From Mycobacterium sp. DL592 (GTDB taxonomy: Bacteria > Actinomycetota > Actinomycetes > Mycobacteriales > Mycobacteriaceae): DNA of 64,000 bases. Below the pieces are notes generated by a model that was given only the letters and a program-made list of their open reading frames with translations, searched no databases and was not told where the DNA came from. Positions 1-64,000 of the stretch are shown piece by piece. The stretch's first letter is position 1; each line of letters starts with the position of its first letter. The translations under genes were made by a program, and so were the position numbers. Location: positions 587,036-651,035 of the forward strand of contig NZ_CP050192.1 in NCBI RefSeq assembly GCF_011694515.1, read 5' to 3'.

Positions 1-285
1 GACTCCCTGATCCACGCCCGGAGGTGCCGGCGGTTGGCCACCCTGGCCGCCGGGCCCGCCCTGCGGCGGCTGCCCACCGTGCCCGTCCGGACCGCCTTGC
101 CCACCCTGCGGCGGCGCAGGCACACCGTTGTCGATCATGCACTGGATGAAGGGATCACCGGCACCGCCCGCTCCACCGGGACCGGCGGGCGCGGCGTCGC
201 TCGGGGCCGAGCAGCCCACCACACCGCCGATCAGAGCCGCCCCGAGAACGGCCATGGCCGTGGCGTGTAGCGGTCGCAGAGTCAT
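1..285 (-). CDS. Gly/Pro-rich lipoprotein, 3' part outside the window
   Basis: Reading leftwards from an ATG at 285-283, the frame stays open to base 1, so the C-terminus is missing. The first ~25 residues are a signal peptide ending in a lipobox (GGVVGC), so the protein should be lipid-anchored at the outer face of the membrane. The remainder is low-complexity Gly/Pro/Gln repeats (GGQGG, PPQGG) after a short FIQCMIDNGVPAP segment. AAGGAGAG lies just upstream of the ATG and decides the start; another ATG five bases upstream hits a stop at once. No enzymatic domain is visible in the part seen. The function is unknown. Confidence 0.75.
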   Translation of the reverse strand, partial: MTLRPLHATAMAVLGAALIGGVVGCSAPSDAAPAGPGGAGGAGDPFIQCMIDNGVPAPPQGGQGGPDGHGGQPPQGGPGGQGGQPPAPPGVDQGV

Positions 286-439
286 GTCATCTCTCCTTGC
301 TTGCGGGAACGAACTCCGCCGACCGTATGGCTGCCGTCTGGGCAGCGATTAGCACCGCGCTATGGCACTGCTATGAGGCCGCACCACCTCCCTGCAACCA
401 CGATGACCGGATTGGTGGCGCCGCGGCCCGCTGTGCGCG

Positions 440-1306
440 ATGATGCCGCGCATGCGTAAAGGCTTGGTCATGTTCACCGTCGCGGCGTCGACGGCACTGC
501 TGGCGTTGGCGGGTTGTGCCCCGGCCGACGATAAATCGACGACGGCGACCGGCGCCGAGAAGTGCGACAAGGGTGCATTGGCCACCCTCAAATCCGGCGT
601 GCTGACGTTCGGCACCGACCAACCCGCCTACCCGCCGTGGTTCGTCGACGACGACCCGTCCAACGGCAAGGGGTTCGAGTCCGCGGTCGCCTATGCGGTG
701 GCGGGCAAGCTCGGCTACGACACCAAGAACGTGCAATGGGTGCGGGTCCCGTTCAACGCCGCGATCGCGCCCGGCCCGAAGACCTTCGACGCCAACCTCA
801 ACGAATTCTCCATCACCGAGGAACGTAAGAACGCCGTCGACTTCTCCGCACCGTACTTCGACGTCACCCAGGCCGTCGTCACCATCAAGTCGTCGCCGGC
901 GGCCAAGGTCACCACGCTGGACGGTCTGCGCGACCTGCGGCTGGGCGCCCAGGTCGGCACCACGAGTTACAACGCGGCCAAGGCGCTGAACACCAAGGCC
1001 CCGATCGCCGTCTACAACAACAACGACGACGCCAAAGCGGCGTTGACGAACGGCCAGATCGATGCGCTGGTACTCGACTTGCCGACCGCGTTCGAGGTGC
1101 AAAGCGAGCTGACCGACGGCTCCATCGTTGGCCAATTGCCCTCGGGGACAGACAAACCCGAACAGTTCGGGATCGTCTTGGACAAGGGCAGCAAGCTGAC
1201 CGCGTGTGTCTCAGGCGCGGTCGAGGCCCTGCGGGGCGACGGGACGCTGGCCAAACTGCAACAGCAGTGGCTGGCCGAAGCCGGCAGCGCGCCGGTACTG
1301 AAGTGA
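440..1306 (+). CDS. Amino acid ABC transporter substrate-binding lipoprotein
   Basis: This 288-residue family 3 extracellular solute-binding protein should capture a polar amino acid outside the membrane and deliver it to the permease encoded next. A signal peptide with lipobox LALAGC puts the lipidated cysteine near residue 26. The mature part has the two-lobe fold signature, including TFGTDQPAYPPWF and the EFSITEERKNAVDFSAPYFD region typical of the family. Its stop overlaps the GTG start of the permease (GTGA), so the three genes 440-2873 form one operon. The start could be the ATG at 440 or the one at 452 (MRKGLV); no convincing ribosome binding site separates them. The exact substrate is not readable. 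Confidence 0.88.
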   Translation: MMPRMRKGLVMFTVAASTALLALAGCAPADDKSTTATGAEKCDKGALATLKSGVLTFGTDQPAYPPWFVDDDPSNGKGFESAVAYAVAGKLGYDTKNVQWVRVPFNAAIAPGPKTFDANLNEFSITEERKNAVDFSAPYFDVTQAVVTIKSSPAAKVTTLDGLRDLRLGAQVGTTSYNAAKALNTKAPIAVYNNNDDAKAALTNGQIDALVLDLPTAFEVQSELTDGSIVGQLPSGTDKPEQFGIVLDKGSKLTACVSGAVEALRGDGTLAKLQQQWLAEAGSAPVLK

Positions 1307-2130
1307 CCATCCTGGCCGTCGAGCGCCAGGCGTATCGGCGGTCGAGGGCACGACGGTCCACGCTGGTCGCCCTGGTCTCCACCGTGGTGTTCGCCACGGT
1401 GGCCGCATTCGCCGCCATGTCCTCGCCGGGCTGGCCGCGGGTGCGGGAGTCCTTCTTCAACTTCCGGGTGGGCTGGGACAGCCTGCCCGCCGTGCTCGAC
1501 GGTCTGTGGCTCAACGTCCGCGTGCTGGTGGTGTGCCAGATCCTGATCCTGGCCTTCGGGCTGGGCCTGGCGGCGGTGCGCACCCTGCGCGGGCCGGTGT
1601 GGTTCCCGGTGCGCGCACTGGCCACCGGCTACGTCGACCTGTTCCGGGGACTGCCCCTGATCATCTGCCTCTATCTCGTCGGGTTCGGACTTCCCGGTCT
1701 GCGACTGGCCGGAATACCCAACAACCCGGTGTTGCTGGGCGGTCTGGCGCTCGTTTTGGTGTACTCCGCCTATGTCGCCGAAGTGTTCCGCGCCGGCATC
1801 GAGTCGGTCCACCCGTCGCAGCTGGCGGCCGCCAGATCGTTGGGCCTGAACTATCGCAAGACGATGCGCCTGGTGGTCCTGCCTCAGGCGGCGCGGCGGG
1901 TCACTCCGGCCCTGCTCAACGATTTCGTTGCGCTGCAAAAGGATTGCGGCCTCATCTCGGTGCTGGGCGCGGTCGATGCGGTCCGTGCCGCGCAGATCCA
2001 GGTGGCCACGAGTTACAACTTCACGCCGTATGTGGTGGCCGGATTGCTCTTCGTCGCCCTGGCGGTACCGTCGGCCAGGCTGGCCGACTGGGCGTCGCGG
2101 CGTGCCGCCACCCGCCAGGGCGCGCTGTGA
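1303..2130 (+). CDS. Amino acid ABC transporter permease
   Basis: This 275-residue inner-membrane permease belongs to the His/Glu/Gln/Arg/opine transporter type. Several hydrophobic helices are visible, the first at about residues 17-40. The EAA-type cytoplasmic loop that docks onto the ATPase is ARSLGLNYRKTMRLVVLPQA. The GTG start at 1303 overlaps the stop of the binding protein and is preferred over an upstream in-frame ATG at 1204, which would lie deep inside that gene. The 3' end overlaps the ATPase start by four bases, so translation of all three is probably coupled. Only one permease is present, implying a homodimeric channel. Confidence 0.9.
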   Translation: MTILAVERQAYRRSRARRSTLVALVSTVVFATVAAFAAMSSPGWPRVRESFFNFRVGWDSLPAVLDGLWLNVRVLVVCQILILAFGLGLAAVRTLRGPVWFPVRALATGYVDLFRGLPLIICLYLVGFGLPGLRLAGIPNNPVLLGGLALVLVYSAYVAEVFRAGIESVHPSQLAAARSLGLNYRKTMRLVVLPQAARRVTPALLNDFVALQKDCGLISVLGAVDAVRAAQIQVATSYNFTPYVVAGLLFVALAVPSARLADWASRRAATRQGAL

Positions 2131-2873
2131 CCGAGGTCTTGTCGGTTCGGGGCCTGGTCAAGAGCTACGGCGATCGCAACGTCCTCGACGGCGTCGATCT
2201 CGACGTCGCCGAGCACCAGGTGGTGGTCCTCATCGGCGCGTCGGGATCGGGTAAGTCGACGCTGTTGCGATGCGTGGATCTGCTCGAAGACATCGACGAG
2301 GGCCAGATCTTCCTCGACGGGCGCGACATCAGTGACCCGCGCGTCGACGCCGACGCCGCCCGCCGGCCCATCGGCATGGTGTTCCAGTCGTTCAACCTGT
2401 TCCCGCACATGAAGGTGCTCGACAACGTCACGCTGGCGCCCCGGGTCGTGCACGGACGTGATCGGCGGGAAGCGCAGGAGCGCGGACGCGAACTGCTCGC
2501 CCGGGTTGGCTTGGCGGACAAGGCCGACGCCTACCCGGACAAGCTGTCCGGCGGCCAGCAGCAGCGGGTGGCGATCGCGCGCGCACTGGCCTACGACCCC
2601 CGGCTGCTCCTCCTCGACGAGATCACCAGTGCCCTGGATCCCGAACTCGTCGGCGAGGTGCTCGATCTGGTAGGGGAACTGGCTACCTCCGGGCGCACCA
2701 TCGTCATGGCCACCCACGAGATGGGGTTCGCGCGGCAGGTGGCCCACACCGTATGCTTCCTCGACGGCGGCAAGATCATCGAATCTGGTTCTGCTGAACA
2801 GGTTTTGACCAACCCGCAGCAGGAACGGACCCAGCAGTTCCTACGCCGGGTCACCAGTATCCGCGGCGATTAG
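2127..2873 (+). CDS. Amino acid ABC transporter ATP-binding protein
   Basis: This cytoplasmic ATPase (248 residues) powers the importer encoded at 440-2130. Walker A is GASGSGKST at about residues 37-45, the signature is LSGGQQQR, Walker B is LLLLDEITSALDPE, and the switch histidine lies in ATHEMGFA. The Walker B aspartate-glutamate pair is followed by ITSALD rather than the usual PTSALD. The GTG start at 2127 follows the GTGA overlap with the permease. The 3' end overlaps the convergent lipoprotein gene by four bases, leaving no room for a separate terminator. It closely resembles GlnQ/HisP-type ATPases. Confidence 0.92.
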   Translation: MTEVLSVRGLVKSYGDRNVLDGVDLDVAEHQVVVLIGASGSGKSTLLRCVDLLEDIDEGQIFLDGRDISDPRVDADAARRPIGMVFQSFNLFPHMKVLDNVTLAPRVVHGRDRREAQERGRELLARVGLADKADAYPDKLSGGQQQRVAIARALAYDPRLLLLDEITSALDPELVGEVLDLVGELATSGRTIVMATHEMGFARQVAHTVCFLDGGKIIESGSAEQVLTNPQQERTQQFLRRVTSIRGD

Positions 2874-3148
2874 CCCGCCGGGCCGGGGCCCAGCGGCGAG
2901 CACGCCCGCATCGCGTCGTCCCAGGTCTTCTGATCGACGCCCGCGGGCGGTCCGAGTACGACCGAGCCACCGGATTCCGAGACGCCGTGCTGCTGGAGGC
3001 AATGGGCCAGCGATCCGTGTTCGGCCGGTGTGATGGTCGCCTCGGTCGGCGCCGGGCTGATCGGGGTGGGCGGGCCGGACGGGGTCGGGCTCGACGAGCA
3101 CCCCGCGAGCAGCGCAGCGCCCGCCACGACGAGCAGTAGCCGGCGCAT
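2870..3148 (-). CDS. Small lipoprotein of unknown function
   Basis: This 92-residue protein has a short signal peptide and lipobox (LLAGC, Cys17), then a Pro/Ser/Thr-rich linker. A conserved-looking domain follows, with HCLQQHGVSE and QKTWDDAMRACSPLGPG, which is probably small and helical with two cysteines. It should sit on the outer face of the plasma membrane. Its ATG overlaps the stop of the nitrobindin-like gene upstream (TGATG), so the pair is co-transcribed. I do not recognise a family with known function. Confidence 0.75.
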   Translation of the reverse strand: MRRLLLVVAGAALLAGCSSSPTPSGPPTPISPAPTEATITPAEHGSLAHCLQQHGVSESGGSVVLGPPAGVDQKTWDDAMRACSPLGPGPAG

Positions 3149-3795
3149 CAGCCGACGTGCCGCGTGAGTCGTGCGGACAGATGGGGCACCAGTCCGCCGT
3201 CGGCGTCGACCCTTTCCTCCACGTAGGCCAGATCACCGTTCTCGACGATGCCGTAGAGCCGCTTGGCGCCGCCGACCAGAACGCCGGACTTGCTGCGTGC
3301 CAACGCGTCGGTGACCAGCTCCCACGACGCTTGGCTGCGGGGCTGACCGTAGAACAGTTCGACGTACCCGGCCGAGTGGGCCAGCAGCAGTTCGATGGCT
3401 TGCGACTCACCGGGGTCGTCGGGGTCGTCGACGAAGCGCCAGTAGCCGGTCTCGCGCAGGCCGGGGGAGTGGTAGCCGCCGTCGTCATCCAGCCGCCACG
3501 AGCGGGCTTCCCAGTTCAGGTAGTCGCCGCCGTCATGGGAGACGATGATCTGCTGGCCGAACCGGTAGTCGCCCTGGGCGCCGCGGCCCTCGCCCTCGCC
3601 ACGCCACACCCCGACCAGGGGCAGCAGCGCGAGCAGCGCGTCGTTCAGGTTGGCGCCCAGCCGCAGATTAGCGGTATCGGCAGGTACCGGAAGGTCGTCG
3701 AATACCGGAATGTTGCGGCCGGCCGTCTCTCGGGCGCGCTCGGCTGCCGCTGCGACGGCACGATCGCCGCTGCCGGCGATGTCGTCAGAGGTCAC
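3148..3795 (-). CDS. Nitrobindin-like / fatty-acid-binding-protein-fold protein (Rv0813c type)
   Basis: This 215-residue beta-barrel protein belongs to the nitrobindin/DUF1794 family. The family hallmark GxWxGxG appears as GVWRGEGEG at about residues 62-70, followed by alternating strands ([29 protein letters not shown]) typical of the barrel. Family members bind heme or small hydrophobic ligands; from gene order this corresponds to Rv0813c. The start chosen is the GTG at 3795, which overlaps the stop of the micro-ORF upstream (GTGA). An in-frame ATG at 3840 would bury that micro-ORF. Ligand binding cannot be read from the sequence. Confidence 0.82.
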
Positions 3796-3890
3796 GACTC
3801 GTCGGTGATCAGTCGGTAGAGCGCGTACAGCGCGAACCACGTGATCAACACGACGTTAGCGACCAGCAGGACTTCGTAGAACAGAACCAC
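3792..3890 (-). CDS. 32-residue single-pass membrane micro-protein
   Basis: From a GTG at 3890-3888 the minus strand encodes 32 residues, starting [14 protein letters not shown] and ending [10 protein letters not shown]. This is a single hydrophobic helix flanked by an acidic N-terminal residue and a mixed-charge C-terminus. The stop TGA (3794-3792) overlaps the GTG start of the nitrobindin-like gene, as expected for a translated, coupled micro-gene. An in-frame stop at 3902-3900 excludes a longer form. No strong ribosome binding site is visible, so it may be read from a short or absent leader. The amino acid composition argues for a real membrane peptide; its function is unknown. Confidence 0.6.
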
Positions 3891-3909
3891 GATGGAATTC
3901 TAACCGCGC

Positions 3910-3940
3910 GGGACTCGGGCGGCGTCGCCGCCCGAGTCCC
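3910..3940 (-). terminator. Strong GC-rich hairpin after the sseC/cysA operon
   Basis: A perfect 14-bp inverted repeat (GGGACTCGGGCGGC and its complement) with a 3-base loop lies between the sseC stop at 3967 and the micro-ORF start at 3890. It has no U-tract, as is common in mycobacteria. It should end or stabilise the leftward sulfur operon transcript. Confidence 0.65.
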
Positions 3941-3966
3941 GTCAGCGATATGTCAGCCTGAGTCGC

Positions 3967-4269
3967 TCAGGCGACTTTGATGTCGACTTCGTGGATGCCG
4001 GCGCCGGTCGGGGCGACGGTGACGTCACCGTTGCCCAGCTTCGACAGCGCCCGCACCTTCCAGGTGCCGGGAGCGGCGAAGAACCGGAAGTCACCGGTGG
4101 CCGAGGCGACGACCTCAGCGGTGAACTCGTCGCTGGAGTCCAGCAGACGCACGAACGCGCCACCCACGGTCTGCCCGGTGCCGTCGACGACGCGACCGGT
4201 GATCACCGTCTCCTTCTCCAGGTCGACACCGGCGGGCAGGGTCTGTCCTTGTTTGGGTGCAGAGCACAT
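3967..4269 (-). CDS. sseC: SseC-like DUF1416 protein
   Basis: This 100-residue protein matches the mycobacterial SseC/DUF1416 family, which is always found beside the CysA-type sulfurtransferase. It begins MCSAPKQGQTLPAGVDLEKE and then forms a small beta-sandwich resembling a carboxypeptidase regulatory-like domain (VITGRVVDGTGQTVGGAFVRL, GTWKVRALSKLG). A cysteine at residue 2 is typical of the family. The ATG at 4269 lies two bases after the cysA stop, so the pair is translationally coupled. An in-frame upstream ATG at 4323 is inside cysA and is rejected. The role is thought to concern sulfur transfer, but the mechanism is unknown. Confidence 0.85.
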   Translation of the reverse strand: MCSAPKQGQTLPAGVDLEKETVITGRVVDGTGQTVGGAFVRLLDSSDEFTAEVVASATGDFRFFAAPGTWKVRALSKLGNGDVTVAPTGAGIHEVDIKVA

Positions 4270-4271
4270 GA

Positions 4272-5105
4272 TCAATTTCCCAACTCGATTGGGGCCCCAA
4301 CGAGGGAGCCGTATTCCGTCCAACTGCCGTCGTAATTCTTGACGTTCTTGTGTCCCAACAGTTCCTGCAGCACGAACCAGGTGTGCGACGAGCGCTCACC
4401 GATGCGGCAGTAGGCGATGGTCTCCTTCTCGCCGTCCAGGCCGGCCTCGGCGTAGAGCTTGGCCAGGTCCTCGTCGGACTTGAACGTGCCGTCCTCGTTG
4501 GCGGCCTTGCTCCACGGCACGTTGATGGCGCCGGGGATGTGGCCGGGGCGCTGGCTCTGTTCTTGCGGCAGGTGAGCCGGGGCCAGGATCTTGCCCGAGA
4601 ACTCGTCAGGGGAGCGGACGTCGACGAGGTTCTTCGTGCCGATCGCCGCGATCACTTCCTCACGGAAAGCGCGAATGTTGTTGTCGGGCGCCTTGGCCGA
4701 GTAGCTGGTGGCGGGGCGCTGGACTGCATCGGCCGACAGCGGCCGACCGTCGAGCTCCCACTTCTTGCGTCCGCCGTCGAGCAGCTTGACGTCCTCGTGG
4801 CCGTAGAGCTTGAAGTACCAGTAGGCGTACGCGGCGAACCAGTTGTTGTTGCCACCGTAGAGCACGACGGTGTCGTCATTGGCGATGCCACGATCGCTCA
4901 GCAGCTTCGAAAACTGCTGGGCGTCAACGAAATCGCGCTTGACCGGATCCTGGAGATCCTGCTTCCAGTCCAGCTTGACCGCACCGGCGATATGCCCGGT
5001 GTCGTAGGCGCTGGCGTCTTCGTCGACCTCGACGAAGACGACCTTGGGGGTATCGAGATTGCTCTCGGCCCAGTCGGCGGAGACCAGGACGTCGGAGCGA
5101 GCCAT
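4272..5105 (-). CDS. cysA: Thiosulfate sulfurtransferase (rhodanese), CysA2/CysA3 type
   Basis: This cytoplasmic enzyme has two rhodanese domains and moves sulfane sulfur from thiosulfate to a thiophilic acceptor. It is 277 residues, the usual family length. The first, inactive domain (about 1-125) carries VVLYGGNNNWFAAYAYW. The second carries the active-site loop CRIGERSS with the catalytic Cys near residue 233, preceded by the VDVRSPDEFSG motif. It sits between the DUF4395 gene and sseC in one leftward operon, downstream of the poly-cysteine leader peptide, which would tie its expression to cysteine supply. The ATG at 5105 follows GAAAGGATC, an acceptable ribosome binding site. Confidence 0.93.
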   Translation of the reverse strand: MARSDVLVSADWAESNLDTPKVVFVEVDEDASAYDTGHIAGAVKLDWKQDLQDPVKRDFVDAQQFSKLLSDRGIANDDTVVLYGGNNNWFAAYAYWYFKLYGHEDVKLLDGGRKKWELDGRPLSADAVQRPATSYSAKAPDNNIRAFREEVIAAIGTKNLVDVRSPDEFSGKILAPAHLPQEQSQRPGHIPGAINVPWSKAANEDGTFKSDEDLAKLYAEAGLDGEKETIAYCRIGERSSHTWFVLQELLGHKNVKNYDGSWTEYGSLVGAPIELGN

Positions 5106-5142
5106 GAAGTGGATCCTTTCGGTTCTTTGGTGTCGTGCAGGC

Positions 5143-5610
5143 TTATGCGGGAACGCGGCGCAGTCTGGCCACCAGCGGGTAGAGCTGGCAGCCCAGGCAG
5201 ATGCCGAACGCCGCGTTGAGGAACGCGGCGAAAAGTGCGAAGGCAGTGGCGATCACACCGAGCAGGGGAACCCCGAGGGCGAAGCCGGCGACCCCGGCAA
5301 CGGCGAACACGAGTCCCACGAGTTGGGCGAACTTCAAGGGCGGCACCGGTTCCCGCTCGGTGACCGGACTGAGCCGGGGCGCCACTAGCGTGGCGAAGAT
5401 CCGCCCGTAGGGATGATTACGCGGGCCGCCCACCGCTCCGATGGCGAACACGACGGCCTGGAGGCCGAGCAGGATCGCCGCGGCGACGGAGCTTACCGCC
5501 GACACGACGAGTACCGCGATGAGAACGGCGGTGGTCACCCACGCCGCGAACCGGGGGCCGCGGACGTCCACCTGGGCGGGGCCGGTGTTGGTGTTTGTCG
5601 TGGTCGACAT
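5143..5610 (-). CDS. DUF4395 integral membrane protein of the cysA operon
   Basis: This 155-residue membrane protein matches the DUF4395 family. After a Thr/Asn-rich N-terminus come about four hydrophobic segments (roughly 22-45, 47-62, 92-112 and 113-135). A CxxC motif (GICLGC) near residues 137-142 lies just after the last helix, a plausible sulfur- or redox-active site. It is the first structural gene after the cysteine-responsive leader and is followed by cysA and sseC. The start at 5610 is set by CAGGAGTAG a few bases upstream. It may deliver sulfur compounds or shuttle electrons, but this is inference. Confidence 0.82.
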   Translation of the reverse strand: MSTTTNTNTGPAQVDVRGPRFAAWVTTAVLIAVLVVSAVSSVAAAILLGLQAVVFAIGAVGGPRNHPYGRIFATLVAPRLSPVTEREPVPPLKFAQLVGLVFAVAGVAGFALGVPLLGVIATAFALFAAFLNAAFGICLGCQLYPLVARLRRVPA

Positions 5611-5698
5611 GGGTCTACTCCTGTTGCTGGGATGGGCTGGATGGAGACACGCCCAGAAGGGGCCTGCTCCGAGCGGCGACGCGAAAGGGCGCGGCGAC

Positions 5699-5791
5699 TC
5701 AGCAGCTACAACAACAACAGCAACAACCCGCGACGCGGCACAGATCCACTGCGCGGCGCTTGGTGAGCATGAGCTCGAGGCGGGCGGACAC
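5699..5791 (-). CDS. Leaderless poly-cysteine leader peptide (cysteine-responsive attenuator)
   Basis: The minus strand encodes a 30-residue peptide from GTG 5791: an Arg/Leu-rich start, then LTKRRAVDLCRVAG, six consecutive cysteines, Ser, Cys and the stop at 5701-5699. A second in-frame start (ATG 5770) would give 23 residues. The family is known: poly-cysteine leaderless sORFs in M. smegmatis (Ms5788A type) attenuate downstream sulfur operons when cysteinyl-tRNA is plentiful, by controlling access to the next ribosome binding site. Here the next gene is DUF4395-cysA-sseC, the same context. A TANNNT box (TAGCAT) lies seven bases before the GTG, as expected for a leaderless transcript. Confidence 0.85.
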   Translation of the reverse strand: MSARLELMLTKRRAVDLCRVAGCCCCCCSC

Positions 5792-5798
5792 GGCAGTG

Positions 5799-5804
5799 AT
5801 GCTA
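5799..5804 (-). promoter_or_regulatory. -10 box (TAGCAT) for the poly-Cys leader transcript
   Basis: TAGCAT on the minus strand matches the mycobacterial TANNNT consensus. It ends exactly seven bases before GTG 5791, so transcription would start on the start codon itself. It lies between the thiX stop and the leader, giving the sulfur operon a promoter separate from lmeA-thiX. Confidence 0.6.
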
Positions 5805-5820
5805 CCCAATGACACCGGTC

Positions 5821-6243
5821 TTAGGCCAATAGAGGCTCGAGGGCCGACCGCAGGTCAGCCACCTTCGGCACCCCCGATGTGCGGTACCGCTGACGACCCT
5901 CGGCGTCGAAGATGAACGTCGTCGGCAGTGACAGCACCGAAAGCTTGCGTGCGGCAGCCGGGTTGGCGTCCATGTCGATCTCGACGTGAGCTACGTCACG
6001 CATCTCGGCGCTGACCTGGTTGACCACCCGGCGAACCCCGGCGCACGGGCCGCACCACACCGCGCTGAAGTGCACGATGGTAGGCCCGGTGCGCGACAGG
6101 CCCAGGTCGCTGGTGTCGATGTCGTCCGGGTCGGCGCTGTGGCGCAGCACGCCGGAGCGGCGGTTGTGCAGCACGCCTGCGATGGCGGCGACGCCCAGTG
6201 CGGCGGCGATGGCCGCGACCGCGATTACTAGTGAAGAGGTCAT
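5821..6243 (-). CDS. thiX: Membrane-anchored thioredoxin-fold protein ThiX
   Basis: This 140-residue protein has an N-terminal membrane anchor (about residues 4-26) and a thioredoxin domain with the redox motif WCGPC at 63-67. The cis-proline region is LSLPTTFIF. It should reduce or exchange disulfides at the membrane; which side the domain faces cannot be decided from sequence. The ATG at 6243 overlaps the stop of lmeA by four bases (ATGA), so the two are co-transcribed. Its neighbours are the sulfur operon downstream and lmeA upstream, the order seen at Rv0816c-Rv0817c. Confidence 0.88.
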   Translation of the reverse strand: MTSSLVIAVAAIAAALGVAAIAGVLHNRRSGVLRHSADPDDIDTSDLGLSRTGPTIVHFSAVWCGPCAGVRRVVNQVSAEMRDVAHVEIDMDANPAAARKLSVLSLPTTFIFDAEGRQRYRTSGVPKVADLRSALEPLLA

Positions 6244-7043
6244 GGTTGTGTGAACCCGTCGAGGCGGATCGTTACTCCCTCGGTGATGCCTTCGATGATG
6301 ATGTCCGATCCACGGGCGCCTTCGGTAGTGGGGCGAACCCCGAACGGGAGCCTCTGGCCGGGCAGACTGCCGCTGAACGCCGCCAGCACGGCGGCCTTCT
6401 TGTCCTCCGGGACGTCCTGGTCGGCGGTGCCGGGCCCCATCTGCAGGCCCGTCGCGGTAAACACCAACGTGGTCTGCTCGGCGCCGGCGATGGACAGGTC
6501 GACGCTCACGCTGACCGTCTTGTCGAATCCGGCCTTCTTGGGGGTTCCGGTGAACACCAGGCCTTTGTTGCCCGAGATGCCCGACTCGGTGGTGCCGCCG
6601 GTGGCGTCGTTGGTCTCTTTCGACGGCGCCTCCACCATCAGGTCCTTCATGCCGATGAAGCGGCCCATATGGGAGGAGTCGATGATGATCCGGCTCTCCA
6701 GCTTGCCGACCGAGAGATCGGCGTCCGGCCTGATCAGCCAGGAGGCGTCGGTGAGGTCGATGTCATGCATGGTCGCTTCCACGGAAGCCTTGCCCGTGAC
6801 GGCGTGGTCCACCCCGTTGGCCTTGATCTCGATCTCGTCGTAATGGTGCCGCATGGCCTGGCGGATGAACGGGAAACCCAGAATCGCCACCGACGGGTCA
6901 AAGGACAGTCCCGCGACGCTGCGAACGGTCCTGGCCAGCCGATACTCGGCATAGATCGTCGCCCCGAAATCGGCACCGACCGCTCCGACGAGCACCGCCA
7001 GGAGGGCGGTGCCCAGGGCAATCAGCAGCTTCCGCACCTGCAC
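6240..7043 (-). CDS. lmeA: LmeA, phospholipid-binding mannan chain-length control protein
   Basis: This 267-residue DUF2993 protein matches LmeA (MSMEG_5785/Rv0817c), a periplasmic lipid-binding protein needed for lipomannan/lipoarabinomannan mannan elongation. An N-terminal hydrophobic segment (about 5-27) acts as signal anchor. Then comes the family's IYAEYRLARTV region and the repeated strands IEIKANGVDHA and SRIIIDSSHMGRFI typical of tubular lipid-binding folds. It is divergently transcribed from glnR across a 180-base intergenic region holding a perfect palindrome, and overlaps thiX at its 3' end. Assignment rests on gene order plus sequence recall. Confidence 0.85.
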   Translation of the reverse strand: MQVRKLLIALGTALLAVLVGAVGADFGATIYAEYRLARTVRSVAGLSFDPSVAILGFPFIRQAMRHHYDEIEIKANGVDHAVTGKASVEATMHDIDLTDASWLIRPDADLSVGKLESRIIIDSSHMGRFIGMKDLMVEAPSKETNDATGGTTESGISGNKGLVFTGTPKKAGFDKTVSVSVDLSIAGAEQTTLVFTATGLQMGPGTADQDVPEDKKAAVLAAFSGSLPGQRLPFGVRPTTEGARGSDIIIEGITEGVTIRLDGFTQP

Positions 7044-7129
7044 ATTCTGGCCTACCGGTATCAGGTACCCGTCGCTCGAATAGCTCAGATCGGCTAAATG
7101 GCAGGTCGCGGGTTAAAGTTAGTCGACCC

Positions 7130-8933
<1,804 letters not shown>

Positions 8934-8956
8934 TTCCCGGCTGGTCGCAACGCCAC

Positions 8957-8986
8957 GTTCACCAACCTGTTCACCCCGCGTTCATC
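8957..8986 (+). promoter_or_regulatory. PHO box triplet (RegX3-type) upstream of pstS
   Basis: Three direct heptamers, GTTCACC at 8957 and 8969 and GTTCATC at 8980, are spaced 12 and 11 bases apart, the pattern bound by PhoP/RegX3-type regulators in actinobacteria. It lies about 100 bases upstream of pstS and implies induction under phosphate limitation. Confidence 0.75.
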
Positions 8987-9084
8987 TACTCAACGGGTTC
9001 CGTCCACCACCGGCGCATAACTTCCGGGATGACGCGTACGCCCCTGTCCGGGGCGGACCGAGCAACCTCGAGAAAGTGGGATCG

Positions 9085-10212
9085 GTGAATCTGAACAGGT
9101 TTGGCAAGGCGTTCTTCGTGACGGTGTCAGCGACGGCCATCACCGGGATGGCGCTCACCGCATGCGGAAGCGACAACAACGCCGGGAAGTCCTCCTCGAC
9201 CGCCGCGTCGGGATCGTCGGCCTCCTCCGCCGACTGTGGCGGCAAGAACGCGCTGACCGCCGAGGGCTCGACCGCCCAGCAGAACGCGATCGCGGTGTTC
9301 AACCAGGTCTGGGGCCAGAAGTGCCCGGGCAAGAACCTGTCCTACAACCCGACCGGCTCCGGCGCGGGTGTCACCCAGTTCATCGCCGGCCAGGTCGACT
9401 TCGCCGGCTCGGACTCGGCGCTGTCGAAGGATCAGCCGGATGCGGCCGCCAAGCGGTGCGGCGGAAACCCGGCGTGGAACCTGCCGCTGGTCTTCGGTCC
9501 GGTTGCGCTGGCCTACAACCTTCCCGGTGTCGACAAGCTCGTCGTCAACGGTGACGTGCTGGCCAAGATCTTCAGCGGTGGCATCACCAACTGGAACGAC
9601 CCGGCCATCGCGGCTCTGAACTCCGGTGCGACCCTGCCGGACCAGAAGATCACCCCGATCTACCGGTCGGACTCCTCGGGTACCACCGACAACTTCCAGA
9701 AGTACCTGACCGCCGCCGCCCCGCAGAGCTGGACCAAGGGTGCGGGCAAGGAGTTCCAGGGTGGCGCCGGTGAGGGCGCGCAGAAGTCCGCCGGCGTGAT
9801 CCAGGCCGTGCAGGCGACTCCGGGATCGATCGGCTATGTCGAGAAGGGCTTCGCCACCCAGGCCGGTGCTGCCGTGGCGCAGATCGACACCGGTTCGGGT
9901 CCGGTGCAACTGACCGACGACAGCGCGAAGAAGTCCATCGACGCCGCGAAGTTCAAGGCCGACGGCAACGACCTCGTGCTCGACCTGAATTCGATCTACG
10001 CCACCAAGGAGGCGGGCGCCTACCCGCTGATCCTGGCGACTTACGAGATCGTCTGCTCGAAGGGCTACGACGCCGACACCTCCGCCGCGGTGAAGTCGTT
10101 CCTCACGGTGGCCGCCAACTACGGCCAGGACGGCCTTCCGGCCGCCGGGTACGTGCCGCTGCCTGATGCCTTCAAGCAGCGTCTGCTGACCGCAGTCAAC
10201 GCAATCCAGTAA
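9085..10212 (+). CDS. pstS: Phosphate-binding lipoprotein PstS
   Basis: This 375-residue lipoprotein captures phosphate for the PstCAB importer. The signal peptide ends with lipobox MALTAC, followed by an Asn/Ser-rich linker. Phosphate-contact motifs are the N-terminal GSTAQQNA, GSGAGVTQFIAGQVDFAGSDS, and the SDSSGTTDNFQKYL segment. The GTG at 9085 (VNLNRFGK) is preferred because the signal peptide starts there; GTG 9076 in the same frame is possible. A PHO box triplet lies upstream and pstC follows 28 bases downstream. Confidence 0.93.
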   Translation: MNLNRFGKAFFVTVSATAITGMALTACGSDNNAGKSSSTAASGSSASSADCGGKNALTAEGSTAQQNAIAVFNQVWGQKCPGKNLSYNPTGSGAGVTQFIAGQVDFAGSDSALSKDQPDAAAKRCGGNPAWNLPLVFGPVALAYNLPGVDKLVVNGDVLAKIFSGGITNWNDPAIAALNSGATLPDQKITPIYRSDSSGTTDNFQKYLTAAAPQSWTKGAGKEFQGGAGEGAQKSAGVIQAVQATPGSIGYVEKGFATQAGAAVAQIDTGSGPVQLTDDSAKKSIDAAKFKADGNDLVLDLNSIYATKEAGAYPLILATYEIVCSKGYDADTSAAVKSFLTVAANYGQDGLPAAGYVPLPDAFKQRLLTAVNAIQ

Positions 10213-10240
10213 ATAGCGCTGGCGAGGTAGGTCGATTGCG

Positions 10241-11302
10241 GTGACGATGGAGAGATCAGTGAGCGATGGGGTAGACGTGACGACGCCTAATCCGGCAGAT
10301 GCGGGTTCGGGTGAAGTTGTCGCGGCGCCGATACCCGAGAAGCCTGCGGTGCCGACGGACCCGTCGGGTCATTCCAAGGTGCGGCCCGGGGATGCGATCT
10401 TCCGGGGCCTCTCGGAGGGCTCGGGCGTCCTGATCATCGTCATGATCGCCGCGATCGGCTTCTTCCTCGTCTGGCGTGCGGTGCCGGCGTTGCAACGCAA
10501 CGAGGTGAACTTCTTCACCTACGGCGGGAACTGGATCACCACTGACACGTCGAAGATGACCTTCGGCATCTTCGACCTCATCCAGGTCACGGTTTTCGTC
10601 TCGCTGTTCGCCCTCGTCCTGGCCATGCCCGTCGCGTTGGGTATTGCGATCTTCTTGACGCAGTACGCACCGCGCCGGGTGGCCGGGCCGCTGGGCTACA
10701 TGGTGGATTTGCTCGCCGCGGTGCCGTCGATCATCTACGGCGTCTGGGGCATCTACGTGCTGGCCCCGGTGCTCAAGCCGGTGGCGCTGTGGCTGAACGG
10801 AAATCTCGGCTGGCTCTTCCTGTTCCAGACGGGCAACGCCTCGGTGGCCGGCGGTGGAACCATCTTCACCGCAGGCATCGTGCTGGCGGTGATGATCCTG
10901 CCGATCATCACCGCTGTCGCCCGGGAGGTGTTCGTCCAAACACCTCGCGGCCAGATCGAGGCGGCGCTGGCTCTGGGCGCCACTCGCTGGGAAGTTGTAC
11001 GGACGACGGTGCTTCCGTTCGGCCTGTCCGGATACATCTCCGGAGCGATGCTCGGCCTCGGCCGCGCACTCGGTGAAACGATCGCACTGCTGATCATCCT
11101 GCGCGGCACGCAAAAGGCATTCGGCTGGTCGCTGTTCGACGCGGGTTACACCTTCGCCAGCAAGATCGCCTCGGCCGCTTCGGAATTCAACGACCAGTAC
11201 AAGGCCGGTGCGTATATCGCGGCAGGCCTGGTGCTGTTCATCCTGACGTTCGTCGTCAACTCGCTGGCCCGCGCCGCGGTTGCCGGAAGGGGTGCCCGAT
11301 GA
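10241..11302 (+). CDS. pstC: Phosphate ABC transporter permease PstC
   Basis: This 353-residue permease has about six membrane helices after a polar N-terminal tail of some 45 residues. The EAA loop is [20 protein letters not shown] at about 246-265. Together with PstA it forms the phosphate channel. The start is uncertain: GTG 10241, ATG 10247 and GTG 10259 are all in frame, and only GAGGTAGG at 10224 offers a distant ribosome binding site. The stop overlaps the ATG of pstA (ATGA). Confidence 0.92.
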
Positions 11303-12213
11303 CCTCGACGCTGGACCGACCGGTCAAGGCGCCCACGTTCCAGGGCGTGAGTGTGCGCCGCAAGGCGGTGAACAACACCGCCACGGCGCTGGTTTCCCTC
11401 TCGGTTCTTGTCGCGGTGGTGCCGCTGCTGTGGGTGCTGTACGCGGTGATATCCAAGGGCTACAAGGTCATCCTCGACAGCACCTGGTGGTCCAACTCGC
11501 AGCAGGGGATGACGGCGTTCATGGCGGGCGGCGGCGTCTACCACGCGCTGGTCGGCACCGTGTTGCAGGGACTGGTCTGCGCTGTCATCTCGATCCCGAT
11601 CGGCGTGTTCACTGGTATCTATCTGGTCGAATACGGCGGCGGCACCAAGCTGGGCAAGATCACCACATTCATGGTGGACATCCTCACGGGTGTGCCCTCG
11701 ATCGTGGCGGCGCTGTTCATCTACGCACTGTGGGTGGCGACGCTCGGTTTCCCGCGCTCCGGCTTCGCGGTGTCGCTGGCGCTGGTGTTGCTGATGATCC
11801 CGGTGATCGTCCGCTCCACCGAGGAGATGCTGCGCATCGTGCCGATGGATCTGCGCGAGGCCAGCTACGCCCTGGGCGTACCGAAGTGGAAAACCATTGC
11901 GCGCATTGTCATTCCGACGGCTTTGTCGGGCATCGTCACCGGCATCATGCTGGCATTGGCCCGCGTGATGGGCGAGACCGCACCGCTGCTGATCCTCGTC
12001 GGCTACTCGCAGGCCATGAACTTCGACATGTTCAACGGCTTCATGGGCTCGCTGCCCGGCATGATGTACGACCAGACCTCGGCCGGCGCCGGCGCCAATC
12101 CCGTTCCCACTGATCGGCTCTGGGGTGCCGCACTGACGCTGGTCATCCTGATCGCGGTGCTCAACATCGGCGCGCGTTTCATCTCAAAGTTCTTCTCTCC
12201 CAAGAAGGTGTAG
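11299..12213 (+). CDS. pstA: Phosphate ABC transporter permease PstA
   Basis: This 304-residue membrane protein is the second half of the phosphate channel. Six hydrophobic segments are visible, and the EAA loop reads [20 protein letters not shown] at about residues 190-210. The ATG at 11299 overlaps the pstC stop by four bases. It is followed after nine bases by pstB, so the four pst genes form a single operon under the PHO box at 8957. Confidence 0.93.
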
Positions 12214-12222
12214 GAATACCTG

Positions 12223-12999
12223 ATGGCCAAGCGGCTTGACCTCAAAGACGTCAACATCTACTACGGCTCCTTCCACGCCGTCGCCGACGTGTCGCTGGCG
12301 GTTCCGCCGCGCAGTGTCACGGCGTTCATCGGGCCCTCCGGCTGCGGCAAGTCGACGGTGCTGCGCTGCCTCAACCGCATGCACGAGGTCATCCCGGGCG
12401 CATACGTGAAGGGCTCGGTGCTGCTCGACGGTGAGGACATCTACGGCTCCGGGGTCGACCCGGTGGGTGTTCGCAAGACCATCGGTATGGTCTTCCAGCG
12501 GCCGAACCCATTCCCTACCATGTCGATTCGCGACAATGTGGTGGCCGGACTCAAGCTGCAGGGTGTGCGCAACCGCAAGGTGCTCGACGAGACCGCGGAG
12601 CGTTCACTCAAGGGTGCCAACCTGTGGAATGAGGTCAAGGACCGGCTGGACAAGCCGGGCGGCGGCCTGTCGGGCGGTCAGCAGCAGCGGCTGTGCATCG
12701 CGCGCGCCATCGCCGTGCAGCCCGACGTGCTGCTGATGGACGAGCCGTGTTCGGCACTGGATCCGATCTCCACGCTGGCCATCGAAGATCTGATCGCGGA
12801 ACTCAAGCAGGATTTCACTATCGTGATCGTCACCCACAACATGCAGCAGGCTGCCCGCGTCAGCGATCAGACGGCCTTCTTCAACCTCGAGGCCACCGGT
12901 AAGCCGGGCAAGCTGGTCGAGGTCGACGACACCGAGAAGATCTTCTCCAACCCCAGCCAGAAGGCTACCGAGGACTACATTTCCGGCCGGTTCGGATAA
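12223..12999 (+). CDS. pstB: Phosphate ABC transporter ATPase PstB (PhoT)
   Basis: This 258-residue cytoplasmic ATPase drives phosphate uptake through PstCA. Walker [10 protein letters not shown] is at 37-45, signature LSGGQQQR at 149-156, Walker B VLLMDEP at 169-175, and the switch region has VTHNMQQA. The motif [10 protein letters not shown] with Cys in place of Thr is normal for PstB. It closes the pst operon and is followed by a bidirectional hairpin before the convergent phoU. Confidence 0.95.
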
Positions 13000-13017
13000 C
13001 CACCGGGTCCGGAACGA

Positions 13018-13053
13018 AAAAGGGCTGCCGCGGAATGCGGCAGCCCTTCTTTT
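13018..13053. terminator. Bidirectional intrinsic terminator between pstB and phoU
   Basis: A 12-bp stem (AAGGGCTGCCGC and complement, loop GGAAT) is flanked by an A-run on the left and a T-run on the right. It can therefore end both the rightward pst transcript and the leftward phoU transcript. Confidence 0.85.
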
Positions 13054-13062
13054 CGGTGAAGG

Positions 13063-13728
13063 TCAGTACGTCGCGATCTCTTCTTCCTGGGGAAGATGTC
13101 CGGTCACCTGGAAGATCACCCGGCGGGCAATCTCCACAGCGTGGTCGGCGAAACGCTCGTAGAACCGTCCCAGCAGGGTCACGTCGACCGCCGCGGCGAC
13201 ACCGTGCTTCCATTCGCGGTCCATCATCACGGTGAACAGGTGGCGGTGCAGGTCGTCCATCGCATCGTCTTCTTCCCGGATGCGACGGGCTTTCTCCGGA
13301 TCGCGGGACAACAGGACCTCGCGGGCGCTGTTGCCCAATTCGACTGCGACGCGACCCATTTCGGCGAAGTAGCCGTTGACCTCTTCGGGCAGTGCGTGTT
13401 GCGGGTGCCGGCGCCGGGCGATCTTGGCGACGTGCAGCGCCAGCGCGCCCATCCGGTCGACGTCGGCGACGATCTGGATCGAGCTCACGATGGCCCGCAG
13501 GTCGCCGGCCACCGGCGCCTGCAGGGCGAGCAGCACGAAGGCGGCTTCCTCGGAGCGGGCGCTGGCCGCGGAGAGCGCCTCGTGGTCGGTGATTACCTGC
13601 TCGGCAAGCACCAAATCGGCCTGCAGCAGTGCTTGGGTGGCGCGCTCCATCGCAACGCCGGCCATCCGGCACATCTCGGCCAGCTGGTTGGTGAGAGCAT
13701 CGAGTTGCTCGTGGTACGCGGTCCGCAT
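13063..13728 (-). CDS. phoU: PhoU-family phosphate regulator (PhoY2 type)
   Basis: This 221-residue protein of two three-helix PhoU bundles links Pst transport to the SenX3-RegX3 two-component system. The metal-binding signatures appear as the E/D-rich helices [13 protein letters not shown] and [15 protein letters not shown]. The chosen start is ATG 13728 (MRTAYHEQ), as in mycobacterial PhoY proteins; an in-frame ATG three codons earlier is also possible. A pair of PHO box repeats lies 45-65 bases upstream, so the gene should be phosphate-responsive together with pstS. Confidence 0.9.
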
Positions 13729-13774
13729 ACGGTCCACCCTACTTTCAGAAGGTCATCTGAGTATGGCTTGAGTC

Positions 13775-13792
13775 GGTGAACGAACGGTGAAT
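13775..13792 (-). promoter_or_regulatory. PHO box pair upstream of phoU
   Basis: On the minus strand the repeats ATTCACC and GTTCACC are 11 bases apart (GGTGAAC at 13775 and GGTGAAT at 13786 on the plus strand). This is the same heptamer and period as the pstS element at 8957, suggesting control by the same RegX3-type regulator. Confidence 0.65.
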
Positions 13793-13815
13793 GGAAACAA
13801 ACCCAATCTGGGTGG

Positions 13816-15864
13816 TTATTCGCAGGTGACGTCGGCGCCGTTGGTGACGGTGAGGTCCTCGGGCAGCTGAGTGGGGGTGCTGCTGGCGTCGTGGCTGACC
13901 TGCACGCTGACCGCAGATCCGCTCGGTGGTGGCGCGGCGACGGTGTCGAAGTTGGAGCCGAGCACCACCTTGACCGTTTGGCCGAGGCCGTCGACCCGCT
14001 CCATCGCCGCGTTCGGGAAGGCCGCGGCGACGGTCGCGGCGGCCTCCTCGTTACCCGCCGAGAACATCACCGTCGTGCCGCTGACGGTGCCGTCGTAGTC
14101 GTTGGGTTCGAGCACGTTGAACCCATGCGCCTGGAGGGCTGCGGTGGCGTTGGCGCCGAGTCCTTCCTTGCCGGTCGAGTTGGACACCTGCACGGTGACA
14201 TCGGCCGGGTTCGTCGTCACGGCGTTGACCAGCTCGGTCTGGGTCGTTTCGGCGGGCGGTTTGGCTGTTGGGCTCGGGGCGGCCTGTTCGGCTTTCTTGG
14301 CCGCTGTCATCGGGCTGGTGGTCTCGTTGGTGTCGTTCTCGCCGGGCAGCGGATCGTCGTTGATGATCGCGTCGAATAGCGACCGGATGTCGTCGGTGCG
14401 GGGTTGCTCGTTGCCGTCGGCGTCGGTGATCCCAGTGGTGGGGACGGTGACGAAAGTGATCCGGCCCGCGTTGATGCCCTGCAGCGACTGGCCAAGGTCG
14501 ACCAGGTCCTTGGTCCGCACATTGTCGACGTAGGTGTCGGCGATGAACATGTTGACGACGTCGTTGAGCTTGCCGAGGTTGAGCAGTGTGTTGTTAGAGA
14601 TCACCGAGCGCAACAGCGACGACAAGAACAGCTGCTGCCGCTTGATGCGACCGTAATCACCGTTGACCTCGGTGGTGACTTGGCGTGCCCGCACGTAGTT
14701 CAGCGCGGTGTGCCCGTCGAGTATTTGGCGCCCGGCGCTGGCCAGGACGGTGCCCAGTTCGTAGTCCTGCAGCGGGGTGGTACTGCACACCTCGACGCCG
14801 CCGAGGGCGTCGACCATCTTGGCGAAGCCCGCGAAGTCCACGGCCATGAATCGGTTGATCGACAGACCGGACAGCTTCTGGATGACCTTGACCAGGCACT
14901 TCGGACCGCCGAGGGCATAGGCCGAGTTGATCTTGGTCTGGGTGTAGCGCCAGTCGTCGCTCCACTCGCCGGTTTTTGCGTCGTACACCGGGCCGTACTG
15001 GCCGGTGTCGGAGTTCCAGGCCTGACATCTCATCGGGGTGATCGCCAGGTCGCGGGGAAACGACACCGCGACGACACGTTTGCGGCTGGCCGGGATGTTG
15101 ACCAGCATGATCGTGTCCGAGCGGGCACCTTCGGCGTCGGCGGTGCTTCCGGCGCCCATCTCGCCGTTGGCGCCGGTGCGGCTGTCGACGCCGACGATGA
15201 GGAAGTTCTCGTCGCCGAACTGGGCGTTGGGGTCGAGGATGTCGTGCGAGTTCGGATCCAGGGCGGCCACGTTGCGCAGCAGATCGTTCTTGTTCGACTG
15301 CCACTGCCAGGCACCACCCGTCAGCGCCAGCGCGGTGACCGCGAACAGTGCTGCCGCCGAGCGCCCGGCCAGGATGACCGGCCTGCGTGGTTTGGTCTTC
15401 TTCGTGGCTTTCCGTGCCTTTGTGGGCCTGGCCGGCGTGCCCTGCTCATCGGCTGGATGCTCCGGCTCGGGGCTGGGGTCGGCGGCCAGCGTCCCACGGG
15501 CGCGGTTGAGCGCCTCGAGGTCGGGCAGCTCGTCGGCGTAGGCAGCCGCCACGACCGCGATGGGCTCGGTGCGGTCCGCGGAGTTGTCGGGAGGTCCTGC
15601 GGGCGCTTCCACCCGGCGCCTGCTGGGCGCGGGTGGGGATCCGCCGGTCACCTTGGCGATCAGGTCGGCGACTGCGACGCCTTCGGTGTGGTTACCAGAT
15701 GCGCCGGGGCCGGCCTTCGGTTGCTGGGGGGAGCGGTGTGAGGCGGCGGCCCGTTCCCAGGGGGTCGCGCTCGGCGCCGGTCTCGGTGTGCGCGTGATGC
15801 GTTCGTTGCCGCCAGGCTCAGAACCGCGGTGCTGGCCAGGAGTGGCGTTATCGCCGTCACTCAT
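13816..15864 (-). CDS. LytR-CpsA-Psr family cell-wall ligase
   Basis: This 682-residue LCP enzyme probably attaches arabinogalactan or another glycopolymer to peptidoglycan, outside the membrane. A long cytoplasmic Pro/Arg-rich tail (about 1-160) precedes one transmembrane helix (about 163-186). The LCP domain (about 205-430) has DTIMLVNIP, VSFPRDLAI and the GGVEVC/LNYVRAR motifs with the conserved arginines. A C-terminal LytR_C domain (about 580-660, TVQVSNSTGKEGLG) follows a Thr/Pro linker. The start at 15864 is set by GGAGGCGAC upstream; an earlier in-frame start at 15972 lacks such a site. It corresponds by position to Rv0822c. Confidence 0.9.
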   Translation of the reverse strand: MSDGDNATPGQHRGSEPGGNERITRTPRPAPSATPWERAAASHRSPQQPKAGPGASGNHTEGVAVADLIAKVTGGSPPAPSRRRVEAPAGPPDNSADRTEPIAVVAAAYADELPDLEALNRARGTLAADPSPEPEHPADEQGTPARPTKARKATKKTKPRRPVILAGRSAAALFAVTALALTGGAWQWQSNKNDLLRNVAALDPNSHDILDPNAQFGDENFLIVGVDSRTGANGEMGAGSTADAEGARSDTIMLVNIPASRKRVVAVSFPRDLAITPMRCQAWNSDTGQYGPVYDAKTGEWSDDWRYTQTKINSAYALGGPKCLVKVIQKLSGLSINRFMAVDFAGFAKMVDALGGVEVCSTTPLQDYELGTVLASAGRQILDGHTALNYVRARQVTTEVNGDYGRIKRQQLFLSSLLRSVISNNTLLNLGKLNDVVNMFIADTYVDNVRTKDLVDLGQSLQGINAGRITFVTVPTTGITDADGNEQPRTDDIRSLFDAIINDDPLPGENDTNETTSPMTAAKKAEQAAPSPTAKPPAETTQTELVNAVTTNPADVTVQVSNSTGKEGLGANATAALQAHGFNVLEPNDYDGTVSGTTVMFSAGNEEAAATVAAAFPNAAMERVDGLGQTVKVVLGSNFDTVAAPPPSGSAVSVQVSHDASSTPTQLPEDLTVTNGADVTCE

Positions 15865-16099
15865 GTTCCAGTCGCCTCCGACTCTGGGGGTATTGCGCAT
15901 CGTCGCGCGTACACAGCCGTGGTGCGTGTGTCTCGGCACCTCGGTGAGGATCGCCGCTGTGCGGCGCCACAACCGTCCTCTGTCTTCTAGCAGGAGTCGC
16001 TGTGGGTCCGCCAGTCCAGCGGGTCCACAACAAGGTTTCTATCGTACTGAGACAACATGCGGGACCGCTAGCTCGCCCAGATGTCGGGACCGTCTCGAA

Positions 16100-17194
16100 T
16101 CAGCCACCCGATCCCATGACGTCGGCTCCCGCGGGCACGGTGCAGTCGTCGGGGTCGTCGAGCCAGCCCTCGGGAAGCGACACCGATGCGGCCGATCCCT
16201 GGCGGCCCCGGGGACCGGTCGCCGCCGCCGGGAACGGCACCTCGCGGTCGAGCTGATCGAGCAGCCCGTCGAGCTCGTCGAGAGTCTTGACCAGCGCCAA
16301 TGCGCGGCGCAAGTCGGCGCCCGCCGGAAAGCCGTGCAGATACCACGCGATGTGCTTGCGCATATCGCGCATGCCCTTGTCCTCGCCGAAGTGCTGGGCC
16401 AGCAACCGGCCGTGGCGGCGCATGATGTCGGCGACCTCGCCGAGAGTGGGCGGGGTGGGCGCGGGTGAGCCGGTGAACGCGGCGGACAGTTCGGCGAACA
16501 ACCAGGGCCTGCCCAGGCAGCCGCGGCCGATGACGACTCCGTCGCACCCGGTGGCGGCCATCATTGCCAGCGCGTCGTTGGCCTCGAAGATGTCCCCGTT
16601 GCCGAGCACCGGGATCGACTGCACGGTCTCTTTGAGCCGCCCGATCTGTTCCCAGTCGGCCGTCCCGGAATACCGCTGAGCTGCGGTGCGGGCGTGCAGC
16701 GCCACGGCGGCGGCGCCCTCCTGCTCGGCGATGCGACCGGCGTCGAGGTGGGTGCGGTGGGTGTCATCGATACCGACGCGGAACTTCACCGTCACCGGGA
16801 CAGGGGTGCCCTCGGTGGCGCGAACGGCGGCTGCGACGATCTGGCCGAAGAGCCGCCGCTTGTAGGGCAGAGCGGCCCCGCCGCCACGCCGTGTGACTTT
16901 GGGCACAGGGCAGCCGAAATTCATGTCGATGTGGTCGGCCAGGTCCTCTTCGACGATCATCCGGGCCGCCTCATAGGTGGTGGCCGGGTCGACGGTGTAG
17001 AGCTGCAGCGAGCGCGGTGACTCCTGGGGCGCGAACGTCGTCATGTGCATGGTCACGGGGTGACGTTCGACCAGAGCGCGGGCGGTGACCATCTCGCAGA
17101 CGTAAAGGCCGCTGACGGTACCGGCGCGGGTCTGCTCCAGCTCGCGGCACAGCGTGCGGAACGCGACGTTGGTGACCCCGGCCATCGGCGCCAA
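16100..17194 (-). CDS. dus: tRNA-dihydrouridine synthase (start codon uncertain)
   Basis: This FMN enzyme reduces uridine to dihydrouridine in tRNA D-loops. A TIM barrel fills about residues 1-270, with the active-site loop MNFGCPVPKVTRRGGGAAL containing the catalytic Cys, the KFRVGIDD strand, and LHARTAAQRYSG. A C-terminal helical domain follows. Coding similarity continues upstream of the ATG at 17194 (LRIGPFALRSPVVLAP, a typical Dus N-terminus). No ATG, GTG or TTG precedes that segment before the frame's stop within desA1. The only in-frame candidates are TTG 17203 or a non-standard codon near 17240, so the true start is not settled. Confidence 0.85.
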   Translation of the reverse strand: MAPMAGVTNVAFRTLCRELEQTRAGTVSGLYVCEMVTARALVERHPVTMHMTTFAPQESPRSLQLYTVDPATTYEAARMIVEEDLADHIDMNFGCPVPKVTRRGGGAALPYKRRLFGQIVAAAVRATEGTPVPVTVKFRVGIDDTHRTHLDAGRIAEQEGAAAVALHARTAAQRYSGTADWEQIGRLKETVQSIPVLGNGDIFEANDALAMMAATGCDGVVIGRGCLGRPWLFAELSAAFTGSPAPTPPTLGEVADIMRRHGRLLAQHFGEDKGMRDMRKHIAWYLHGFPAGADLRRALALVKTLDELDGLLDQLDREVPFPAAATGPRGRQGSAASVSLPEGWLDDPDDCTVPAGADVMGSGG

Positions 17195-17259
17195 GACGAC
17201 CGGGCTGCGGAGGGCGAAAGGCCCGATCCGCAGCCCGGTGGTGGCTGGTGAGGTGTCGA

Positions 17260-18255
17260 CTATGTCGCAGCCCCGGCAAGCTTCTTGGCGGCCCGCTTCT
17301 CGGCGAGCCGTGCATCACGCTCGAGCTTGCGCTGCTTGGATTCCTCGAACTTCTCGCAGGATTCCTCGAGCTCCTTGATCAGGTCGGCCAGGTCGTCACG
17401 CATCCGGGCGGCCTCGCCGGTGAAGTCCTCGCGTTCGAAGATGCGCCACTTCTTCAGCACCGGCATCACGACGTCCTCGAGGTGGATGCGCAGGTCGTAG
17501 ACGCCGCCCATGGCGATGATGACCGCCTTGCGGCGGAAGTCCGGCACGGTGTAGCCGGGCATCCGGAAGTTGCGCAGCACCCGGTGCAGCGAGTGCATCG
17601 CCTGGTTGGGAGCGATGTCGAAGCCGGCTTCGCTGACGTCGCGGTAGAAGATCATGTGCAGGTTCTCGTCGTTGGAGATCCGCGCCAACAGCTGCTCGGC
17701 GACTGGCTCCTGGCAGGCCTTGCCAGTGTTGCGATGGGAGACGCGGGTGGCCAGCTCCTGGAAACTGACGTACATCACCGAGTCGAACAGGCTCTCGGCG
17801 AACAGGTCGCCCTGCTGGTTCTGGCCCGGGGAGAAACCGCGGGTCATCTGCTCCACTCGCAGCTCTTCGAGCTCGACCGGATCGCAGTTGCGGGTGACCA
17901 CCAGGTAGTCGCGGATCGAGATGCCGTGCCGGTTCTCTTCGGCGGTCCAGCGGTTGACCCAGTAGCCCCATGGGCCGTCGGTGGAAAAGTTCATCGCGAT
18001 CTCGCGGTGGTAGGCGGGCAGGTTGTCCTCGGTCAGGAGGTTCTGCACCATCGCGGTCCGGGCGACCTCGGACAGCTGAGCCTGCTCGGGATGCCAGTCC
18101 TGGCCGCCGAGGGCGTAGTAGTTCTTGCCGTCCGACCACGGGATGTAGTCGTGTGGGTTCCAGTCCTTGAACATCGACATGTGGCGGTTGATCAGCTTCT
18201 CCGCCACGGGTTCGAGCTCGCGAAGCAGTTCGAGGTCGGTCAGGTCTTGCGACAT
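17260..18255 (-). CDS. desA1: Acyl-ACP desaturase DesA1
   Basis: This 331-residue soluble diiron desaturase introduces a double bond into the meromycolate precursor bound to ACP, an essential mycolic acid step. The diiron ligands are visible as E76 (LLTEDN), E107-x-x-H110 (AEENRH) and E197-x-x-H200 (NDENLH). The C-terminal 40 residues are Lys/Glu-rich. The ATG at 18255 is preceded by ACTGGAGGG. A promoter with TTGAAT-18-TATATT lies 36-65 bases upstream. The dus gene follows with its frame running directly out of the desA1 stop. Confidence 0.95.
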   Translation of the reverse strand: MSQDLTDLELLRELEPVAEKLINRHMSMFKDWNPHDYIPWSDGKNYYALGGQDWHPEQAQLSEVARTAMVQNLLTEDNLPAYHREIAMNFSTDGPWGYWVNRWTAEENRHGISIRDYLVVTRNCDPVELEELRVEQMTRGFSPGQNQQGDLFAESLFDSVMYVSFQELATRVSHRNTGKACQEPVAEQLLARISNDENLHMIFYRDVSEAGFDIAPNQAMHSLHRVLRNFRMPGYTVPDFRRKAVIIAMGGVYDLRIHLEDVVMPVLKKWRIFEREDFTGEAARMRDDLADLIKELEESCEKFEESKQRKLERDARLAEKRAAKKLAGAAT

Positions 18256-18290
18256 GAACCCTCCAGTTATCTGTTTCCAGTAGTTGCATC

Positions 18291-18320
18291 AATATATCTG
18301 TGTATCCCAGTGACATTCAA
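18291..18320 (-). promoter_or_regulatory. Candidate SigA-type promoter of desA1
   Basis: On the minus strand TTGAAT (18320-18315) and TATATT (18296-18291) are separated by 18 bases, followed by a leader of about 30 bases to the desA1 ATG. Both boxes are close to consensus. Confidence 0.55.
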
Positions 18321-18503
18321 GTTGCTTCCGCCGGTGAGTCGCTTCCGGGCTGGGATGGTTCGGCCGGATTCGACTTTCCGGGCGTAAATCCCTGGTCGGT
18401 GCCCCTGCGAGGACGGGGGCAGTGGAGTACTCTTCCGTTTCTGAAGCCACAAGCGTTTCTCTAGGAAACACACAGCAACCCTCAAGTCGGAGGTCGTTCA
18501 GAC

Positions 18504-18974
18504 GTGAAGAAGCCCTTAGTCCTCGGCATCGGCGCCGTCGGTGTTGCGGCAGCATCGTTCGCGGTCTTCGGCTCGGGTGTCGCCTCAGCGGTCAACGAGT
18601 ACGCCGGACAGACCTATGCCGACGCCTCGCAGGCCATCAGCAATGCCGGTCAGACCGCGGTGATCGCGACGCGGGTCGGCAGCTTCCTGCCCACCGACCA
18701 GTGCACCGTTACGGGCTCGCGTAGCGCCAACTTCCTCAACTCCAGCGGCACCAGCTCCAGCGGGCAGGTGCTGCTGTACCTGAACTGCAACAACAGCTTC
18801 GCCGCCGCCGGCGTGCCGGGTAACTCGATCGGTAGCCCCGAGGGCCGTCAGGCGCGCGCGGACTACGAGGAGAAGGTGGCCGAACAGCAGGCCCAGGCCC
18901 AGCAGAACGCGTCGTCCGAGCTCCTGCAGGATGGTCAGGTTCCCGGCCAGGCCGGGCAGGTCGCCGGCGGTTAA
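18504..18974 (+). CDS. Small secreted protein of unknown function
   Basis: This 156-residue protein has a Sec signal peptide (about 1-29, cut near VASA-VNEY). A small domain of about 80 residues follows, with YADASQAISNAGQTAVIATRVG and two cysteines (DQCTVTG, LNCNNSF) that could form a disulfide. The Gln/Ala-rich tail (VAEQQAQAQQNASSE) is probably helical. The domain has the look of a PASTA-like alpha/beta fold, but this is only an impression. The GTG start at 18504 follows GGAGGT nine bases upstream. It sits between desA1 and a TetR gene; its role is unknown. Confidence 0.8.
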   Translation: MKKPLVLGIGAVGVAAASFAVFGSGVASAVNEYAGQTYADASQAISNAGQTAVIATRVGSFLPTDQCTVTGSRSANFLNSSGTSSSGQVLLYLNCNNSFAAAGVPGNSIGSPEGRQARADYEEKVAEQQAQAQQNASSELLQDGQVPGQAGQVAGG

Positions 18975-19552
18975 CCCGCTGCACGACTGAGCAGCAGTTC
19001 CACGCAGTAATCGATGAACTGCTCGCGGGAGGCTGTGAGCCGACCGTCGAGGTAGGCGGTGAACAGTGCCGTCAAAGCGCCGATCAGCCCGGTGGCGACC
19101 ATGTTCTGCAGCGCCGGGTCGTCGATCTCGGTGAGCTTGCCCTGCAGCAGCCTGATGAAACTGGGCATCCACTCGGCTCCGGAATGGATCAGCACCGGCT
19201 CGACCTCCGGTGCCAGCAGCAGCACGCGGCCGCGGACCGGGTCGTCCACCATCAGTGCGACGAACCGCTCCACCGCTTCGCGCGGGGTGGTTGCCGTCAT
19301 GAGTGTCGCCATCGCCCGGCTGCACACGTCGTCGTACACCGCACGAACGAAATCGTCTCTGTCGCTGAAACTCTCGTAGAAGTAGCGCTCGGTCAGGCCG
19401 GACTGACGGCAGACGGCCCGCACGGTCAGGGCGGGGCCGCCCGCATCGCCGAGGAGGGTCACGCCGGCTGCGATGAGTTCGTCCCGGCGCAGCACCTGGC
19501 GGTCCTGCAGTGGCACGCCCGACCAGCGTCCCCGTCGTTGACCCGACGTCAC
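18971..19552 (-). CDS. TetR-family repressor divergent from the MpaB-like gene
   Basis: This 193-residue regulator has the TetR DNA-binding helix-turn-helix at about 27-67 (ALTVRAVCRQSGLTERYFYE) and a hydrophobic ligand/dimerisation domain after it. The GTG start at 19552 is supported by AGGAG five bases upstream; the ATG two bases earlier is followed immediately by a stop. It is divergent from the MpaB-family gene, and the 55-base gap contains a near-perfect palindrome that is the likely operator for both. It overlaps the secreted-protein gene by four bases at the 3' end. Confidence 0.88.
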   Translation of the reverse strand: MTSGQRRGRWSGVPLQDRQVLRRDELIAAGVTLLGDAGGPALTVRAVCRQSGLTERYFYESFSDRDDFVRAVYDDVCSRAMATLMTATTPREAVERFVALMVDDPVRGRVLLLAPEVEPVLIHSGAEWMPSFIRLLQGKLTEIDDPALQNMVATGLIGALTALFTAYLDGRLTASREQFIDYCVELLLSRAAG

Positions 19553-19571
19553 ATGGCTCCTAAGCTCGTGA

Positions 19572-19589
19572 TGACAACGTACGTAGTCA
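19572..19589. promoter_or_regulatory. 18-bp palindromic operator in the TetR/MpaB gap
   Basis: The sequence TGACAACGTACGTAGTCA is an inverted repeat with a single mismatched pair, centred on ACGT/ACGT. It sits midway between the two divergent starts (19552 and 19608), where a TetR dimer would repress both genes. Confidence 0.7.
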
Positions 19590-19607
19590 GATTGTGAAGG
19601 TCATCAG

Positions 19608-20642
19608 TTGAGTCAAGATACGTCCGCGGCGCACCCGGACACCACCGGCGATGAATCTCTCGCGTCGGGTTGCCCGGTGACCGCCGGCGCCTACAACGCG
19701 CCGCCCGCTGTGCTCGGACCCGACTCGCTGACCTGGAAGTACTTCGGCGACTGGCGTGGCCTTCTGCAAGGCCCCTGGGCGGGCTCGATGCAGAACATGC
19801 ATCCTCAGCTCGGAGCTGCGGTCAAGGACCATTCGATCTTCTTCCTCGAGCGGTTGCCACGCCTACTGCGCTCGCTGTACCCGATCGGCGGCGTGGTGTT
19901 CGACGGTGACCGTGCGCCGGCCACGGGTGCGGAGATCCGCGACTATCACATCCCGATCAAGGGTGTCGACGAGCAGGGCAGGCGCTACAGCGCATTGAAC
20001 CCCGATGTCTTCTACTGGGCGCACGCGACGTTCTTCATGGGCACCATCTTGACCGCCGAGCATTTCGGCGACGGGCTGACCGAGGACCAGAAGCGCCAGC
20101 TGTTCGACGAGCACGTCACCTGGTACCGGATGTACGGGATGAGCATGCGGCCGGTGCCGGCCACGTGGGAGGCGTTCCAGGCCTACTGGGACCACATGTG
20201 CCGCAACGTGCTGGAGAACAACTGGGCCACTCGTGAGGTGCTCGACCTGTCGACCATGCCGAAACACCCGTCGCTGCAGTGGATTCCTGATCCATTGTGG
20301 TCTGCGTACCTCAAGGTGATGGGACCGTTCGCGGTGTGGTTGACGGTCGGGCTCTACGACGAACCGGTGCGGGATTTGATGGGCTACACCTGGTCGAAGC
20401 GTGACGAGCGGCTACATCGGCTGTTCGGCCGGACGGTGAACCTGGCGTTCAAGATGGTCCCGCGGCGCCGCCGGATGCACCCGCGCGCACGGGCCGGGTG
20501 GGATCGCGCGGCCGGCCGCATCCCGGCCGACGCGCCGCTGCTGCACACACCCGACCGTAATCTTCCGCCGGTCGACCACCGGGACAACGGAATCCATTAC
20601 CTGGGCGCGAGCTGTCCGGTCCAGAAGGGCCCTGCGGCGTAG
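19608..20642 (+). CDS. MpaB-family oxygenase-like protein (DUF2236)
   Basis: This 344-residue protein belongs to the MpaB/DUF2236 family, related to latex-clearing protein and heme-dependent oxygenases. The family's conserved histidine segments are FYWAHATFFMG (about 140-150) and DEHVTWYRMYGMSMRPVP (about 165-185). The N-terminal TWKYFGDWRGLLQGPWAGSMQ is also characteristic. It starts at TTG 19608, with GAAGG upstream. By gene order it corresponds to Rv0826. It is probably controlled by the adjacent TetR; the substrate is unknown. Confidence 0.85.
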   Translation: MSQDTSAAHPDTTGDESLASGCPVTAGAYNAPPAVLGPDSLTWKYFGDWRGLLQGPWAGSMQNMHPQLGAAVKDHSIFFLERLPRLLRSLYPIGGVVFDGDRAPATGAEIRDYHIPIKGVDEQGRRYSALNPDVFYWAHATFFMGTILTAEHFGDGLTEDQKRQLFDEHVTWYRMYGMSMRPVPATWEAFQAYWDHMCRNVLENNWATREVLDLSTMPKHPSLQWIPDPLWSAYLKVMGPFAVWLTVGLYDEPVRDLMGYTWSKRDERLHRLFGRTVNLAFKMVPRRRRMHPRARAGWDRAAGRIPADAPLLHTPDRNLPPVDHRDNGIHYLGASCPVQKGPAA

Positions 20643-20663
20643 TAGCAGAGCGGGCCTACGGGC

Positions 20664-20819
20664 TCAGTGATGTCCGTCCGATAACGCCGTACACCACATT
20701 GCGTAGGTGGCGGCAACGGCGATGTCGTCGATCGCTTCCTCGTCGCCCCCGAGCTTTCGGACGGTGTCCGCGATGGCGTAGCGCACGACATCGGTCGAGG
20801 TGACCCATGGGCTGTTCAT
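20664..20819 (-). CDS. Hypothetical 51-residue protein
   Basis: An ATG at 20819 with GGAGAG four bases upstream opens a 51-codon frame. It starts MNSPWVTSTDVVRYAIADTV and ends ALSDGHH. The peptide is acidic and probably helical, without membrane segment or signal. It runs convergent to the MpaB-family gene and ends 22 bases from it. I do not recognise it; the good ribosome binding site and protein-like composition support it as a gene. Confidence 0.55.
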   Translation of the reverse strand: MNSPWVTSTDVVRYAIADTVRKLGGDEEAIDDIAVAATYAMWCTALSDGHH

Positions 20820-21209
20820 AACGCTCTCCTGACCGTGCCCGACCGGAAGTTGTGGGGGTGTTTACCCGTTGCTGGAAAACCTCACACATACGTGTGCAGA
20901 TTTGTCATTTCCAGTCGGTGCCGAGGAGATGTAATTGACGCACGTGTACGTCGCAAAGTCGTTAGTCGTCTGCTGCGCTTGGCCTTTGGGGTTGCCGAGC
21001 TGATTCGGGGGAACTCTCGTGATCCGTCGGAGCGCTCACTTCTGTGCTCGGTGAACATTCAAATTCTTCCCGACGGAACTTTAGCTGACGGCGGTGAGCA
21101 TCGGTTCGGCGAGCGCGTGGGTAGCGGGCGGGGGAGACGTCACCGGAATCGATGCGGCCGGCGCGGTCGGGCGCAGCGCCGGCGGCCGAACGCGGCCGAC
21201 TTCGGGCTG
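20820..21209. other. 390-base intergenic region, no gene seen
   Basis: Between the 51-residue gene and tRNA-Lys I see no supported coding frame. The long plus-strand frame running through here continues into the antisense of tRNA-Lys. GC-rich inverted repeats near 21175-21200 (GGCCG with CGGCC) may end the tRNA-Lys transcript. Confidence 0.5.
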
Positions 21210-21212
21210 TGG

Positions 21213-21285
21213 TGCCCCCACCAGGGCTCGAACCTGGGACCTGCGGATTAAAAGTCCGTAGCTCTACCGACTGAGCTATAGGGGC
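21213..21285 (-). tRNA. tRNA-Lys (anticodon TTT)
   Basis: The minus strand folds as a cloverleaf. The acceptor GCCCCTA pairs with TGGGGGC plus discriminator A, the D-arm is GCTCAGTCGGTAGAGC, the anticodon loop CTTTTAA, and the T-arm has GGTTCGA. CCA is encoded (complement at 21210-21212). A TATTCT box on the minus strand at 21300-21295 is its likely -10. Confidence 0.97.
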
Positions 21286-21325
21286 GCGTCGGACAGAATA
21301 CTGCCTCCGGGTAGGGGTCCTGGTT

Positions 21326-21354
21326 TTGGGATTGGGCTGTCGGTGCCCTAAGCT
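21326..21354 (+). promoter_or_regulatory. Promoter of the tRNA Glu-Asp-Phe cluster
   Basis: TTGGGA (21326) and TAAGCT (21349) are separated by exactly 17 bases and lie about 50 bases before tRNA-Glu. This is a good SigA-type match for stable RNA. Confidence 0.55.
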
Positions 21355-21406
21355 AACGACGCTCCAACGTTGACTCGTTGCGAGTACCCCGAAGAGATTC
21401 GGCCGG

Positions 21407-21479
21407 GCCCCCATCGTCTAGTGGCCTAGGACGCCGCCCTTTCACGGCGGTAGCACGGGTTCGAATCCCGTTGGGGGTA
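21407..21479 (+). tRNA. tRNA-Glu (anticodon TTC)
   Basis: This is a 73-base cloverleaf. Acceptor GCCCCCA pairs with TGGGGGT (a G-U pair at the end) plus A, the anticodon loop CTTTCAC reads TTC, and the T-arm has GGTTCGAATCC. CCA is not encoded. Confidence 0.97.
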
Positions 21480-21510
21480 CTCACGACACGGCAACGTGGA
21501 GTGACATCAA

Positions 21511-21584
21511 GGCCCTGTGGCGCAGTTGGTTAGCGCGCCGCCCTGTCACGGCGGAGGTCGCGGGTTCGAGTCCCGTCAGGGTCG
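21511..21584 (+). tRNA. tRNA-Asp (anticodon GTC)
   Basis: This is a 74-base cloverleaf with acceptor GGCCCTG/CAGGGTC and discriminator G. The anticodon loop CTGTCAC reads GTC and the T-arm has GGTTCGAGTCC. CCA is encoded at 21585-21587. Confidence 0.97.
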
Positions 21585-21612
21585 CCATTACGGCGAGGCA
21601 CTTGTGCCTTCC

Positions 21613-21686
21613 GGCCAGGTAGCTCAGTTGGTACGAGCGTCCGCCTGAAAAGCGGAAGGTCGCCGGTTCGATCCCGGCCCTGGCCA
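21613..21686 (+). tRNA. tRNA-Phe (anticodon GAA)
   Basis: This is a 74-base cloverleaf with acceptor GGCCAGG/CCTGGCC and discriminator A. The anticodon loop CTGAAAA reads GAA and the T-arm has GGTTCGATCCC. CCA is not encoded. It is the last tRNA before the nucleotidyltransferase/HEPN cassette. Confidence 0.97.
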
Positions 21687-21694
21687 CTTCAGGG

Positions 21695-21722
21695 CTACCC
21701 GGCTTAGCGGGTGGTTTTCTCG
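21695..21722 (+). terminator. Likely terminator of the tRNA cluster
   Basis: A short stem (ACCCG...CGGGT) is followed by GGTTTTCTCGTTT, 10 bases after tRNA-Phe. The stem is weak but the T-rich tail fits an intrinsic terminator. Confidence 0.5.
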
Positions 21723-21846
21723 TTTGTGGAGCGCGTTGTGTCTTTCGGCTCCCGAAGTGCTTCCTCGGTTTCTTGCCCCACACGCTTGTCGTGGTCCAAT
21801 CGGGCCCAGTCTCACTCTGTCGCTTACGCAAACTATAGATGTGTTA

Positions 21847-21864
21847 CTCTAACTTTAGTTAGAG
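21847..21864. promoter_or_regulatory. Inverted repeat CTCTAAC-TTTA-GTTAGAG before the NTase gene
   Basis: A perfect 7-bp inverted repeat with a 4-base spacer lies 13 bases before the nucleotidyltransferase ATG, in an AT-rich patch (TATAGATGTGTTACT). It would suit autoregulation by the winged-helix domain of that protein. Confidence 0.55.
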
Positions 21865-21876
21865 AGGGTTGCGGTC

Positions 21877-22509
21877 ATGCAGTTGAACAAGCCGTTCGCC
21901 ACGGTTACGCCGACCCTGGACGGCGACGTACTCGCCGTTCTGGCGGGCGCAGACGTCACCTTCACGATCAGCCAGGTTCGGCGAATCCTCACCACCGCGT
22001 CGGGGGAAGGCATCCGAAAGGTGCTCAACCGCCTGACCGCTCAGGGCGTCGTGCTGCACGACGAAGTGGGAAGGACCCACACCTACCGCCTCAACACCGA
22101 GCATCTCGCGGCCGAGCCCATCATGGCGCTGTCGCGGCTGCACTCCACGTTCCTCGGCCGGCTCGAACAACACCTGGACGGATGGGGGCCGACGCTGCGG
22201 TACGCCGCGGTGTTCGGGTCGGCGGCGACTGGGAGGATGAGGTTGGACAGCGACATCGACGTGTTCCTGGTGCGCACCGCTGACTCCGGTGAGGACTACA
22301 CGTGGGATCAGCAGGTGACCGAACTCGGTCGACTGGTCGCCGCGTGGACCGGAAACGACGGCCGAATTGTTGAGTACGCCGAGGTCGAGTTTCAGGCGGC
22401 GGCTGCCGCTGGTGAGCCACTGCTTCGTGATGTAGCGAAGCAGGGACTGACTGTCGCGGGTACGAGGGCGTGGTTCAACGCCCAGCTGCGCCCGGCGAAG
22501 AAGTCCTGA
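21877..22509 (+). CDS. Winged-helix / nucleotidyltransferase fusion (MNT-like)
   Basis: This 210-residue protein joins a putative DNA-binding winged helix (about 15-80: ISQVRRILTTASGEGIRKVLNRL then GVVLHDEVGRTHTY) to a minimal nucleotidyltransferase domain (about 105-200). The NTase signature is GS at 114-115 followed by DxD at 126-128 (DSDIDVFLV), so the metal-binding site looks intact. Such MNT-type enzymes paired with HEPN proteins act in toxin-antitoxin modules, where the NTase AMPylates the HEPN toxin. The next gene overlaps by one base and is HEPN-like, fitting that model. A palindrome upstream may be its operator. Confidence 0.8.
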   Translation: MQLNKPFATVTPTLDGDVLAVLAGADVTFTISQVRRILTTASGEGIRKVLNRLTAQGVVLHDEVGRTHTYRLNTEHLAAEPIMALSRLHSTFLGRLEQHLDGWGPTLRYAAVFGSAATGRMRLDSDIDVFLVRTADSGEDYTWDQQVTELGRLVAAWTGNDGRIVEYAEVEFQAAAAAGEPLLRDVAKQGLTVAGTRAWFNAQLRPAKKS

Positions 22510-22895
22510 TGGCGGGACAGCGAAACTGCGACCCTGCGGTTACGGCGGGACGTATGTCGAAAGCAAACGAATTCTTCGACGCCGCGGATCATCTGGGGGA
22601 GGAAATGCCGAACGCCGCTGGGGACCTGTACGTGGACGCTGGTATCGCCGCGTCGGATGTACTCTGCTGCGTCCGCCTCGGCGTGCACTCGAACACGGGC
22701 AACCACAGCGAGGCTGTCGCCTTGCTCAAGCAAGCCGATAGCGGATCCGAGCGCCATCTCAACACCCTGCTCAACTTGAAGAACAAGGCTGCCTACACGC
22801 ATCAGAACCTGACGGCCGCGGAGTTGAGGAGGATGAACCGCGCTGCCGAGCATCTGGTCGAGGCGGCCAGGCAGGCAGTGGCCGCCCGCGGGTAG
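22509..22895 (+). CDS. Small helical HEPN-like protein partnered with the NTase
   Basis: This 128-residue, mostly helical protein starts at ATG 22509, overlapping the NTase stop by one base (TGATG). Features resembling a HEPN domain are MSKANEFFDAADHL, an ASDVLCCVRLG helix, and the C-terminal segment KNKAAYTH at about 91-98. In canonical HEPN RNases this position reads R-x4-6-H; here the arginine is a lysine, so nuclease activity is uncertain. An in-frame start at 22470 inside the NTase gene is less likely. It could be the toxin, or the non-catalytic partner, of an MNT/HEPN module. Confidence 0.72.
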   Translation: MAGQRNCDPAVTAGRMSKANEFFDAADHLGEEMPNAAGDLYVDAGIAASDVLCCVRLGVHSNTGNHSEAVALLKQADSGSERHLNTLLNLKNKAAYTHQNLTAAELRRMNRAAEHLVEAARQAVAARG

Positions 22896-22975
22896 TTCGG
22901 AGTTCGTCGTGGGTACGGTCTCGCGTCAACGCCTATGTCTCAACGCCGTTCCACAGACGAACAGCACATGACACT

Positions 22976-24052
22976 ATGAGCGATGTGTCTACCATTCCCC
23001 GGCATCCCTCCGACGTCACCCCCGCCTGGCTGGCGACGATTCTCGCCGGACGCGGAACGGCGACGAACGTCACCTCGGTGGACGTGCGCCCCGTCGGAAC
23101 CGGGCAGACCGGTGCCACCTTTCGGGTGAACGCCACCTACAGCGCCAATCCGCACGGCGTGCCGCAGACGTTCATCCTCAAACTGCCCTCGGGTGACGAC
23201 GCCGTGCGCGACCGCGTGGCATTGGGCTACCGCAGCGAGAGCGCCTTCTATCAGTCCGTCGCCGACCGGGTCACCATCCCCATCCCGCAGTGCTTCCACT
23301 GTGAGATCACCGACGACGGGGCCAGTTTCGCCCTCCTGCTGGCAGACCAGGCACCCGCGGTGCAGGGCGACCAGATCGCCGGCTGCGGCGTCGAGCAGGC
23401 CCGGCTGGCCGTCCGGGCCCTGGCCGGGCTGCACGGGCCCACCTGGTGCGACCCGCACTGGCGGACCTTCGAAGGTCTGGCCATGTCGGTCACCGGCGAG
23501 GACGCCATCCGCGGCATGGGCGAGATCTCCAAGATGGCCGCCGGCATCACCAGGGACAAGCTCGCGGGCAAGCTCAGTGACGCCGACGCCGAGACCCTGT
23601 CCTCATCGATGGCTGTGGTCACGCCGTGGCTGCTGCACGCGCCCGACCGGTTTGCGCTGCTGCACGGCGACTACCGGCTGGACAACCTGCTCTTCGACGG
23701 CGATCGGGTCACCGTGGTCGACTGGCAGACGCTCGGCGTGGGACTTGCCGGCCGCGACCTCGCCTACTTCACCGGGACGAGTCTGGAGCCCGATGTCCGG
23801 GCGGCGGTGGAAAAGGACCTTGTCGCCGAGTATCACGAGGCACTGATCGAGCAGGGTGTCGAGGAATATGACCTGGCGACCTGCTGGCAGGACTACTTGC
23901 TCGGCATGATCCAGGTGCCGTTGATCTCCGCCCTGGGGTGCGCGTTTTCCATCGAGACCGAGCGCGGCGATGACATGATGGCCGCGATGTTGCGCCGCGG
24001 CTGCCAGGCCATCCGCGACCTGGGCACCCTCGATCTCATTGGCGCCGAGTAG
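22976..24052 (+). CDS. APH-fold phosphotransferase family protein
   Basis: This 358-residue protein has an aminoglycoside-phosphotransferase/ecdysteroid-kinase-like fold. The catalytic loop is LLHGDYRLDNLLFDG at about 229-243 and the metal-binding segment is VVDWQTLGVG at about 248-257. The N-lobe lysine lies in TFILKLPSGDD. Such enzymes phosphorylate small hydroxylated molecules rather than antibiotics in most actinobacteria. It starts the plus-strand operon that continues with a flavin monooxygenase and a hydrolase, so a hydroxylated lipid or sterol-like substrate is plausible but unproven. Confidence 0.82.
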   Translation: MSDVSTIPRHPSDVTPAWLATILAGRGTATNVTSVDVRPVGTGQTGATFRVNATYSANPHGVPQTFILKLPSGDDAVRDRVALGYRSESAFYQSVADRVTIPIPQCFHCEITDDGASFALLLADQAPAVQGDQIAGCGVEQARLAVRALAGLHGPTWCDPHWRTFEGLAMSVTGEDAIRGMGEISKMAAGITRDKLAGKLSDADAETLSSSMAVVTPWLLHAPDRFALLHGDYRLDNLLFDGDRVTVVDWQTLGVGLAGRDLAYFTGTSLEPDVRAAVEKDLVAEYHEALIEQGVEEYDLATCWQDYLLGMIQVPLISALGCAFSIETERGDDMMAAMLRRGCQAIRDLGTLDLIGAE

Positions 24053-24060
24053 GAGCAGAC

Positions 24061-25410
24061 ATGGGTGATGCCCTGCCGCGCACCGCGATCATCGGTGCGG
24101 GAATCAGTGGACTCACATCGGGCAAGATGCTGACCGACTACGGGGTTCCGTACACCACCTTCGAGCTGTCCGACCGCATCGGTGGCAACTGGGCCTTCGG
24201 TAACCCCAACGGACTCTCCAGCGCCTACCGGTCGCTGCACATCGACACCTCCAAGCAGCGGTTGTCGTTCAAGGACTTTCCGATCCCCGAGCACTTCCCC
24301 TCCTTCCCGCACCACAGCGACATCAAGACCTATCTCGACGCCTACGCCGAGGCGTTCCGGTTACTGGACAACATCGAGTTCAACAACGGCATCACGCATG
24401 CCGCCCGGCGAGCCGACGGCGGGTGGGACATCACCGACCAGCGTGGTGACACCCGCGAGTTCGACCTGCTGGTGGTCGGCAACGGCCATCACTGGGATGC
24501 GCGCTATCCGGACTTCGCAGGTGAATTCACCGGCGAGACAATCCATTCCCACCACTACATCGACCCGCAGACGCCGCTGAACCTCACCGGTAAGCGCATC
24601 CTGGTGGTGGGCATCGGCAACAGCGCGGCCGACATCACCGTCGAACTGTCGTCGAAGACTCTGCAGAATACCGTCGCACTCTCGACGCGTTCGAGCGCCT
24701 GGATCGTGCCCAAGTACATCGCCGGGCGCCCCGGTGACTCGATCTGGCGTACCTCGCCGTACCTGCCGTTGTCATGGCAGCGTAAGGCCGTCCAACTAAT
24801 GGCGCCGGCGATGGGAATCGACCCCACCCTCTACGGTCTCCCCGCGCCGAATCACAAACTGTTCGAAGCACATCCGACGCAGTCGGTGGAGCTGCCCCTG
24901 CGTCTGGGCTCAGGGGACGTCATCCCCAAACCGAACGTCGCACGGCTCGACGGTGACACCGTGCACTTCGAGGACGGCACCAGCGCGGTGTTCGATGCGA
25001 TCGTCTACGCCACCGGTTACAACATCACCTTCCCGTTCTTCGACCCCGACTTCATCAGCGCTCCGGGCAACGACATCCGGATCTACAAGCGAATGTTCGC
25101 CCCCGGCATGGACAATCTGGTGTTCATCGGCTTCGCCCAGGCCGTCCCCACCCTGTTCCCGTTCATCGAGTGCCAGGCCAAGCTGATGGCCGCCTACGCC
25201 ATCGGCCGCTACGCCCTGCCGCCGGTCGCCGAGATGGAGCGGGTGATCGACGCCGACCAGAAGAAGTACGTCGGCCACTGCGTCGACCGTCCCCGCCACA
25301 CCCAGCAGGTCGACTACTTCCACTACGAGCACGACATCCGCACCCGCGAGTTCCCCGCCGGTCTCAAGCGCGCCGAACTCCGTCGTCGCCGCACCAGGGA
25401 AGCTGTATGA
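24061..25410 (+). CDS. Flavin-containing monooxygenase
   Basis: This 449-residue class B flavoprotein monooxygenase uses NADPH and FAD. The FAD Rossmann motif is GAGISG at 12-17, and the NADP motif GIGNSA is near residues 182-187. The FMO fingerprint FAGEFTGETIHSHHY keeps the FxGxxxHxxxY pattern. The YATGYN segment is the family's ATG motif. It follows the APH-like gene by eight bases and overlaps the hydrolase (ATGA), so all three are one operon. Probable chemistry is oxygenation of a ketone or heteroatom. Confidence 0.88.
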   Translation: MGDALPRTAIIGAGISGLTSGKMLTDYGVPYTTFELSDRIGGNWAFGNPNGLSSAYRSLHIDTSKQRLSFKDFPIPEHFPSFPHHSDIKTYLDAYAEAFRLLDNIEFNNGITHAARRADGGWDITDQRGDTREFDLLVVGNGHHWDARYPDFAGEFTGETIHSHHYIDPQTPLNLTGKRILVVGIGNSAADITVELSSKTLQNTVALSTRSSAWIVPKYIAGRPGDSIWRTSPYLPLSWQRKAVQLMAPAMGIDPTLYGLPAPNHKLFEAHPTQSVELPLRLGSGDVIPKPNVARLDGDTVHFEDGTSAVFDAIVYATGYNITFPFFDPDFISAPGNDIRIYKRMFAPGMDNLVFIGFAQAVPTLFPFIECQAKLMAAYAIGRYALPPVAEMERVIDADQKKYVGHCVDRPRHTQQVDYFHYEHDIRTREFPAGLKRAELRRRRTREAV

Positions 25411-26351
25411 CGCCCACCGATATCACCTTCGACTCAGCCGGAGTGCTCTGCAGCGGATGGCATTTCGCCGGCGAGGGTGATCGCCACCTAGGACCTGCGG
25501 GCAGGCCGGTGGTGGTGATGGGCCACGGCTTCGGCGGCACCAAGGACTCCGGGCTGGGCCCGTTCGCCGAACGCATCAGCCAGGAGGGCATTGACGTGCT
25601 GGCCTTCGATTACCGCGGCTTCGGCGCCTCGGAAGGCTCACCGCGCCAGACGGTCTCGGTGGCCGGGCAGATCACCGACTTCGAATCGGCGGTCGCGGCG
25701 GCCAAACGGCTACCCGACGTCGACCCGAATCGGATCGTGCTCTGGGGGTCCTCGATGTCTGGTGGTCATGTCCTGCAGGTGGCCGCCAGACGCCCCGACA
25801 TCGCGGCCGTCATCGCCATGACACCGCTGACCAGCGGCCTGGCGGCCAGTCGCGCCGCCATCGCGCACCGCGACGTCGGATCGGCACTGAAGTGGACGGC
25901 GATCGGGCTCAAGAGCCGCGCTGACGTGACCCGCGGCCGACGTCCCACGATGATGCCCCTGGTGGCCCGCCCCGGTGAGCCCGGCGGGCTGACACTGGAC
26001 GGCGCATATGAGAGCTACACGGCACTCGCCGGGCCGACGTGGCGCAACGAGGTCGACGCGGCAGCGGGTCTTCAACTCGCGAGCATCCGAACGGCGCAGG
26101 CCGCCAAGCAGTTACGCTGCCCCGCGCTGTTCCAGATCGCCGACTTCGACCGCTACGTGCCCGCCGACTCGGTAGCCGCCACTGCGGTTCTGGCCCGCGG
26201 GCAGGTGCATCACTACCCGTGTGACCACTTCGACGTCTGGCCCGGTCACGCCTGGTTCGACCGGGCCGCCGACGATCAGGTCGCGTTCCTGCAGCGCACC
26301 CTGCTCAGTACTTCGTCGAGCCCTGATCGATTGAGATCGATTCCGCAGTAA
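25407..26351 (+). CDS. Alpha/beta hydrolase
   Basis: This 314-residue serine hydrolase has the nucleophile elbow GSSMSGG near residues 115-121 and the oxyanion segment GHGFGGTKDSG near residues 37-47. The acid is in IADFDRYVP and the catalytic His in CDHFDVWPGH. Members related to DUF1100/dienelactone-hydrolase-like enzymes cleave esters or lactones, which would fit hydrolysis of a product of the adjacent monooxygenase. The ATG at 25407 overlaps the FMO stop. The last 47 bases overlap the convergent SDR gene. Confidence 0.85.
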   Translation: MTPTDITFDSAGVLCSGWHFAGEGDRHLGPAGRPVVVMGHGFGGTKDSGLGPFAERISQEGIDVLAFDYRGFGASEGSPRQTVSVAGQITDFESAVAAAKRLPDVDPNRIVLWGSSMSGGHVLQVAARRPDIAAVIAMTPLTSGLAASRAAIAHRDVGSALKWTAIGLKSRADVTRGRRPTMMPLVARPGEPGGLTLDGAYESYTALAGPTWRNEVDAAAGLQLASIRTAQAAKQLRCPALFQIADFDRYVPADSVAATAVLARGQVHHYPCDHFDVWPGHAWFDRAADDQVAFLQRTLLSTSSSPDRLRSIPQ

Positions 26352-27126
26352 TCAGTTTCGACTCATCACTGGCCAGCCAGCACACGGTGTCGGCGATATC
26401 CTCGGGTTCGGCGATATAGATCGGCAGGAACGGTGTGAGCATCCTGTCCAGGGCGGGATTAGTCTCCATCGCCTTGCCAAGGGCTGCCACCATGTCGCCG
26501 GTTCCCATGTCGGTGTTGACCGGTCCCGGGTGGACGCTGTTGACACGGACGTTGTGCTTGCCGAGCTCGGCGGCGAAGGCGCGCGCCATCCCCGTGACGG
26601 CATGCTTACTGGCCGTGTAGTGCACCATGAACGGCTGCATCTTGATGCCGGCCGCCGAACTGATCAGGATGATCGAGCCGCCGCGGCCGCCTTCGATGAT
26701 GCTGGGCGCCCCCGCCATGACCGTGTTCCAGGTGCCGGTGACGTTGACGTCCATCACGTCGCGGAATGCCTCCGGGGTGATGTCATCCCAGGCTGCGGGT
26801 GCGGTGATCCCCGCGTTGGCGACGATGATGTCGAGTCGTCCCAGCACTGCAACAGCCTGCGCCACAGCCTCTTTGAGGCCGTGATGGTCGCGGGTGTCGA
26901 CGGTGGCCGCCACGATCCGGCGGCCGGTGTCCTCGACGAGTGTCACCGTATCGGCGAGGTCCTCGGGGGAGGCCGGCGTGTAGGGTACACAGTCCGGTAG
27001 CGGACCGGCGACGTCGACGGCGATGATGTCGGCGCCCTCGCGGGCCATTCGCACGGCGTGCGCGCGGCCCTGCCCGCGGGCCGCACCGGTGATGAAGGCA
27101 ACCCTGCCGGCGAGTCGGCCGCTCAC
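26305..27126 (-). CDS. Mycofactocin-coupled SDR oxidoreductase
   Basis: This 273-residue short-chain dehydrogenase has the cofactor motif TGAARGQGR (12-20) and the active-site Tyr/Lys in HYTASKHA. The insertion after the first strand (ADIIAVDVAGPLPDCVPYTPAS) marks the mycofactocin-coupled family, in which NAD(H) stays bound and mycofactocin re-oxidises it. It therefore probably oxidises an alcohol. Its ATG overlaps the stop of the acyl-CoA dehydrogenase upstream, and both are under the divergent promoter with the palindrome at 28332. Confidence 0.88.
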   Translation of the reverse strand: MSGRLAGRVAFITGAARGQGRAHAVRMAREGADIIAVDVAGPLPDCVPYTPASPEDLADTVTLVEDTGRRIVAATVDTRDHHGLKEAVAQAVAVLGRLDIIVANAGITAPAAWDDITPEAFRDVMDVNVTGTWNTVMAGAPSIIEGGRGGSIILISSAAGIKMQPFMVHYTASKHAVTGMARAFAAELGKHNVRVNSVHPGPVNTDMGTGDMVAALGKAMETNPALDRMLTPFLPIYIAEPEDIADTVCWLASDESKLITAESISIDQGSTKY

Positions 27127-28295
27127 CGGTTGCGCTGCGCTTCCTTGACCAGACCGCCACCGATGATGAGGCGCTGAATTTCACTGGTGCCCTCGTAGAG
27201 CCGCAACAAACGCACCTCTCGGTAGATCCGCTCGACCGGCACGCCGCGCATGTATCCGGCGCCACCGTGTACCTGCACGGCAAGGTCGGCGACCTTGCCC
27301 GCCATCTCGGTGCAGAACAGCTTGGCCACCGAAGGCGCTATCCGGCGGTCCTCGTCGTCCAGCCATTTGCGGGCCGCGTCGCGGGCCAGTGCGCGGCCCG
27401 CCATCACGCCGGCCTGCTGGTCGGCCAGCATCGCCTGCACGAGTTGGAAGGTGCCGATCGGGGTGCCGCCCTGGGTGGCTGTCGCGGCATAGGCCACCGA
27501 CTCGTCCAGTGCGCGTTGTGCGGCGCCGACCGCCAGTGCCGCGATGTGAATGCGTCCGCGCGCCAGCGACGTCATCGCCGCCCGGTAGCCGTGGTCCTCG
27601 CTGCCGCCGATCAACGCGTCGTCGCCGACCCGGACGTCGGTGAAGGTCACATCCGCGGTCCAGGCGCCCTCCTGGCCCATCTTGGCGTCCTTGACCCCGA
27701 CCTCGACGCCGGGAGTGCCGGCCGGCACCAGGAACACCGCGATGCCTGCGCCCTTGTCGTCGGCGGGCCGGGTGCGGGCGAACACGATGAACAGATCAGC
27801 CACCGGTGCGTTGGTGATGTACTGCTTGCTGCCGTTGATCACCCAGTTGCCGCCGTCGCGAACGGCTTTCGTCTTCAGCCCTGACGGGTTGGACCCCGCG
27901 CCGGGCTCGGTCAGCGCGAAGGAGGCGACGACCTCGCCGGTGGCGATCGGCTCCAGCCACCGGGTGCGCTGCTCGTCGGTGCCGAAGCCGACGAGTACCT
28001 GGCCGGCGATGCCGTTGTTGGTGCCGAACATCGACCGCAGCGCCAGGCAGGTGTAGCCGAGTTCCATGGCCAGTTCCACGTCCTGGGTGATGTCCAGGCC
28101 GAGGCCACCCCACTGCTGGGGGATCGCGTAGCCGAACAGGCCCATCTTCATGGCCTGGTCACGCAGGTCGTCAGGCACTTTGTCTTCGGCGACGATCTCC
28201 GACTCCCGCGGCACGACGGCGGAGCGGACGAAGTGGCGGGTCTGGGCCAGGATCTCGCGGAAGTCGTCGTCGCTGACAGCTACAACCGGGCTCAT
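27123..28295 (-). CDS. Acyl-CoA dehydrogenase
   Basis: This 390-residue FAD enzyme carries out alpha,beta-dehydrogenation of an acyl-CoA in the cytoplasm. Signature segments are SFALTEPGAGSNPSG (about 127-141), WVINGSKQYITN, and near the C-terminus VQVHGGAGYMRGVPVERIYRE with LYEGTSEIQ, where the catalytic base in this subfamily is the Glu of YEGT. The length is normal for the family. It is the first gene of the leftward operon with the mycofactocin-type SDR, divergent from the SDR-thiolase-ACAD operon. Confidence 0.92.
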   Translation of the reverse strand: MSPVVAVSDDDFREILAQTRHFVRSAVVPRESEIVAEDKVPDDLRDQAMKMGLFGYAIPQQWGGLGLDITQDVELAMELGYTCLALRSMFGTNNGIAGQVLVGFGTDEQRTRWLEPIATGEVVASFALTEPGAGSNPSGLKTKAVRDGGNWVINGSKQYITNAPVADLFIVFARTRPADDKGAGIAVFLVPAGTPGVEVGVKDAKMGQEGAWTADVTFTDVRVGDDALIGGSEDHGYRAAMTSLARGRIHIAALAVGAAQRALDESVAYAATATQGGTPIGTFQLVQAMLADQQAGVMAGRALARDAARKWLDDEDRRIAPSVAKLFCTEMAGKVADLAVQVHGGAGYMRGVPVERIYREVRLLRLYEGTSEIQRLIIGGGLVKEAQRNR

Positions 28296-28331
28296 CAGAG
28301 CTCCTCGTGAGTGGGGGCGGTATCGCTGAGG

Positions 28332-28350
28332 ATCATATATGAAATATGAT
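28332..28350. promoter_or_regulatory. 19-bp palindrome ATCATAT-N5-ATATGAT between divergent operons
   Basis: A perfect 7-bp inverted repeat with a 5-base spacer is centred between the ACAD start (28295) and the SDR start (28392). The geometry (7-5-7) equals that of the TACNGTA sites further on, but the half-site differs, so a different regulator is likely. The GntR at 31538, last gene of the right operon, is a candidate. Confidence 0.6.
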
Positions 28351-28391
28351 TCGGCGAAGTTTCACGTCCGCAGCCTGAAAAGGGAGATCAG

Positions 28392-29132
28392 ATGTCGTTG
28401 CTGGCCGGCCAGACGGCAGTCGTCACGGGTGGGGCGCAGGGCCTCGGCTTTGCGATCGCCGAGCAGTTCATCGCCGAGGGTGCCAGGGTGGTGATCGGCG
28501 ACATCAACCTCGAGGCCACCGAGGCGGCGGCGGAGAAACTCGGCGGTGCCGACGTCGCCCGGGCGGTGAAGTGCGATGTGACGTCCTACGCCGACGTCGA
28601 GGCTCTGGTCGACGCCGCCGTCGAGCAGTTCGGGCGCTTCGACATCATGGTCAACAACGCGGGCATCACCCGCGACGCCACCCTGCGCAAGATGACCGAG
28701 GACGAGTTCGACCAGGTCATCTCGGTGCACCTGAAGGGCACCTGGAACGGTCTGCGGAAAGCCGCCTCGGTCATGCGCGAGCAGCGCAGCGGAGCAATAG
28801 TGAACATGTCGTCGATCTCCGGCAAGGTCGGCATGATCGGGCAGACGAACTACTCGGCGGCCAAGGCCGGGATCGTCGGAATGACGAAGGCGGCCTCCAA
28901 GGAGCTGGCGCACCTCGGGGTGCGCGTCAACGCCATCCAGCCCGGTCTGATCCGTTCCGCCATGACCGAGGCGATGCCGCAACGCATTTGGGACTCCAAG
29001 GTCGCCGAGGTGCCCATGGGGCGCGCCGGTGAGCCCGCCGAGGTGGCTAAGGTGGCGCTGTTTCTGGCCTCCGACCTGTCGTCATACATGACGGGCACGG
29101 TCCTCGAGGTCACCGGGGGACGGCACCTCTGA
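28392..29132 (+). CDS. SDR-family 3-oxoacyl reductase / 3-hydroxyacyl-CoA dehydrogenase
   Basis: This 246-residue FabG-like protein has TGGAQGLG (12-19), NNAG at about 91-94, and YSAAK as the catalytic Tyr-Lys pair. Its position directly before a thiolase (one-base overlap, TGATG) suggests it oxidises a 3-hydroxyacyl-CoA to the 3-keto form. It opens a four-gene operon: SDR, thiolase, acyl-CoA dehydrogenase, GntR. Confidence 0.9.
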
Positions 29133-30346
29133 TGCCGACAGCGGTCATCTGCGAGCCGGTTCGCACACCGATCGGCCGCTACGGCGGGATGTTCCAGTCG
29201 CTCACGGCCGTCGAGTTGGGAGTCGCCGCGCTGACGGGACTGCTGCAGCGCACCGGCGTCCCCCCGGAAGCCGTCGAGGACGTCATCTTCGGACACTGCT
29301 ACCCCAACAGCGAAGCACCCGCGATAGGCCGGGTGGTCGCACTCGACGCCGGTCTGCCCGTCACCGTGCCGGGCATGCAAGTGGACCGCCGGTGCGGGTC
29401 GGGCCTGCAGGCGGTGATTCAGGCCTGCCTCCAAGTCGCTTCGGGTGACAACGATCTCGTCGTCGCCGGTGGCGCGGAGAGCATGAGCAACGTCGCCTTC
29501 TACTCCATCGACATGCGGTGGGGAGGTGCCCGGCACGGTGTCACGGTGCACGACGGGCTGGCGCGCGGCCGCACGACTGCAGGCGGCAAGTTCTATCCGG
29601 TGCCCGGCGGCATGCTCGAGACCGCGGAGAACCTGCGCCGCCAGTACGGCATCTCGCGGCAGGAGCAGGACGAGTTGGCGGTCACCTCGCACCAGCGGGC
29701 GGTCGCCGCGCAGAGCAGCGGCGTTCTCGCCGAGGAGATCATCGCGGTCACGGTGCCCACCCGCGGTGGTGAGCAGCTCATCGACACCGACGAACACCCG
29801 CGCGCCGACACGACCGTCGAGTCGCTGGCGAAGCTCAAACCCGTTCTGCTCAACCAGGATCCCGACGCGACCGTGACGGCCGGAAACTCGAGCGGCCAGA
29901 ACGACGCCGCATCAGCCTGCCTGGTCACCACCCCCGAGAAGGCCGCCGAACTGGGTCTGCGGCCACTGGTCCGGCTGGTCTCGTGGGCCTCGGCCGGGGT
30001 GGGCCCGGAGGTCATGGGCATCGGCCCGGTGCCGGCTACCGCAGCAGCGCTGCAAAAGGCCGGCCTGGAACTGGCCGACATCGACGTCATCGAACTCAAC
30101 GAGGCCTTCGCCGCCCAAGCACTGGCGGTGATGCGGGAGTGGAAGTTCACCGACGCCGACCTCGAGCGCACCAACGTGCGCGGGTCGGGTATCTCGCTGG
30201 GCCACCCGGTGGGCGCTACCGGTGGGCGGATGCTCGCCACGCTGGCCCGCGAACTGCACCTGCGCGACGGGCGCTACGGGCTGGAGACGATGTGCATCGG
30301 CGGCGGGCAGGGCCTGGCCGCCGTCTTCGAAAGGGTGGGAGTATGA
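29132..30346 (+). CDS. Thiolase (acetyl-CoA acyltransferase)
   Basis: This 404-residue thiolase splits a 3-ketoacyl-CoA. The nucleophilic Cys is in VDRRCGSGLQ at about residue 89, NEAFAAQAL is the HEAF-type motif, GHPVGATGGRM carries the catalytic His, and CIGGGQG holds the second Cys. All catalytic motifs are therefore present. It overlaps the SDR upstream by one base and the acyl-CoA dehydrogenase downstream by four (ATGA), pointing to tight co-translation. Confidence 0.93.
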   Translation: MPTAVICEPVRTPIGRYGGMFQSLTAVELGVAALTGLLQRTGVPPEAVEDVIFGHCYPNSEAPAIGRVVALDAGLPVTVPGMQVDRRCGSGLQAVIQACLQVASGDNDLVVAGGAESMSNVAFYSIDMRWGGARHGVTVHDGLARGRTTAGGKFYPVPGGMLETAENLRRQYGISRQEQDELAVTSHQRAVAAQSSGVLAEEIIAVTVPTRGGEQLIDTDEHPRADTTVESLAKLKPVLLNQDPDATVTAGNSSGQNDAASACLVTTPEKAAELGLRPLVRLVSWASAGVGPEVMGIGPVPATAAALQKAGLELADIDVIELNEAFAAQALAVMREWKFTDADLERTNVRGSGISLGHPVGATGGRMLATLARELHLRDGRYGLETMCIGGGQGLAAVFERVGV

Positions 30347-31536
30347 CCCGACTGGCGCAGACTCTCGGCCTGACCGAGATCCAGACCGAGATCATCTCCA
30401 CGGTCCGGCAATTCGTCGACAGGGAGATCATCCCCAACGCCCAGGACCTCGAGCACTCCGACACCTACCCGCAGGCCATCGTCGACCAGATGCGTGAGAT
30501 GGGTCTGTTCGGCCTGATGGTGCCCGAGGAGTACGGCGGGCTCGGCGAGTCGCTGCTCACCTACGCCCTGTGTGTCGAAGAACTGGCCCGCGGCTGGATG
30601 AGCATCTCCGGTGTCATCAACACCCACTTCATCGTCGCCTACATGATCCGCCAGCATGGCACCGACGAACAGAAGCAACGCTTCCTGCCCAGGATGGCCA
30701 CCGGCGAGACCCGCGGCGCGTTCTCGATGTCGGAACCCGAACTCGGTTCCGACGTCGCCGCGATCCGCACCCGGGCCCGCGACAACGGCGACGGCACCTA
30801 CACCATCGACGGCCAGAAGATGTGGCTGACCAACGGCGGCAGCTCGACGCTGGTCGCGACACTGGTGCGGACCGACGAAGGGGCCGACAAGCCGCACCGC
30901 AACCTGACCGCGTTCCTGATCGAAAAGCCCACCGGCTTCGGCGAAGTCGCGCCCGGGCTGACCATCCCGGGCAAGATCGACAAACTCGGCTACAAGGGCA
31001 TCGACACCACCGAGCTGATCTTCGACGGTTACGTCACCGGCGCCGAGAACGTCCTGGGCGCCAAGCCGGGACAGGGTTTCTTCCAGATGATGGACGGTGT
31101 GGAGGTCGGTCGTGTGAACGTCGCCGCCCGCGCCTGCGGGGTGGGGGTGCGGGCCTTCGAGCTCGCCGCCCGCTATGCCCAGCAGCGCAGCACGTTCGGT
31201 AAACCGATCGCCGAGCATCAGGCCATCGCCTTCCAGCTCGCGGAGATGGCCACGAAAGTCGAAGCCGCACATCTGATGATGGTCAACGCGGCCCGGCTCA
31301 AGGATTCCGGAGAACGTAACGACGTCGCTGCCGGGATGGCGAAGTACCTGGCGAGCGAGTTCTGCTCAGAGGTCACCCAGCAGAGCTTCCGCATCCACGG
31401 CGGCTACGGGTACTCCAAGGAGTACGAGATCGAGCGGCTGATGCGCGACGCCCCCTTCCTGCTCATCGGCGAGGGCACCAGCGAAATCCAGAAGAACATC
31501 ATCAGCAAGCGGCTGCTGGCCGACTACCGGATCTGA
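30343..31536 (+). CDS. Acyl-CoA dehydrogenase
   Basis: This 397-residue FAD-dependent dehydrogenase has FSMSEPELGSDVAAIRT (about 127-143), MWLTNGGSS, and RIHGGYGYSKEYEIERLMRDA. The usual YEGTSEIQ appears here as IGEGTSEIQ. It is full length and homomeric in type. The ATG at 30343 overlaps the thiolase stop; a much longer upstream frame start at 29983 is inside the thiolase gene and is rejected. It is followed two bases later by the GntR regulator. Confidence 0.92.
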   Translation: MTRLAQTLGLTEIQTEIISTVRQFVDREIIPNAQDLEHSDTYPQAIVDQMREMGLFGLMVPEEYGGLGESLLTYALCVEELARGWMSISGVINTHFIVAYMIRQHGTDEQKQRFLPRMATGETRGAFSMSEPELGSDVAAIRTRARDNGDGTYTIDGQKMWLTNGGSSTLVATLVRTDEGADKPHRNLTAFLIEKPTGFGEVAPGLTIPGKIDKLGYKGIDTTELIFDGYVTGAENVLGAKPGQGFFQMMDGVEVGRVNVAARACGVGVRAFELAARYAQQRSTFGKPIAEHQAIAFQLAEMATKVEAAHLMMVNAARLKDSGERNDVAAGMAKYLASEFCSEVTQQSFRIHGGYGYSKEYEIERLMRDAPFLLIGEGTSEIQKNIISKRLLADYRI

Positions 31537-31537
31537 C

Positions 31538-32221
31538 ATGAGTGCACCGGATTTCGCGCCGCGGCCACAGCTGGCCGAGGACGTCGCGCGCTTTGTACGA
31601 CAGCGAATCTTCAACGGCACCTACCCGGCCGGGGAGTACATCCGGCTCGACCAACTCGCCGCCGAGCTCGGGATCAGTGTGACCCCGGTGCGCGAGGCCC
31701 TGTTCGAGCTGCGTGGCGAGGGGCTGCTGGACCAGTTGCCCCGGCGCGGTTTCGTAGTGCTGCCGTTCACCGACCGCGACATCACCGACGTGTCGAACCT
31801 GCAGGCCTACGTCGGTGGTCTGCTGGCTGCTCGGGCGGCGGCCAACATCAACGACGAACAGCTGCAGGAACTCAACGCCATCCACGCCGAGCTGACCGAG
31901 GCCTACGCGGCCAACGCCGGCGACCATGCGGTCCGGCTCAACCATGAGTTCCACCGCGCGATCAACGTGGCCGCGGACTCGCCGAAACTCGCCCAGCTGA
32001 TGTCCCAGATCACCCGCTACGCACCGGAATCGGTGTTCCCCACCATCGAGGGCTGGCCGGACCGCTCGGTTGCCGACCACCACCGCATCGTGGCTGCGCT
32101 GCAGGCCCACGACGAGGACGGTGCGCGCGCCGCGATGTCCGATCACCTGGCGGCAGGGGCGACGCCGCTGATCGAGCACCTGGTGAAGCAGGGTGTGGCC
32201 CGGCGCGTCGCCGGCCCCTGA
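31538..32221 (+). CDS. GntR-family regulator, FCD domain
   Basis: This 227-residue regulator has an N-terminal winged helix (about 8-75: DQLAAELGISVTPVREALFELRGEGLL) and a C-terminal all-helical FCD ligand domain (about 85-215). The metal/ligand-binding histidines are seen in LNHEFHRAI and DHHRIVAAL. It is the last gene of the SDR-thiolase-ACAD operon, so it probably senses a CoA ester or acid intermediate and controls that operon, possibly through the palindrome at 28332. Confidence 0.9.
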   Translation: MSAPDFAPRPQLAEDVARFVRQRIFNGTYPAGEYIRLDQLAAELGISVTPVREALFELRGEGLLDQLPRRGFVVLPFTDRDITDVSNLQAYVGGLLAARAAANINDEQLQELNAIHAELTEAYAANAGDHAVRLNHEFHRAINVAADSPKLAQLMSQITRYAPESVFPTIEGWPDRSVADHHRIVAALQAHDEDGARAAMSDHLAAGATPLIEHLVKQGVARRVAGP

Positions 32222-32224
32222 GAC

Positions 32225-32836
32225 TCACACCACCGAGAATCCCGGCCCGAGCGGGGTACGCCCGGTAAGCGCCGACAGCACCAGCTCACCGTGGCCCCGG
32301 CGGACGGCGATCGCCGCGGCCAATTCCGTTGCACTGCTGCACACCTCATCCGGCAGGGTCTGCGGCGCGCCGATCGCCCGGGCCAGGTCCAGGCTGTGCA
32401 CCGCCAACTCGAAGATCCGGGTCGGCAGATAGTCCGACAGAAGCATCCCGCCGGCGATGGTGGAGATCAGCGGATCGCCCGCGCCGCCCAGCGTGGTAAG
32501 GGCCGCGTCCCGGAAGGCCCGCAGCGCGCTCAGTGGATCGTCGCCGAGCGCGCGGGCGGCCTGCTCGGCGCGGGCGTCGATGGCCGACGGGTTGGTCTGC
32601 TGCAGGGCGATGATGTAGTAGTCGGCGATGGTGTGCACGTCGCGATCGGTGGCCGGCTTCGCCAGATAGTCGGTGACGGTGGTGAACGAGCGGCCGAGAT
32701 GGCCGACCAGCGTCCGCACCGTCCACGACCCGAGCGCGGGAGCCTGCCAGCGGTCGGGCGGCACCGCGGCAACCAGTGCCAGCGCATGCTCACCGGCGAC
32801 GCGGTAAATCTCGATCAGTTCTCCGGTGGTGGTCAT
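32225..32836 (-). CDS. Maleylpyruvate isomerase-like (mycothiol-dependent DinB fold) protein
   Basis: This 203-residue four-helix protein matches the MDMPI N-terminal/DinB-like family. Hallmarks are the APALGSWTVRTLVGHLGRS segment and a late FELAVHSLDLARAIG helix with the metal-ligand histidines. Family members use mycothiol as a cofactor or detoxify electrophiles. It is convergent with the GntR gene and separated by 57 bases from the ligase operon on its right. Confidence 0.82.
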   Translation of the reverse strand: MTTTGELIEIYRVAGEHALALVAAVPPDRWQAPALGSWTVRTLVGHLGRSFTTVTDYLAKPATDRDVHTIADYYIIALQQTNPSAIDARAEQAARALGDDPLSALRAFRDAALTTLGGAGDPLISTIAGGMLLSDYLPTRIFELAVHSLDLARAIGAPQTLPDEVCSSATELAAAIAVRRGHGELVLSALTGRTPLGPGFSVV

Positions 32837-32893
32837 GGTGTGTATTCCACCGAATCCGGCTGTGACGGTAAAGAGCCAGTCCCCGCCGACTGG

Positions 32894-34390
32894 CTAGTGC
32901 CGTGGTTCGGCGCCAGTCAACAGCTCACGCAGTCGGGTGACGTCGACCTTGCCGGTGCTGCCACGCGGGACGTCCTCGTCGGAGTCGAGCAGCAGCCACG
33001 CCATGGGGACCTTGAAGGCGCTGAGCTGTTCGCGCGCGGCGGCCCGTAACTCGTCGACGCTCATCGCCGACACCACTGCGGCGCCCACCCGGCCGTCGAC
33101 GTCGGTGACGTAGGCCGCGTGCACACCGTCGATGGCGCGCAGCCCCGCCTCGACCTCGCTCGGGTAGACCGTCGCACCGCTGACCTTGAACATGTTGTCG
33201 TAGCGGCCGTGGTAGAACAGGAACCCGTCCCGGTTGAGACGGCCGAGGTCGCCGGTGGGGTAGAAGCCGTCCTGCGTGAACACCTCCTCGCGGCTGCGTC
33301 GGCAGATTCCGCGCAGCGTCTGCGCTCCGCGAATCTGGATCGTGCCGACGTTGCCGGGCGGCACCGGCTCGCCGGTGTCGGTGTCGACGATCCGAAGCTG
33401 CACACCCGGCAACGGTTTTCCGCACGATCCCCAGGCCGAGCGCGGCATGTTGGTGTCCATCGGATAGCCGCAGTACGGGCCGAACGATTCCGTCATGCCG
33501 AGCAGGTTCGCCCGGGATCCGGGTGCCGGGCGGCGCTCTGGTGGCAGCAGCGCCGCCAGGCTGCCGGGTTGCAGCGCCGACAGGTCGGCGCCGAGTTCGG
33601 CGGCGTGGCGGGCCAGTGCTTCGGCCTGTGCGGGCCACCCCCGGAACAATGTGACCCGTTCCCGCGCCATCAGATCCAGCGTGCTCTGCGGGGTCGCGAC
33701 CGCCTCGGTGACCAGTGCCGCCCCGGCGACAAGAGCCGACAGCAGACCGGTGCCGAAGCCGCCGACCCAGAAGAACGGCATCGGCACATACAGCCGGGTG
33801 CCCTCGTCGATGCGACGAACCGAGAGCCCGGCGCGTACCGCGGCCAGCGCACTGCCGTGCGAGTGGATCACGCCCTTGGGCGGACCGCTGCTGCCGGAGG
33901 TGAACATCACCACCAGGGGATCGGCCGCTACGACGGTGCCCGCCACGGCGGCGGCGTCACCGTGGGCCCCGCCCGACGGCAGTTCGTCGGCGCGCCACAC
34001 GGTGCGCAGCGCGGGAAGGTCCACGATCCCACGGGCAACCTCGTCGAGATAGCGGTGGCCACGGAACTCCTCGACCGACACCAGATATCGCACCGAGGCC
34101 ACCTTGAGTTGCGCGATGAGCTCCGGGCCGGCCAGCAGCGTGCTCAACGGCACGAGAACCGCACCGATCCTGTTGAGCGCCAACGCGATCTGTGCCCACC
34201 GCACACCGTTCGGCATGATCAGACCGACCCGGCTGCCCTTCGTGACGCCTGCCGAGAGGAATCCGGCTGCCAGCTGCCGCGTCGTGGCGTCGAGCTCGGC
34301 ATACCCGATCCGCGCGGTGGTGTCGATCAGGAATGGCTTGTCGCCCAGGCTCGCCCGGGCGCGGATCAGCGCGTCGAGGGTGTCAGGCAT
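32894..34390 (-). CDS. Acyl-CoA synthetase (class I adenylate-forming), first of three in tandem
   Basis: This 498-residue ligase activates a carboxylic acid with ATP and CoA. The P-loop is FTSGSSGPPKGV at about 168-179, A5 is GMTESFGPYCG, A8 is YHGRYDNMFKVSG, and the A10 lysine is in GSTGKVDV. The start at 34390 (MPDTLDALI) overlaps the stop of the next ligase upstream by eight bases; a longer frame from 34501 would run inside that gene. It is the last gene of the six-gene leftward operon beginning at 39744. Confidence 0.9.
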   Translation of the reverse strand: MPDTLDALIRARASLGDKPFLIDTTARIGYAELDATTRQLAAGFLSAGVTKGSRVGLIMPNGVRWAQIALALNRIGAVLVPLSTLLAGPELIAQLKVASVRYLVSVEEFRGHRYLDEVARGIVDLPALRTVWRADELPSGGAHGDAAAVAGTVVAADPLVVMFTSGSSGPPKGVIHSHGSALAAVRAGLSVRRIDEGTRLYVPMPFFWVGGFGTGLLSALVAGAALVTEAVATPQSTLDLMARERVTLFRGWPAQAEALARHAAELGADLSALQPGSLAALLPPERRPAPGSRANLLGMTESFGPYCGYPMDTNMPRSAWGSCGKPLPGVQLRIVDTDTGEPVPPGNVGTIQIRGAQTLRGICRRSREEVFTQDGFYPTGDLGRLNRDGFLFYHGRYDNMFKVSGATVYPSEVEAGLRAIDGVHAAYVTDVDGRVGAAVVSAMSVDELRAAAREQLSAFKVPMAWLLLDSDEDVPRGSTGKVDVTRLRELLTGAEPRH

Positions 34391-35891
34391 CGAACAGCTC
34401 CGTGAGACGGCGGATGTCCACTTTGCCGCTCGACAGCAGCGGCACCTCGGTCGGCCGGACCGCGACGAAGCGCCGGGGAATCTTGTAGGCCGACAGCACA
34501 TCTTTGAGGTCTGCCCGCAGCGTCGCCTCGTCGAGATCCTGGCCGTCGGCGACGACCAACGCCGCCGCCACCACCTGACCGCGTTGGGAGTCGGGCAGAC
34601 CCACGACGTATGCCGTCATCCCGCCGGTCACCGAGGCGATGGCCTTCTCGACCTCAGTGGGGGACACGTTGGCGCCCGCGGTCTTGATCATCGACCCGCG
34701 CCGGCCGAGGAAGTAGTAGAAGCCGTCGGGATCGGTGCGCACCAGATCGCCGGTGTGGAACCAGCCGTCGGGATCGAAGCAGTCTTCGCGACTGCGCTTG
34801 TAGTAGTGCTGCATCAGATACGGCCCGCGCAAACACAATTCGCCGACGTCACCGGGCGCCACGGGCCGGCTGGAGCCCGGGTCGACGATGCGGGTGGCGA
34901 AGCCGGGCGCGGGTTTTCCGAACGAGCCGCGCCGGTGCTCGGGCTGGTCTGTCTCGTCACCGCTGAGCAGGACGACGCTGCCGGCTTCGGTCATACCCAG
35001 CATGTTGTGGCGCAACTCCGGATCGTGGGGGCGGCTCGCGGGGGCCATGATCGGGTAGAGGTTCCCGCGCCGCATCGACGACAGGTCGCGGCGCGGAAAG
35101 CTGTCGTGGCGGGCGAGGTGGGCTACCCCGGCGGCGAATCCGTTGGTCATGGTCGGGCGGACGGCCTCCAGCAGGTCGAGCGTGGCGCCGGGGTCGGGTG
35201 CGGTGGAGCAGACGAGTGTCGAACCGGCGACCAGGGTGGCCAGCAGCGCGAAGCCGAATCCGCCGATCCAGAAGAACGGCGAGTTGCAGAACAGCCTGTC
35301 GGATGTGCTCAGCCCGCGAATCCCGTTGAGGTTGCGCTGATGTGCCAGCAGCACCGCGTGGGTGTGCACCGCACCTTTCGGGCTGCCGGTGGAGCCGGAG
35401 GTGTAGATGATGGCCAGCGGGTCGCAGCCGTCGACATCGGCGCCGAGAGCGTTCACGTGTGCGGGATCGGCCGCCGCGGCGATCCGGCTGTCGAAGACCA
35501 CGTGGCGCAGGCACGGCGCGGATACGCCGGCCAGCCGGTCCACATAGTCGTGGTCCCGGTACGCTGCGGTGGCCAGCAGTATTTCGGTGTCACTGTGGGT
35601 CAGCTGGTCGGCAAGCTCCGCGCGGGTGGCGAACGTCGAGAAGGGGACGACGACCGCACCGATGCGTGCCGCGGCCAGCATCGCGACGACGAAGTCCGTG
35701 CCGTTGGGGAACAGCAGACCGATGTGGGTGCCCTTGCCGGCACCGAGCCCGACGAGGCCGCGGGCCAGTTGGGCGGAGCGTTCGTGGGCCGCGGCGTAGG
35801 TGAGGTGGTCGGCGTCGCACACCAGTAGGGGATGGTCGCTGCGGGCGTCAGCCTGGTCGCGCAGCAGCGCGCCGACGGTGTCAGTATTCAC
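34383..35891 (-). CDS. Acyl-CoA synthetase, second of three in tandem
   Basis: This 502-residue adenylate-forming enzyme has the P-loop IYTSGSTGSPKGAV at about 161-174 and NMLGMTEAGSV (A5). The adenylate-binding DGWFHTGDL and LGRRGSMIKTAG segments follow, with the catalytic lysine in SSGKVDI. It is about the same length as its two neighbours but clearly a different paralogue, so the cluster may activate several related acids or successive intermediates. It overlaps both neighbours by about ten bases. Confidence 0.9.
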   Translation of the reverse strand: MNTDTVGALLRDQADARSDHPLLVCDADHLTYAAAHERSAQLARGLVGLGAGKGTHIGLLFPNGTDFVVAMLAAARIGAVVVPFSTFATRAELADQLTHSDTEILLATAAYRDHDYVDRLAGVSAPCLRHVVFDSRIAAAADPAHVNALGADVDGCDPLAIIYTSGSTGSPKGAVHTHAVLLAHQRNLNGIRGLSTSDRLFCNSPFFWIGGFGFALLATLVAGSTLVCSTAPDPGATLDLLEAVRPTMTNGFAAGVAHLARHDSFPRRDLSSMRRGNLYPIMAPASRPHDPELRHNMLGMTEAGSVVLLSGDETDQPEHRRGSFGKPAPGFATRIVDPGSSRPVAPGDVGELCLRGPYLMQHYYKRSREDCFDPDGWFHTGDLVRTDPDGFYYFLGRRGSMIKTAGANVSPTEVEKAIASVTGGMTAYVVGLPDSQRGQVVAAALVVADGQDLDEATLRADLKDVLSAYKIPRRFVAVRPTEVPLLSSGKVDIRRLTELFDA

Positions 35892-37278
35892 GGCCGGTGA
35901 CGTGTTGTCGGACCAGGGTCAGATCGGGCTTGCCCGAGGGTGTGCGCGGGATCGCGGCGACGATCGCGATCTCGGTGGGAATCTCGTAGGGCGCCAGCCG
36001 TGTTCGCAGATACTCGTCGATGTCCGCGGCGGTGACCGTGCTGCCCTGGCGAAGCTCGACCACGGCGGCCGGGGTGTGGCCGAGCCGGTCGTCGGGCAGT
36101 CCCACCACCGCTGCGCCCAGGACGGCGGGATGGCTCTCCAGCGCGGCACGCACGTCGTCGGGCAGCACCTTGAACCCGCCGCGGATGATGGCCTGATCGG
36201 CGCGGCCGAGGATCCACAGGAACCCGTCGGCGTCGATGCGGGCCAGATCCGTGGTGCGCACCCAGTCGGCGGCCGGGCCGAGCTGGCCGGGTTTGACCTC
36301 GAGGAGTCCTGGCTCGCCCGGCCCGAGAACGCTGCCGTCGTCGGCGACCACCCGCAGCTGTGCCCCGGGGCTGGCACGTCCGACGCTGCCCCTTTTGGCC
36401 TGCCAGTACCGCTGGTGGTCGGCAAGTGTCCAGCCCGCCACGCCGCCACCGAATTCCGTTGCCGCATAGGATGTCAGGACCGGGATGCCGAACTTCGCGG
36501 TGAATGCGTCGGCGTCGTCGGCGGACAGTGGTGCGGTGCCCGAGGTGACGACCCGAACACCCGCGAGGTCGTCACGGCCCAGGCCGGAATGCAGCACCAT
36601 GCGCAGTGCCGCGGGCACCAGCGAGACCGCCTTCGGGCGGTGCCTGCGCACAGCATCGGCCCACGTCGCGAGTTCGAAGCGGGGGAGCAGGGCGAACGGC
36701 CTGGCCTCGACGACACACTGCAGCACCCGGTACACCCCGCCGATGTGCACAAGCGGGGCATTGACGATTGCGACGGAACGCCTGATGGCCGTTGGTGCGG
36801 TGCTGGTGGCGAACTGCGATCCCAGCACCGAGACCGCCAGCATGTCGTAGGTGAGGTCGACTCGTTTCGGTGCACCGGTGGTGCCGCTGGTCAGCATCCG
36901 CACCGCCACCCCGGGCGCGGTGCTGCCCGCTGCCGTACCGGCACGGGCCACCGGCGCTGCGCCGAGTTCGGCGCAGGGGTCGAGGATCGTATCCAGCTGC
37001 AGCCCTGCGATGTCGGCGGCGATTCGCTGCTCGCCGCGGGACGGGTTGATCACGACAACACAGCCCTCGGCGAGCAGCACTCCTAGGATCGCTGCGATGT
37101 GGCCGGGGGTGTTGTGCAGCAGGATGCCGACTCGGGCTCCCGGATGGACGATCTCCGCGACCCGTGCGGCGGAGGCCGCGAGTTGTCCCCACGACGACCA
37201 TCGGCCCTCATACTCGATCGCGCGAGCCCCCGGATCGAGGTCGAGCACCGCGTCGATCCGCCGCGACAGCGGATGCAC
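35881..37278 (-). CDS. Acyl-CoA synthetase-like protein with altered P-loop, third of three
   Basis: This 465-residue adenylate-forming protein is shorter than its neighbours. The P-loop reads LTSGTTGAPKRV, with Arg replacing the nearly invariant Gly of PKG. The other core motifs remain: SYAATEFGG (A5), WVRTTDLARID, LGRADQAIIRGG, and the A10 lysine in TPSGKPDL. The GTG start at 37278 overlaps the stop of the enoyl-CoA hydratase upstream (TAGTG), which decides it. It may be active with modified kinetics or have a narrower role. Confidence 0.85.
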   Translation of the reverse strand: MHPLSRRIDAVLDLDPGARAIEYEGRWSSWGQLAASAARVAEIVHPGARVGILLHNTPGHIAAILGVLLAEGCVVVINPSRGEQRIAADIAGLQLDTILDPCAELGAAPVARAGTAAGSTAPGVAVRMLTSGTTGAPKRVDLTYDMLAVSVLGSQFATSTAPTAIRRSVAIVNAPLVHIGGVYRVLQCVVEARPFALLPRFELATWADAVRRHRPKAVSLVPAALRMVLHSGLGRDDLAGVRVVTSGTAPLSADDADAFTAKFGIPVLTSYAATEFGGGVAGWTLADHQRYWQAKRGSVGRASPGAQLRVVADDGSVLGPGEPGLLEVKPGQLGPAADWVRTTDLARIDADGFLWILGRADQAIIRGGFKVLPDDVRAALESHPAVLGAAVVGLPDDRLGHTPAAVVELRQGSTVTAADIDEYLRTRLAPYEIPTEIAIVAAIPRTPSGKPDLTLVRQHVTGREY

Positions 37279-38072
37279 TACCGCAACCTCGGTGTCGGCC
37301 TGCTCCCGCCGTCGTCCTCCTGAGCGGCAAGTTCGGCCTGCCCCAGCGGGTTTCCCAGCCGGGTGTAGATCAGGTTCTGTTCCATCGCGGCGCGGTACGG
37401 CTTGTCCAGGGACTCCCAGATCGCCTTCACGGTGCCCTGGGTGGCCGACGGCGGTTTGGCGGCGATGGTGGCGGCGATCTCGTGGGCCCGCGACCACAGG
37501 TCGTCGGGTGCGACGACCTCGGACACCAGCCCGATCCGCAGGGCGGTGTCGGCGCTGACCCGCTCGTCGTTGCCCATCAGCGCGATCCGCAGCGTCTCAC
37601 CGAGGCCGACCTTGCGCATCAGCCCGATCGGCTCGAGTGCGGATACCAGACCCGCGCTGACGTGTGAGTCGAAGAACGTCGCGTCGGAGGAGCAGATCAC
37701 CACGTCGGCCTCGTTGACGAAGTAGAACGCTCCCGCGGTGCACATGCCGTGCACCGCGCACACCACCGGCTTCCACATCTTCTGCCATTTGGGGCTGAGC
37801 AGTTCGCCGGGATCCTCGTGGTTCCAGACGTTGTGCGGCTGCCCATAAGGGGTACTAACGTCCAGGCCGGTGCTGAAGGCGCGATCACCGGCGGCACGCA
37901 GCACCACCGCATGGATTGCCGTGTCGTTCTTGACGATCCGCCAGGCCGCCGCCATCTCCTCGCACATGGTGCGGTTGAACGCGTTGAGTTTGTCGGGGCG
38001 GTTCAGCGTGATGGTGGCGACGTGGTCGCTGCGGTCGAAGTCCAGCAGGATGGTGTCGAAGGCGGCGGTCAT
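37278..38072 (-). CDS. Enoyl-CoA hydratase/isomerase family protein
   Basis: This 264-residue crotonase-fold protein shows TLNRPDKLNAFN near residues 20-31, the oxyanion-hole strands RAFSTGLDVSTP and VCAVHGMCTAGAFYFVNEADV, and the FFDSHVSAGLVSALEPIGLMRKVG region. Crotonase proteins hydrate, isomerise or hydrolyse CoA esters, and the exact reaction is not predictable. The ATG at 38072 overlaps the stop of the next hydratase upstream. It is one of three consecutive crotonase paralogues. Confidence 0.9.
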   Translation of the reverse strand: MTAAFDTILLDFDRSDHVATITLNRPDKLNAFNRTMCEEMAAAWRIVKNDTAIHAVVLRAAGDRAFSTGLDVSTPYGQPHNVWNHEDPGELLSPKWQKMWKPVVCAVHGMCTAGAFYFVNEADVVICSSDATFFDSHVSAGLVSALEPIGLMRKVGLGETLRIALMGNDERVSADTALRIGLVSEVVAPDDLWSRAHEIAATIAAKPPSATQGTVKAIWESLDKPYRAAMEQNLIYTRLGNPLGQAELAAQEDDGGSRPTPRLR

Positions 38073-38875
38073 CGGCACTGCCAGTTCGGTGTGCGCTTCT
38101 CGACGAAGGCTTTCGGGCCTTCCAGGGAGTCCTCGGTGTGCAGATTGCGTTCCCGGAAGGCTTCGGCCAGCATCTCGGCCTCGTGCATCGGGATCTCCCG
38201 ACCCTTGATGACGGCGAGCCGGGTGCCGCGCACCGCCAGCGGCGCATTGCGGTTGACTGTGGCGGCGATCGCGCGGGCGCGTTCGAGAAGACGGTCGTGC
38301 TCGACGATCTCGGTGATCAATCCGAGTTCGTAGGCGCGCTCGGCGGTCATCCGCTCGTGCTTGCCCATGATGGCCATGCGCAGCGCCACCGACCGGGGTA
38401 GCACCCGGGACAGGCGGACCATCTCGCGGCCGGCGACCAGGCCGATCGAGACGTGCGGGTCGAAGAACGTCGCCCGCTCCGAGGCGATCACGATATCGCC
38501 GGTGGTCACCCAGTCCAGGCCTGCGCCGCAACAGATTCCGTTGACCGCGACGATCACCGGCTTGGCCATCTGCCGAAACGGCGGCGTGCCCTCCTGCGGC
38601 GCCTCCCACTGGTCGTAGCTGGACAGGTAGGCACGCTCGTTGATCACCTTGCCGTCTTCGGGGATCTCCTTGACGTCGGCTCCCGTGCAGAACGCCCGGC
38701 CGGTGGCGGTGACGATCAACAGCCAGACGTCGTCGTCGCTCTCGGCGGCAGCGTAGGCCGCGCGCAGTTCGGTGATCATGAACGGGCTCAGCGCGTTGAG
38801 TGCCTCGGGACGGTTCAGGGTGATCGTGGCCGTGTGGGCGTCAACCTCATAGGTGATGGTGCGGTACGCCGCCAT
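38069..38875 (-). CDS. Enoyl-CoA hydratase/isomerase family protein
   Basis: This 268-residue crotonase-fold protein has TLNRPEALNALSPF, GRAFCTGADVKEIPED, and VAVNGICCGAGLDWVTTGD. The segment FFDPHVSIGLVAGREMVRLSRVLP carries an Arg-Glu pair where other hydratases place a catalytic Glu. The ATG at 38875 is preceded by GAAGGGAC. An alternative ATG at 38896 would overlap the upstream stop and add seven residues (MRRRDIQ). It is the middle gene of the three crotonase paralogues. Confidence 0.9.
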   Translation of the reverse strand: MAAYRTITYEVDAHTATITLNRPEALNALSPFMITELRAAYAAAESDDDVWLLIVTATGRAFCTGADVKEIPEDGKVINERAYLSSYDQWEAPQEGTPPFRQMAKPVIVAVNGICCGAGLDWVTTGDIVIASERATFFDPHVSIGLVAGREMVRLSRVLPRSVALRMAIMGKHERMTAERAYELGLITEIVEHDRLLERARAIAATVNRNAPLAVRGTRLAVIKGREIPMHEAEMLAEAFRERNLHTEDSLEGPKAFVEKRTPNWQCR

Positions 38876-38892
38876 CTGGATGTCCCTTCGTC

Positions 38893-39744
38893 TCATCGGC
38901 CGGTGAAGTCCGGCGTCCGTTTCTCCCGGAACGCCGCCAGCCCCTCTTTGAAATCAGCTGTCCGGCAGGATAGTTCGAGGTCGAACAACTCCTGGTTCAT
39001 CGCCTCACCGAGGGCGGCGTGCTGGCTGCGGTTGATGGCCTGCTTGGCCAGGCCGATCGCCACGGTCGGTCCGGTTGCCAGCCTGTGCAGGAGTGCGGCC
39101 ACCGTCTCGTCGAGCTGTTCTTCGCCGACACTGCGATGGATCAGCCCCCACTCTGCTGCGGTGGCGCCGTCCACCTTCTCGCCGAGGAGCAGCATCTCCT
39201 TGGCGCGCGCCATCCCGACGAGCCGCGGCAGTAGCCAGGTGGCGCCCGAGTCGGGGGAGAACCCGCGTGCCACGAACGGTTCCCAGAACACCGCGTCGGA
39301 AGCGGCTACCGTGAAGTCGGCGGCCAGGGCGAGATTGCACCCCATGCCGGCGGCCCAGCCCCGCACCGAGCACACCACCGGCAGGTGCAGGGTGTGCACC
39401 AGGTCGATGATCCGGTGTGCGCTATGGGGCACGCCGCGCACCAGGTGACCGGGGCGCGGCCGCGGCCCGCTGTGGTGGGACCCGATCCAGTCGACGCCGG
39501 CGCAGAAGTCCGCACCTGCTCCGCGCAGGTGCACAGCGCGCAGTTCGTCGTCGCGGGCAGCGGCGGCGAGCATATCGACCAGCGTGTCGATCATGCTGTG
39601 GCTCAGTGAGTTTCGGTGACTCGGGCGGTCGAGCGTGATGTGCAGGACGGCGCCGTCCCGCGACGACGTCACGGCACCGGCGGCCGGCCCGGCCTGTTCG
39701 CCCACCGCGGATCCTGCCTTTTCGGATGCGTTACTGATAGCCAT
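38893..39744 (-). CDS. Enoyl-CoA hydratase/isomerase family protein, first gene of the leftward operon
   Basis: This 283-residue crotonase-fold protein has an unusual Ala/Gly-rich N-terminal extension of about 27 residues. The domain shows TLDRPSHRNSLS, GADFCAGVDWIGSH, CSVRGWAAGMGCNLALAAD and ARGFSPDSGATWLLPRLVG. The ATG at 39744-39742 lies inside a TACNGTA-type operator (39732-39750), so a bound repressor would cover the start site. It begins the operon of three crotonases and three ligases (39744 to 32894). Confidence 0.9.
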   Translation of the reverse strand: MAISNASEKAGSAVGEQAGPAAGAVTSSRDGAVLHITLDRPSHRNSLSHSMIDTLVDMLAAAARDDELRAVHLRGAGADFCAGVDWIGSHHSGPRPRPGHLVRGVPHSAHRIIDLVHTLHLPVVCSVRGWAAGMGCNLALAADFTVAASDAVFWEPFVARGFSPDSGATWLLPRLVGMARAKEMLLLGEKVDGATAAEWGLIHRSVGEEQLDETVAALLHRLATGPTVAIGLAKQAINRSQHAALGEAMNQELFDLELSCRTADFKEGLAAFREKRTPDFTGR

Positions 39745-39750
39745 ACAGTA
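39732..39750. promoter_or_regulatory. TACNGTA-type operator, site A (TACTGAT-N5-TACAGTA)
   Basis: This 19-bp inverted repeat matches TACNGTA-N5-TACNGTA with one half-site degenerate. It overlaps the start codon of the crotonase at 39744 and precedes the divergent thioesterase gene, so one bound dimer could repress both operons. Five other copies lie further right. Confidence 0.7.
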
Positions 39751-39752
39751 GT

Positions 39753-39772
39753 GCTATCTTGTAGAAGTTAGC
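39753..39772. promoter_or_regulatory. 20-bp inverted repeat GCTANCTTNTANAAGNTAGC
   Basis: The sequence GCTATCTTGTAGAAGTTAGC reads the same on both strands except at the four N positions. It lies two bases after operator A and 25 bases before the thioesterase start. It resembles a GntR-type operator and may be used by the GntR at 40449. Confidence 0.6.
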
Positions 39773-39797
39773 AAGGATGGGCCGGGTTAGGGGCTTC

Positions 39798-40448
39798 ATG
39801 GCGGACAGCGACGACCGGCGGTTCGGTGAACTACCGCTGCCGCAGACCGTCGCCGCGGCCGCTGCCCTGCGCCGCCTCACCGGCATGCTGCTTTCCCTCG
39901 AGCTTCCCCACCCGACGGTGGAGGCCATGCTGCACCAGTTCGCGCACTGGGAACGCGAACTCGAGCCTGCGCTGCCCGCCGACCTGCAGCCCCGAATGAC
40001 CCCCGACAGCGCCGACCGACGGCTGTATTTGCAGCACGCCTTCGACGTCGGGTCGTTCAATCCGGCTTTTCCCACTTACCGTTTCGATTCGATTGAGCCC
40101 ACCATCGCCTCCGGAACCGTGACGTTTCCCGTCGTCTTCGAGGGGCCACCGGGCCTGGTGCACGGCGGCGTCCTCGGGCTGTTCTTCGACTGCGTGATCC
40201 AGCATCACAGTTGTGCGGCCGGGATGGCCGGCAAGACCCGCTCGCTGTCGATCACCTACCGTCGGCCCACCCCGCTGAACACCAGACTGCGCTTCGACAT
40301 CGAGCGCTCCCACGACGAGCGTGGGATCTCCGCCACCGCACTCATCAGCCTCGACGGCGAGGTGTTGTGCACCGGGACGGCAGACACCGTCGCGCTGCCA
40401 CCGGAACGACTGGCGGCCAACAGATTCGGCCGCAGGCGGTCCGGCTAG
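39798..40448 (+). CDS. Hotdog-fold thioesterase (PaaI-like)
   Basis: This 216-residue protein has an N-terminal helical extension and a C-terminal hotdog domain. The active-site strand is GPPGLVHGGVLGLFFDCVIQHH (about 122-143), with the family's HGG motif, followed by TRSLSITYRRPTPLNT. It should release acids from CoA esters, relieving CoA trapping. The ATG at 39798 (MADSDDRRFG) follows TTAGGGG and is preferred over the ATG at 39777. It is first in the rightward operon with GntR, crotonase and thiolase. Confidence 0.83.
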   Translation: MADSDDRRFGELPLPQTVAAAAALRRLTGMLLSLELPHPTVEAMLHQFAHWERELEPALPADLQPRMTPDSADRRLYLQHAFDVGSFNPAFPTYRFDSIEPTIASGTVTFPVVFEGPPGLVHGGVLGLFFDCVIQHHSCAAGMAGKTRSLSITYRRPTPLNTRLRFDIERSHDERGISATALISLDGEVLCTGTADTVALPPERLAANRFGRRRSG

Positions 40449-41228
40449 ATGACCGCTGCCAGGATCCGTCAGCCGCGCGTCGCCGAGATCGTCGCCGCGC
40501 GGCTGCGTGACGACATCCTGTCCGGCCGCATCAAGGCCGGCGACATCCTGCCGTCCCAGGAGAACCTGTTCACCGAGTTCGGGGTGAGTCCCCCTGCCCT
40601 ACGGGAAGCGATCCACATCTTGGAGGCCGACGGACTGATCTCGGTGCGGCGCGGCAACATGGGCGGGGCGGTGGTGCATCTGCCGTCGGCCGAGCGCACC
40701 GCACACATGATCAGCATGGTGTTGCAGTCCCGCTCGGCCACGCCTGCCGACGTCGGCGGAGCACTGATGCACCTCGAGCCGATCTGCGCCGGCATGTGTG
40801 CCGCCCGCGCCGACCGGTCCACCGAGGTGGTGCCCTATCTGCAGGCCGAGATCGACCGTCAGGAACGGCTTCTCGACGAGCCGTCCCACTATGTGCGCAC
40901 TGCGCGGCGCTTCCACGAGGCGTTGGTGTCCCGGTGCGGCAACGAGCCAATGATCCTGTTGATCGGCTCGCTGGAGTTGATCTGGTCGGCGCACGAGTCG
41001 TCGGTCTGGGGCGACGACGGTGACCCGATGCGGCGCACGACCATGCGGGCGGCCCTGGATGACCACCGGCACCTGCTCGAGGCGATCGTCGACGGCGACG
41101 CCGACCGCGCGGTCCGGCTCGCCCAGGACCATCTGGCCGCAGCGCGGCGCCACACCCTCGCCTTCGGCCGGGACAAACCCATTGAGGCCAAGCTCATCTC
41201 CAGCGCAGAACCCAGGAGCCGACCATGA
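40449..41228 (+). CDS. GntR-family regulator, FCD (FadR-like) domain
   Basis: This 259-residue regulator has a winged helix at about 10-80 (LPSQENLFTEFGVSPPALREAIHILEADGLISVRRG) and an FCD domain after about 95. It differs from the GntR at 31538 in having the GNMGGAVVHLP beta-wing extension seen in FadR/PdhR types. Its ATG follows the thioesterase stop immediately. It overlaps the crotonase downstream by four bases. It probably controls its own operon, perhaps via the repeat at 39753. Confidence 0.88.
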   Translation: MTAARIRQPRVAEIVAARLRDDILSGRIKAGDILPSQENLFTEFGVSPPALREAIHILEADGLISVRRGNMGGAVVHLPSAERTAHMISMVLQSRSATPADVGGALMHLEPICAGMCAARADRSTEVVPYLQAEIDRQERLLDEPSHYVRTARRFHEALVSRCGNEPMILLIGSLELIWSAHESSVWGDDGDPMRRTTMRAALDDHRHLLEAIVDGDADRAVRLAQDHLAAARRHTLAFGRDKPIEAKLISSAEPRSRP

Positions 41229-42100
41229 CAGCCGACGACCGCGTCCTGTTCGAGGTGGATCGTGACGGGCGGATCGCCACGATCACGCTGAACAATCCCG
41301 CCCACCGCAACTCCTACGACGCGTCGATGCGCGAGGCCATGGCCCGTCACCTCGATACCGTGGCCGAGGACGACGACATCACCGTCGTCGTGCTGCGCGG
41401 GGCCGAGGGGGTGTTCTCCACCGGGGCCGACATGAACAACGCCTACGGCTGGTACGGCGAGGCCGACACAACCGCCGAGCAACGCAGGACCAGACCGAGC
41501 CAGCGGCGCCGACTCACAGTGGACCGTAAGACGTTCGGCTTCTACCACAACCTGATGGGTTTCCCGAAGGTCACCGTCGGCGAGATCGGCGGGTACGCGC
41601 TGGGCGGCGGTTTCGAGATGGCGCTGATGACCGACATCTCGGTGATCGCCAGGGACACCAGGATCGGGATGCCCGCCACCCGATTCCTGGGCCCCGCGCT
41701 GGGCAGTCTGCACATGTTCTTCCACCGGTTGGGTCCGGTACTGGCGCGGCGGCTGCTGCTCACCGGGGACATCATCACCGCCGCCGATGTCGAGCACCTC
41801 GGAGTCTTCACCGAAACCTGCGAGCCCGGCGCGGTGACCGCCAGGGCGCGGTACTGGGCGCAGAAGGCGGCGAAGATGCCCGCCGACGGCGTGGTGATCG
41901 CCAAGGAGGCGTTCCGCCTCGTCGAGCAGAGCCAGGCCTACCAGGGCGAGGAGGTGGCCAGCTACCTCTTCCACGCCTACGGCACCAACCTGCAGTTCGC
42001 GCCGGGGGAGTTCAATTTCGTCAAGACCCGCGCTCAGCACGGGACGAAGGCGGCGTTCCGCCTGCGTGACGAGCATTTCGACGTGCCGGAGCCGGACTGA
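41225..42100 (+). CDS. Enoyl-CoA hydratase/isomerase family protein
   Basis: This 291-residue crotonase-fold protein has TLNNPAHRNSYDA, GVFSTGADMNNAYGW and GEIGGYALGGGFEMALMTDISV. A long insert (about 78-100, Arg-rich) follows the first oxyanion strand. The region MPATRFLGPALGSLHMFFHRLG replaces the usual catalytic-Glu segment, so it may not be a simple hydratase. It overlaps the GntR gene by four bases and precedes a thiolase. Confidence 0.88.
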   Translation: MTADDRVLFEVDRDGRIATITLNNPAHRNSYDASMREAMARHLDTVAEDDDITVVVLRGAEGVFSTGADMNNAYGWYGEADTTAEQRRTRPSQRRRLTVDRKTFGFYHNLMGFPKVTVGEIGGYALGGGFEMALMTDISVIARDTRIGMPATRFLGPALGSLHMFFHRLGPVLARRLLLTGDIITAADVEHLGVFTETCEPGAVTARARYWAQKAAKMPADGVVIAKEAFRLVEQSQAYQGEEVASYLFHAYGTNLQFAPGEFNFVKTRAQHGTKAAFRLRDEHFDVPEPD

Positions 42101-42119
42101 GACCCCCCGCCAGCACCGA

Positions 42120-42138
42120 TACATTATCTGCTACTTTT
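42120..42138. promoter_or_regulatory. Degenerate TACNGTA-type element before the thiolase
   Basis: TACATTA-TCTGC-TACTTTT has the same 7-5-7 spacing as the operators but three mismatches to the half-sites. It lies 40 bases before the thiolase start. It may be a weak site or chance. Confidence 0.25.
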
Positions 42139-42177
42139 GTAACGTCGTTGACGCGTCCAAACCTGAGGTGGAGAACT

Positions 42178-43353
42178 ATGCCCGAACCAGTCATCGTCGG
42201 CGCTGTGCGGACCGCGATCGGCCGGTCCTTCAAGGGAACGCTGGTAAACACCCCGCCGGAGACTCTGATCACCGCGATCGTGCCCGAGGTCATCCGTCGT
42301 TCGGGTGTGGACCCGGCGGCCATCGACGATATGATCTTCGCTGAATCCCATTACGGCGGTGGCGATCTCGCACGTTACGCGGCCGACGCCACCGGTCTCC
42401 AGCATGTTCCCGGGCAGTCGGTGAACCGCCACTGCGCGGGTAGCCTGACCGCGATCGGCAACGCCTCGGCGCAGATCGGCTCCGGGATGGAGCGCGTGCT
42501 CATCGCCGGCGGTGTGCAGTCGCTGTCGATGACCCCGCTGGTGAGCCAGCGCATCATCGGCCCCGAGCTGAAGTTCGAGGAGCGCTGGATGCCGCCCACC
42601 CACGTCGAGACACCCGATGCACCCACCAAGGACATGTCGATCACGGTCGGCTGGAACACCGCTCAGGCGGTGGGCATCAGCCGCGAGGAGATGGACGCCT
42701 GGGCGGCCCGCTCTCACCAGCGCGCGATCGCCGCGATCGACGCCGGCAAGTTCCTCGACGAGATCCTGCCGCTGAAGGTTCAGCAGCTCGACGGGTCGGT
42801 GATCGACTTCAGTGTTGATGAGCAGCCGCGCCGCGACTCCACCGCCGAGAAGCTCGCCCAGCTCAAGGTGCTGCACCCCGAGATCGAGGGCTTCTCGATC
42901 ACCGCAGGCAACGCCAGCGGCACCAACGACGCCTGCGCCGCCGTGGCACTGGTCGACCGGGCGTACGCCGGGGCCGAGAACCTCGACATCCTGGCGACGG
43001 TCAAGGCCTGGGCGGCCGTTGGTGTCGCGCCCCGCGACACCGGACTGGGTGGCGTCGAGGTGATCGGCAAGGTGCTCGACCGGGCCGGGCTCACGCCGTC
43101 GGATGTTGCGCTGTGGGAGATCAACGAGGCCTTCGCGTCGGTGCCGATCGCGGCCTGCCGCAAGTACGGGCTCGACGAGGAGCTGGTGAACTTCTCCGGC
43201 AGCGGCTGCAGCCTGGGCCACCCCATCGCGGCATCCGGTGCCCGGATGATCACCACCCTGATCTACGAGTTGCGCCGTCGCGGCGGCGGTATCGGTGTCG
43301 CGGCGATGTGCGCCGGTGGCGGCCAGGGCGGCGCCGTCGTCATCGAGGTCTAG
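42178..43353 (+). CDS. Thiolase (acetyl-CoA acyltransferase)
   Basis: This 391-residue thiolase shows all catalytic motifs: the nucleophile Cys in VNRHCAGSLTAI (about residue 86), NEAFASVPI, GHPIAASGARM, and the second Cys in AMCAGGGQGG. It should cleave a 3-ketoacyl-CoA. The ATG at 42178 is set by GGTGGAGA upstream; an in-frame ATG at 42148 lacks a ribosome binding site. It ends the thioesterase-GntR-crotonase-thiolase operon, and a large hairpin follows. Confidence 0.93.
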   Translation: MPEPVIVGAVRTAIGRSFKGTLVNTPPETLITAIVPEVIRRSGVDPAAIDDMIFAESHYGGGDLARYAADATGLQHVPGQSVNRHCAGSLTAIGNASAQIGSGMERVLIAGGVQSLSMTPLVSQRIIGPELKFEERWMPPTHVETPDAPTKDMSITVGWNTAQAVGISREEMDAWAARSHQRAIAAIDAGKFLDEILPLKVQQLDGSVIDFSVDEQPRRDSTAEKLAQLKVLHPEIEGFSITAGNASGTNDACAAVALVDRAYAGAENLDILATVKAWAAVGVAPRDTGLGGVEVIGKVLDRAGLTPSDVALWEINEAFASVPIAACRKYGLDEELVNFSGSGCSLGHPIAASGARMITTLIYELRRRGGGIGVAAMCAGGGQGGAVVIEV

Positions 43354-43365
43354 CTGACCTCACGC

Positions 43366-43423
43366 CGAGCAGGCGCAAAATCGCACGATTCGGGTGTTCC
43401 GAGTGCGATTTCGCGCCTGCTCG
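43366..43423. terminator. Long near-perfect hairpin (GAGCAGGCGCAAAATCGCA type), probably a bidirectional terminator
   Basis: Two 21-base arms (43366-43386 and 43403-43423) are complementary at 20 positions, separated by 16 bases. They lie between the convergent thiolase and TetR genes. The arm sequence resembles a palindromic element I recall from other mycobacterial intergenic regions. It probably stops transcription from both sides. Confidence 0.65.
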
Positions 43424-43433
43424 CGAATGATGA

Positions 43434-44111
43434 TCACTTCTTGCGCGCCTTCGTGCCGGCCTTGTGGCCCTCGTCGATCAGTCGCTCGGCGTGCTCGAGG
43501 ATGCACTGCAACCCGTACTCGAAGTTGTGGTCGTCGGCCGCGCCGATGCGGATGGTGTCTTCGAGGGCATGCGCGTCCTCGTCGGCGTCCTGGTTCTTCT
43601 CGTGGAGCCGGTGCAGCACAACCGAACCCCGCACATGCAGCGACACCGCCGAGTAGACGTCGAACGCGTCCTGGGGGGACAGTCCGGCTTCGACCAGCCT
43701 GGCGATGGCCTTCTCTACTTCCTGTTCACCGGCGCGCACCGCCCGTGGGCTCAGGGCTGAGCGGATCAGGATGAGGTCACACAGGATCGGGTTGCCCATG
43801 AATGTCGTACGCATGGTCCTGGCGTGGTTGGCCAGCGTCTCGCGCCAGTCGTCGGCGGCCACATAGGGTGTCGCGAAAACATACTGGCGCAGGGCGCGAT
43901 CGGTCATCGCGTTGAGCAGGTCGTCCTTCTTACGGAAGTACCAGTAGATGCTCGTGACGCCGACGCCGAGATGCTTGCCCAGCAGCGGCATGCTCAGGTT
44001 GTCGATCGACACCTGCTCGGCCAACTCGAAGGCGCCGGCGATGATGTCGTCCGGGTTGATCGATCCGCGCTCGCGCCGTGGGCGCTTCGCCGCGGTCGCT
44101 GGCTTGGCCAC
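43434..44111 (-). CDS. TetR-family repressor, candidate master regulator of the catabolic island
   Basis: This 225-residue TetR protein has a Lys/Arg-rich N-terminus and a helix-turn-helix at about 22-68 (LSMPLLGKHLGVGVTSIYWYFRKKDDLL). The C-terminal ligand domain includes the TetR_C segment HVRGSVVLHRLHEK. It is divergent from the SDR at 44299. The 187-base gap contains one of the six TACNGTA-N5 operators (44207), which is strong circumstantial evidence that this protein binds the element and represses itself and the other operons. The ligand is unknown, probably a pathway acid or CoA ester. Confidence 0.9.
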   Translation of the reverse strand: MAKPATAAKRPRRERGSINPDDIIAGAFELAEQVSIDNLSMPLLGKHLGVGVTSIYWYFRKKDDLLNAMTDRALRQYVFATPYVAADDWRETLANHARTMRTTFMGNPILCDLILIRSALSPRAVRAGEQEVEKAIARLVEAGLSPQDAFDVYSAVSLHVRGSVVLHRLHEKNQDADEDAHALEDTIRIGAADDHNFEYGLQCILEHAERLIDEGHKAGTKARKK

Positions 44112-44206
44112 TGCAGGTCCACCTTCCGTTGAAACTGGCTCCCGAACTTACCGGGCAGTGCGGTGTGAACTGCGTCTCCGCCGCAGATCGGACCGATTCT
44201 TCGAGT

Positions 44207-44225
44207 TACTGTAAAGCCTATAGTA
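44207..44225. promoter_or_regulatory. TACNGTA-type operator, site B (TACTGTA-N5-TATAGTA)
   Basis: This 19-bp site lies between the TetR (start 44111) and SDR (start 44299) genes. A second overlapping inverted repeat, GTAAA-N-CCTA...TAGG-N-TTTAC, spans 44211-44232. It is the likely autoregulatory operator. Confidence 0.7.
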
Positions 44226-44298
44226 GGTTTACCGATAACAGCGGACACGTCGTGGAGGTGGCCTGTGTCGGACGCAGCCGGGAACTGAGCGCCCCAGG

Positions 44299-45096
44299 AT
44301 GGATCTCGGTTTGACGGACGCCACCGCCGTCGTAGTCGGCGGTGGCCGCGGCATGGGTCTGGCGGCAGCGCGATGCTTCGCCGACGATCGTGCGCGGGTG
44401 GCGTTGATCGGGCGCAATCGATCCGTACTCGACAGTGCCACAGCAGATTTGGCCGCACGGGGTAGCCCGGATGCGGTGGCCGTGGTGGCCGATGTCGCCG
44501 ACGAGTCGCAAGTCCGGTCGGCGTTTGCCGGTATCGGCAAGCGGTGGGGCGGCCAGCTCAACATCCTGGTCAATACCGTCGGGCCCGCCGTGCGGGGATC
44601 GTTCGAGCAACTCGGTGACGACCAGTGGCACACCGCGGTCGACGAGGGTGTAATGGGCATGGTGCGCTGCGTGCGGGCAGCGCTGCCGCTGCTGCGCAAC
44701 GCGCCGTGGGCGCGCATCGTGAACTTCTCCGCACAGTCCACGCAACGGCAGAGCCCGAATCTGGCCGCTTACACCGCCGCCAAAGCGATGGTCACCAGCA
44801 TCTCCAAGAATCTGTCGCTGTCGTTGGCTCCGGACGAGATTCTGGTCAACGTCGTCTCACCCGGTACCGTCGCGTCGGAGTCCCTGGTCGGCTGGGCCGA
44901 TTCGGTGGGGGTCGACGGCACCGACCCCTACGCGTTGATGTCGGCGATCGACGAACATTTCGGACATCCCGCGCATCTGCCGCGGGCCGGGCTGCCCGAG
45001 GAGATCGGGCCGGTGGTCGCCTTTCTCGCGTCGCGGCGCAACTCGTACATGACCGGCGCGAACATCAACGTCGACGGCGGCAGCGATTTCACCTGA
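44299..45096 (+). CDS. SDR-family oxidoreductase
   Basis: This 265-residue short-chain dehydrogenase has a variant cofactor motif GGGRGMG (13-19), the strand LNILVNTVGPAV in place of the usual NNAG, and active-site Tyr/Lys in YTAAKAM. The C-terminal TGANINVDGGSDFT closes the fold. It is alone in its transcript or reads into the crotonase operon after 94 bases. The upstream operator at 44207 puts it in the proposed regulon. Confidence 0.88.
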   Translation: MDLGLTDATAVVVGGGRGMGLAAARCFADDRARVALIGRNRSVLDSATADLAARGSPDAVAVVADVADESQVRSAFAGIGKRWGGQLNILVNTVGPAVRGSFEQLGDDQWHTAVDEGVMGMVRCVRAALPLLRNAPWARIVNFSAQSTQRQSPNLAAYTAAKAMVTSISKNLSLSLAPDEILVNVVSPGTVASESLVGWADSVGVDGTDPYALMSAIDEHFGHPAHLPRAGLPEEIGPVVAFLASRRNSYMTGANINVDGGSDFT

Positions 45097-45124
45097 GCCG
45101 CCGGAAGACGGTTGCGGAAGGCGA

Positions 45125-45143
45125 TACCGATAGGTGTACAGTA
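45125..45143. promoter_or_regulatory. TACNGTA-type operator, site C (TACCGAT-N5-TACAGTA)
   Basis: This 19-bp element lies 48 bases before the start of the six-gene operon 45191-51963. One half-site is perfect and the other deviates at its last two bases. Confidence 0.65.
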
Positions 45144-45190
45144 TGGACATATCCGATGGTGGTGACTGATCTGGAGGTGTGCGCAGCCCG

Positions 45191-46051
45191 ATGAGTGGCC
45201 GTACTGATCTCGACTCCGATCCGTCATCGGAATCCGCTGTCGCCCAAAGTGATCCGGCGGTCCTCTACGAGGTCCGCGACAGCGGGGTGGCCGTGCTGAC
45301 CTTCAACCGTCCGGAACGGATGAATGGCTGGGGCGGCGGTCTGGCGGCCGGCTTCTACGCAGGCCTCGACCGGGCGGAGGCAGATCCGGAGGTCAGGGTG
45401 ATCGTGGTAACCGGCACAGGCCGCGCGTTCTGCGCCGGAGCCGACATGGGCGACCTGAACAGCATCGGTGCTGCCACCGTCAAGAGCGCCGGCGACACCG
45501 ACCTGTCCGCGCTGGTCGGCGAGCGGCACGCCTTCTTCGTGACCACGCTGCGCAAACCGGTCATCGCCGCCATCAACGGCGCCTGCGCCGGCATCGGGCT
45601 CACCCAGGCGTTGATGTGCGACGTCCGATTCGCCGCTGCCGGAGCCAAATTCACCACCTCGTTCGCCCGCCGCGGCCTGATCGCCGAGTACGCGATCTCG
45701 TGGATTCTGCCGCGGGTCATCGGCTGGGGTGCGGCACTGGACCTGCTGCTCAGTGGCCGGGTCTTCCTCGCCGAGGAGGCCGCCGAACTCGGCATGGTCA
45801 AAGAGGTCGTGGCACCTGAGGAGCTGCTGGCGCGGGCGATCGCCTACGCCGAGGACATCGCGGCCAACTGTGCGCCCAGCTCACTGGCGGTGATCAAGCA
45901 CCAGGTCTACGGCGATGCCCTGCGCGAACTCGCCCAGAGCAGCGAGCTGGCCGAAGGGCTCATGCACGACTCGATGCAGCGCCCCGATTTCATCGAGGGC
46001 ATCACCGCGTTCTTCGAGAAGCGCCCCCCCAACTTCCCGCCCCTGCCGTGA
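45191..46051 (+). CDS. Enoyl-CoA hydratase/isomerase family protein, first gene of the amidohydrolase operon
   Basis: This 286-residue crotonase-fold protein has a Ser/Asp-rich N-terminal tail of about 25 residues. It then shows TFNRPERMNGWGG, GRAFCAGADMGDLNS and AAINGACAGIGLTQALMCDVRF. The segment SFARRGLIAEYAISWILPRVIG carries a Glu at the position of the second catalytic Glu of hydratases. ATG 45191 follows GGAGGTG by eleven bases; GTG 45179 is an alternative. It leads an operon of crotonase, amidohydrolase, ligase, amidohydrolase and two acyl-CoA dehydrogenases. Confidence 0.9.
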   Translation: MSGRTDLDSDPSSESAVAQSDPAVLYEVRDSGVAVLTFNRPERMNGWGGGLAAGFYAGLDRAEADPEVRVIVVTGTGRAFCAGADMGDLNSIGAATVKSAGDTDLSALVGERHAFFVTTLRKPVIAAINGACAGIGLTQALMCDVRFAAAGAKFTTSFARRGLIAEYAISWILPRVIGWGAALDLLLSGRVFLAEEAAELGMVKEVVAPEELLARAIAYAEDIAANCAPSSLAVIKHQVYGDALRELAQSSELAEGLMHDSMQRPDFIEGITAFFEKRPPNFPPLP

Positions 46052-46067
46052 TCGGAGGACGACGCAG

Positions 46068-47276
46068 ATGACCCTGGACTACAAAGCGATCGACGTCGAC
46101 AACCACTACTACGAACCACTGGATGCCTTCACCCGCCACCTGGACAAGAAGTTCAAGCGCCGCGGCGTCCAGATGCTCAGCGACGGCAAGCGCACCCAGG
46201 CCGTCATCGGCGACCGGGTCAATCACTTCATCCCCAACCCCACCTTCGACCCCATCATCGAGCCGGGCTGCCTGGACCTGCTGTTCCGCGGTGAAATCCC
46301 CGACGGCGTCGACCCCGCCTCGTTGATGAAGGTCGACCGCCTCGGCGATCACCCCGAGTACCAGAACCGCGACGCCCGGCTGAGGTTCCTCGACAAGCAG
46401 AACCTCGAGACGGTCTTCATGCTGCCGACCTTCGCCTGCGGCGTCGAGGAGGCGCTCAAGACCGACATCGAAGCCACCATGGCCTCGCTGCACGCGTTCA
46501 ATCTGTGGCTCGACGAGGACTGGGGTTTCGACCGGCCCGACCACCGGTTCCTGTCGGCGCCCATCATCTCGCTGGCCGACCCCGACGCGGCCGCGGCCGA
46601 GGTCGACTTCGTCCTGGCGCGCGGCGCCAAGATCGTCTGTGTCCGGCCCGCCCCGGTGCCCGGCGTGGTCAAGCCCCGTTCGCTCGGCGACCCGCTGCAC
46701 GACCCGGTGTGGGCCCGGCTGGCCGAGGCGGGTGTGCCGGTGATCTTCCATCTGTCCGACAGCGGCTATCTGGCCATCTCTGCATTGTGGGGCGGCAAGG
46801 CCACTTTCGAGGGGTTCGGCAAACGGGACCCGCTCGACAACGTGCTGCTCGACGACCGTGCCATCCACGACGCGATGGCGTCGATGATCGTGCACCAGGT
46901 CTTCACCCGTCACCCCACGCTGAAGGTGGCCAGCATCGAGAACGGCTCCTACTTCGTCTACCGCTTGATCAAGCGGCTCAAGAAAGCCGCCAACACCGCG
47001 CCGTACCACTTCACCGAAGATCCGGTCGAGCAGCTGCGTGCCAACGTCTGGATCGCCCCGTACTACGAGGACGACGTGAAGCTGCTGGCCGAGACGATCG
47101 GTGTCGACAAGATTCTGTTCGGCTCCGACTGGCCGCACGGCGAAGGGCTCGCCGACCCGATGTCCTTCACCGCCGACATCCCGCAGTTCCCCGAGTTCAG
47201 TGCCGCCGACACCCGGAAGGTGATGCGCGACAACGCCTTGACCCTGCTGGGCCTTTCGGTGTCGTCGGCGGCCTGA
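46068..47276 (+). CDS. Amidohydrolase family 2 (ACMSD-like) metal-dependent hydrolase
   Basis: This 402-residue TIM-barrel protein of the amidohydrolase-2 family includes ACMSD and related decarboxylases or hydrolases. Metal-site features are VDNHYYEP (in place of the usual DxHxH), FHLSDSG, and the late LFGSDWPHGEG with the conserved Asp. The atypical DNHYYEP motif is shared by many mycobacterial members of unknown function. GGAGG at 46054 sets the start. Beside a CoA ligase it may act on a cyclic beta-keto or amide-like intermediate; this is inference. Confidence 0.85.
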   Translation: MTLDYKAIDVDNHYYEPLDAFTRHLDKKFKRRGVQMLSDGKRTQAVIGDRVNHFIPNPTFDPIIEPGCLDLLFRGEIPDGVDPASLMKVDRLGDHPEYQNRDARLRFLDKQNLETVFMLPTFACGVEEALKTDIEATMASLHAFNLWLDEDWGFDRPDHRFLSAPIISLADPDAAAAEVDFVLARGAKIVCVRPAPVPGVVKPRSLGDPLHDPVWARLAEAGVPVIFHLSDSGYLAISALWGGKATFEGFGKRDPLDNVLLDDRAIHDAMASMIVHQVFTRHPTLKVASIENGSYFVYRLIKRLKKAANTAPYHFTEDPVEQLRANVWIAPYYEDDVKLLAETIGVDKILFGSDWPHGEGLADPMSFTADIPQFPEFSAADTRKVMRDNALTLLGLSVSSAA

Positions 47277-47279
47277 GAC

Positions 47280-48890
47280 ATGCCGGAGTGGACGATCGGT
47301 GCGGTCCTCGACGCCGTCGCCGAGGCTGTGCCCGACCGTCCGATGACGGTGTGCGGCGAGCGCGTCACCACCTACGCCGAAGCGTCCGACCGCACCCGCC
47401 GGCTGGCCAACTTCCTGATCGCACAGGGCCTGGGTGCCCACTGCGAGCGCGGCGATCTCGAGAACTGGGAGTGCGGACAGGACCGGGTCGCACTCGTCAT
47501 GCACAACGACCGCTACCCCGAGGCGGTCATCGGCTGCCTGAAGGCGCGCACCGTGCCGGTCAACGTCAACTACCACTACACGCCCCGCGAGGTCGCCGAA
47601 CTTCTCGACTACGTCAAACCGACGGCCGTCATCTACCACCGCAGCATGGCGCCACGCTTTGCCGACGTCCTCGCCTCCTCGGGTGCCACGTTGTTGATCG
47701 GCGTCGACGACGGTGGTGACACCCCGGATCTTCCGGGTGCGGTGACGCTGGAAGAGGCTCTGGCACAGGGAGATAGCAACCGCGAGGCCGCGCCGTCACC
47801 GGACGACGTGTTGATGATCTGCACCGGCGGCACCACCGGACGGCCCAAAGGCGTGATGTGGCGCCAGGGCGACACCTACACCGTGTCGATGAACGGGGCC
47901 GACCACGAGTCGGTCGCCGAGATCCACGCCAAGCTCGGCCCGCCGGGCCCGCCGTGGTTCGCGGTGTCACCGCTGATGCATGCCGCCGGGATCTGGACGG
48001 CCTTCGCCGGGGTGCTCAACGGGCAGACCGTGGTGCTCTACGACTCGGCCAAGTTCGACCCACAGCGCGTGCTGGCCACCGCTCAGCGGGAGAAGGTCGG
48101 CATGATGACGATGGTCGGTGACGCCTACGCCGGGCCACTGGTCGCCGAACTCGGCAGCGGCAGCTACGACCTGTCGTCGCTGTACGCACTGGCCACCGGT
48201 GGCGCCGCCACCAACCCGAAACATCAACGGGCGCTGCTGGACCTGCTGCCCAACATCATCCTGATCAACGGGTACGGCTCCTCGGAGACCGGCAACGTCG
48301 GATTCGGCCGCAGCATGCGCGGTGACGAGAAGGACACCTTCGAACTGCGCGACGGCGCCCTGGTCCTCGCCGACGACTACAGCCGGTTCCTGCGGGCCGG
48401 TGATGACCAGGTCGGCTGGGTGGCCCGCACCGGCCGAATCCCGTTGGGCTACTTCGACGATGCCGACGCTACCAAGAAGACGTTCCCGGTGGTCGACGGG
48501 CAGCGTGTCGTGATCTCCGGTGACCGTGGGTCGCTTGCCGTCGACGGCACGCTGCGACTGTTCGGCCGGGACTCGCTGGTGGTCAACACCGGCGGCGAGA
48601 AGGTGTTCGTCGAAGAGGTCGAGGAGGTCCTGCGGGCACACCCCGGGATCGCCGACGCGCTGGTGGTGGGGCGCCCCAGTGAGCGGTGGGGTCAGGAAGT
48701 GGTGGCGCTGGTGGCCTTCCGTGACCGCGACGTCGACCACAGCGACCTGCACGCACACTGCACCGCCGAGTTGGCCCGGTACAAGTCGCCCAAGGAGTTC
48801 ATCGTGGTCGAACAGGTCAAGCGGCTCGGTAACGGCAAGGCTGACTATCGGTGGGCGAAAGCCGTTGCCGCACAGCAGGGAGTGCGCTGA
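47280..48890 (+). CDS. Acyl-CoA synthetase
   Basis: This 536-residue adenylate-forming ligase has the P-loop CTGGTTGRPKGV at about 181-192 and GYGSSETGNVG (A5). RDSLVVNTGGEKVF is the A8 hinge and GNGKADYRW holds the A10 lysine. It is longer than the three tandem ligases at 32894-37278 and belongs to a separate branch. It begins three bases after the amidohydrolase stop and ends one base before the second amidohydrolase, so its substrate is probably set by those enzymes. Confidence 0.91.
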   Translation: MPEWTIGAVLDAVAEAVPDRPMTVCGERVTTYAEASDRTRRLANFLIAQGLGAHCERGDLENWECGQDRVALVMHNDRYPEAVIGCLKARTVPVNVNYHYTPREVAELLDYVKPTAVIYHRSMAPRFADVLASSGATLLIGVDDGGDTPDLPGAVTLEEALAQGDSNREAAPSPDDVLMICTGGTTGRPKGVMWRQGDTYTVSMNGADHESVAEIHAKLGPPGPPWFAVSPLMHAAGIWTAFAGVLNGQTVVLYDSAKFDPQRVLATAQREKVGMMTMVGDAYAGPLVAELGSGSYDLSSLYALATGGAATNPKHQRALLDLLPNIILINGYGSSETGNVGFGRSMRGDEKDTFELRDGALVLADDYSRFLRAGDDQVGWVARTGRIPLGYFDDADATKKTFPVVDGQRVVISGDRGSLAVDGTLRLFGRDSLVVNTGGEKVFVEEVEEVLRAHPGIADALVVGRPSERWGQEVVALVAFRDRDVDHSDLHAHCTAELARYKSPKEFIVVEQVKRLGNGKADYRWAKAVAAQQGVR

Positions 48891-48891
48891 C

Positions 48892-49719
48892 ATGACCCGT
48901 AACGTCATCGACCCCCTGGTGAACGTCCACTTCGGTGAGACGCAACAGCAGCCCAGCTGGATGCTGAAGGTCCGCGACGACTACTTCAAGGGTCCGCAGT
49001 CGATGTTCGCGCCGGTGGATCTCGGCGAACTGCTCGACGAGATGGACGCCCACGGCGTGCGTAAAGCCGTCCTGATGGACAACATCACCACACCGCATGT
49101 CACCGCACGCAGGTTCGCCCAGGCCCGCCCAGACCGGTTCGCCCTGGCGATGGGCGGTCTGAACCTGCTCAAGCCGATGCCCACCCTGCGCGAGCTGACC
49201 GCCGTCGCCGCTGACCTTCCGGTGGTCTATGCCGTTGTGGGGCCCAGCTTCTGGGGTGATGCGCAGTATCCGCCGAGCGACGCCGTCTACTACCCGCTCT
49301 ACACCAAGTGCGCGGAGATCGACCTGCCGCTGTGCCTGAACACCGGGCTGCCCGGCCCCCCGATTCCCGGTGAGGTGCAGAACCCGATCCACCTCGACCG
49401 GGTGTGCGCGCGGTTCCCCGAACTGCGGCTGTGCATGATCCACGGCGCCGACCCGTGGTGGGAGGTCGCCATCCGGCTGCTGATCAAGTACGAGAACCTG
49501 CGCCTGATGACCTCGGCGTGGTCGCCGAAACGGCTGCCGGAGAGTCTTCTTCACTACATGCGCACCCGTGGGCAGACCAAGGTCATGTACGCCTCGGACT
49601 GGCCGGTTCTGCGGATGCATCGGGTCATCCCTGAAGCGCTGGCCCTCGACCTGCCCTCCGAGGTACTCGACGACTACCTGTTCAACAACGCCCACGACTT
49701 CTTCTTCAAGGAGCGCTGA
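48892..49719 (+). CDS. Second amidohydrolase-2 family protein, short form
   Basis: This 275-residue TIM-barrel protein is much shorter than the first amidohydrolase. It has IDPLVNVHFG at the N-terminus in place of DxHxH, and retains LCMIHGADPWWE with the metal-binding His and the final YASDWPVLRMHRV with the catalytic Asp. Two related hydrolases of different length flanking one ligase suggest a heteromeric enzyme or successive steps. The ATG at 48892 is in frame well after the ligase stop; the upstream frame is rejected. Confidence 0.83.
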   Translation: MTRNVIDPLVNVHFGETQQQPSWMLKVRDDYFKGPQSMFAPVDLGELLDEMDAHGVRKAVLMDNITTPHVTARRFAQARPDRFALAMGGLNLLKPMPTLRELTAVAADLPVVYAVVGPSFWGDAQYPPSDAVYYPLYTKCAEIDLPLCLNTGLPGPPIPGEVQNPIHLDRVCARFPELRLCMIHGADPWWEVAIRLLIKYENLRLMTSAWSPKRLPESLLHYMRTRGQTKVMYASDWPVLRMHRVIPEALALDLPSEVLDDYLFNNAHDFFFKER

Positions 49720-50760
49720 ATGGATCGCTACGAGCTGCGCAGGCTGGACTACAGCCTGACCGAGGATCACACCGACCTGCAGAATGCCTATCGCCAGTTC
49801 TTCAAGTCGTCCTGCCCGATCGACACCGTTCGCGCCGCCGAGGCCTCCGGCTTCGACAAGAGCCTGTGGGAACGCCTGTGCGCCATGGGCGCCACGACGA
49901 TGGCTCTACCCGAGACGGCGGGCGGTGACGGCGCCACCCTGGTCGACCTGACGCTGGTGGCCGAGGAGATCGGCCGATCGCTGGCGCCGGTCCCGTGGAT
50001 CGACCACGTCAGCGCGGCCCGGCTGCTCGCGCGCCTCGATGCCCTGGACTCCGCCGATATCGTCGGCGGCGCCAGCCTGGTGGGTTTGGACACCCAGCAG
50101 GACAGCGTCACCGGGCGGCGGCTGGTCCCGACCGCGTCGATCGCCGACCGCATCATCGTGCGCGACGGCGACGAGGTGGTGTCGCTGACGTTCGGCACCC
50201 GCCCGGCCAAGGTCGACAACATCGGCAAGCTGCCGATGGCGTGGGTGGACCCGGCCGCGGCCGACAGCCGCACCGTCATCGGCTCGGGCCCGGTGGCCCT
50301 GGCGGAATACCAACGGGCCCTGGATGAGTGGCGGCTGCTGGCTGCCGCGGTGCTGGTCGGCCTTGTCGAAGAGACGATGACCATCGCCGCCGAGTTCGCC
50401 AAGACCCGCTACACCCTGGGTGTTCCGATCGCGACCCTGCAAGCCATCTCCCACCCGCTGGCCAACATCGTGATCACCGTCGAAGGGGGACGAAACCTCG
50501 CTCGCCGGGCGGCCTGGTTCCTCGACAACGAACCCGACGAACGGCCCGAGCTGGCGTCCTCCGCGTTCGTGTTCATGGCCGAGGAGGCCGCCAAAGCCGC
50601 CACCATGGCGGTGCACATCCAAGGCGGTCTCGGGGTGTCGGCCGAGGCCGCCGCCACGGCATATCTGGTCCGGGCCCGTGGCTGGGCGCTGGCCGGCGGT
50701 GACCCGGCGGCCAGCGCCACCCGAATCGCCCGCATCATCGCCGAGCGCGAAACAGTCTAG
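49720..50760 (+). CDS. Acyl-CoA dehydrogenase, short subunit of a probable heteromeric pair
   Basis: This 346-residue ACAD homologue is shorter than standard and lacks the usual EPxxGSD and YEGT motifs. The C-terminal half keeps VHIQGGLGVSAEAAATAYL. Mycobacterial side-chain-degrading ACADs (ChsE1/ChsE2, FadE26/27 types) work as alpha2beta2 heterotetramers made from such adjacent unequal genes. It follows the amidohydrolase stop directly and is 12 bases before the partner ACAD, so the pair fits that model. Confidence 0.87.
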   Translation: MDRYELRRLDYSLTEDHTDLQNAYRQFFKSSCPIDTVRAAEASGFDKSLWERLCAMGATTMALPETAGGDGATLVDLTLVAEEIGRSLAPVPWIDHVSAARLLARLDALDSADIVGGASLVGLDTQQDSVTGRRLVPTASIADRIIVRDGDEVVSLTFGTRPAKVDNIGKLPMAWVDPAAADSRTVIGSGPVALAEYQRALDEWRLLAAAVLVGLVEETMTIAAEFAKTRYTLGVPIATLQAISHPLANIVITVEGGRNLARRAAWFLDNEPDERPELASSAFVFMAEEAAKAATMAVHIQGGLGVSAEAAATAYLVRARGWALAGGDPAASATRIARIIAERETV

Positions 50761-50772
50761 GAGGCAAGGGTT

Positions 50773-51963
50773 ATGGACTTCTCCCGCGTCGAACTCTCCG
50801 CCGAGGACGAGGCTTTCCTGTACGAGGTGCGCGACTTCCTGCGCGCGCAGGTCACCGACGACGTCATCCGCCACGACCGGGAGACCGGCGACAACTTCCA
50901 CGAGGGCGTACACCTGGCGCTGGGCGCCCGCGGCTACCTCGAGAAGGAGTGGAAGCCCGAATCCGAGGGTGGATTCAGCCGGGTGCACCGCCGGATCTGG
51001 GAACTCGAGAAGCGCCGCGCGCACGTGCCGTGGGTTACCTGGGGGACCACCTCGATGGTGGCGCGATCGGTCGCCGGATTCGGCTCCGAGGAGCTCAAGA
51101 ACGAGGTGCTGCCAGGGGTGTTCAGCGGCCACGTCCGGCTGTGCCTGGGCTACACCGAGCCCGAGGGCGGCTCGGATATCGCCACCTGCAAGACCCGCGC
51201 TGTTCGTGACGGCGAGAACTGGATCATCAACGGCTCCAAGATGTTCACCACCGGCGCACACAACTGCCAGTACGTCTTCCTCATCACCAACACCGACCCG
51301 GGCGCTCCGAAGCACAAGAGCCTCACGATGTTTCTGGTCCCGCTGGACACGCCGGGTATCGAGATCCAGGGCATTCGCACTGTCGACGGCGACCGCACCA
51401 ACATCGTCTACTACAGCGATGTGCGGGTCGACGACAAGTACCGGCTGGGTGAGGTCAACGGCGGCTGGACGGTGCTGCGCGAGCCGTTGAACGCCGAGCA
51501 CGGCGCGGTCGAGGCGGCCTCCGACGGCCTGGCTGACGTGTCGATCATGATGCACCAGGGCGGCTTCATGGCCACCGCGGTCGACCGGGCGGCGGCCATG
51601 GTGGGCCGGCGGGATCCCAACGGCGTGCGGGCCGTCGACAACGGGGCGGTGGCGTATCGGCTCGGGCGCAGTTCGGCTCGGCTGGAGGCCGCATTGAGTT
51701 CGCCGAGCATCTATGGCCGGGTGGCCCTCGCGCAGACCATGCGCGATATCGCACCGGACCTGATGGACCTGCTCGGTACCGCTTCGGCGCTGCCGGAGGG
51801 AAGCGACGGCGCGGCCGACGACGGTGCCGCCGAATACATCTATCGCTTCGCGCCGCTGTCCGGGATCTACGGCGGCACACTGGAAGTGTTCCGCAACATG
51901 ATCGCCCAGTACGTCCTCGGACTGGGTAAGCCGGCCTACGCCGCTCCGGTCACGAAGCCCTAA
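50773..51963 (+). CDS. Acyl-CoA dehydrogenase, long subunit of a probable heteromeric pair
   Basis: This 396-residue ACAD retains GYTEPEGGSDIATCKTRA (about 125-142), WIINGSKMFTTGAHN, and the late GIYGGTLEVFRNMIAQYVLG. In the last segment YGGT replaces YEGT, so the usual Glu is changed to Gly and the base must come from elsewhere, as in heteromeric steroid-type ACADs. GGAGG lies upstream. The gene ends the operon and overlaps the convergent thiolase-like gene by four bases. Confidence 0.9.
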   Translation: MDFSRVELSAEDEAFLYEVRDFLRAQVTDDVIRHDRETGDNFHEGVHLALGARGYLEKEWKPESEGGFSRVHRRIWELEKRRAHVPWVTWGTTSMVARSVAGFGSEELKNEVLPGVFSGHVRLCLGYTEPEGGSDIATCKTRAVRDGENWIINGSKMFTTGAHNCQYVFLITNTDPGAPKHKSLTMFLVPLDTPGIEIQGIRTVDGDRTNIVYYSDVRVDDKYRLGEVNGGWTVLREPLNAEHGAVEAASDGLADVSIMMHQGGFMATAVDRAAAMVGRRDPNGVRAVDNGAVAYRLGRSSARLEAALSSPSIYGRVALAQTMRDIAPDLMDLLGTASALPEGSDGAADDGAAEYIYRFAPLSGIYGGTLEVFRNMIAQYVLGLGKPAYAAPVTKP

Positions 51964-53111
51964 CGGGTCAGGACGCTCGCCGCTGCGGTGCCGGGTGCGC
52001 CGTAGAGCTGGGTGAAGCCGACCTTCGGCTCCCCGGGTACCTGCCGGTCCCCGGCCTCGCCGCGCAGTTGCCGGACGATCTCGTGGATCTGGCGCAGCCC
52101 GGAGGCGCCGATCGGCTCGCCGTTGGCGATCAGTCCGCCGTCGGTGTTGATCGGCATCGAACCGGTGATCTCGGTGGCACCGTCGGCCAGCAGCCGCTCC
52201 TGGTCGCCGTCGGCGCAGAAGCCGCACTCGGCCATGTGGATGATCTCCGCGCCGGCGTCGGTGTCCTGGAGCTGGATGACGTCGACGTCCTGCGGTGCGA
52301 CACCGGCCTTCTCGAATGCCGCCCGGGCGGCGTACACCGTCGGCGCGACGTCCTCGGTGACCGGGGCGAAGGTGGTGTTCACCTCGTAGGCGCCGTACCG
52401 ACGGGTCCGTACCTCCACTGCCCGCAGATAGACGGGCTTGGATGTGTAGCGGTGGGCGATGTCGGCCCGGCACATCACGACCGCGGCCGCACCCTCGTCG
52501 GGCGCGCAGAACATGTACTGCGTCAGGGGATAGTTCAGCATCGGTGAGGTGAGGATCTCGTCCTCGCTGATGGGCTTGCGGCGGAACGCATTCGGGTTGA
52601 GTGCACCGTTGCGGAAGTTCTTGGCGGCGACCTTGGCCAAGGTGTTGTGGGAGATACCGTGCTCGTGCAGATAGCGGTTGGCCTTCATGCCGAAGAACTG
52701 GGTGGTCAGGTACTGGCCGTTCTCGGCATACCACCGCGGCATACCCACCAGGGCGGGGTCTTCGGTGAACGCGCCGCGCGGATGCTTGTCCAGCCCGATC
52801 GCGATGCCGATGTCGTAGTCGCCCAGCCGGATCCCGTCGGCACACGCCTTGGCGGCGCTGGCCGCGGTGGCGCAGGCGTTGAACACGTTGGTGAACGGGA
52901 TCCCGGTGAGTCCGACCATCCCGACGATTGCATCCGGGTTGGCCACCGTCCAGCTCCCGCCGGTGGCGAACTGGACGTCGCGCCATTCGATACCGGCGTC
53001 GGCCACCGCGGCGACGATGGCGTCGACGGCCATCGCCATCGCAGACTTGCCGTCGAAGCGGCCGAAGGGGTGCAGGCCGACGCCGATGATGGCGACCTCA
53101 GGCGATGGCAC
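51960..53111 (-). CDS. Thiolase-fold (SCP-x/Ltp-like) protein with altered catalytic motifs
   Basis: This 383-residue thiolase-superfamily protein resembles lipid-transfer/SCP-x-type thiolases. The nucleophile Cys remains at about residue 80 (VFNACATAASA). The HEAF-type motif is replaced by QLQDTDAGAE, the GHP motif reads GEPIGASG, and the second Cys (CxG) is replaced by a Tyr (QLYGAPG). It may therefore not be an ordinary thiolase; Ltp2-type retro-aldolases of steroid degradation also lack these motifs but need a DUF35 partner, and none is in the window. It overlaps the CoA-transferase gene by 14 bases. Confidence 0.85.
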   Translation of the reverse strand: MPSPEVAIIGVGLHPFGRFDGKSAMAMAVDAIVAAVADAGIEWRDVQFATGGSWTVANPDAIVGMVGLTGIPFTNVFNACATAASAAKACADGIRLGDYDIGIAIGLDKHPRGAFTEDPALVGMPRWYAENGQYLTTQFFGMKANRYLHEHGISHNTLAKVAAKNFRNGALNPNAFRRKPISEDEILTSPMLNYPLTQYMFCAPDEGAAAVVMCRADIAHRYTSKPVYLRAVEVRTRRYGAYEVNTTFAPVTEDVAPTVYAARAAFEKAGVAPQDVDVIQLQDTDAGAEIIHMAECGFCADGDQERLLADGATEITGSMPINTDGGLIANGEPIGASGLRQIHEIVRQLRGEAGDRQVPGEPKVGFTQLYGAPGTAAASVLTR

Positions 53112-54324
53112 CGGACTCCTTGAGGGCTTCGATGCGGTCCCAGTCCAGCCCGATCTCCATCAGCACGATCTCGGTGTGCTCGGAAGCCTGTGGCGCGCGG
53201 GTGGTTTCGAGGGGTTCGTGGTTGAACTGGACCGGCCCGCGGACCACCTTGAACGGATCCCCGCCGTCGGCGGCCTCGACCTCCGCGATCATGTCGTTGG
53301 CGATCGCCTGCTCGTCGGCGGCGAGGTCGACCAGGCTCTGGTAGGGCGCCCACTGGCCGCGCATGGTCTTGAGGTGTTCGCGCCAGTAGTCGAACGGTTT
53401 GGCGCCGACAGCTGCCGCGATCAACTCGCTTGCGGCCTCGGCATTCTCGATGAGCGGCATCACGTCGGAGAACCGCGGATCGTCGGCGGCCTCCGGGATG
53501 CCGAGATGTTCGAAGGTGTCCCGGATGAGACCGGTCGGGCTGACGATGCAGAGGTTGATCGTCCCGCCGTCGGAGGAGACGTAGTTGCCGAGGAAGGGAT
53601 TGAACTGCGAACCGCCCGATTTGGGCATTTCGGCCCGCATGCACTCGCCGGTGTCCATGCCCTGGGTCACGCTGGCACCGGCCGCCCACCAGGCGGTGCT
53701 CATCAGGGATACGTCGACCTCGAGCGCCTCGCCGGTGCGCTCGCGGTGCAGCAGCGCCGCGGAGATGCCGCCGGCGATGTTCATGCCGCCGATCGAGTCG
53801 CCGAAGGCGGGGATGCCCTGGGCCAGCATGCCGCCCAGCTCTGCCGGCGACAGTGCATACCCGATCCCACTGCGGGTCCAGAACGCCGTCCCGTCATAGC
53901 CGCCGACGTCGCGCTGGGGTCCTTTGTCGCCGTATGCGCTGCCGCGCGCATAGATGATGTTCGGGTTGACCGCACGGATGTGCTCGACGTCGATCTTGTT
54001 CTTCTGTCGCACACCGGGCATGTAGTTGGTCAGGAACACATCAGCGGTCTTGGCGATCTCGTAGAGCACCTCCTGGCCCTCCGGTGTCGAGATGTCGATG
54101 CCGACGCTGCGCTTGCCGCGGTTGGGATGCTCCATGAGCGGATGACGGTCGGGGTTCAGCTGGAATCCGCCCATGTAGAGGAAGCCCCGCTGGGTGTCTC
54201 CGCGCACCGGGTGCTCGACCTTGATGACGTCGGCGCCCCAGTCGGCCAGTATCGCGCCCGCGGCGGGAACGAAGGTGAATTGTGCGACCTCCAGTACCCG
54301 GAAGCCATCCATCACTTTGATCAC
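53098..54324 (-). CDS. CaiB/BaiF class III CoA-transferase
   Basis: This 408-residue enzyme belongs to the formyl-CoA transferase fold, moving CoA between acids without ATP. The N-terminal VLEVAQFTFVPAAGAILADWGADVIKVE is typical, and the catalytic Asp corresponds to D176 in IPAFGDSIGG. The GTG start at 54324 is supported by GAGGAGG eight bases upstream; an ATG four codons later is also possible. It is divergent from the aldehyde dehydrogenase and shares with it the perfect palindrome at 54356. Confidence 0.9.
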   Translation of the reverse strand: MIKVMDGFRVLEVAQFTFVPAAGAILADWGADVIKVEHPVRGDTQRGFLYMGGFQLNPDRHPLMEHPNRGKRSVGIDISTPEGQEVLYEIAKTADVFLTNYMPGVRQKNKIDVEHIRAVNPNIIYARGSAYGDKGPQRDVGGYDGTAFWTRSGIGYALSPAELGGMLAQGIPAFGDSIGGMNIAGGISAALLHRERTGEALEVDVSLMSTAWWAAGASVTQGMDTGECMRAEMPKSGGSQFNPFLGNYVSSDGGTINLCIVSPTGLIRDTFEHLGIPEAADDPRFSDVMPLIENAEAASELIAAAVGAKPFDYWREHLKTMRGQWAPYQSLVDLAADEQAIANDMIAEVEAADGGDPFKVVRGPVQFNHEPLETTRAPQASEHTEIVLMEIGLDWDRIEALKESGAIA

Positions 54325-54355
54325 GCCAGCGCCTCCTCAGTGGTTCTGAATAAAC

Positions 54356-54374
54356 TACTGTAACAATTACAGTT
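54356..54374. promoter_or_regulatory. TACNGTA-type operator, site D (TACTGTA-N5-TACAGTT)
   Basis: Within the 19-bp site, ACTGTAA-CAA-TTACAGT (54357-54373) is a perfect palindrome. It lies between the divergent CoA-transferase (54324) and aldehyde dehydrogenase (54389) starts and is the most symmetrical copy of the element. Confidence 0.75.
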
Positions 54375-54388
54375 GACCAGGAGGCCGC

Positions 54389-55903
54389 GTGGATTCGATC
54401 GAACTGGGTCGCAGGGCTGCGGAGTGTGCCGAATCCCGGATGCTCGTCGACGGCGACCTCGTGCCGGCGGCCTCCGGTGCCGAGTTCGTCAACGAGAGCC
54501 CGGCCACCGGCCTGCCGCTGGGGACGACGGCAGCCGCCGGTGCTGTCGATATGGATCGGGCGATCAACGCGGCCCGTCACGCGTTCGACGAGTCGGACTG
54601 GTCCACCAACCGTTCGCTGCGCAAACGCGTGCTCGAACAGTTGCAGGGTGCGATCGAGGCCGAAAAAGACGCTCTGCGTGAGGAACTCGTCGCTGAGGCC
54701 GGATGCCCGATGATGACCACACTGTCGGCTCAGCTGGATTGGCCGCTCGCCGAAGCGCTGCGCTATCCGGCCGGCCTGATCGACGACTTCGAGTGGCAGC
54801 GCACGCTCGAGGGCGGCGGCCTGTTCGGAGACCGCAACGTGCGCACCGTCGTCAAGGAACCGGTCGGGGTGGTCGCCGCGATCACGCCGTCGAACTTCCC
54901 GATCGAGGTCATCCTCAACAAACTGGGACCCGCACTGGCGGCGGGAAACACCGTGGTCCTCAAGCCCGACCCGCACACCCCGTGGAACGCCACCCGGCTG
55001 GGCCGGCTGATCGCCGAGCGCACCGACATCCCGGCGGGGGTGGTCAACGTCGTCCCGACACCGTCCAATGAGGTCGCCGGGCTGTTGGGCACCGACCCGC
55101 GGGTGGACATGATCTCGTTCACCGGGTCGACGTCGGTGGGCAAGCTGCTCATGCGCCAGGGCGCGGACACGATGAAACGGATGTTCCTCGAACTCGGCGG
55201 TAAGTCGGTGGCGATCGTGCTCGACGACGCGAACCCGGCTGCCATCGTTCCCACTGCGGTCGGAGTGTGTGTGCATGCCGGACAGGCCTGTGCCGCGACC
55301 ACCCGCATGCTGATCCACCGCTCCCTGTACGAGCAGGCGGTGGCTGATATCACCGCGGCGTATTCCGTTGTCCCGGTGGGTGACCCGGTGCGGGAGGATG
55401 TTCTGGTCGGTCCGCTCATCAGTTCCGCCCAGAAACAGCGGGTGCTGACGGCCATCGCCGCCGCGCGTGCCGAGGGTGCCGAGATCACCACCGGCGGCGG
55501 CACGCCGGAGAATCTGCCCGCCGAACTCGCAGGCGGGCACTTCGTTGCACCCACGGTCATCACCGGTGTGGACAACAGCGCCGCGATCGCCCAGCAGGAG
55601 GTCTTCGGCCCGGTGCTGATCGTCATCCCGTTCGACGACGACGACCACGCGGTGCGCATCGCCAATGAAAGCCCCTACGGCCTGGCCGGGGCCGTGATGT
55701 CACGGTCGATCGAGCGCGGGATGGACATCGCGCACCGCATCCGGACCGGGTCCTTCGGCGTCAACGGTGGCATGTTCTACGGGGCCGACGCGCCCTTCGG
55801 CGGCTACAAGAACAGCGGTGTGGGACGGCAGTGCGGGATCGAGGGGTTCCAGCAGTACCTGGAAACCAAGACGATCGGCTGCCGGGTACCGAGGCCGGTT
55901 TAG
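54389..55903 (+). CDS. Aldehyde dehydrogenase
   Basis: This 504-residue NAD(P)-dependent enzyme oxidises an aldehyde to its acid. The general base Glu lies in MFLELGGKS, the nucleophile Cys in HAGQACAATTRML, and the cofactor-binding segment is ISFTGSTSVGK. The KNSGVGRQCG and GAVMSRSIERG regions are intact. The GTG at 54389 follows CAGGAGG by five bases. In pathway terms it would supply the acid for one of the CoA ligases. It is divergent from the CoA-transferase and controlled by site D. Confidence 0.92.
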   Translation: MDSIELGRRAAECAESRMLVDGDLVPAASGAEFVNESPATGLPLGTTAAAGAVDMDRAINAARHAFDESDWSTNRSLRKRVLEQLQGAIEAEKDALREELVAEAGCPMMTTLSAQLDWPLAEALRYPAGLIDDFEWQRTLEGGGLFGDRNVRTVVKEPVGVVAAITPSNFPIEVILNKLGPALAAGNTVVLKPDPHTPWNATRLGRLIAERTDIPAGVVNVVPTPSNEVAGLLGTDPRVDMISFTGSTSVGKLLMRQGADTMKRMFLELGGKSVAIVLDDANPAAIVPTAVGVCVHAGQACAATTRMLIHRSLYEQAVADITAAYSVVPVGDPVREDVLVGPLISSAQKQRVLTAIAAARAEGAEITTGGGTPENLPAELAGGHFVAPTVITGVDNSAAIAQQEVFGPVLIVIPFDDDDHAVRIANESPYGLAGAVMSRSIERGMDIAHRIRTGSFGVNGGMFYGADAPFGGYKNSGVGRQCGIEGFQQYLETKTIGCRVPRPV

Positions 55904-57099
55904 CGCGCAGCGGTGAAGGTCACCGGGATCGCGGTCGGTGACCGGAACGGCTGGCCCCAGATCCGTGGGTTGTCGTCGGTCACCAACTCGATGTCGGTCA
56001 GCCGGTCCAGCAGCGTCTCCAGTGCCACCCGGGTTTCCATCCTGGCCAGATGCAATCCCATGCAGGTGTGCTCACCGGCGGCAAAGGAGATGTGCGGCAG
56101 TCGTTTCCGGAAGATATCGAACTTCTCCGAATCCGTCCAGCGCTGCTCGTCGCGGTTGGCCGACCCGATGCACACGTCGATCACCGCACCCTTGGGGATC
56201 GTGACGCCTTCGATCTCGGTGTCGGTATTGGCCGAGCGTTGCACGGTGGTCAGCGGCGTCTCGTAGCGCAGCCCCTCCTCGATGGCCGGCGCCAGCAGCT
56301 CGCGGTCGTGTTGGACGGCCCGGAACTGCTCGGGATGGCTCAGCAGCAGATAGATCAGGTTCCCCGAGGACCTGTAGGTGGTCTCCAGCCCGGCGGGCAG
56401 CAGCAGCCGTAGGAACGAGTAGATGGCTTCGTCGGTCAGCTTCTCGCCGTCGATCTCGGCGGAGACCAGGTCGCCGATGATGTCCTCGGTCGGCCTCGAG
56501 CGGCGCAGCTCGATCTGTTGCAGGAAGTAGTCTTTCAGCGCCGCCGACGCTTCGAACGCCCGCTTGTAGCGGATGTGGTAGCTGATCAGCTCGACTGCCC
56601 GCTGCCGGAACCAGGGCAGGTCCGCTTCGGGCAGACCGAGCAGCTTGCTGATCACCCGGGTGGGGAACTCGAAGGTGAACTGCTTGACCAGATCGGCCTG
56701 GCCGTCGGCGATGAACTCGTCGATCAACGTGTTGACGACCGGCCGCACGATCGTCGGCTCCCAGCGCTGCAGCGACTTCGACTTGAACGCCGCGGACACC
56801 AGGTTGCGATGTTGCCAGTGGGTTCGGCCTTCCATCGCCAGCAGTGTCGGGCCGATGAACAGCCCGACGGTTGAGTCGTAGATCTGGGAGTTGAAGGCCT
56901 GGCTGTCCCGGAACACCCGGTTGACCGCATCGAAGGACACCGCGGCGTACATGTCCTTGGGCCGCATCTCGGCGGCCTTCGACCAGTCCATGACCGAGCC
57001 TTCGAAGATGCCCGGTGACTCCCGGCGCCGTGCGGCGAATATCGGGTACGGGTCGGACAGCAGATCCAGGGTCTCGGTGGGGTTTACCGGACTCTCCAT
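55900..57099 (-). CDS. Cytochrome P450
   Basis: This 399-residue bacterial P450 is soluble and presumably uses ferredoxin. The I-helix oxygen-activation motif is LLPAGLETTYRS (about 240-251), where the usual acidic-Thr pair is present as ET. The K-helix has EGLRYE (ExxR), and the heme loop is FAAGEHTCMGLHLAR with the proximal Cys near residue 346. ATG 57099 (MESPVNPTE) follows GGAGGT by five bases; an ATG at 57126 is less likely. It is divergent from the SnoaL-BVMO operon across site E and probably hydroxylates the pathway substrate. Confidence 0.93.
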   Translation of the reverse strand: MESPVNPTETLDLLSDPYPIFAARRRESPGIFEGSVMDWSKAAEMRPKDMYAAVSFDAVNRVFRDSQAFNSQIYDSTVGLFIGPTLLAMEGRTHWQHRNLVSAAFKSKSLQRWEPTIVRPVVNTLIDEFIADGQADLVKQFTFEFPTRVISKLLGLPEADLPWFRQRAVELISYHIRYKRAFEASAALKDYFLQQIELRRSRPTEDIIGDLVSAEIDGEKLTDEAIYSFLRLLLPAGLETTYRSSGNLIYLLLSHPEQFRAVQHDRELLAPAIEEGLRYETPLTTVQRSANTDTEIEGVTIPKGAVIDVCIGSANRDEQRWTDSEKFDIFRKRLPHISFAAGEHTCMGLHLARMETRVALETLLDRLTDIELVTDDNPRIWGQPFRSPTAIPVTFTAAR

Positions 57100-57139
57100 G
57101 CCGACCTCCGATTCTTCTGGTTGCACTTCCGGCGATAGA

Positions 57140-57158
57140 TACTGTAAACCATACGGTA
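57140..57158. promoter_or_regulatory. TACNGTA-type operator, site E (TACTGTA-N5-TACGGTA)
   Basis: Both half-sites match TACNGTA exactly. The element lies 41 bases upstream of the P450 start and about 90 bases before the divergent SnoaL-like gene. A further TTACAGT half-site occurs near 57210. Confidence 0.75.
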
Positions 57159-57250
57159 TATCGGACTATGAGAATAGCGAGGACGTGGTGACCACGACTA
57201 TCACGGTGATTACAGTTGGTCTCTCCACACGCGCGACCGAAGGGTGCACA

Positions 57251-57700
57251 GTGACAACGACGGCCGACGAACTCGAAGCCATCCGGCAGCTCAAGGCCCG
57301 CTACTGCCGGTATCTGGACACCAAGGACGTCGAGGGCTGGCGTGCGGTGTTCTGCGCCGACCTCACCGTGCTGCTCGACGGCGCCGTCTCCACGGGTGGC
57401 AACGACCCGCAGACGGGTCCGCCGATCGAGGGCGTGGACAACTTCGTCCCGATGGTGCTGGCAACGCTGGACGGGGTGGCCACCGTCCACCACTGCCACA
57501 CGCCGGAGCTCACTCTCGATTCGCCGACGACCGCGACCGGCATCTGGGCGATGGAGGATATGTTGTTCTTTCCCGACGGCAACCAGCTGCACGGGGCGGG
57601 CCACTACCACGAAACCTACGAGAAGCGTGACGGCGCTTGGCGAATCAAGTCGCTGCATCTCACCCGAACGCTATTGCGTTTCTCGACTGCTGACGGCTGA
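57251..57700 (+). CDS. SnoaL-like (NTF2-fold) protein
   Basis: This 149-residue protein has the cone-shaped NTF2/SnoaL fold, with an N-terminal helix (DELEAIRQLKARYCRYLDTKD) and strands including HHCHTPELTLDS and YHETYEKRDGAWRIKSLHLTR. Such proteins act as small isomerases, hydratases or hydroxylation accessories; steroid isomerase is one relative. The GTG at 57251 follows GAAGGG. It is six bases before the Baeyer-Villiger-type monooxygenase and probably works on its substrate or product. Confidence 0.85.
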   Translation: MTTTADELEAIRQLKARYCRYLDTKDVEGWRAVFCADLTVLLDGAVSTGGNDPQTGPPIEGVDNFVPMVLATLDGVATVHHCHTPELTLDSPTTATGIWAMEDMLFFPDGNQLHGAGHYHETYEKRDGAWRIKSLHLTRTLLRFSTADG

Positions 57701-57706
57701 GAGTCG

Positions 57707-59338
57707 ATGACCCCCACCGCCGAAGCAGGGCGCTTCGATGTGATCGTCATCGGGGCGGGGTTCTCCGGGCTCTACATGCTGCACCGGCTGCGTGAGCTCG
57801 GCCTGCACGCCCGGGTGCTGGAGAAGGCGCACAATGTCGGCGGCACATGGCTTTTCAACCGTTACCCGGGCGCGCGCTGCGATATCGAGAGCATCGAGTA
57901 CTCCTACAGCTTCTCCGAGGAGATCCAGCAGGAGTGGGTGTGGACGGAGACCATGCCTGCCCAGCCGGAGATCGAGGCGTATCTGAACTTCGTCGCCGAC
58001 CGGCTCGACCTGCGCACCGACATCAGCTTCGGCGCCGACGTGGTGGCGATGACATTCGATGAGGACGCCGCCGAGTGGCTGCTGCAGACCGAATCCGGGC
58101 AGCGTTACGTCGCCCCGTTCGTCGTGGCCGCCTCGGGCATCCTGTCGGTTCCGCTGGAGCCGGACATTCCCGGCATCGAGACGTTCACCGGAACCTCGCT
58201 GTTCACCAGCCGCTGGCCCCGCGACGGCGTCGACCTCACCGGCCGACGCGTCGGTGTGGTCGGCACCGGATCGACCGGGGTGCAACTGATTCCGGTGATC
58301 GCCCCGACGGTGGAGCATCTCTACGTCTTCCAGCGATCACCGGCCTTCACGCTGCCGTGGTCGGTGCGCGCGCTCGAACCCGGCGAACTCGACGAGCTGA
58401 AGTCGCGCTACGGCGAGATCCGCCGAGCGCAGCGTGAACATCCGGTGGGTGCGGCGCGGCTGAGCGCCTTCTCGGTGCTCATCGACATGCTCAGCTGTCC
58501 ACCGATCAGCTCGGCCACCGCGGAGGAGAAGCGCCGCGCCGTCGAGGTGCGCGGCATCGTCGGTGCACTCAGCTGGGGTGACATCTTCTTCGACATCGAC
58601 GCCAACCGGATGGCCACCGAGCTCTACGGCCAGGCGATCGCGCGGATCGTGTCGGATCCCGCGACGGCGGCCGCGCTGGTGCCCAGCCATCCCTTCGGGT
58701 GTAAGCGCCCGATCATCGACCAGGGCTACTACGAGACGTTCAATCGGGACAACGTCACCCTCGTCGACCTGCGCACAGGCCCGCTGCGGACCGTCACACC
58801 GACCGGGATCGACACCGAGAACGGCCATTTCGACCTTGATGTGATCATCTATGCCACCGGCTTCGACGCGATGACCGGAGCGCTGACGCGCATCGAGGTC
58901 CGCGGCCACGACGGGGTGTTGCTGCGTGATGTCTGGGCGCAGGACGGGCCGGTGGCCTACCTGGGGCTGGCGGTGGCCGGATTCCCCAACCTGTTCATCG
59001 TGCAGGCCCCGGGCAGCCCGTCGGCCGCGACGAACTTCGTCACCGCCATGGAGCAGCACGTGGAGTGGATCGGGGACTGCATCACGTATCTGCGCGACGG
59101 TGGGTTTCGCACCATCGAGGCCCTGCCGGATGCCCAGCGGGAGTGGATCGAGCACACCACTTCCCTTGTCGCACCGACAGTCCTGGTTCACCCGAGCTGC
59201 AACTCCTGGTACAACGGCGCGAACGTGCGCGGCAAGAAGAGGATGTACATGGGATACACGGCGGGCATCCCGGAGTACCGCAGACGGTGCGACGAGGTGG
59301 CCGAGCGCGGCTATGCCGGTTTCGTCCTGGGCCCGTAG
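57707..59338 (+). CDS. Baeyer-Villiger-type flavin monooxygenase with a non-canonical fingerprint
   Basis: This 543-residue class B flavoprotein resembles cyclohexanone monooxygenase. FAD motif GAGFSG is at 16-21, the BVMO segment GGTWLFNRYPGARCDIES at 45-62, NADP motif GTGSTG at 186-191, and YATGFDAMTG is near 382-391. The BVMO fingerprint FxGxxxHxxxW(P/D) appears as FTGTSLFTSRWP at 160-171, with Phe166 replacing the conserved His. It may thus have altered oxygenation or reduced coupling. Its 3' end overlaps the convergent TetR gene by 28 bases. Confidence 0.9.
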   Translation: MTPTAEAGRFDVIVIGAGFSGLYMLHRLRELGLHARVLEKAHNVGGTWLFNRYPGARCDIESIEYSYSFSEEIQQEWVWTETMPAQPEIEAYLNFVADRLDLRTDISFGADVVAMTFDEDAAEWLLQTESGQRYVAPFVVAASGILSVPLEPDIPGIETFTGTSLFTSRWPRDGVDLTGRRVGVVGTGSTGVQLIPVIAPTVEHLYVFQRSPAFTLPWSVRALEPGELDELKSRYGEIRRAQREHPVGAARLSAFSVLIDMLSCPPISSATAEEKRRAVEVRGIVGALSWGDIFFDIDANRMATELYGQAIARIVSDPATAAALVPSHPFGCKRPIIDQGYYETFNRDNVTLVDLRTGPLRTVTPTGIDTENGHFDLDVIIYATGFDAMTGALTRIEVRGHDGVLLRDVWAQDGPVAYLGLAVAGFPNLFIVQAPGSPSAATNFVTAMEQHVEWIGDCITYLRDGGFRTIEALPDAQREWIEHTTSLVAPTVLVHPSCNSWYNGANVRGKKRMYMGYTAGIPEYRRRCDEVAERGYAGFVLGP

Positions 59339-59934
59339 TCGTGGATGATCCGTTCGCGCGTGCGGGCCAGTTCGCGGCCGATGTCGAAGCTGCCCGGCAG
59401 GGCGATCCAGACGAACACCGCGCCGAACGTCGCCGCGGTGATGTCGCCGACCGCTGCGTCCACGTCGACATCGCGGCGTACCGACTTGTCGCGAATCCCG
59501 TGTCGAAGGCTCGCGGCGATCTTGTGCGCCGCGCTCGACAGGTCGGCAGCGATCCGGTCACGCAGCGGCGAGGTGGTCTTGACCGCTTCGAAGGTGGCCA
59601 CGTACATCGCCCTGAACACGTCAGGTTCGCGGGCGTAGAGCTCACGGATCCGGTCGATGTGGGCCAGCACCTGCTCCATACCCGTCGCGGCCGGATCCGG
59701 GTCCGGGTTCAGGCCACTCATGTACGCCTGCATGAAGTCGTCGAGGATGGCGTCCTTGCCCCCGTAGCGGGCGTGCACCATGGTGCGGCTGTACCCGGCG
59801 CGACGGCCGATCTCCGCGGCGGTCGTTGCCTCCCAACCCTTCTCGACGATGAGCGCGGCGGCAGCCTCCATCAGCCGGCGTCGAGACGTCTCGACCCGCT
59901 CCACTTGCGTCAAGCCGCGTTCGGGCGAGGGCAC
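59311..59934 (-). CDS. TetR-family regulator, second in the island
   Basis: This 207-residue TetR protein has its helix-turn-helix at about 20-68 (EATTAAEIGRRAGYSRTMVHARYGGKDAIL). The C-terminal domain includes GDITAATFGAVFVWIALPG. The start is GTG 59934; TAATAT on the minus strand (59946-59941) ends six bases before it, so the mRNA is probably leaderless or nearly so. It is divergent from a SnoaL-like/LLM pair, with a small palindrome between. It seems to control that pair rather than the TACNGTA regulon. Confidence 0.88.
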   Translation of the reverse strand: MPSPERGLTQVERVETSRRRLMEAAAALIVEKGWEATTAAEIGRRAGYSRTMVHARYGGKDAILDDFMQAYMSGLNPDPDPAATGMEQVLAHIDRIRELYAREPDVFRAMYVATFEAVKTTSPLRDRIAADLSSAAHKIAASLRHGIRDKSVRRDVDVDAAVGDITAATFGAVFVWIALPGSFDIGRELARTRERIIHDYGPRTKPA

Positions 59935-59953
59935 CCTTGCATATTAAACACAC

Positions 59954-59968
59954 GACAACTAAGTTGCC
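59954..59968. promoter_or_regulatory. Inverted repeat GACAACT-A-AGTTGCC in the TetR/SnoaL gap
   Basis: An 11-bp perfect core (CAACT-A-AGTTG) extends to 15 bp with one mismatched pair. It lies between GTG 59934 and ATG 59973, close enough to block both. It is a candidate operator for the adjacent TetR. Confidence 0.5.
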
Positions 59969-59972
59969 TGGA

Positions 59973-60362
59973 ATGACGTCAGCGCCGGTGGGCAGGACAG
60001 CGCGTGAGGTCGTCGAGCTCTACAACCTGGTGGTCTGGAACACGCGGGACTTCGCGCTGGCCGAAGAACTTCTGGGGGACAGCGTGATTCGCCACGAGGT
60101 GGGAGAGGTCCATGTGCTCACCCATGACGAGGCGGTCAAACGGGTGGTCGACACCTGGGGGATGTTCGACGAGATCCGGTTCGATCTGAACCTGATCGTC
60201 GCAGGCGACGACGGCGAGCACGTGGCGCTGGTCTACCAGTCGCCGATGCGCCTCACCGACGGTACCGAGCTCTGCATCGGAAGCATGGAGATTTTCCGCG
60301 TCGTCGACGGCCGGATCGTCGAGGTCTGGAATTGCGGCCACAAACAAGGAGAGTGGAAGTGA
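59973..60362 (+). CDS. SnoaL-like polyketide-cyclase-fold protein
   Basis: This 129-residue NTF2/SnoaL-fold protein begins MTSAPVGRTAREVVELYNLV. Conserved elements are RHEVGEVHVLTHDEAVKRVV and EIFRVVDGRIVEVWNCGHKQG, the latter typical of the SnoaL C-terminus. ATG 59973 is preferred; an upstream TTG frame from 59937 would cross the operator. The stop overlaps the GTG of the LLM gene (GTGA). It may be an isomerase or accessory to that flavin enzyme. Confidence 0.82.
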   Translation: MTSAPVGRTAREVVELYNLVVWNTRDFALAEELLGDSVIRHEVGEVHVLTHDEAVKRVVDTWGMFDEIRFDLNLIVAGDDGEHVALVYQSPMRLTDGTELCIGSMEIFRVVDGRIVEVWNCGHKQGEWK

Positions 60363-61402
60363 CTGACCAACCTTTGGACGAACTCGGCTATTACCTGCTG
60401 GCCGGTGCCGGCGGCGAAGGTCCTGCCACCCTGATGGACGAGGCCCGCCGCGGTGAGGAACTCGGCTTCGGAACGGCATTCATCTCCGAGCGCTGGAACG
60501 TCAAAGAGGCCTCGTCGCTGGTGGGCGCCGCGTGCGCGGTGACCACCCGGATGCAGATCGCCACGGCCGCCACCAATCACAACACCCGCCATCCGCTGAT
60601 CACCGGGTCGTGGGCCACCACCATGCATCGACTGTCCGGTGGCCGGTTCACCCTGGGAATCGGACGCGGAATCGGCGCCATCTATTCGGCGTTCGGCATT
60701 CCGGCGGTCACCACCGCGCAGATGGAGGACTTCGCCCAGGTGATGCGCCGGTTGTGGCAGGGCGAGATCATCTTCAACCACGACGGCCCGCTCGGGAAGT
60801 ACCAGATCCTGTTCCTCGATCCGGACTTCCGGGAGGACATCCGGCTGGCGCTGGTGGCGTTCGGGCCGAACACCCTCAAGCTCGGTGGACGCGCCTTCGA
60901 CGACGTCATCCTGCACACCTACTTCACCCCGGAAACCCTGCAGCGCTGCGTCAAGACTGTCAAGGACGCCGCCGAGCAGGCCGGTCGCGACCCGGACAGC
61001 GTGCGCGTGTGGTCCTGCTTCGCCACCGTCGGTGACCACCTGCCCGAAGAGCTGCGGCTGAAGAAGACGGTGGCCCGCCTGGCCACCTACCTTCAGGGCT
61101 ACGGGGATCTTCTGGTCACCACCAACGGCTGGGATCCCGCTGTGCTGGAACGGTTCCGGGCCGACTCGGTGGTGCAGTCCATCGGTGGCGGCATCGACCA
61201 CAAGGGCACCGCCGAGCAGATCGAGCACATCGCGACGCTGATTCCGGACGAATGGCTGGAGCCGTCGGCCACCGGATCCGCACAACAATGCGTCGACCGG
61301 ATCCGCAAGGAATTCGACTATGGTGCCGACGCGGTGATCCTGCACGGCGCCACCCCCGACGAGCTCGAACCGGTCGTGCAGACCTACCGCGCTACGGTGT
61401 GA
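60359..61402 (+). CDS. LLM-class F420-dependent oxidoreductase
   Basis: This 347-residue bacterial-luciferase-fold (TIM barrel) enzyme probably uses F420 or FMN. Typical segments are EELGFGTAFISERWNVKEA (about 27-45), TAATNHNTRHPLITGSWATTMHRLSGGRFTLGIGRG and the C-terminal IRKEFDYGADAVILHG. The GTG start at 60359 overlaps the SnoaL-like stop, and AAGGAGAG lies about six bases upstream. It may reduce or oxidise an unsaturated ketone or alcohol in the pathway. It overlaps the convergent carboxyltransferase by 11 bases. Confidence 0.9.
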   Translation: MTDQPLDELGYYLLAGAGGEGPATLMDEARRGEELGFGTAFISERWNVKEASSLVGAACAVTTRMQIATAATNHNTRHPLITGSWATTMHRLSGGRFTLGIGRGIGAIYSAFGIPAVTTAQMEDFAQVMRRLWQGEIIFNHDGPLGKYQILFLDPDFREDIRLALVAFGPNTLKLGGRAFDDVILHTYFTPETLQRCVKTVKDAAEQAGRDPDSVRVWSCFATVGDHLPEELRLKKTVARLATYLQGYGDLLVTTNGWDPAVLERFRADSVVQSIGGGIDHKGTAEQIEHIATLIPDEWLEPSATGSAQQCVDRIRKEFDYGADAVILHGATPDELEPVVQTYRATV

Positions 61403-62888
61403 TCACGGTGCGCGACACCGGTTCTGCGACCTGCTGGCGGCTGTAGACACCGCGCTGCAAGGCCAGCAGTAGGGCATTGCGGGTTTCTTCCGGCGAGATC
61501 AGTTCGTCGAACCCGAGGTTGCTCGCCGAGCGGTAGGACGCCTCGAGTTCCATGTTCTTGAGAATCTCGGTGACGTCGTCGTCGGCGTGCGACGCCCGGC
61601 TCAGCGCCGCCGCGCTCATCGCCCCCATGGTGGCTCCCGGGAAGGCGAAGGTCGCCACCTGGCTGTCAAAACCCAACAGCGACATCACCATCGAGCCGAA
61701 ACCGAACGCCTTGCGCAGCGTCACATGAAGTTTGATCGTCGTGGCCGCCGTCTGCGCGGCGAACATCCGCGCGCCGGACCGCAGCACACCGCTGCGCTCG
61801 GACGCACTGCCGGGCAGCATGCCGGGATTGTCGGCCAGGAAGACGATCGGCAGGTGGAACGAGTCGGCCACCATGATGAAATGTGCTGCCTTGTCGGCGG
61901 CATCGGCGTCGATCGACCCCGCGAGCTTCGTCGGCTGGTTGGCCACGACGGCCACCGGATAGCCGCCCAGGTGCGCCAGCGCGCAGATGATCGCCGGGCC
62001 GAACTTTGGCTGCACCTCGAGCCAGTCCGGCTCGTCGAACACCACGTCGAGAACGGTGCGCATGTCGTAGATGCGCCGGTTGTCCCGGGAGATGATGTCC
62101 AGCAACTCCGGGGTGGGGCGCAGTTCCGCCGAGTCGTCGTAGAGCCGGGTCGGGGGATAGGCCCATGCGCTGGAGGGGAAATAGGACAGGTAGCGGCGCA
62201 CGTCGTCGAGCACCGCTTCGTCGGTCTCGGCGAAGTTGTGGATCACGCCGCTGCGCAGGGCGACATCGGGGCCGCCGAGGTCCTCCTTCGAGATGTCCTC
62301 TCCGGTGGACTCTTTCACCACCGGCGGACCCGCGGTGAAGATGGCGCCCTGACTGCTCATGATGCTGAAGTCGCACACCGGCGCCACCAGTGCGCCGTGG
62401 CCGGCCGACGGGCCGAGCACAGCGGAGACGGTCGGCACCTTGCCTGAACACTGCGCCTGGGCGATCAGGTCGGTGGGGCTGCGGCCATAGTGCTCACCAC
62501 TGGGCCGAAAACCGGCCCCTTCCAACAGCATTACCAGCGGCACCTTGTTGCGCAAAGCGAGTTCGGCCAGCCGGTAGCGCTTCGCGTTGCCGCCGGGGCC
62601 GATCGTGCCCGCCAGGGTGGTGAAATCCTCGGCCCCGATCATCACCGGTGTGCCGCCGACGCGTCCGGCCCCGGCGACGATACCGTCGGCGGCGATCTCG
62701 CCTCCGACCAGGGTGCCGAACTCCTGGAAGGTGCCGGGGTCGAGAAGGTGGTCGATACGGGCCCGCGCGTCGAGTTTGCCTTTGGCGTGGTGCTTGGCCA
62801 GCCGTTCGTCGCCGCCCATCGCGTGGGCATTCTGACGCCGCCGACTCAGGTCGTGCAGTGTGTCCTGCCAGTCCTGCGCGTTGCCCAT
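61392..62888 (-). CDS. Acyl-CoA carboxylase carboxyltransferase (beta) subunit
   Basis: This 498-residue enzyme has two crotonase-like halves. The N-terminal carboxyltransferase domain contains LDARARIDHLLDPGTFQEFG and GIVAGAGRVGG. The C-terminal domain has VVANQPTKLAGSIDADAADKAAHF and LADNPGMLPGSASER. It transfers a carboxyl from biotin to an acyl-CoA. No biotin-carboxylase or biotin-carrier (alpha) gene is in the window, so it depends on an alpha subunit elsewhere. Being in a branched-acid cluster, it may act on a methyl-branched enoyl-CoA, as in geranyl- or methylcrotonyl-CoA carboxylases. Confidence 0.9.
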   Translation of the reverse strand: MGNAQDWQDTLHDLSRRRQNAHAMGGDERLAKHHAKGKLDARARIDHLLDPGTFQEFGTLVGGEIAADGIVAGAGRVGGTPVMIGAEDFTTLAGTIGPGGNAKRYRLAELALRNKVPLVMLLEGAGFRPSGEHYGRSPTDLIAQAQCSGKVPTVSAVLGPSAGHGALVAPVCDFSIMSSQGAIFTAGPPVVKESTGEDISKEDLGGPDVALRSGVIHNFAETDEAVLDDVRRYLSYFPSSAWAYPPTRLYDDSAELRPTPELLDIISRDNRRIYDMRTVLDVVFDEPDWLEVQPKFGPAIICALAHLGGYPVAVVANQPTKLAGSIDADAADKAAHFIMVADSFHLPIVFLADNPGMLPGSASERSGVLRSGARMFAAQTAATTIKLHVTLRKAFGFGSMVMSLLGFDSQVATFAFPGATMGAMSAAALSRASHADDDVTEILKNMELEASYRSASNLGFDELISPEETRNALLLALQRGVYSRQQVAEPVSRTVITP

Positions 62889-62919
62889 CGATGTGTCCTA
62901 ACCGTGCGCGCGTTGACCA

Positions 62920-62938
62920 TACTGAATTGCTTACTGTA
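62920..62938. promoter_or_regulatory. TACNGTA-type operator, site F (TACTGAA-N5-TACTGTA)
   Basis: This 19-bp element lies between the divergent carboxyltransferase (62888) and LLM (62951) starts. One half-site is exact and the other has one mismatch. Confidence 0.68.
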
Positions 62939-62950
62939 GCGTCTGCCAGC

Positions 62951-63979
62951 ATGGCGTCGGGCGGCGGTCTCAAGGTCGACCGCGGAGTGATGACCCGGCT
63001 CGCCGAAGTCGCCGGCGCGGCCCGCGAACTCGAGCAGCTCGGCTACGACGGCTGCTGGACCGCCGAGATCAATCATGACCCGTTCCTGCCGTTGACCCTG
63101 GCCGCCGAGCACACCTCGCAGATCGAGTTGGGCACGAGCATCGCCGTGGCATTCGCGCGTAACCCGATGACCGTGGCCAATGTCGGCTGGGATCTACAGG
63201 AGTACTCCCAAGGCCGGCTGCTGCTCGGCCTGGGCACTCAGATCAAACCGCATATCGAGAAGCGGTTCAGCATGCCGTGGAGTCAGCCGGCTAAACGGAT
63301 GGGCGAGTTCGTCGTCGCGCTGCGCGCCATCTGGGACTGCTGGCATCACGGCACCAAGCTGAGTTTCGACGGGGACTTCTATACCCACCGGCTGATGACG
63401 CCGATGTTCACCCCGGAGCCCCAGCCCTACGGTTCGCCGAAGATCCTCATCGCGGCGGTGGGCGAGTTGATGACCGAGATGTGCGGCGAGGTCGCCGACG
63501 GGATGATCGCGCACGCCTTCACCACCAAGCGTTACTTCGACGAGGTGACGATCCCGGCGGTGGAGCGCGGGATGGCCAAGTCCGGCCGCAGCCGCGACGA
63601 CTTCCAGATGTTCGCGCCGGTGTTCGTGGTGACCGGTGCCGACGAGGCGGAAATGGCCGCGGCGGCAACAGCTTCACGCAAGCAGATCGCGTTCTATGCC
63701 TCGACCCCGGCCTACCGCAAGGTGCTGGAACTGCACGGCTGGGCAGACCTGCAGACCGAACTGCACCGGCTGTCGATGGAAGGGCAGTGGGACACCATGG
63801 GCACCCTCATCGACGACGAGATCCTGGACACCTTCGCCGTGGTCGCGCCGCTGGGGGAGTTGGCCGGTGCGCTCAGGGCCCGCTGCGACGGCATCATCGA
63901 TCGGGTGATGGTCGGGCTGCCGGCCGGGACACCGGAGGCTACCGTCCGAGCCTTCCTCGACGAGGTCCGCGCCACCTGA
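62951..63979 (+). CDS. LLM-class F420-dependent oxidoreductase, second copy
   Basis: This 342-residue luciferase-fold oxidoreductase has ARELEQLGYDGCWTAEINHDPF (about 24-45), IELGTSIAVAFARNPMTVANVGWDLQEYSQGRLLLGLGTQ, and GSPKILIAAVGELMTEMCGEVADGMIAHAFTT. The ATG at 62951 is preferred because the divergent carboxyltransferase promoter and operator F lie just upstream; a longer frame from 62648 would be antisense to that gene. It is not closely similar to the LLM at 60359 (about the same fold only). Confidence 0.9.
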   Translation: MASGGGLKVDRGVMTRLAEVAGAARELEQLGYDGCWTAEINHDPFLPLTLAAEHTSQIELGTSIAVAFARNPMTVANVGWDLQEYSQGRLLLGLGTQIKPHIEKRFSMPWSQPAKRMGEFVVALRAIWDCWHHGTKLSFDGDFYTHRLMTPMFTPEPQPYGSPKILIAAVGELMTEMCGEVADGMIAHAFTTKRYFDEVTIPAVERGMAKSGRSRDDFQMFAPVFVVTGADEAEMAAAATASRKQIAFYASTPAYRKVLELHGWADLQTELHRLSMEGQWDTMGTLIDDEILDTFAVVAPLGELAGALRARCDGIIDRVMVGLPAGTPEATVRAFLDEVRAT

Positions 63980-64000
63980 GCGGTTGTGTGGCAACGGTTG

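Follow-up and report, generated by a model that had tools for sequence, protein, structure and literature searches.

Six predicted operators of a TetR-family regulator front a mycobacterial catabolic gene cluster

Combining pattern searches, matrix scoring and comparison with relatives, our analysis of a 64,000-nt stretch of DNA (the window) reveals six 19-bp sites that front a ~23-kb block of catabolic genes and that are very probably the operators of one regulon under the TetR-family regulator encoded at 43434-44111 (TetR1; Table 1). The pattern check bore out the initial annotation as to the positions of all six on the plus strand (sites A to F) and their uniform 5-bp spacers. Its consensus, TACNGTA-N5-TACNGTA, is recognizable throughout at up to two mismatches but exact only at site E (one mismatch each at B, D and F, two each at A and C), and the relatives yield a better one, the 19-bp palindrome TACTGTAA-N3-TTACAGTA. 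Five of the six sites lie in gaps between divergent genes, as had been claimed for most of them, but site C sits between the co-directional SDR and hydratase genes. Site A reaches 13 bases into the start of the longest ORF read for the minus-strand crotonase, a gene that may in truth begin at a later GTG, at 39705 or 39672.

Table 1. Candidate operators, TetR1 and genes of the cluster (window coordinates unless a contig is named; scores from the relatives' matrix)
Feature	Position	Strand	Sequence or match	Context or content	Score (bits)
Operator A (candidate)	39732..39750	+	TACTGATAGCCATACAGTA	between crotonases (-) and 39777-43353 operon (+)	26.5
Operator B (candidate)	44207..44225	+	TACTGTAAAGCCTATAGTA	between TetR gene and SDR	27.9
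Operator C (candidate)	45125..45143	+	TACCGATAGGTGTACAGTA	upstream of hydratase/amidohydrolase/ligase/ACAD operon	20.9
Weak site, 12-bp shift	54344..54362	+	2 mismatches	overlaps operator D	13.3
Operator D (candidate)	54356..54374	+	TACTGTAACAATTACAGTT	between CoA-transferase (-) and ALDH (+)	30.4
Operator E (candidate)	57140..57158	+	TACTGTAAACCATACGGTA	between P450 (-) and SnoaL/BVMO (+)	28.9
Operator F (candidate)	62920..62938	+	TACTGAATTGCTTACTGTA	between carboxyltransferase (-) and LLM oxidoreductase (+)	27.0
Likely seventh operator	G000:C1:1708982-1709000			~1.06 Mb from cluster, just upstream of enoyl-CoA hydratase gene	
Acyl-CoA ligase	35881..37497	-	AMP-binding	further down minus strand from site A; putative operon member	
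Two crotonase-family genes	38069..39744	-	PF00378	38069-38896, 38893-39744	
Operon	39777..43353	+		223-aa protein (39777-40448; no family match in family scans), GntR/FCD regulator 40449-41228, crotonase 41225-42100, thiolase 42178-43353	
TetR1, TetR family, proposed repressor	43434..44111	-	TetR_N + TetR_C_1	225 aa	
Short-chain dehydrogenase/reductase (SDR)	44299..45096	+	PF13561; no PDB sequence match at 1e-30		
Operon	45179..51963	+		enoyl-CoA hydratase, amidohydrolase_2, acyl-CoA ligase, amidohydrolase_2 (one weak PDB match), two acyl-CoA dehydrogenase-like genes	
Thiolase-like/lipid-transfer protein	51960-53111	-	thiolase-like matches below their cut-offs		
Class III CoA-transferase	53098-54324	-			
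Aldehyde dehydrogenase (ALDH)	54389..55903	+	PF00171; TIGR04284 below its cut-off		
Cytochrome P450	55900..57126	-	PF00067, P450 structures		
SnoaL-like protein and Baeyer-Villiger monooxygenase (BVMO)	57251..59338	+	PF13577; phenylacetone monooxygenase 1w4x E 4e-159		
Second TetR	59311-59934				
Carboxyltransferase, acyl-CoA carboxylase beta type	61392..62888	-	PF01039		
F420-type LLM oxidoreductase	62951..63979	+	TIGR03617 above cut-off, scanned from 62648	start read as ATG 62951	

At up to two mismatches, the original pattern occurs eight times in the window, a number that none of 100 shuffles reached (expected 0.15); besides the six sites, it matches at 26981 and at 54344, which overlaps site D. 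Genome-wide (5.1 Mb), we searched by pattern with mismatches and then scored the matches by matrix, a procedure that would miss any site unlike all of the patterns. The refined pattern TACYGWA-N5-TWCRGTA at no more than one mismatch finds nine places, six of them the window's sites, which lie within 0.45% of the genome (binomial p 7e-13), while the same pattern read backward finds three. In the genome scan that the initial annotation had proposed, the element is thus concentrated in the cluster and not spread at background frequency. Because the refined pattern was fitted to the window's own sites, the relatives' matrix and conservation provide more independent support. Built from 69 sites in 12 relatives, with our genome excluded and a seed pattern taken from the window's own sites, this matrix ranks exactly the six at the top over 84 kb of our genome (20.9-30.4 bits), followed by 54344 at 13.3 and then nothing above 4.9. 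The three genome places outside the window comprise a likely operator at 1708982 and two weak matches, one inside an ORF (4385360, 11.3 bits) and one in a gap between ORFs (4474130, 14.1 bits). Although these two weak places are what a chance or compositional artefact would have in its favour, we regard that reading as next to impossible given the excess in the window, the score gap from 13.3 to 4.9 bits and the conserved footprint over 47 upstream regions described below.

Sites 54344 and 54356 together form three half-sites in phase, and a third half-site 12 bp away does occur at D and at many TetR1 promoters. We dropped it as a general rule for the operators because the flanks of the 69 sites carry little information.

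The placement of the relatives' sites matches that of promoters: none of the 69 falls within a homologous gene body, against 51% of random positions, and 64 lie at most 300 bp upstream of a cluster homologue, against 16%. The same operator therefore recurs at several catabolic promoters, six in the window and 69 in the 12 relatives, and also upstream of the regulator's own gene, where a site at up to two mismatches lies within 450 bp of TetR1 at 78 of 80 loci. There, operator B is kept in all 12 relatives and is the best-conserved 19-mer among 47 aligned upstream regions, its footprint reaching a conservation of 0.94 against an upstream mean of 0.55. Operator C is kept in 11/12 relatives, D in 10 of the 11 having the CoA-transferase or ALDH gene, E in all 10 whose P450 is at least 73% identical, and F in all 10 whose retrieved stretch reaches both genes, with identical letters in six. 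Least conserved is operator A, present at up to two mismatches in 7 of 11 relatives having the crotonase and not found at that threshold in the other four, which include the close G004 and G136. In the comparison with relatives that the initial annotation had proposed, the element is conserved together with the TetR, and since sites and proposed repressor recur together in many relatives, we consider this a genuine regulatory system, though of an ordinary type.

TANNNT is the form of a mycobacterial -10 box, and it is found in the right half of all six sites and the left half of three; each operator is followed by a plus-strand start 12 to 92 nt away. These halves would also suit a promoter element, two -10 boxes facing each other for a sigma factor, rather than an operator. 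However, conservation extends over both halves of the 19-bp palindrome, including outer bases needless for a -10 box and left halves that are not TANNNT, and the sites follow one TetR across genera, whereas a sigma factor is not expected to confine its sites to one cluster; a pure promoter element is hence highly unlikely.

TetR1 itself is a TetR-family protein by domain and fold. Its N-terminus matches PF00440 (TetR_N; E 4.8e-12, residues 23-69, above cut-off) and its C-terminus PF02909 (TetR_C_1; E 4.3e-9); the model has nine helices (pLDDT 81.4, pTM 0.73), and the 50 best PDB fold matches listed all belong to tetracycline repressors or to engineered ones. Within the genus, TetR1 or a paralogue is present in 118 of 148 genomes and missing from 30, and the median number of sites is 7 in the first group but 1 in the second; at least five sites occur in 92 of the former (fewer in the remaining 26) and in two of the latter. 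Since the backward-pattern control is the more frequent of the two patterns where the TetR is lacking (median 4, against 1 for the true pattern; 5 against 7 in TetR-bearing genomes), the two groups were compared with each other, and the true-minus-control difference is larger in TetR-bearing genomes (p 1.3e-6, in a test that assumes independent genomes, an assumption that related species violate). TetR-less G075 and G115 have 11 and 6 sites, with 9 and 7 for the backward control; two TetR-less genomes with homologous genes retain one site in 120 kb, and a 17.2-bit site persists in TetR-less G067. Outside the genus, we examined six of the nine genomes having the TetR at E <= 1e-30, and in five (TetR 40-64% identical) a site of at least 17 bits lies within 5 kb of its gene. 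The recognition helix is nearly invariant in the TetR1 subfamily, yet alone it does not predict the site: four mycobacteria (G088, G092, G050, G147) that have only a 45-48% identical TetR show nearly the same helix and no site in the 20-60 kb around the gene. Nor was a site found around the 38% identical TetR of G368.

Co-occurrence alone cannot single out TetR1 because TetR and cluster travel together. The TetR gene and the cluster's acyl-CoA dehydrogenase gene are each present in roughly three quarters of these 148 genomes. Three other candidate binders lie in or near the cluster, namely the GntR/FCD regulator, the second TetR and a P450-adjacent TetR1 paralogue of relatives, which has an almost identical recognition helix and could share the operator. 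All 53 genomes with the GntR also have the TetR and are rich in sites (median 8), but the sites do not vanish without it: 95 of the 148 genomes give no match to it at E <= 1e-60, and the TetR-bearing ones among them, 65 in all, still show a median of 5. Seven of the 12 relatives' site-bearing clusters showed no second TetR, although one of those stretches, in G082, ends beside the BVMO gene. Against the paralogue counts the lack, in our own genome, of a second TetR1-like match at E <= 1e-20. Finally, G224, outside the genus, has a site next to its TetR1 relative, and the 20 kb examined there yielded no further cluster gene. We therefore think it quite unlikely that a regulator other than TetR1 binds the sites. 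The view of the initial annotation that one TetR governs these promoters gains support from the concentration of the sites and their conservation with TetR1, but its member list was incomplete, omitting the GntR/FCD regulator of the plus-strand operon at site A; to it we add the second TetR as the product of 59311-59934, and a probable member ~1.06 Mb away.

This distant site, at 1708982, an exact match to the pattern searched, is probably a distal member of the regulon, judging from its sequence and its retention in relatives. Among the best 30 hydratase loci, our own included, of 141 matching genomes, AACSGTA-N5-TTCAGTW with varying spacers is kept at 7 of the other 29 (12.5-24.2 bits; the remaining 22 score at most 11.3), and we accordingly dropped the idea of a chance match within a coding end. 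The seven are close relatives with 78-80% identical DNA there, so this conservation partly reflects common ancestry. The site falls within the longest ORF of the hydratase gene (658-1659 of locus L150), and by our reading the gene starts just past it, at 1479. A count by which the far half of the hydratase site is never -10-like was set aside, being forced by the way the sites were selected. Six distal sites were retrieved from relatives; those at L199, L200 and L201 were tied to genes by family scans, and that at L204 falls within the 5' portion of an amidohydrolase gene's longest ORF.

We suggest that TetR1 is probably an autoregulated repressor of the catabolic cluster. A TetR1 dimer would bind the 19-bp palindrome and, because the right half-sites read TANNNT and a plus-strand start follows so closely, would block RNA polymerase, in both directions at most sites and at TetR1's own gene as well. 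By analogy with KstR-type regulators, TetR1 would probably be released by a CoA-thioester or another pathway intermediate. The gene set resembles a pathway for breaking down an oxygenated or cyclic compound, in which the P450, the Baeyer-Villiger monooxygenase and dehydrogenases would act before CoA ligation and then beta-oxidation-like steps. The available parts of studies on a piperine amidohydrolase cluster (PMC12753220) and on Dietzia alkane use (PMC12472514) have no bearing on the present cluster.

As a bolder proposal, which we hold possible rather than probable, this may be an undescribed regulon that extends through most of Mycobacterium and into some related genera. In it, one TetR subfamily with a near-invariant recognition helix, a second copy of which lies in the regulon beside the P450 in many species, would act through one 19-bp operator, with a half-site doubling as the -10 box, on a mobile P450/Baeyer-Villiger/CoA-thioester set and distal members, the substrate being a cyclic ketone or terpenoid-like molecule that has so far not been associated with these bacteria. 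The analysis yields an operator, a regulator and a set of genes that can be put to the test, for a catabolic pathway whose TetR and acyl-CoA dehydrogenase genes are each widespread in Mycobacterium; searching with the operator can bring to light further regulon members species by species, and TetR1 could act as a sensor in substrate screening.

A literature search, mostly without subscription papers, found no description of the motif. Compared by description only, the sites resemble the mycobacterial TetR motifs predicted by Balhana et al. 2015 and listed by M. tuberculosis gene number, which the accessible part of that paper presents as intergenic palindromes beside divergently oriented TetR genes (PMC4482099). 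Among the matches listed, the closest solved relative of TetR1 is the tetracycline repressor TetR, both by profile (5mru, E 2.3e-20; the engineered repressor 9dt4 matches at E 2e-21) and by fold (6rxb, TMt 0.76), with the TetR_C_1 domain in common and 20-27% identity in the fold matches. In contrast to the tetracycline system, however, no efflux gene is seen among the annotated cluster genes, and the operator spans 19 bp rather than the 15-bp palindrome given for model TetR in the same source (PMC4482099). In its way of working, the proposed system is like KstR2, for which the accessible text (PMC3068626) describes a TetR-type repressor in a catabolic cluster, conserved among actinomycetes, with palindromic operators in divergent promoters near, and upstream of, its own gene, mostly 22-82 bp from the start. 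TetR1 shares the setting in a catabolic cluster and the palindromes in divergent promoters and before its own gene. No KstR or KstR2 chain appears by name among its listed PDB sequence matches, and regulator and operator both differ: KstR2 uses the 14-bp motif AnCAAGnnCTTGnT at three promoter regions controlling ~15 genes for cholesterol use (PMC3068626), whereas here a 19-bp motif of other letters stands at six promoter regions and one distal site, before other genes.

Using a combination of motif scanning, genome comparison and structure prediction, we conclude on sequence evidence that the cluster is a real, conserved and mostly local TetR regulon with putative operators. The six inverted repeats of the initial annotation (sites A–F, at window positions 39732, 44207, 45125, 54356, 57140 and 62920) exist where it placed them, every spacer being 5 bp, whereas the TACNGTA-N5-TACNGTA form it ascribed to all six is exact only at 57140, with one mismatch at 44207, 54356 and 62920 and two at 39732 and 45125. 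Eight places in the window match this form with at most two mismatches, against 0.15 expected from shuffles. At window 54344–54374, spanning 54344 and site D, three half-sites lie in 12-bp phase, as they also do upstream of TetR1, the proposed repressor gene at 43434–44111, in many of the loci L045–L111, an arrangement that might let two dimers share the central half-site or compete over it.

A matrix built from 69 sites (at most one mismatch) in the clusters of 12 relatives, with the own genome left out, gives the consensus TACTGTAA-N3-TTACAGTA, in which the A at position 8 and the T at position 12 were not part of the search pattern. Over 84 kb of the own genome, its six top-scoring places are exactly sites A–F (30.4, 28.9, 27.9, 27.0, 26.5 and 20.9 bits, in the order D, E, B, F, A, C), followed by 54344, overlapping site D, at 13.3 bits and then by 4.9 bits. 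None of the relatives' 69 sites falls inside a homologous gene body, compared with 51% of random positions; 64 of them are found no more than 300 bp upstream of a cluster homologue, compared with 16%.

The own genome is a single 5.10-Mb contig (window, G000:C1:587036-651035), and a scan of it bears out the concentration that the initial annotation had proposed to look for: TACYGWA-N5-TWCRGTA with at most one mismatch occurs at nine places, versus three for the pattern read backwards, and six of the nine are sites A–F, confined to 0.45% of its length (binomial p 7e-13, for a pattern that had been fitted to the six). With a looser pattern there are 25 places (backward control, 41), seven of them in the cluster; outside it only 1708982 exceeds 20 bits, the next best scoring 15.5. 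This distal site falls at the end of a gene of the ribokinase-like PfkB family and precedes the likely start of a gene for an enoyl-CoA hydratase by ~20 bp; among 29 other loci compared, seven, each from a close relative, retain it. Site and hydratase gene are likely a seventh member of the candidate regulon. Distal sites in other species adjoin P450 genes (L199, L201) and a carboxyltransferase gene (L200). The loose scan also encountered two copies of AACTGAATCAGCTCCAGTT at a spacing of 34 bp, plus a third, related one, at G000:C1:2501110-2501196, a tandem repeat apparently unrelated to the operator element.

Features located in the window, on the own contig (G000:C1) and in fetched loci (L, own coordinates)
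Feature	Position	Remark
GntR/FCD regulator	window 40449-41228	inside site-A plus-strand operon
First amidohydrolase	window 45915-47276	4dzi protein match, E 1.4e-226, from residue 53
Second TetR-family gene	window 59311-59934	in cluster
Distal out-of-cluster exact operator match	G000:C1:1708982-1709000 (L150 1501-1519)	24.2 bits
Weak one-mismatch site, 14.1 bits	G000:C1:4474130-4474148 (L157 1501-1519)	gap between ORFs
TetR1 paralogue	L113 3633-4310, similar places in other relatives	directly downstream of P450 gene

Across the genus, 118 of 148 genomes encode TetR1 or a relative (E ≤ 1e-20), and five of these (G050, G055, G088, G092, G147) have a relative only, whose best E is 1e-57 or weaker. 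The number of sites with one mismatch or none has a median of 7 in these 118 genomes versus 1 in the other 30 (p 1.7e-13), and at least five sites occur in 92/118 versus 2/30, the two exceptions (G075, G115) being 3.3-Mb genomes in which control matches are similarly numerous (9 and 7). The conservation of sites with the TetR gene that the initial annotation suggested checking is evident among the best 80 of 283 TetR1 loci, all Mycobacterium or Mycolicibacterium by title, the closest two being Mycobacterium sp. HKST-UBA41 and M26 (90–91% identity): in 78 the 450 bp preceding the TetR gene contain a site (at most two mismatches; 19 at most one), the two without one being L079 and L097, whose contig stops there. 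When 47 non-redundant upstream regions (the own one among them) are aligned, no other 19-mer in the 330 bp ahead of TetR1 is as well conserved as the site there, which scores 0.94 against a mean of 0.55 and against 0.88 for the beginning of the coding part. A version of site C, selected by its left half, was found at 67 places in the 80 loci. Cluster genes recur in 12 relatives, mostly at 59–93% identity; their order and spacing differ, and for the most part the sites have stayed with their genes. At up to two mismatches, site B is kept in 12/12 relatives, C in 11/12, D in 10/11 in which the CoA-transferase gene or the ALDH gene is present, E in 10/10 with a close P450, F in 10/10 whose stretch reaches it, and A in just 7/11 with the crotonase.

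As to which protein binds, the TetR1 recognition helix GVTSIYWYFRKKDDLL is nearly invariant across 28 aligned sequences, own included. The 298 genomes of the order include nine from outside the genus that encode a TetR at E ≤ 1e-30; of six examined, five (G381, G167, G415, G224, G308; 40–64% identical) have a site scoring 17 bits or more within 5 kb of this TetR, and G368 (38%) has none. The 20 kb fetched in G224 contained no other cluster gene. Conversely, four mycobacteria with a 45–48% identical relative and nearly the same helix have no sites nearby, which runs counter to a simple helix–site rule. The cluster's GntR (E ≤ 1e-60) occurs in 53 of the 148 genomes, all TetR-bearing, and the 65 TetR-bearing genomes lacking it still have a median of 5 sites. 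Two of the 30 TetR-less genomes (G067, G137) retain acyl-CoA dehydrogenase gene homologues (E ≤ 1e-110), and the surrounding 120 kb hold one 17.2-bit site, all else being at most 5 bits. The P450-adjacent TetR1 paralogue, about 49–56% identical in the three relatives mapped and with nearly the same helix, may share the candidate operators; the own genome has no counterpart at E ≤ 1e-20. Upstream of the second TetR gene, CAACTTAGTTG was noticed by eye in the gap and may be that regulator's own operator.

The right half reads TANNNT, a mycobacterial −10 form, in all six sites, 12–92 nt before a plus-strand start, and the left half does so on the other strand in three. We infer that a TetR dimer would cover the −10 region and repress, in both directions at divergent promoters, TetR1's own included. 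The predicted TetR1 model (pLDDT 81.4, pTM 0.73) best matches tetracycline repressors.

The cluster's Baeyer-Villiger monooxygenase is near phenylacetone and steroid monooxygenases, and its companions comprise P450, ALDH, SDR and F420-type LLM oxidoreductases, CoA ligases, four crotonase-family and two ACAD-like genes, thiolases, a CoA-transferase III and a carboxyltransferase. The first amidohydrolase very strongly matches the 4dzi protein, structurally solved and functionally unnamed, and gives distant matches to DitZ and PtmU3, names associated with diterpenoid metabolism; because the 4dzi match begins at residue 53, the gene's real start is probably near 46071. Our guess is a cyclic or terpenoid-like substrate.

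Our literature searches found no paper describing this operator motif. The TetR regulon here would work like KstR2 (PMC3068626); unlike KstR2, it appears to have its own regulator and its own operator.
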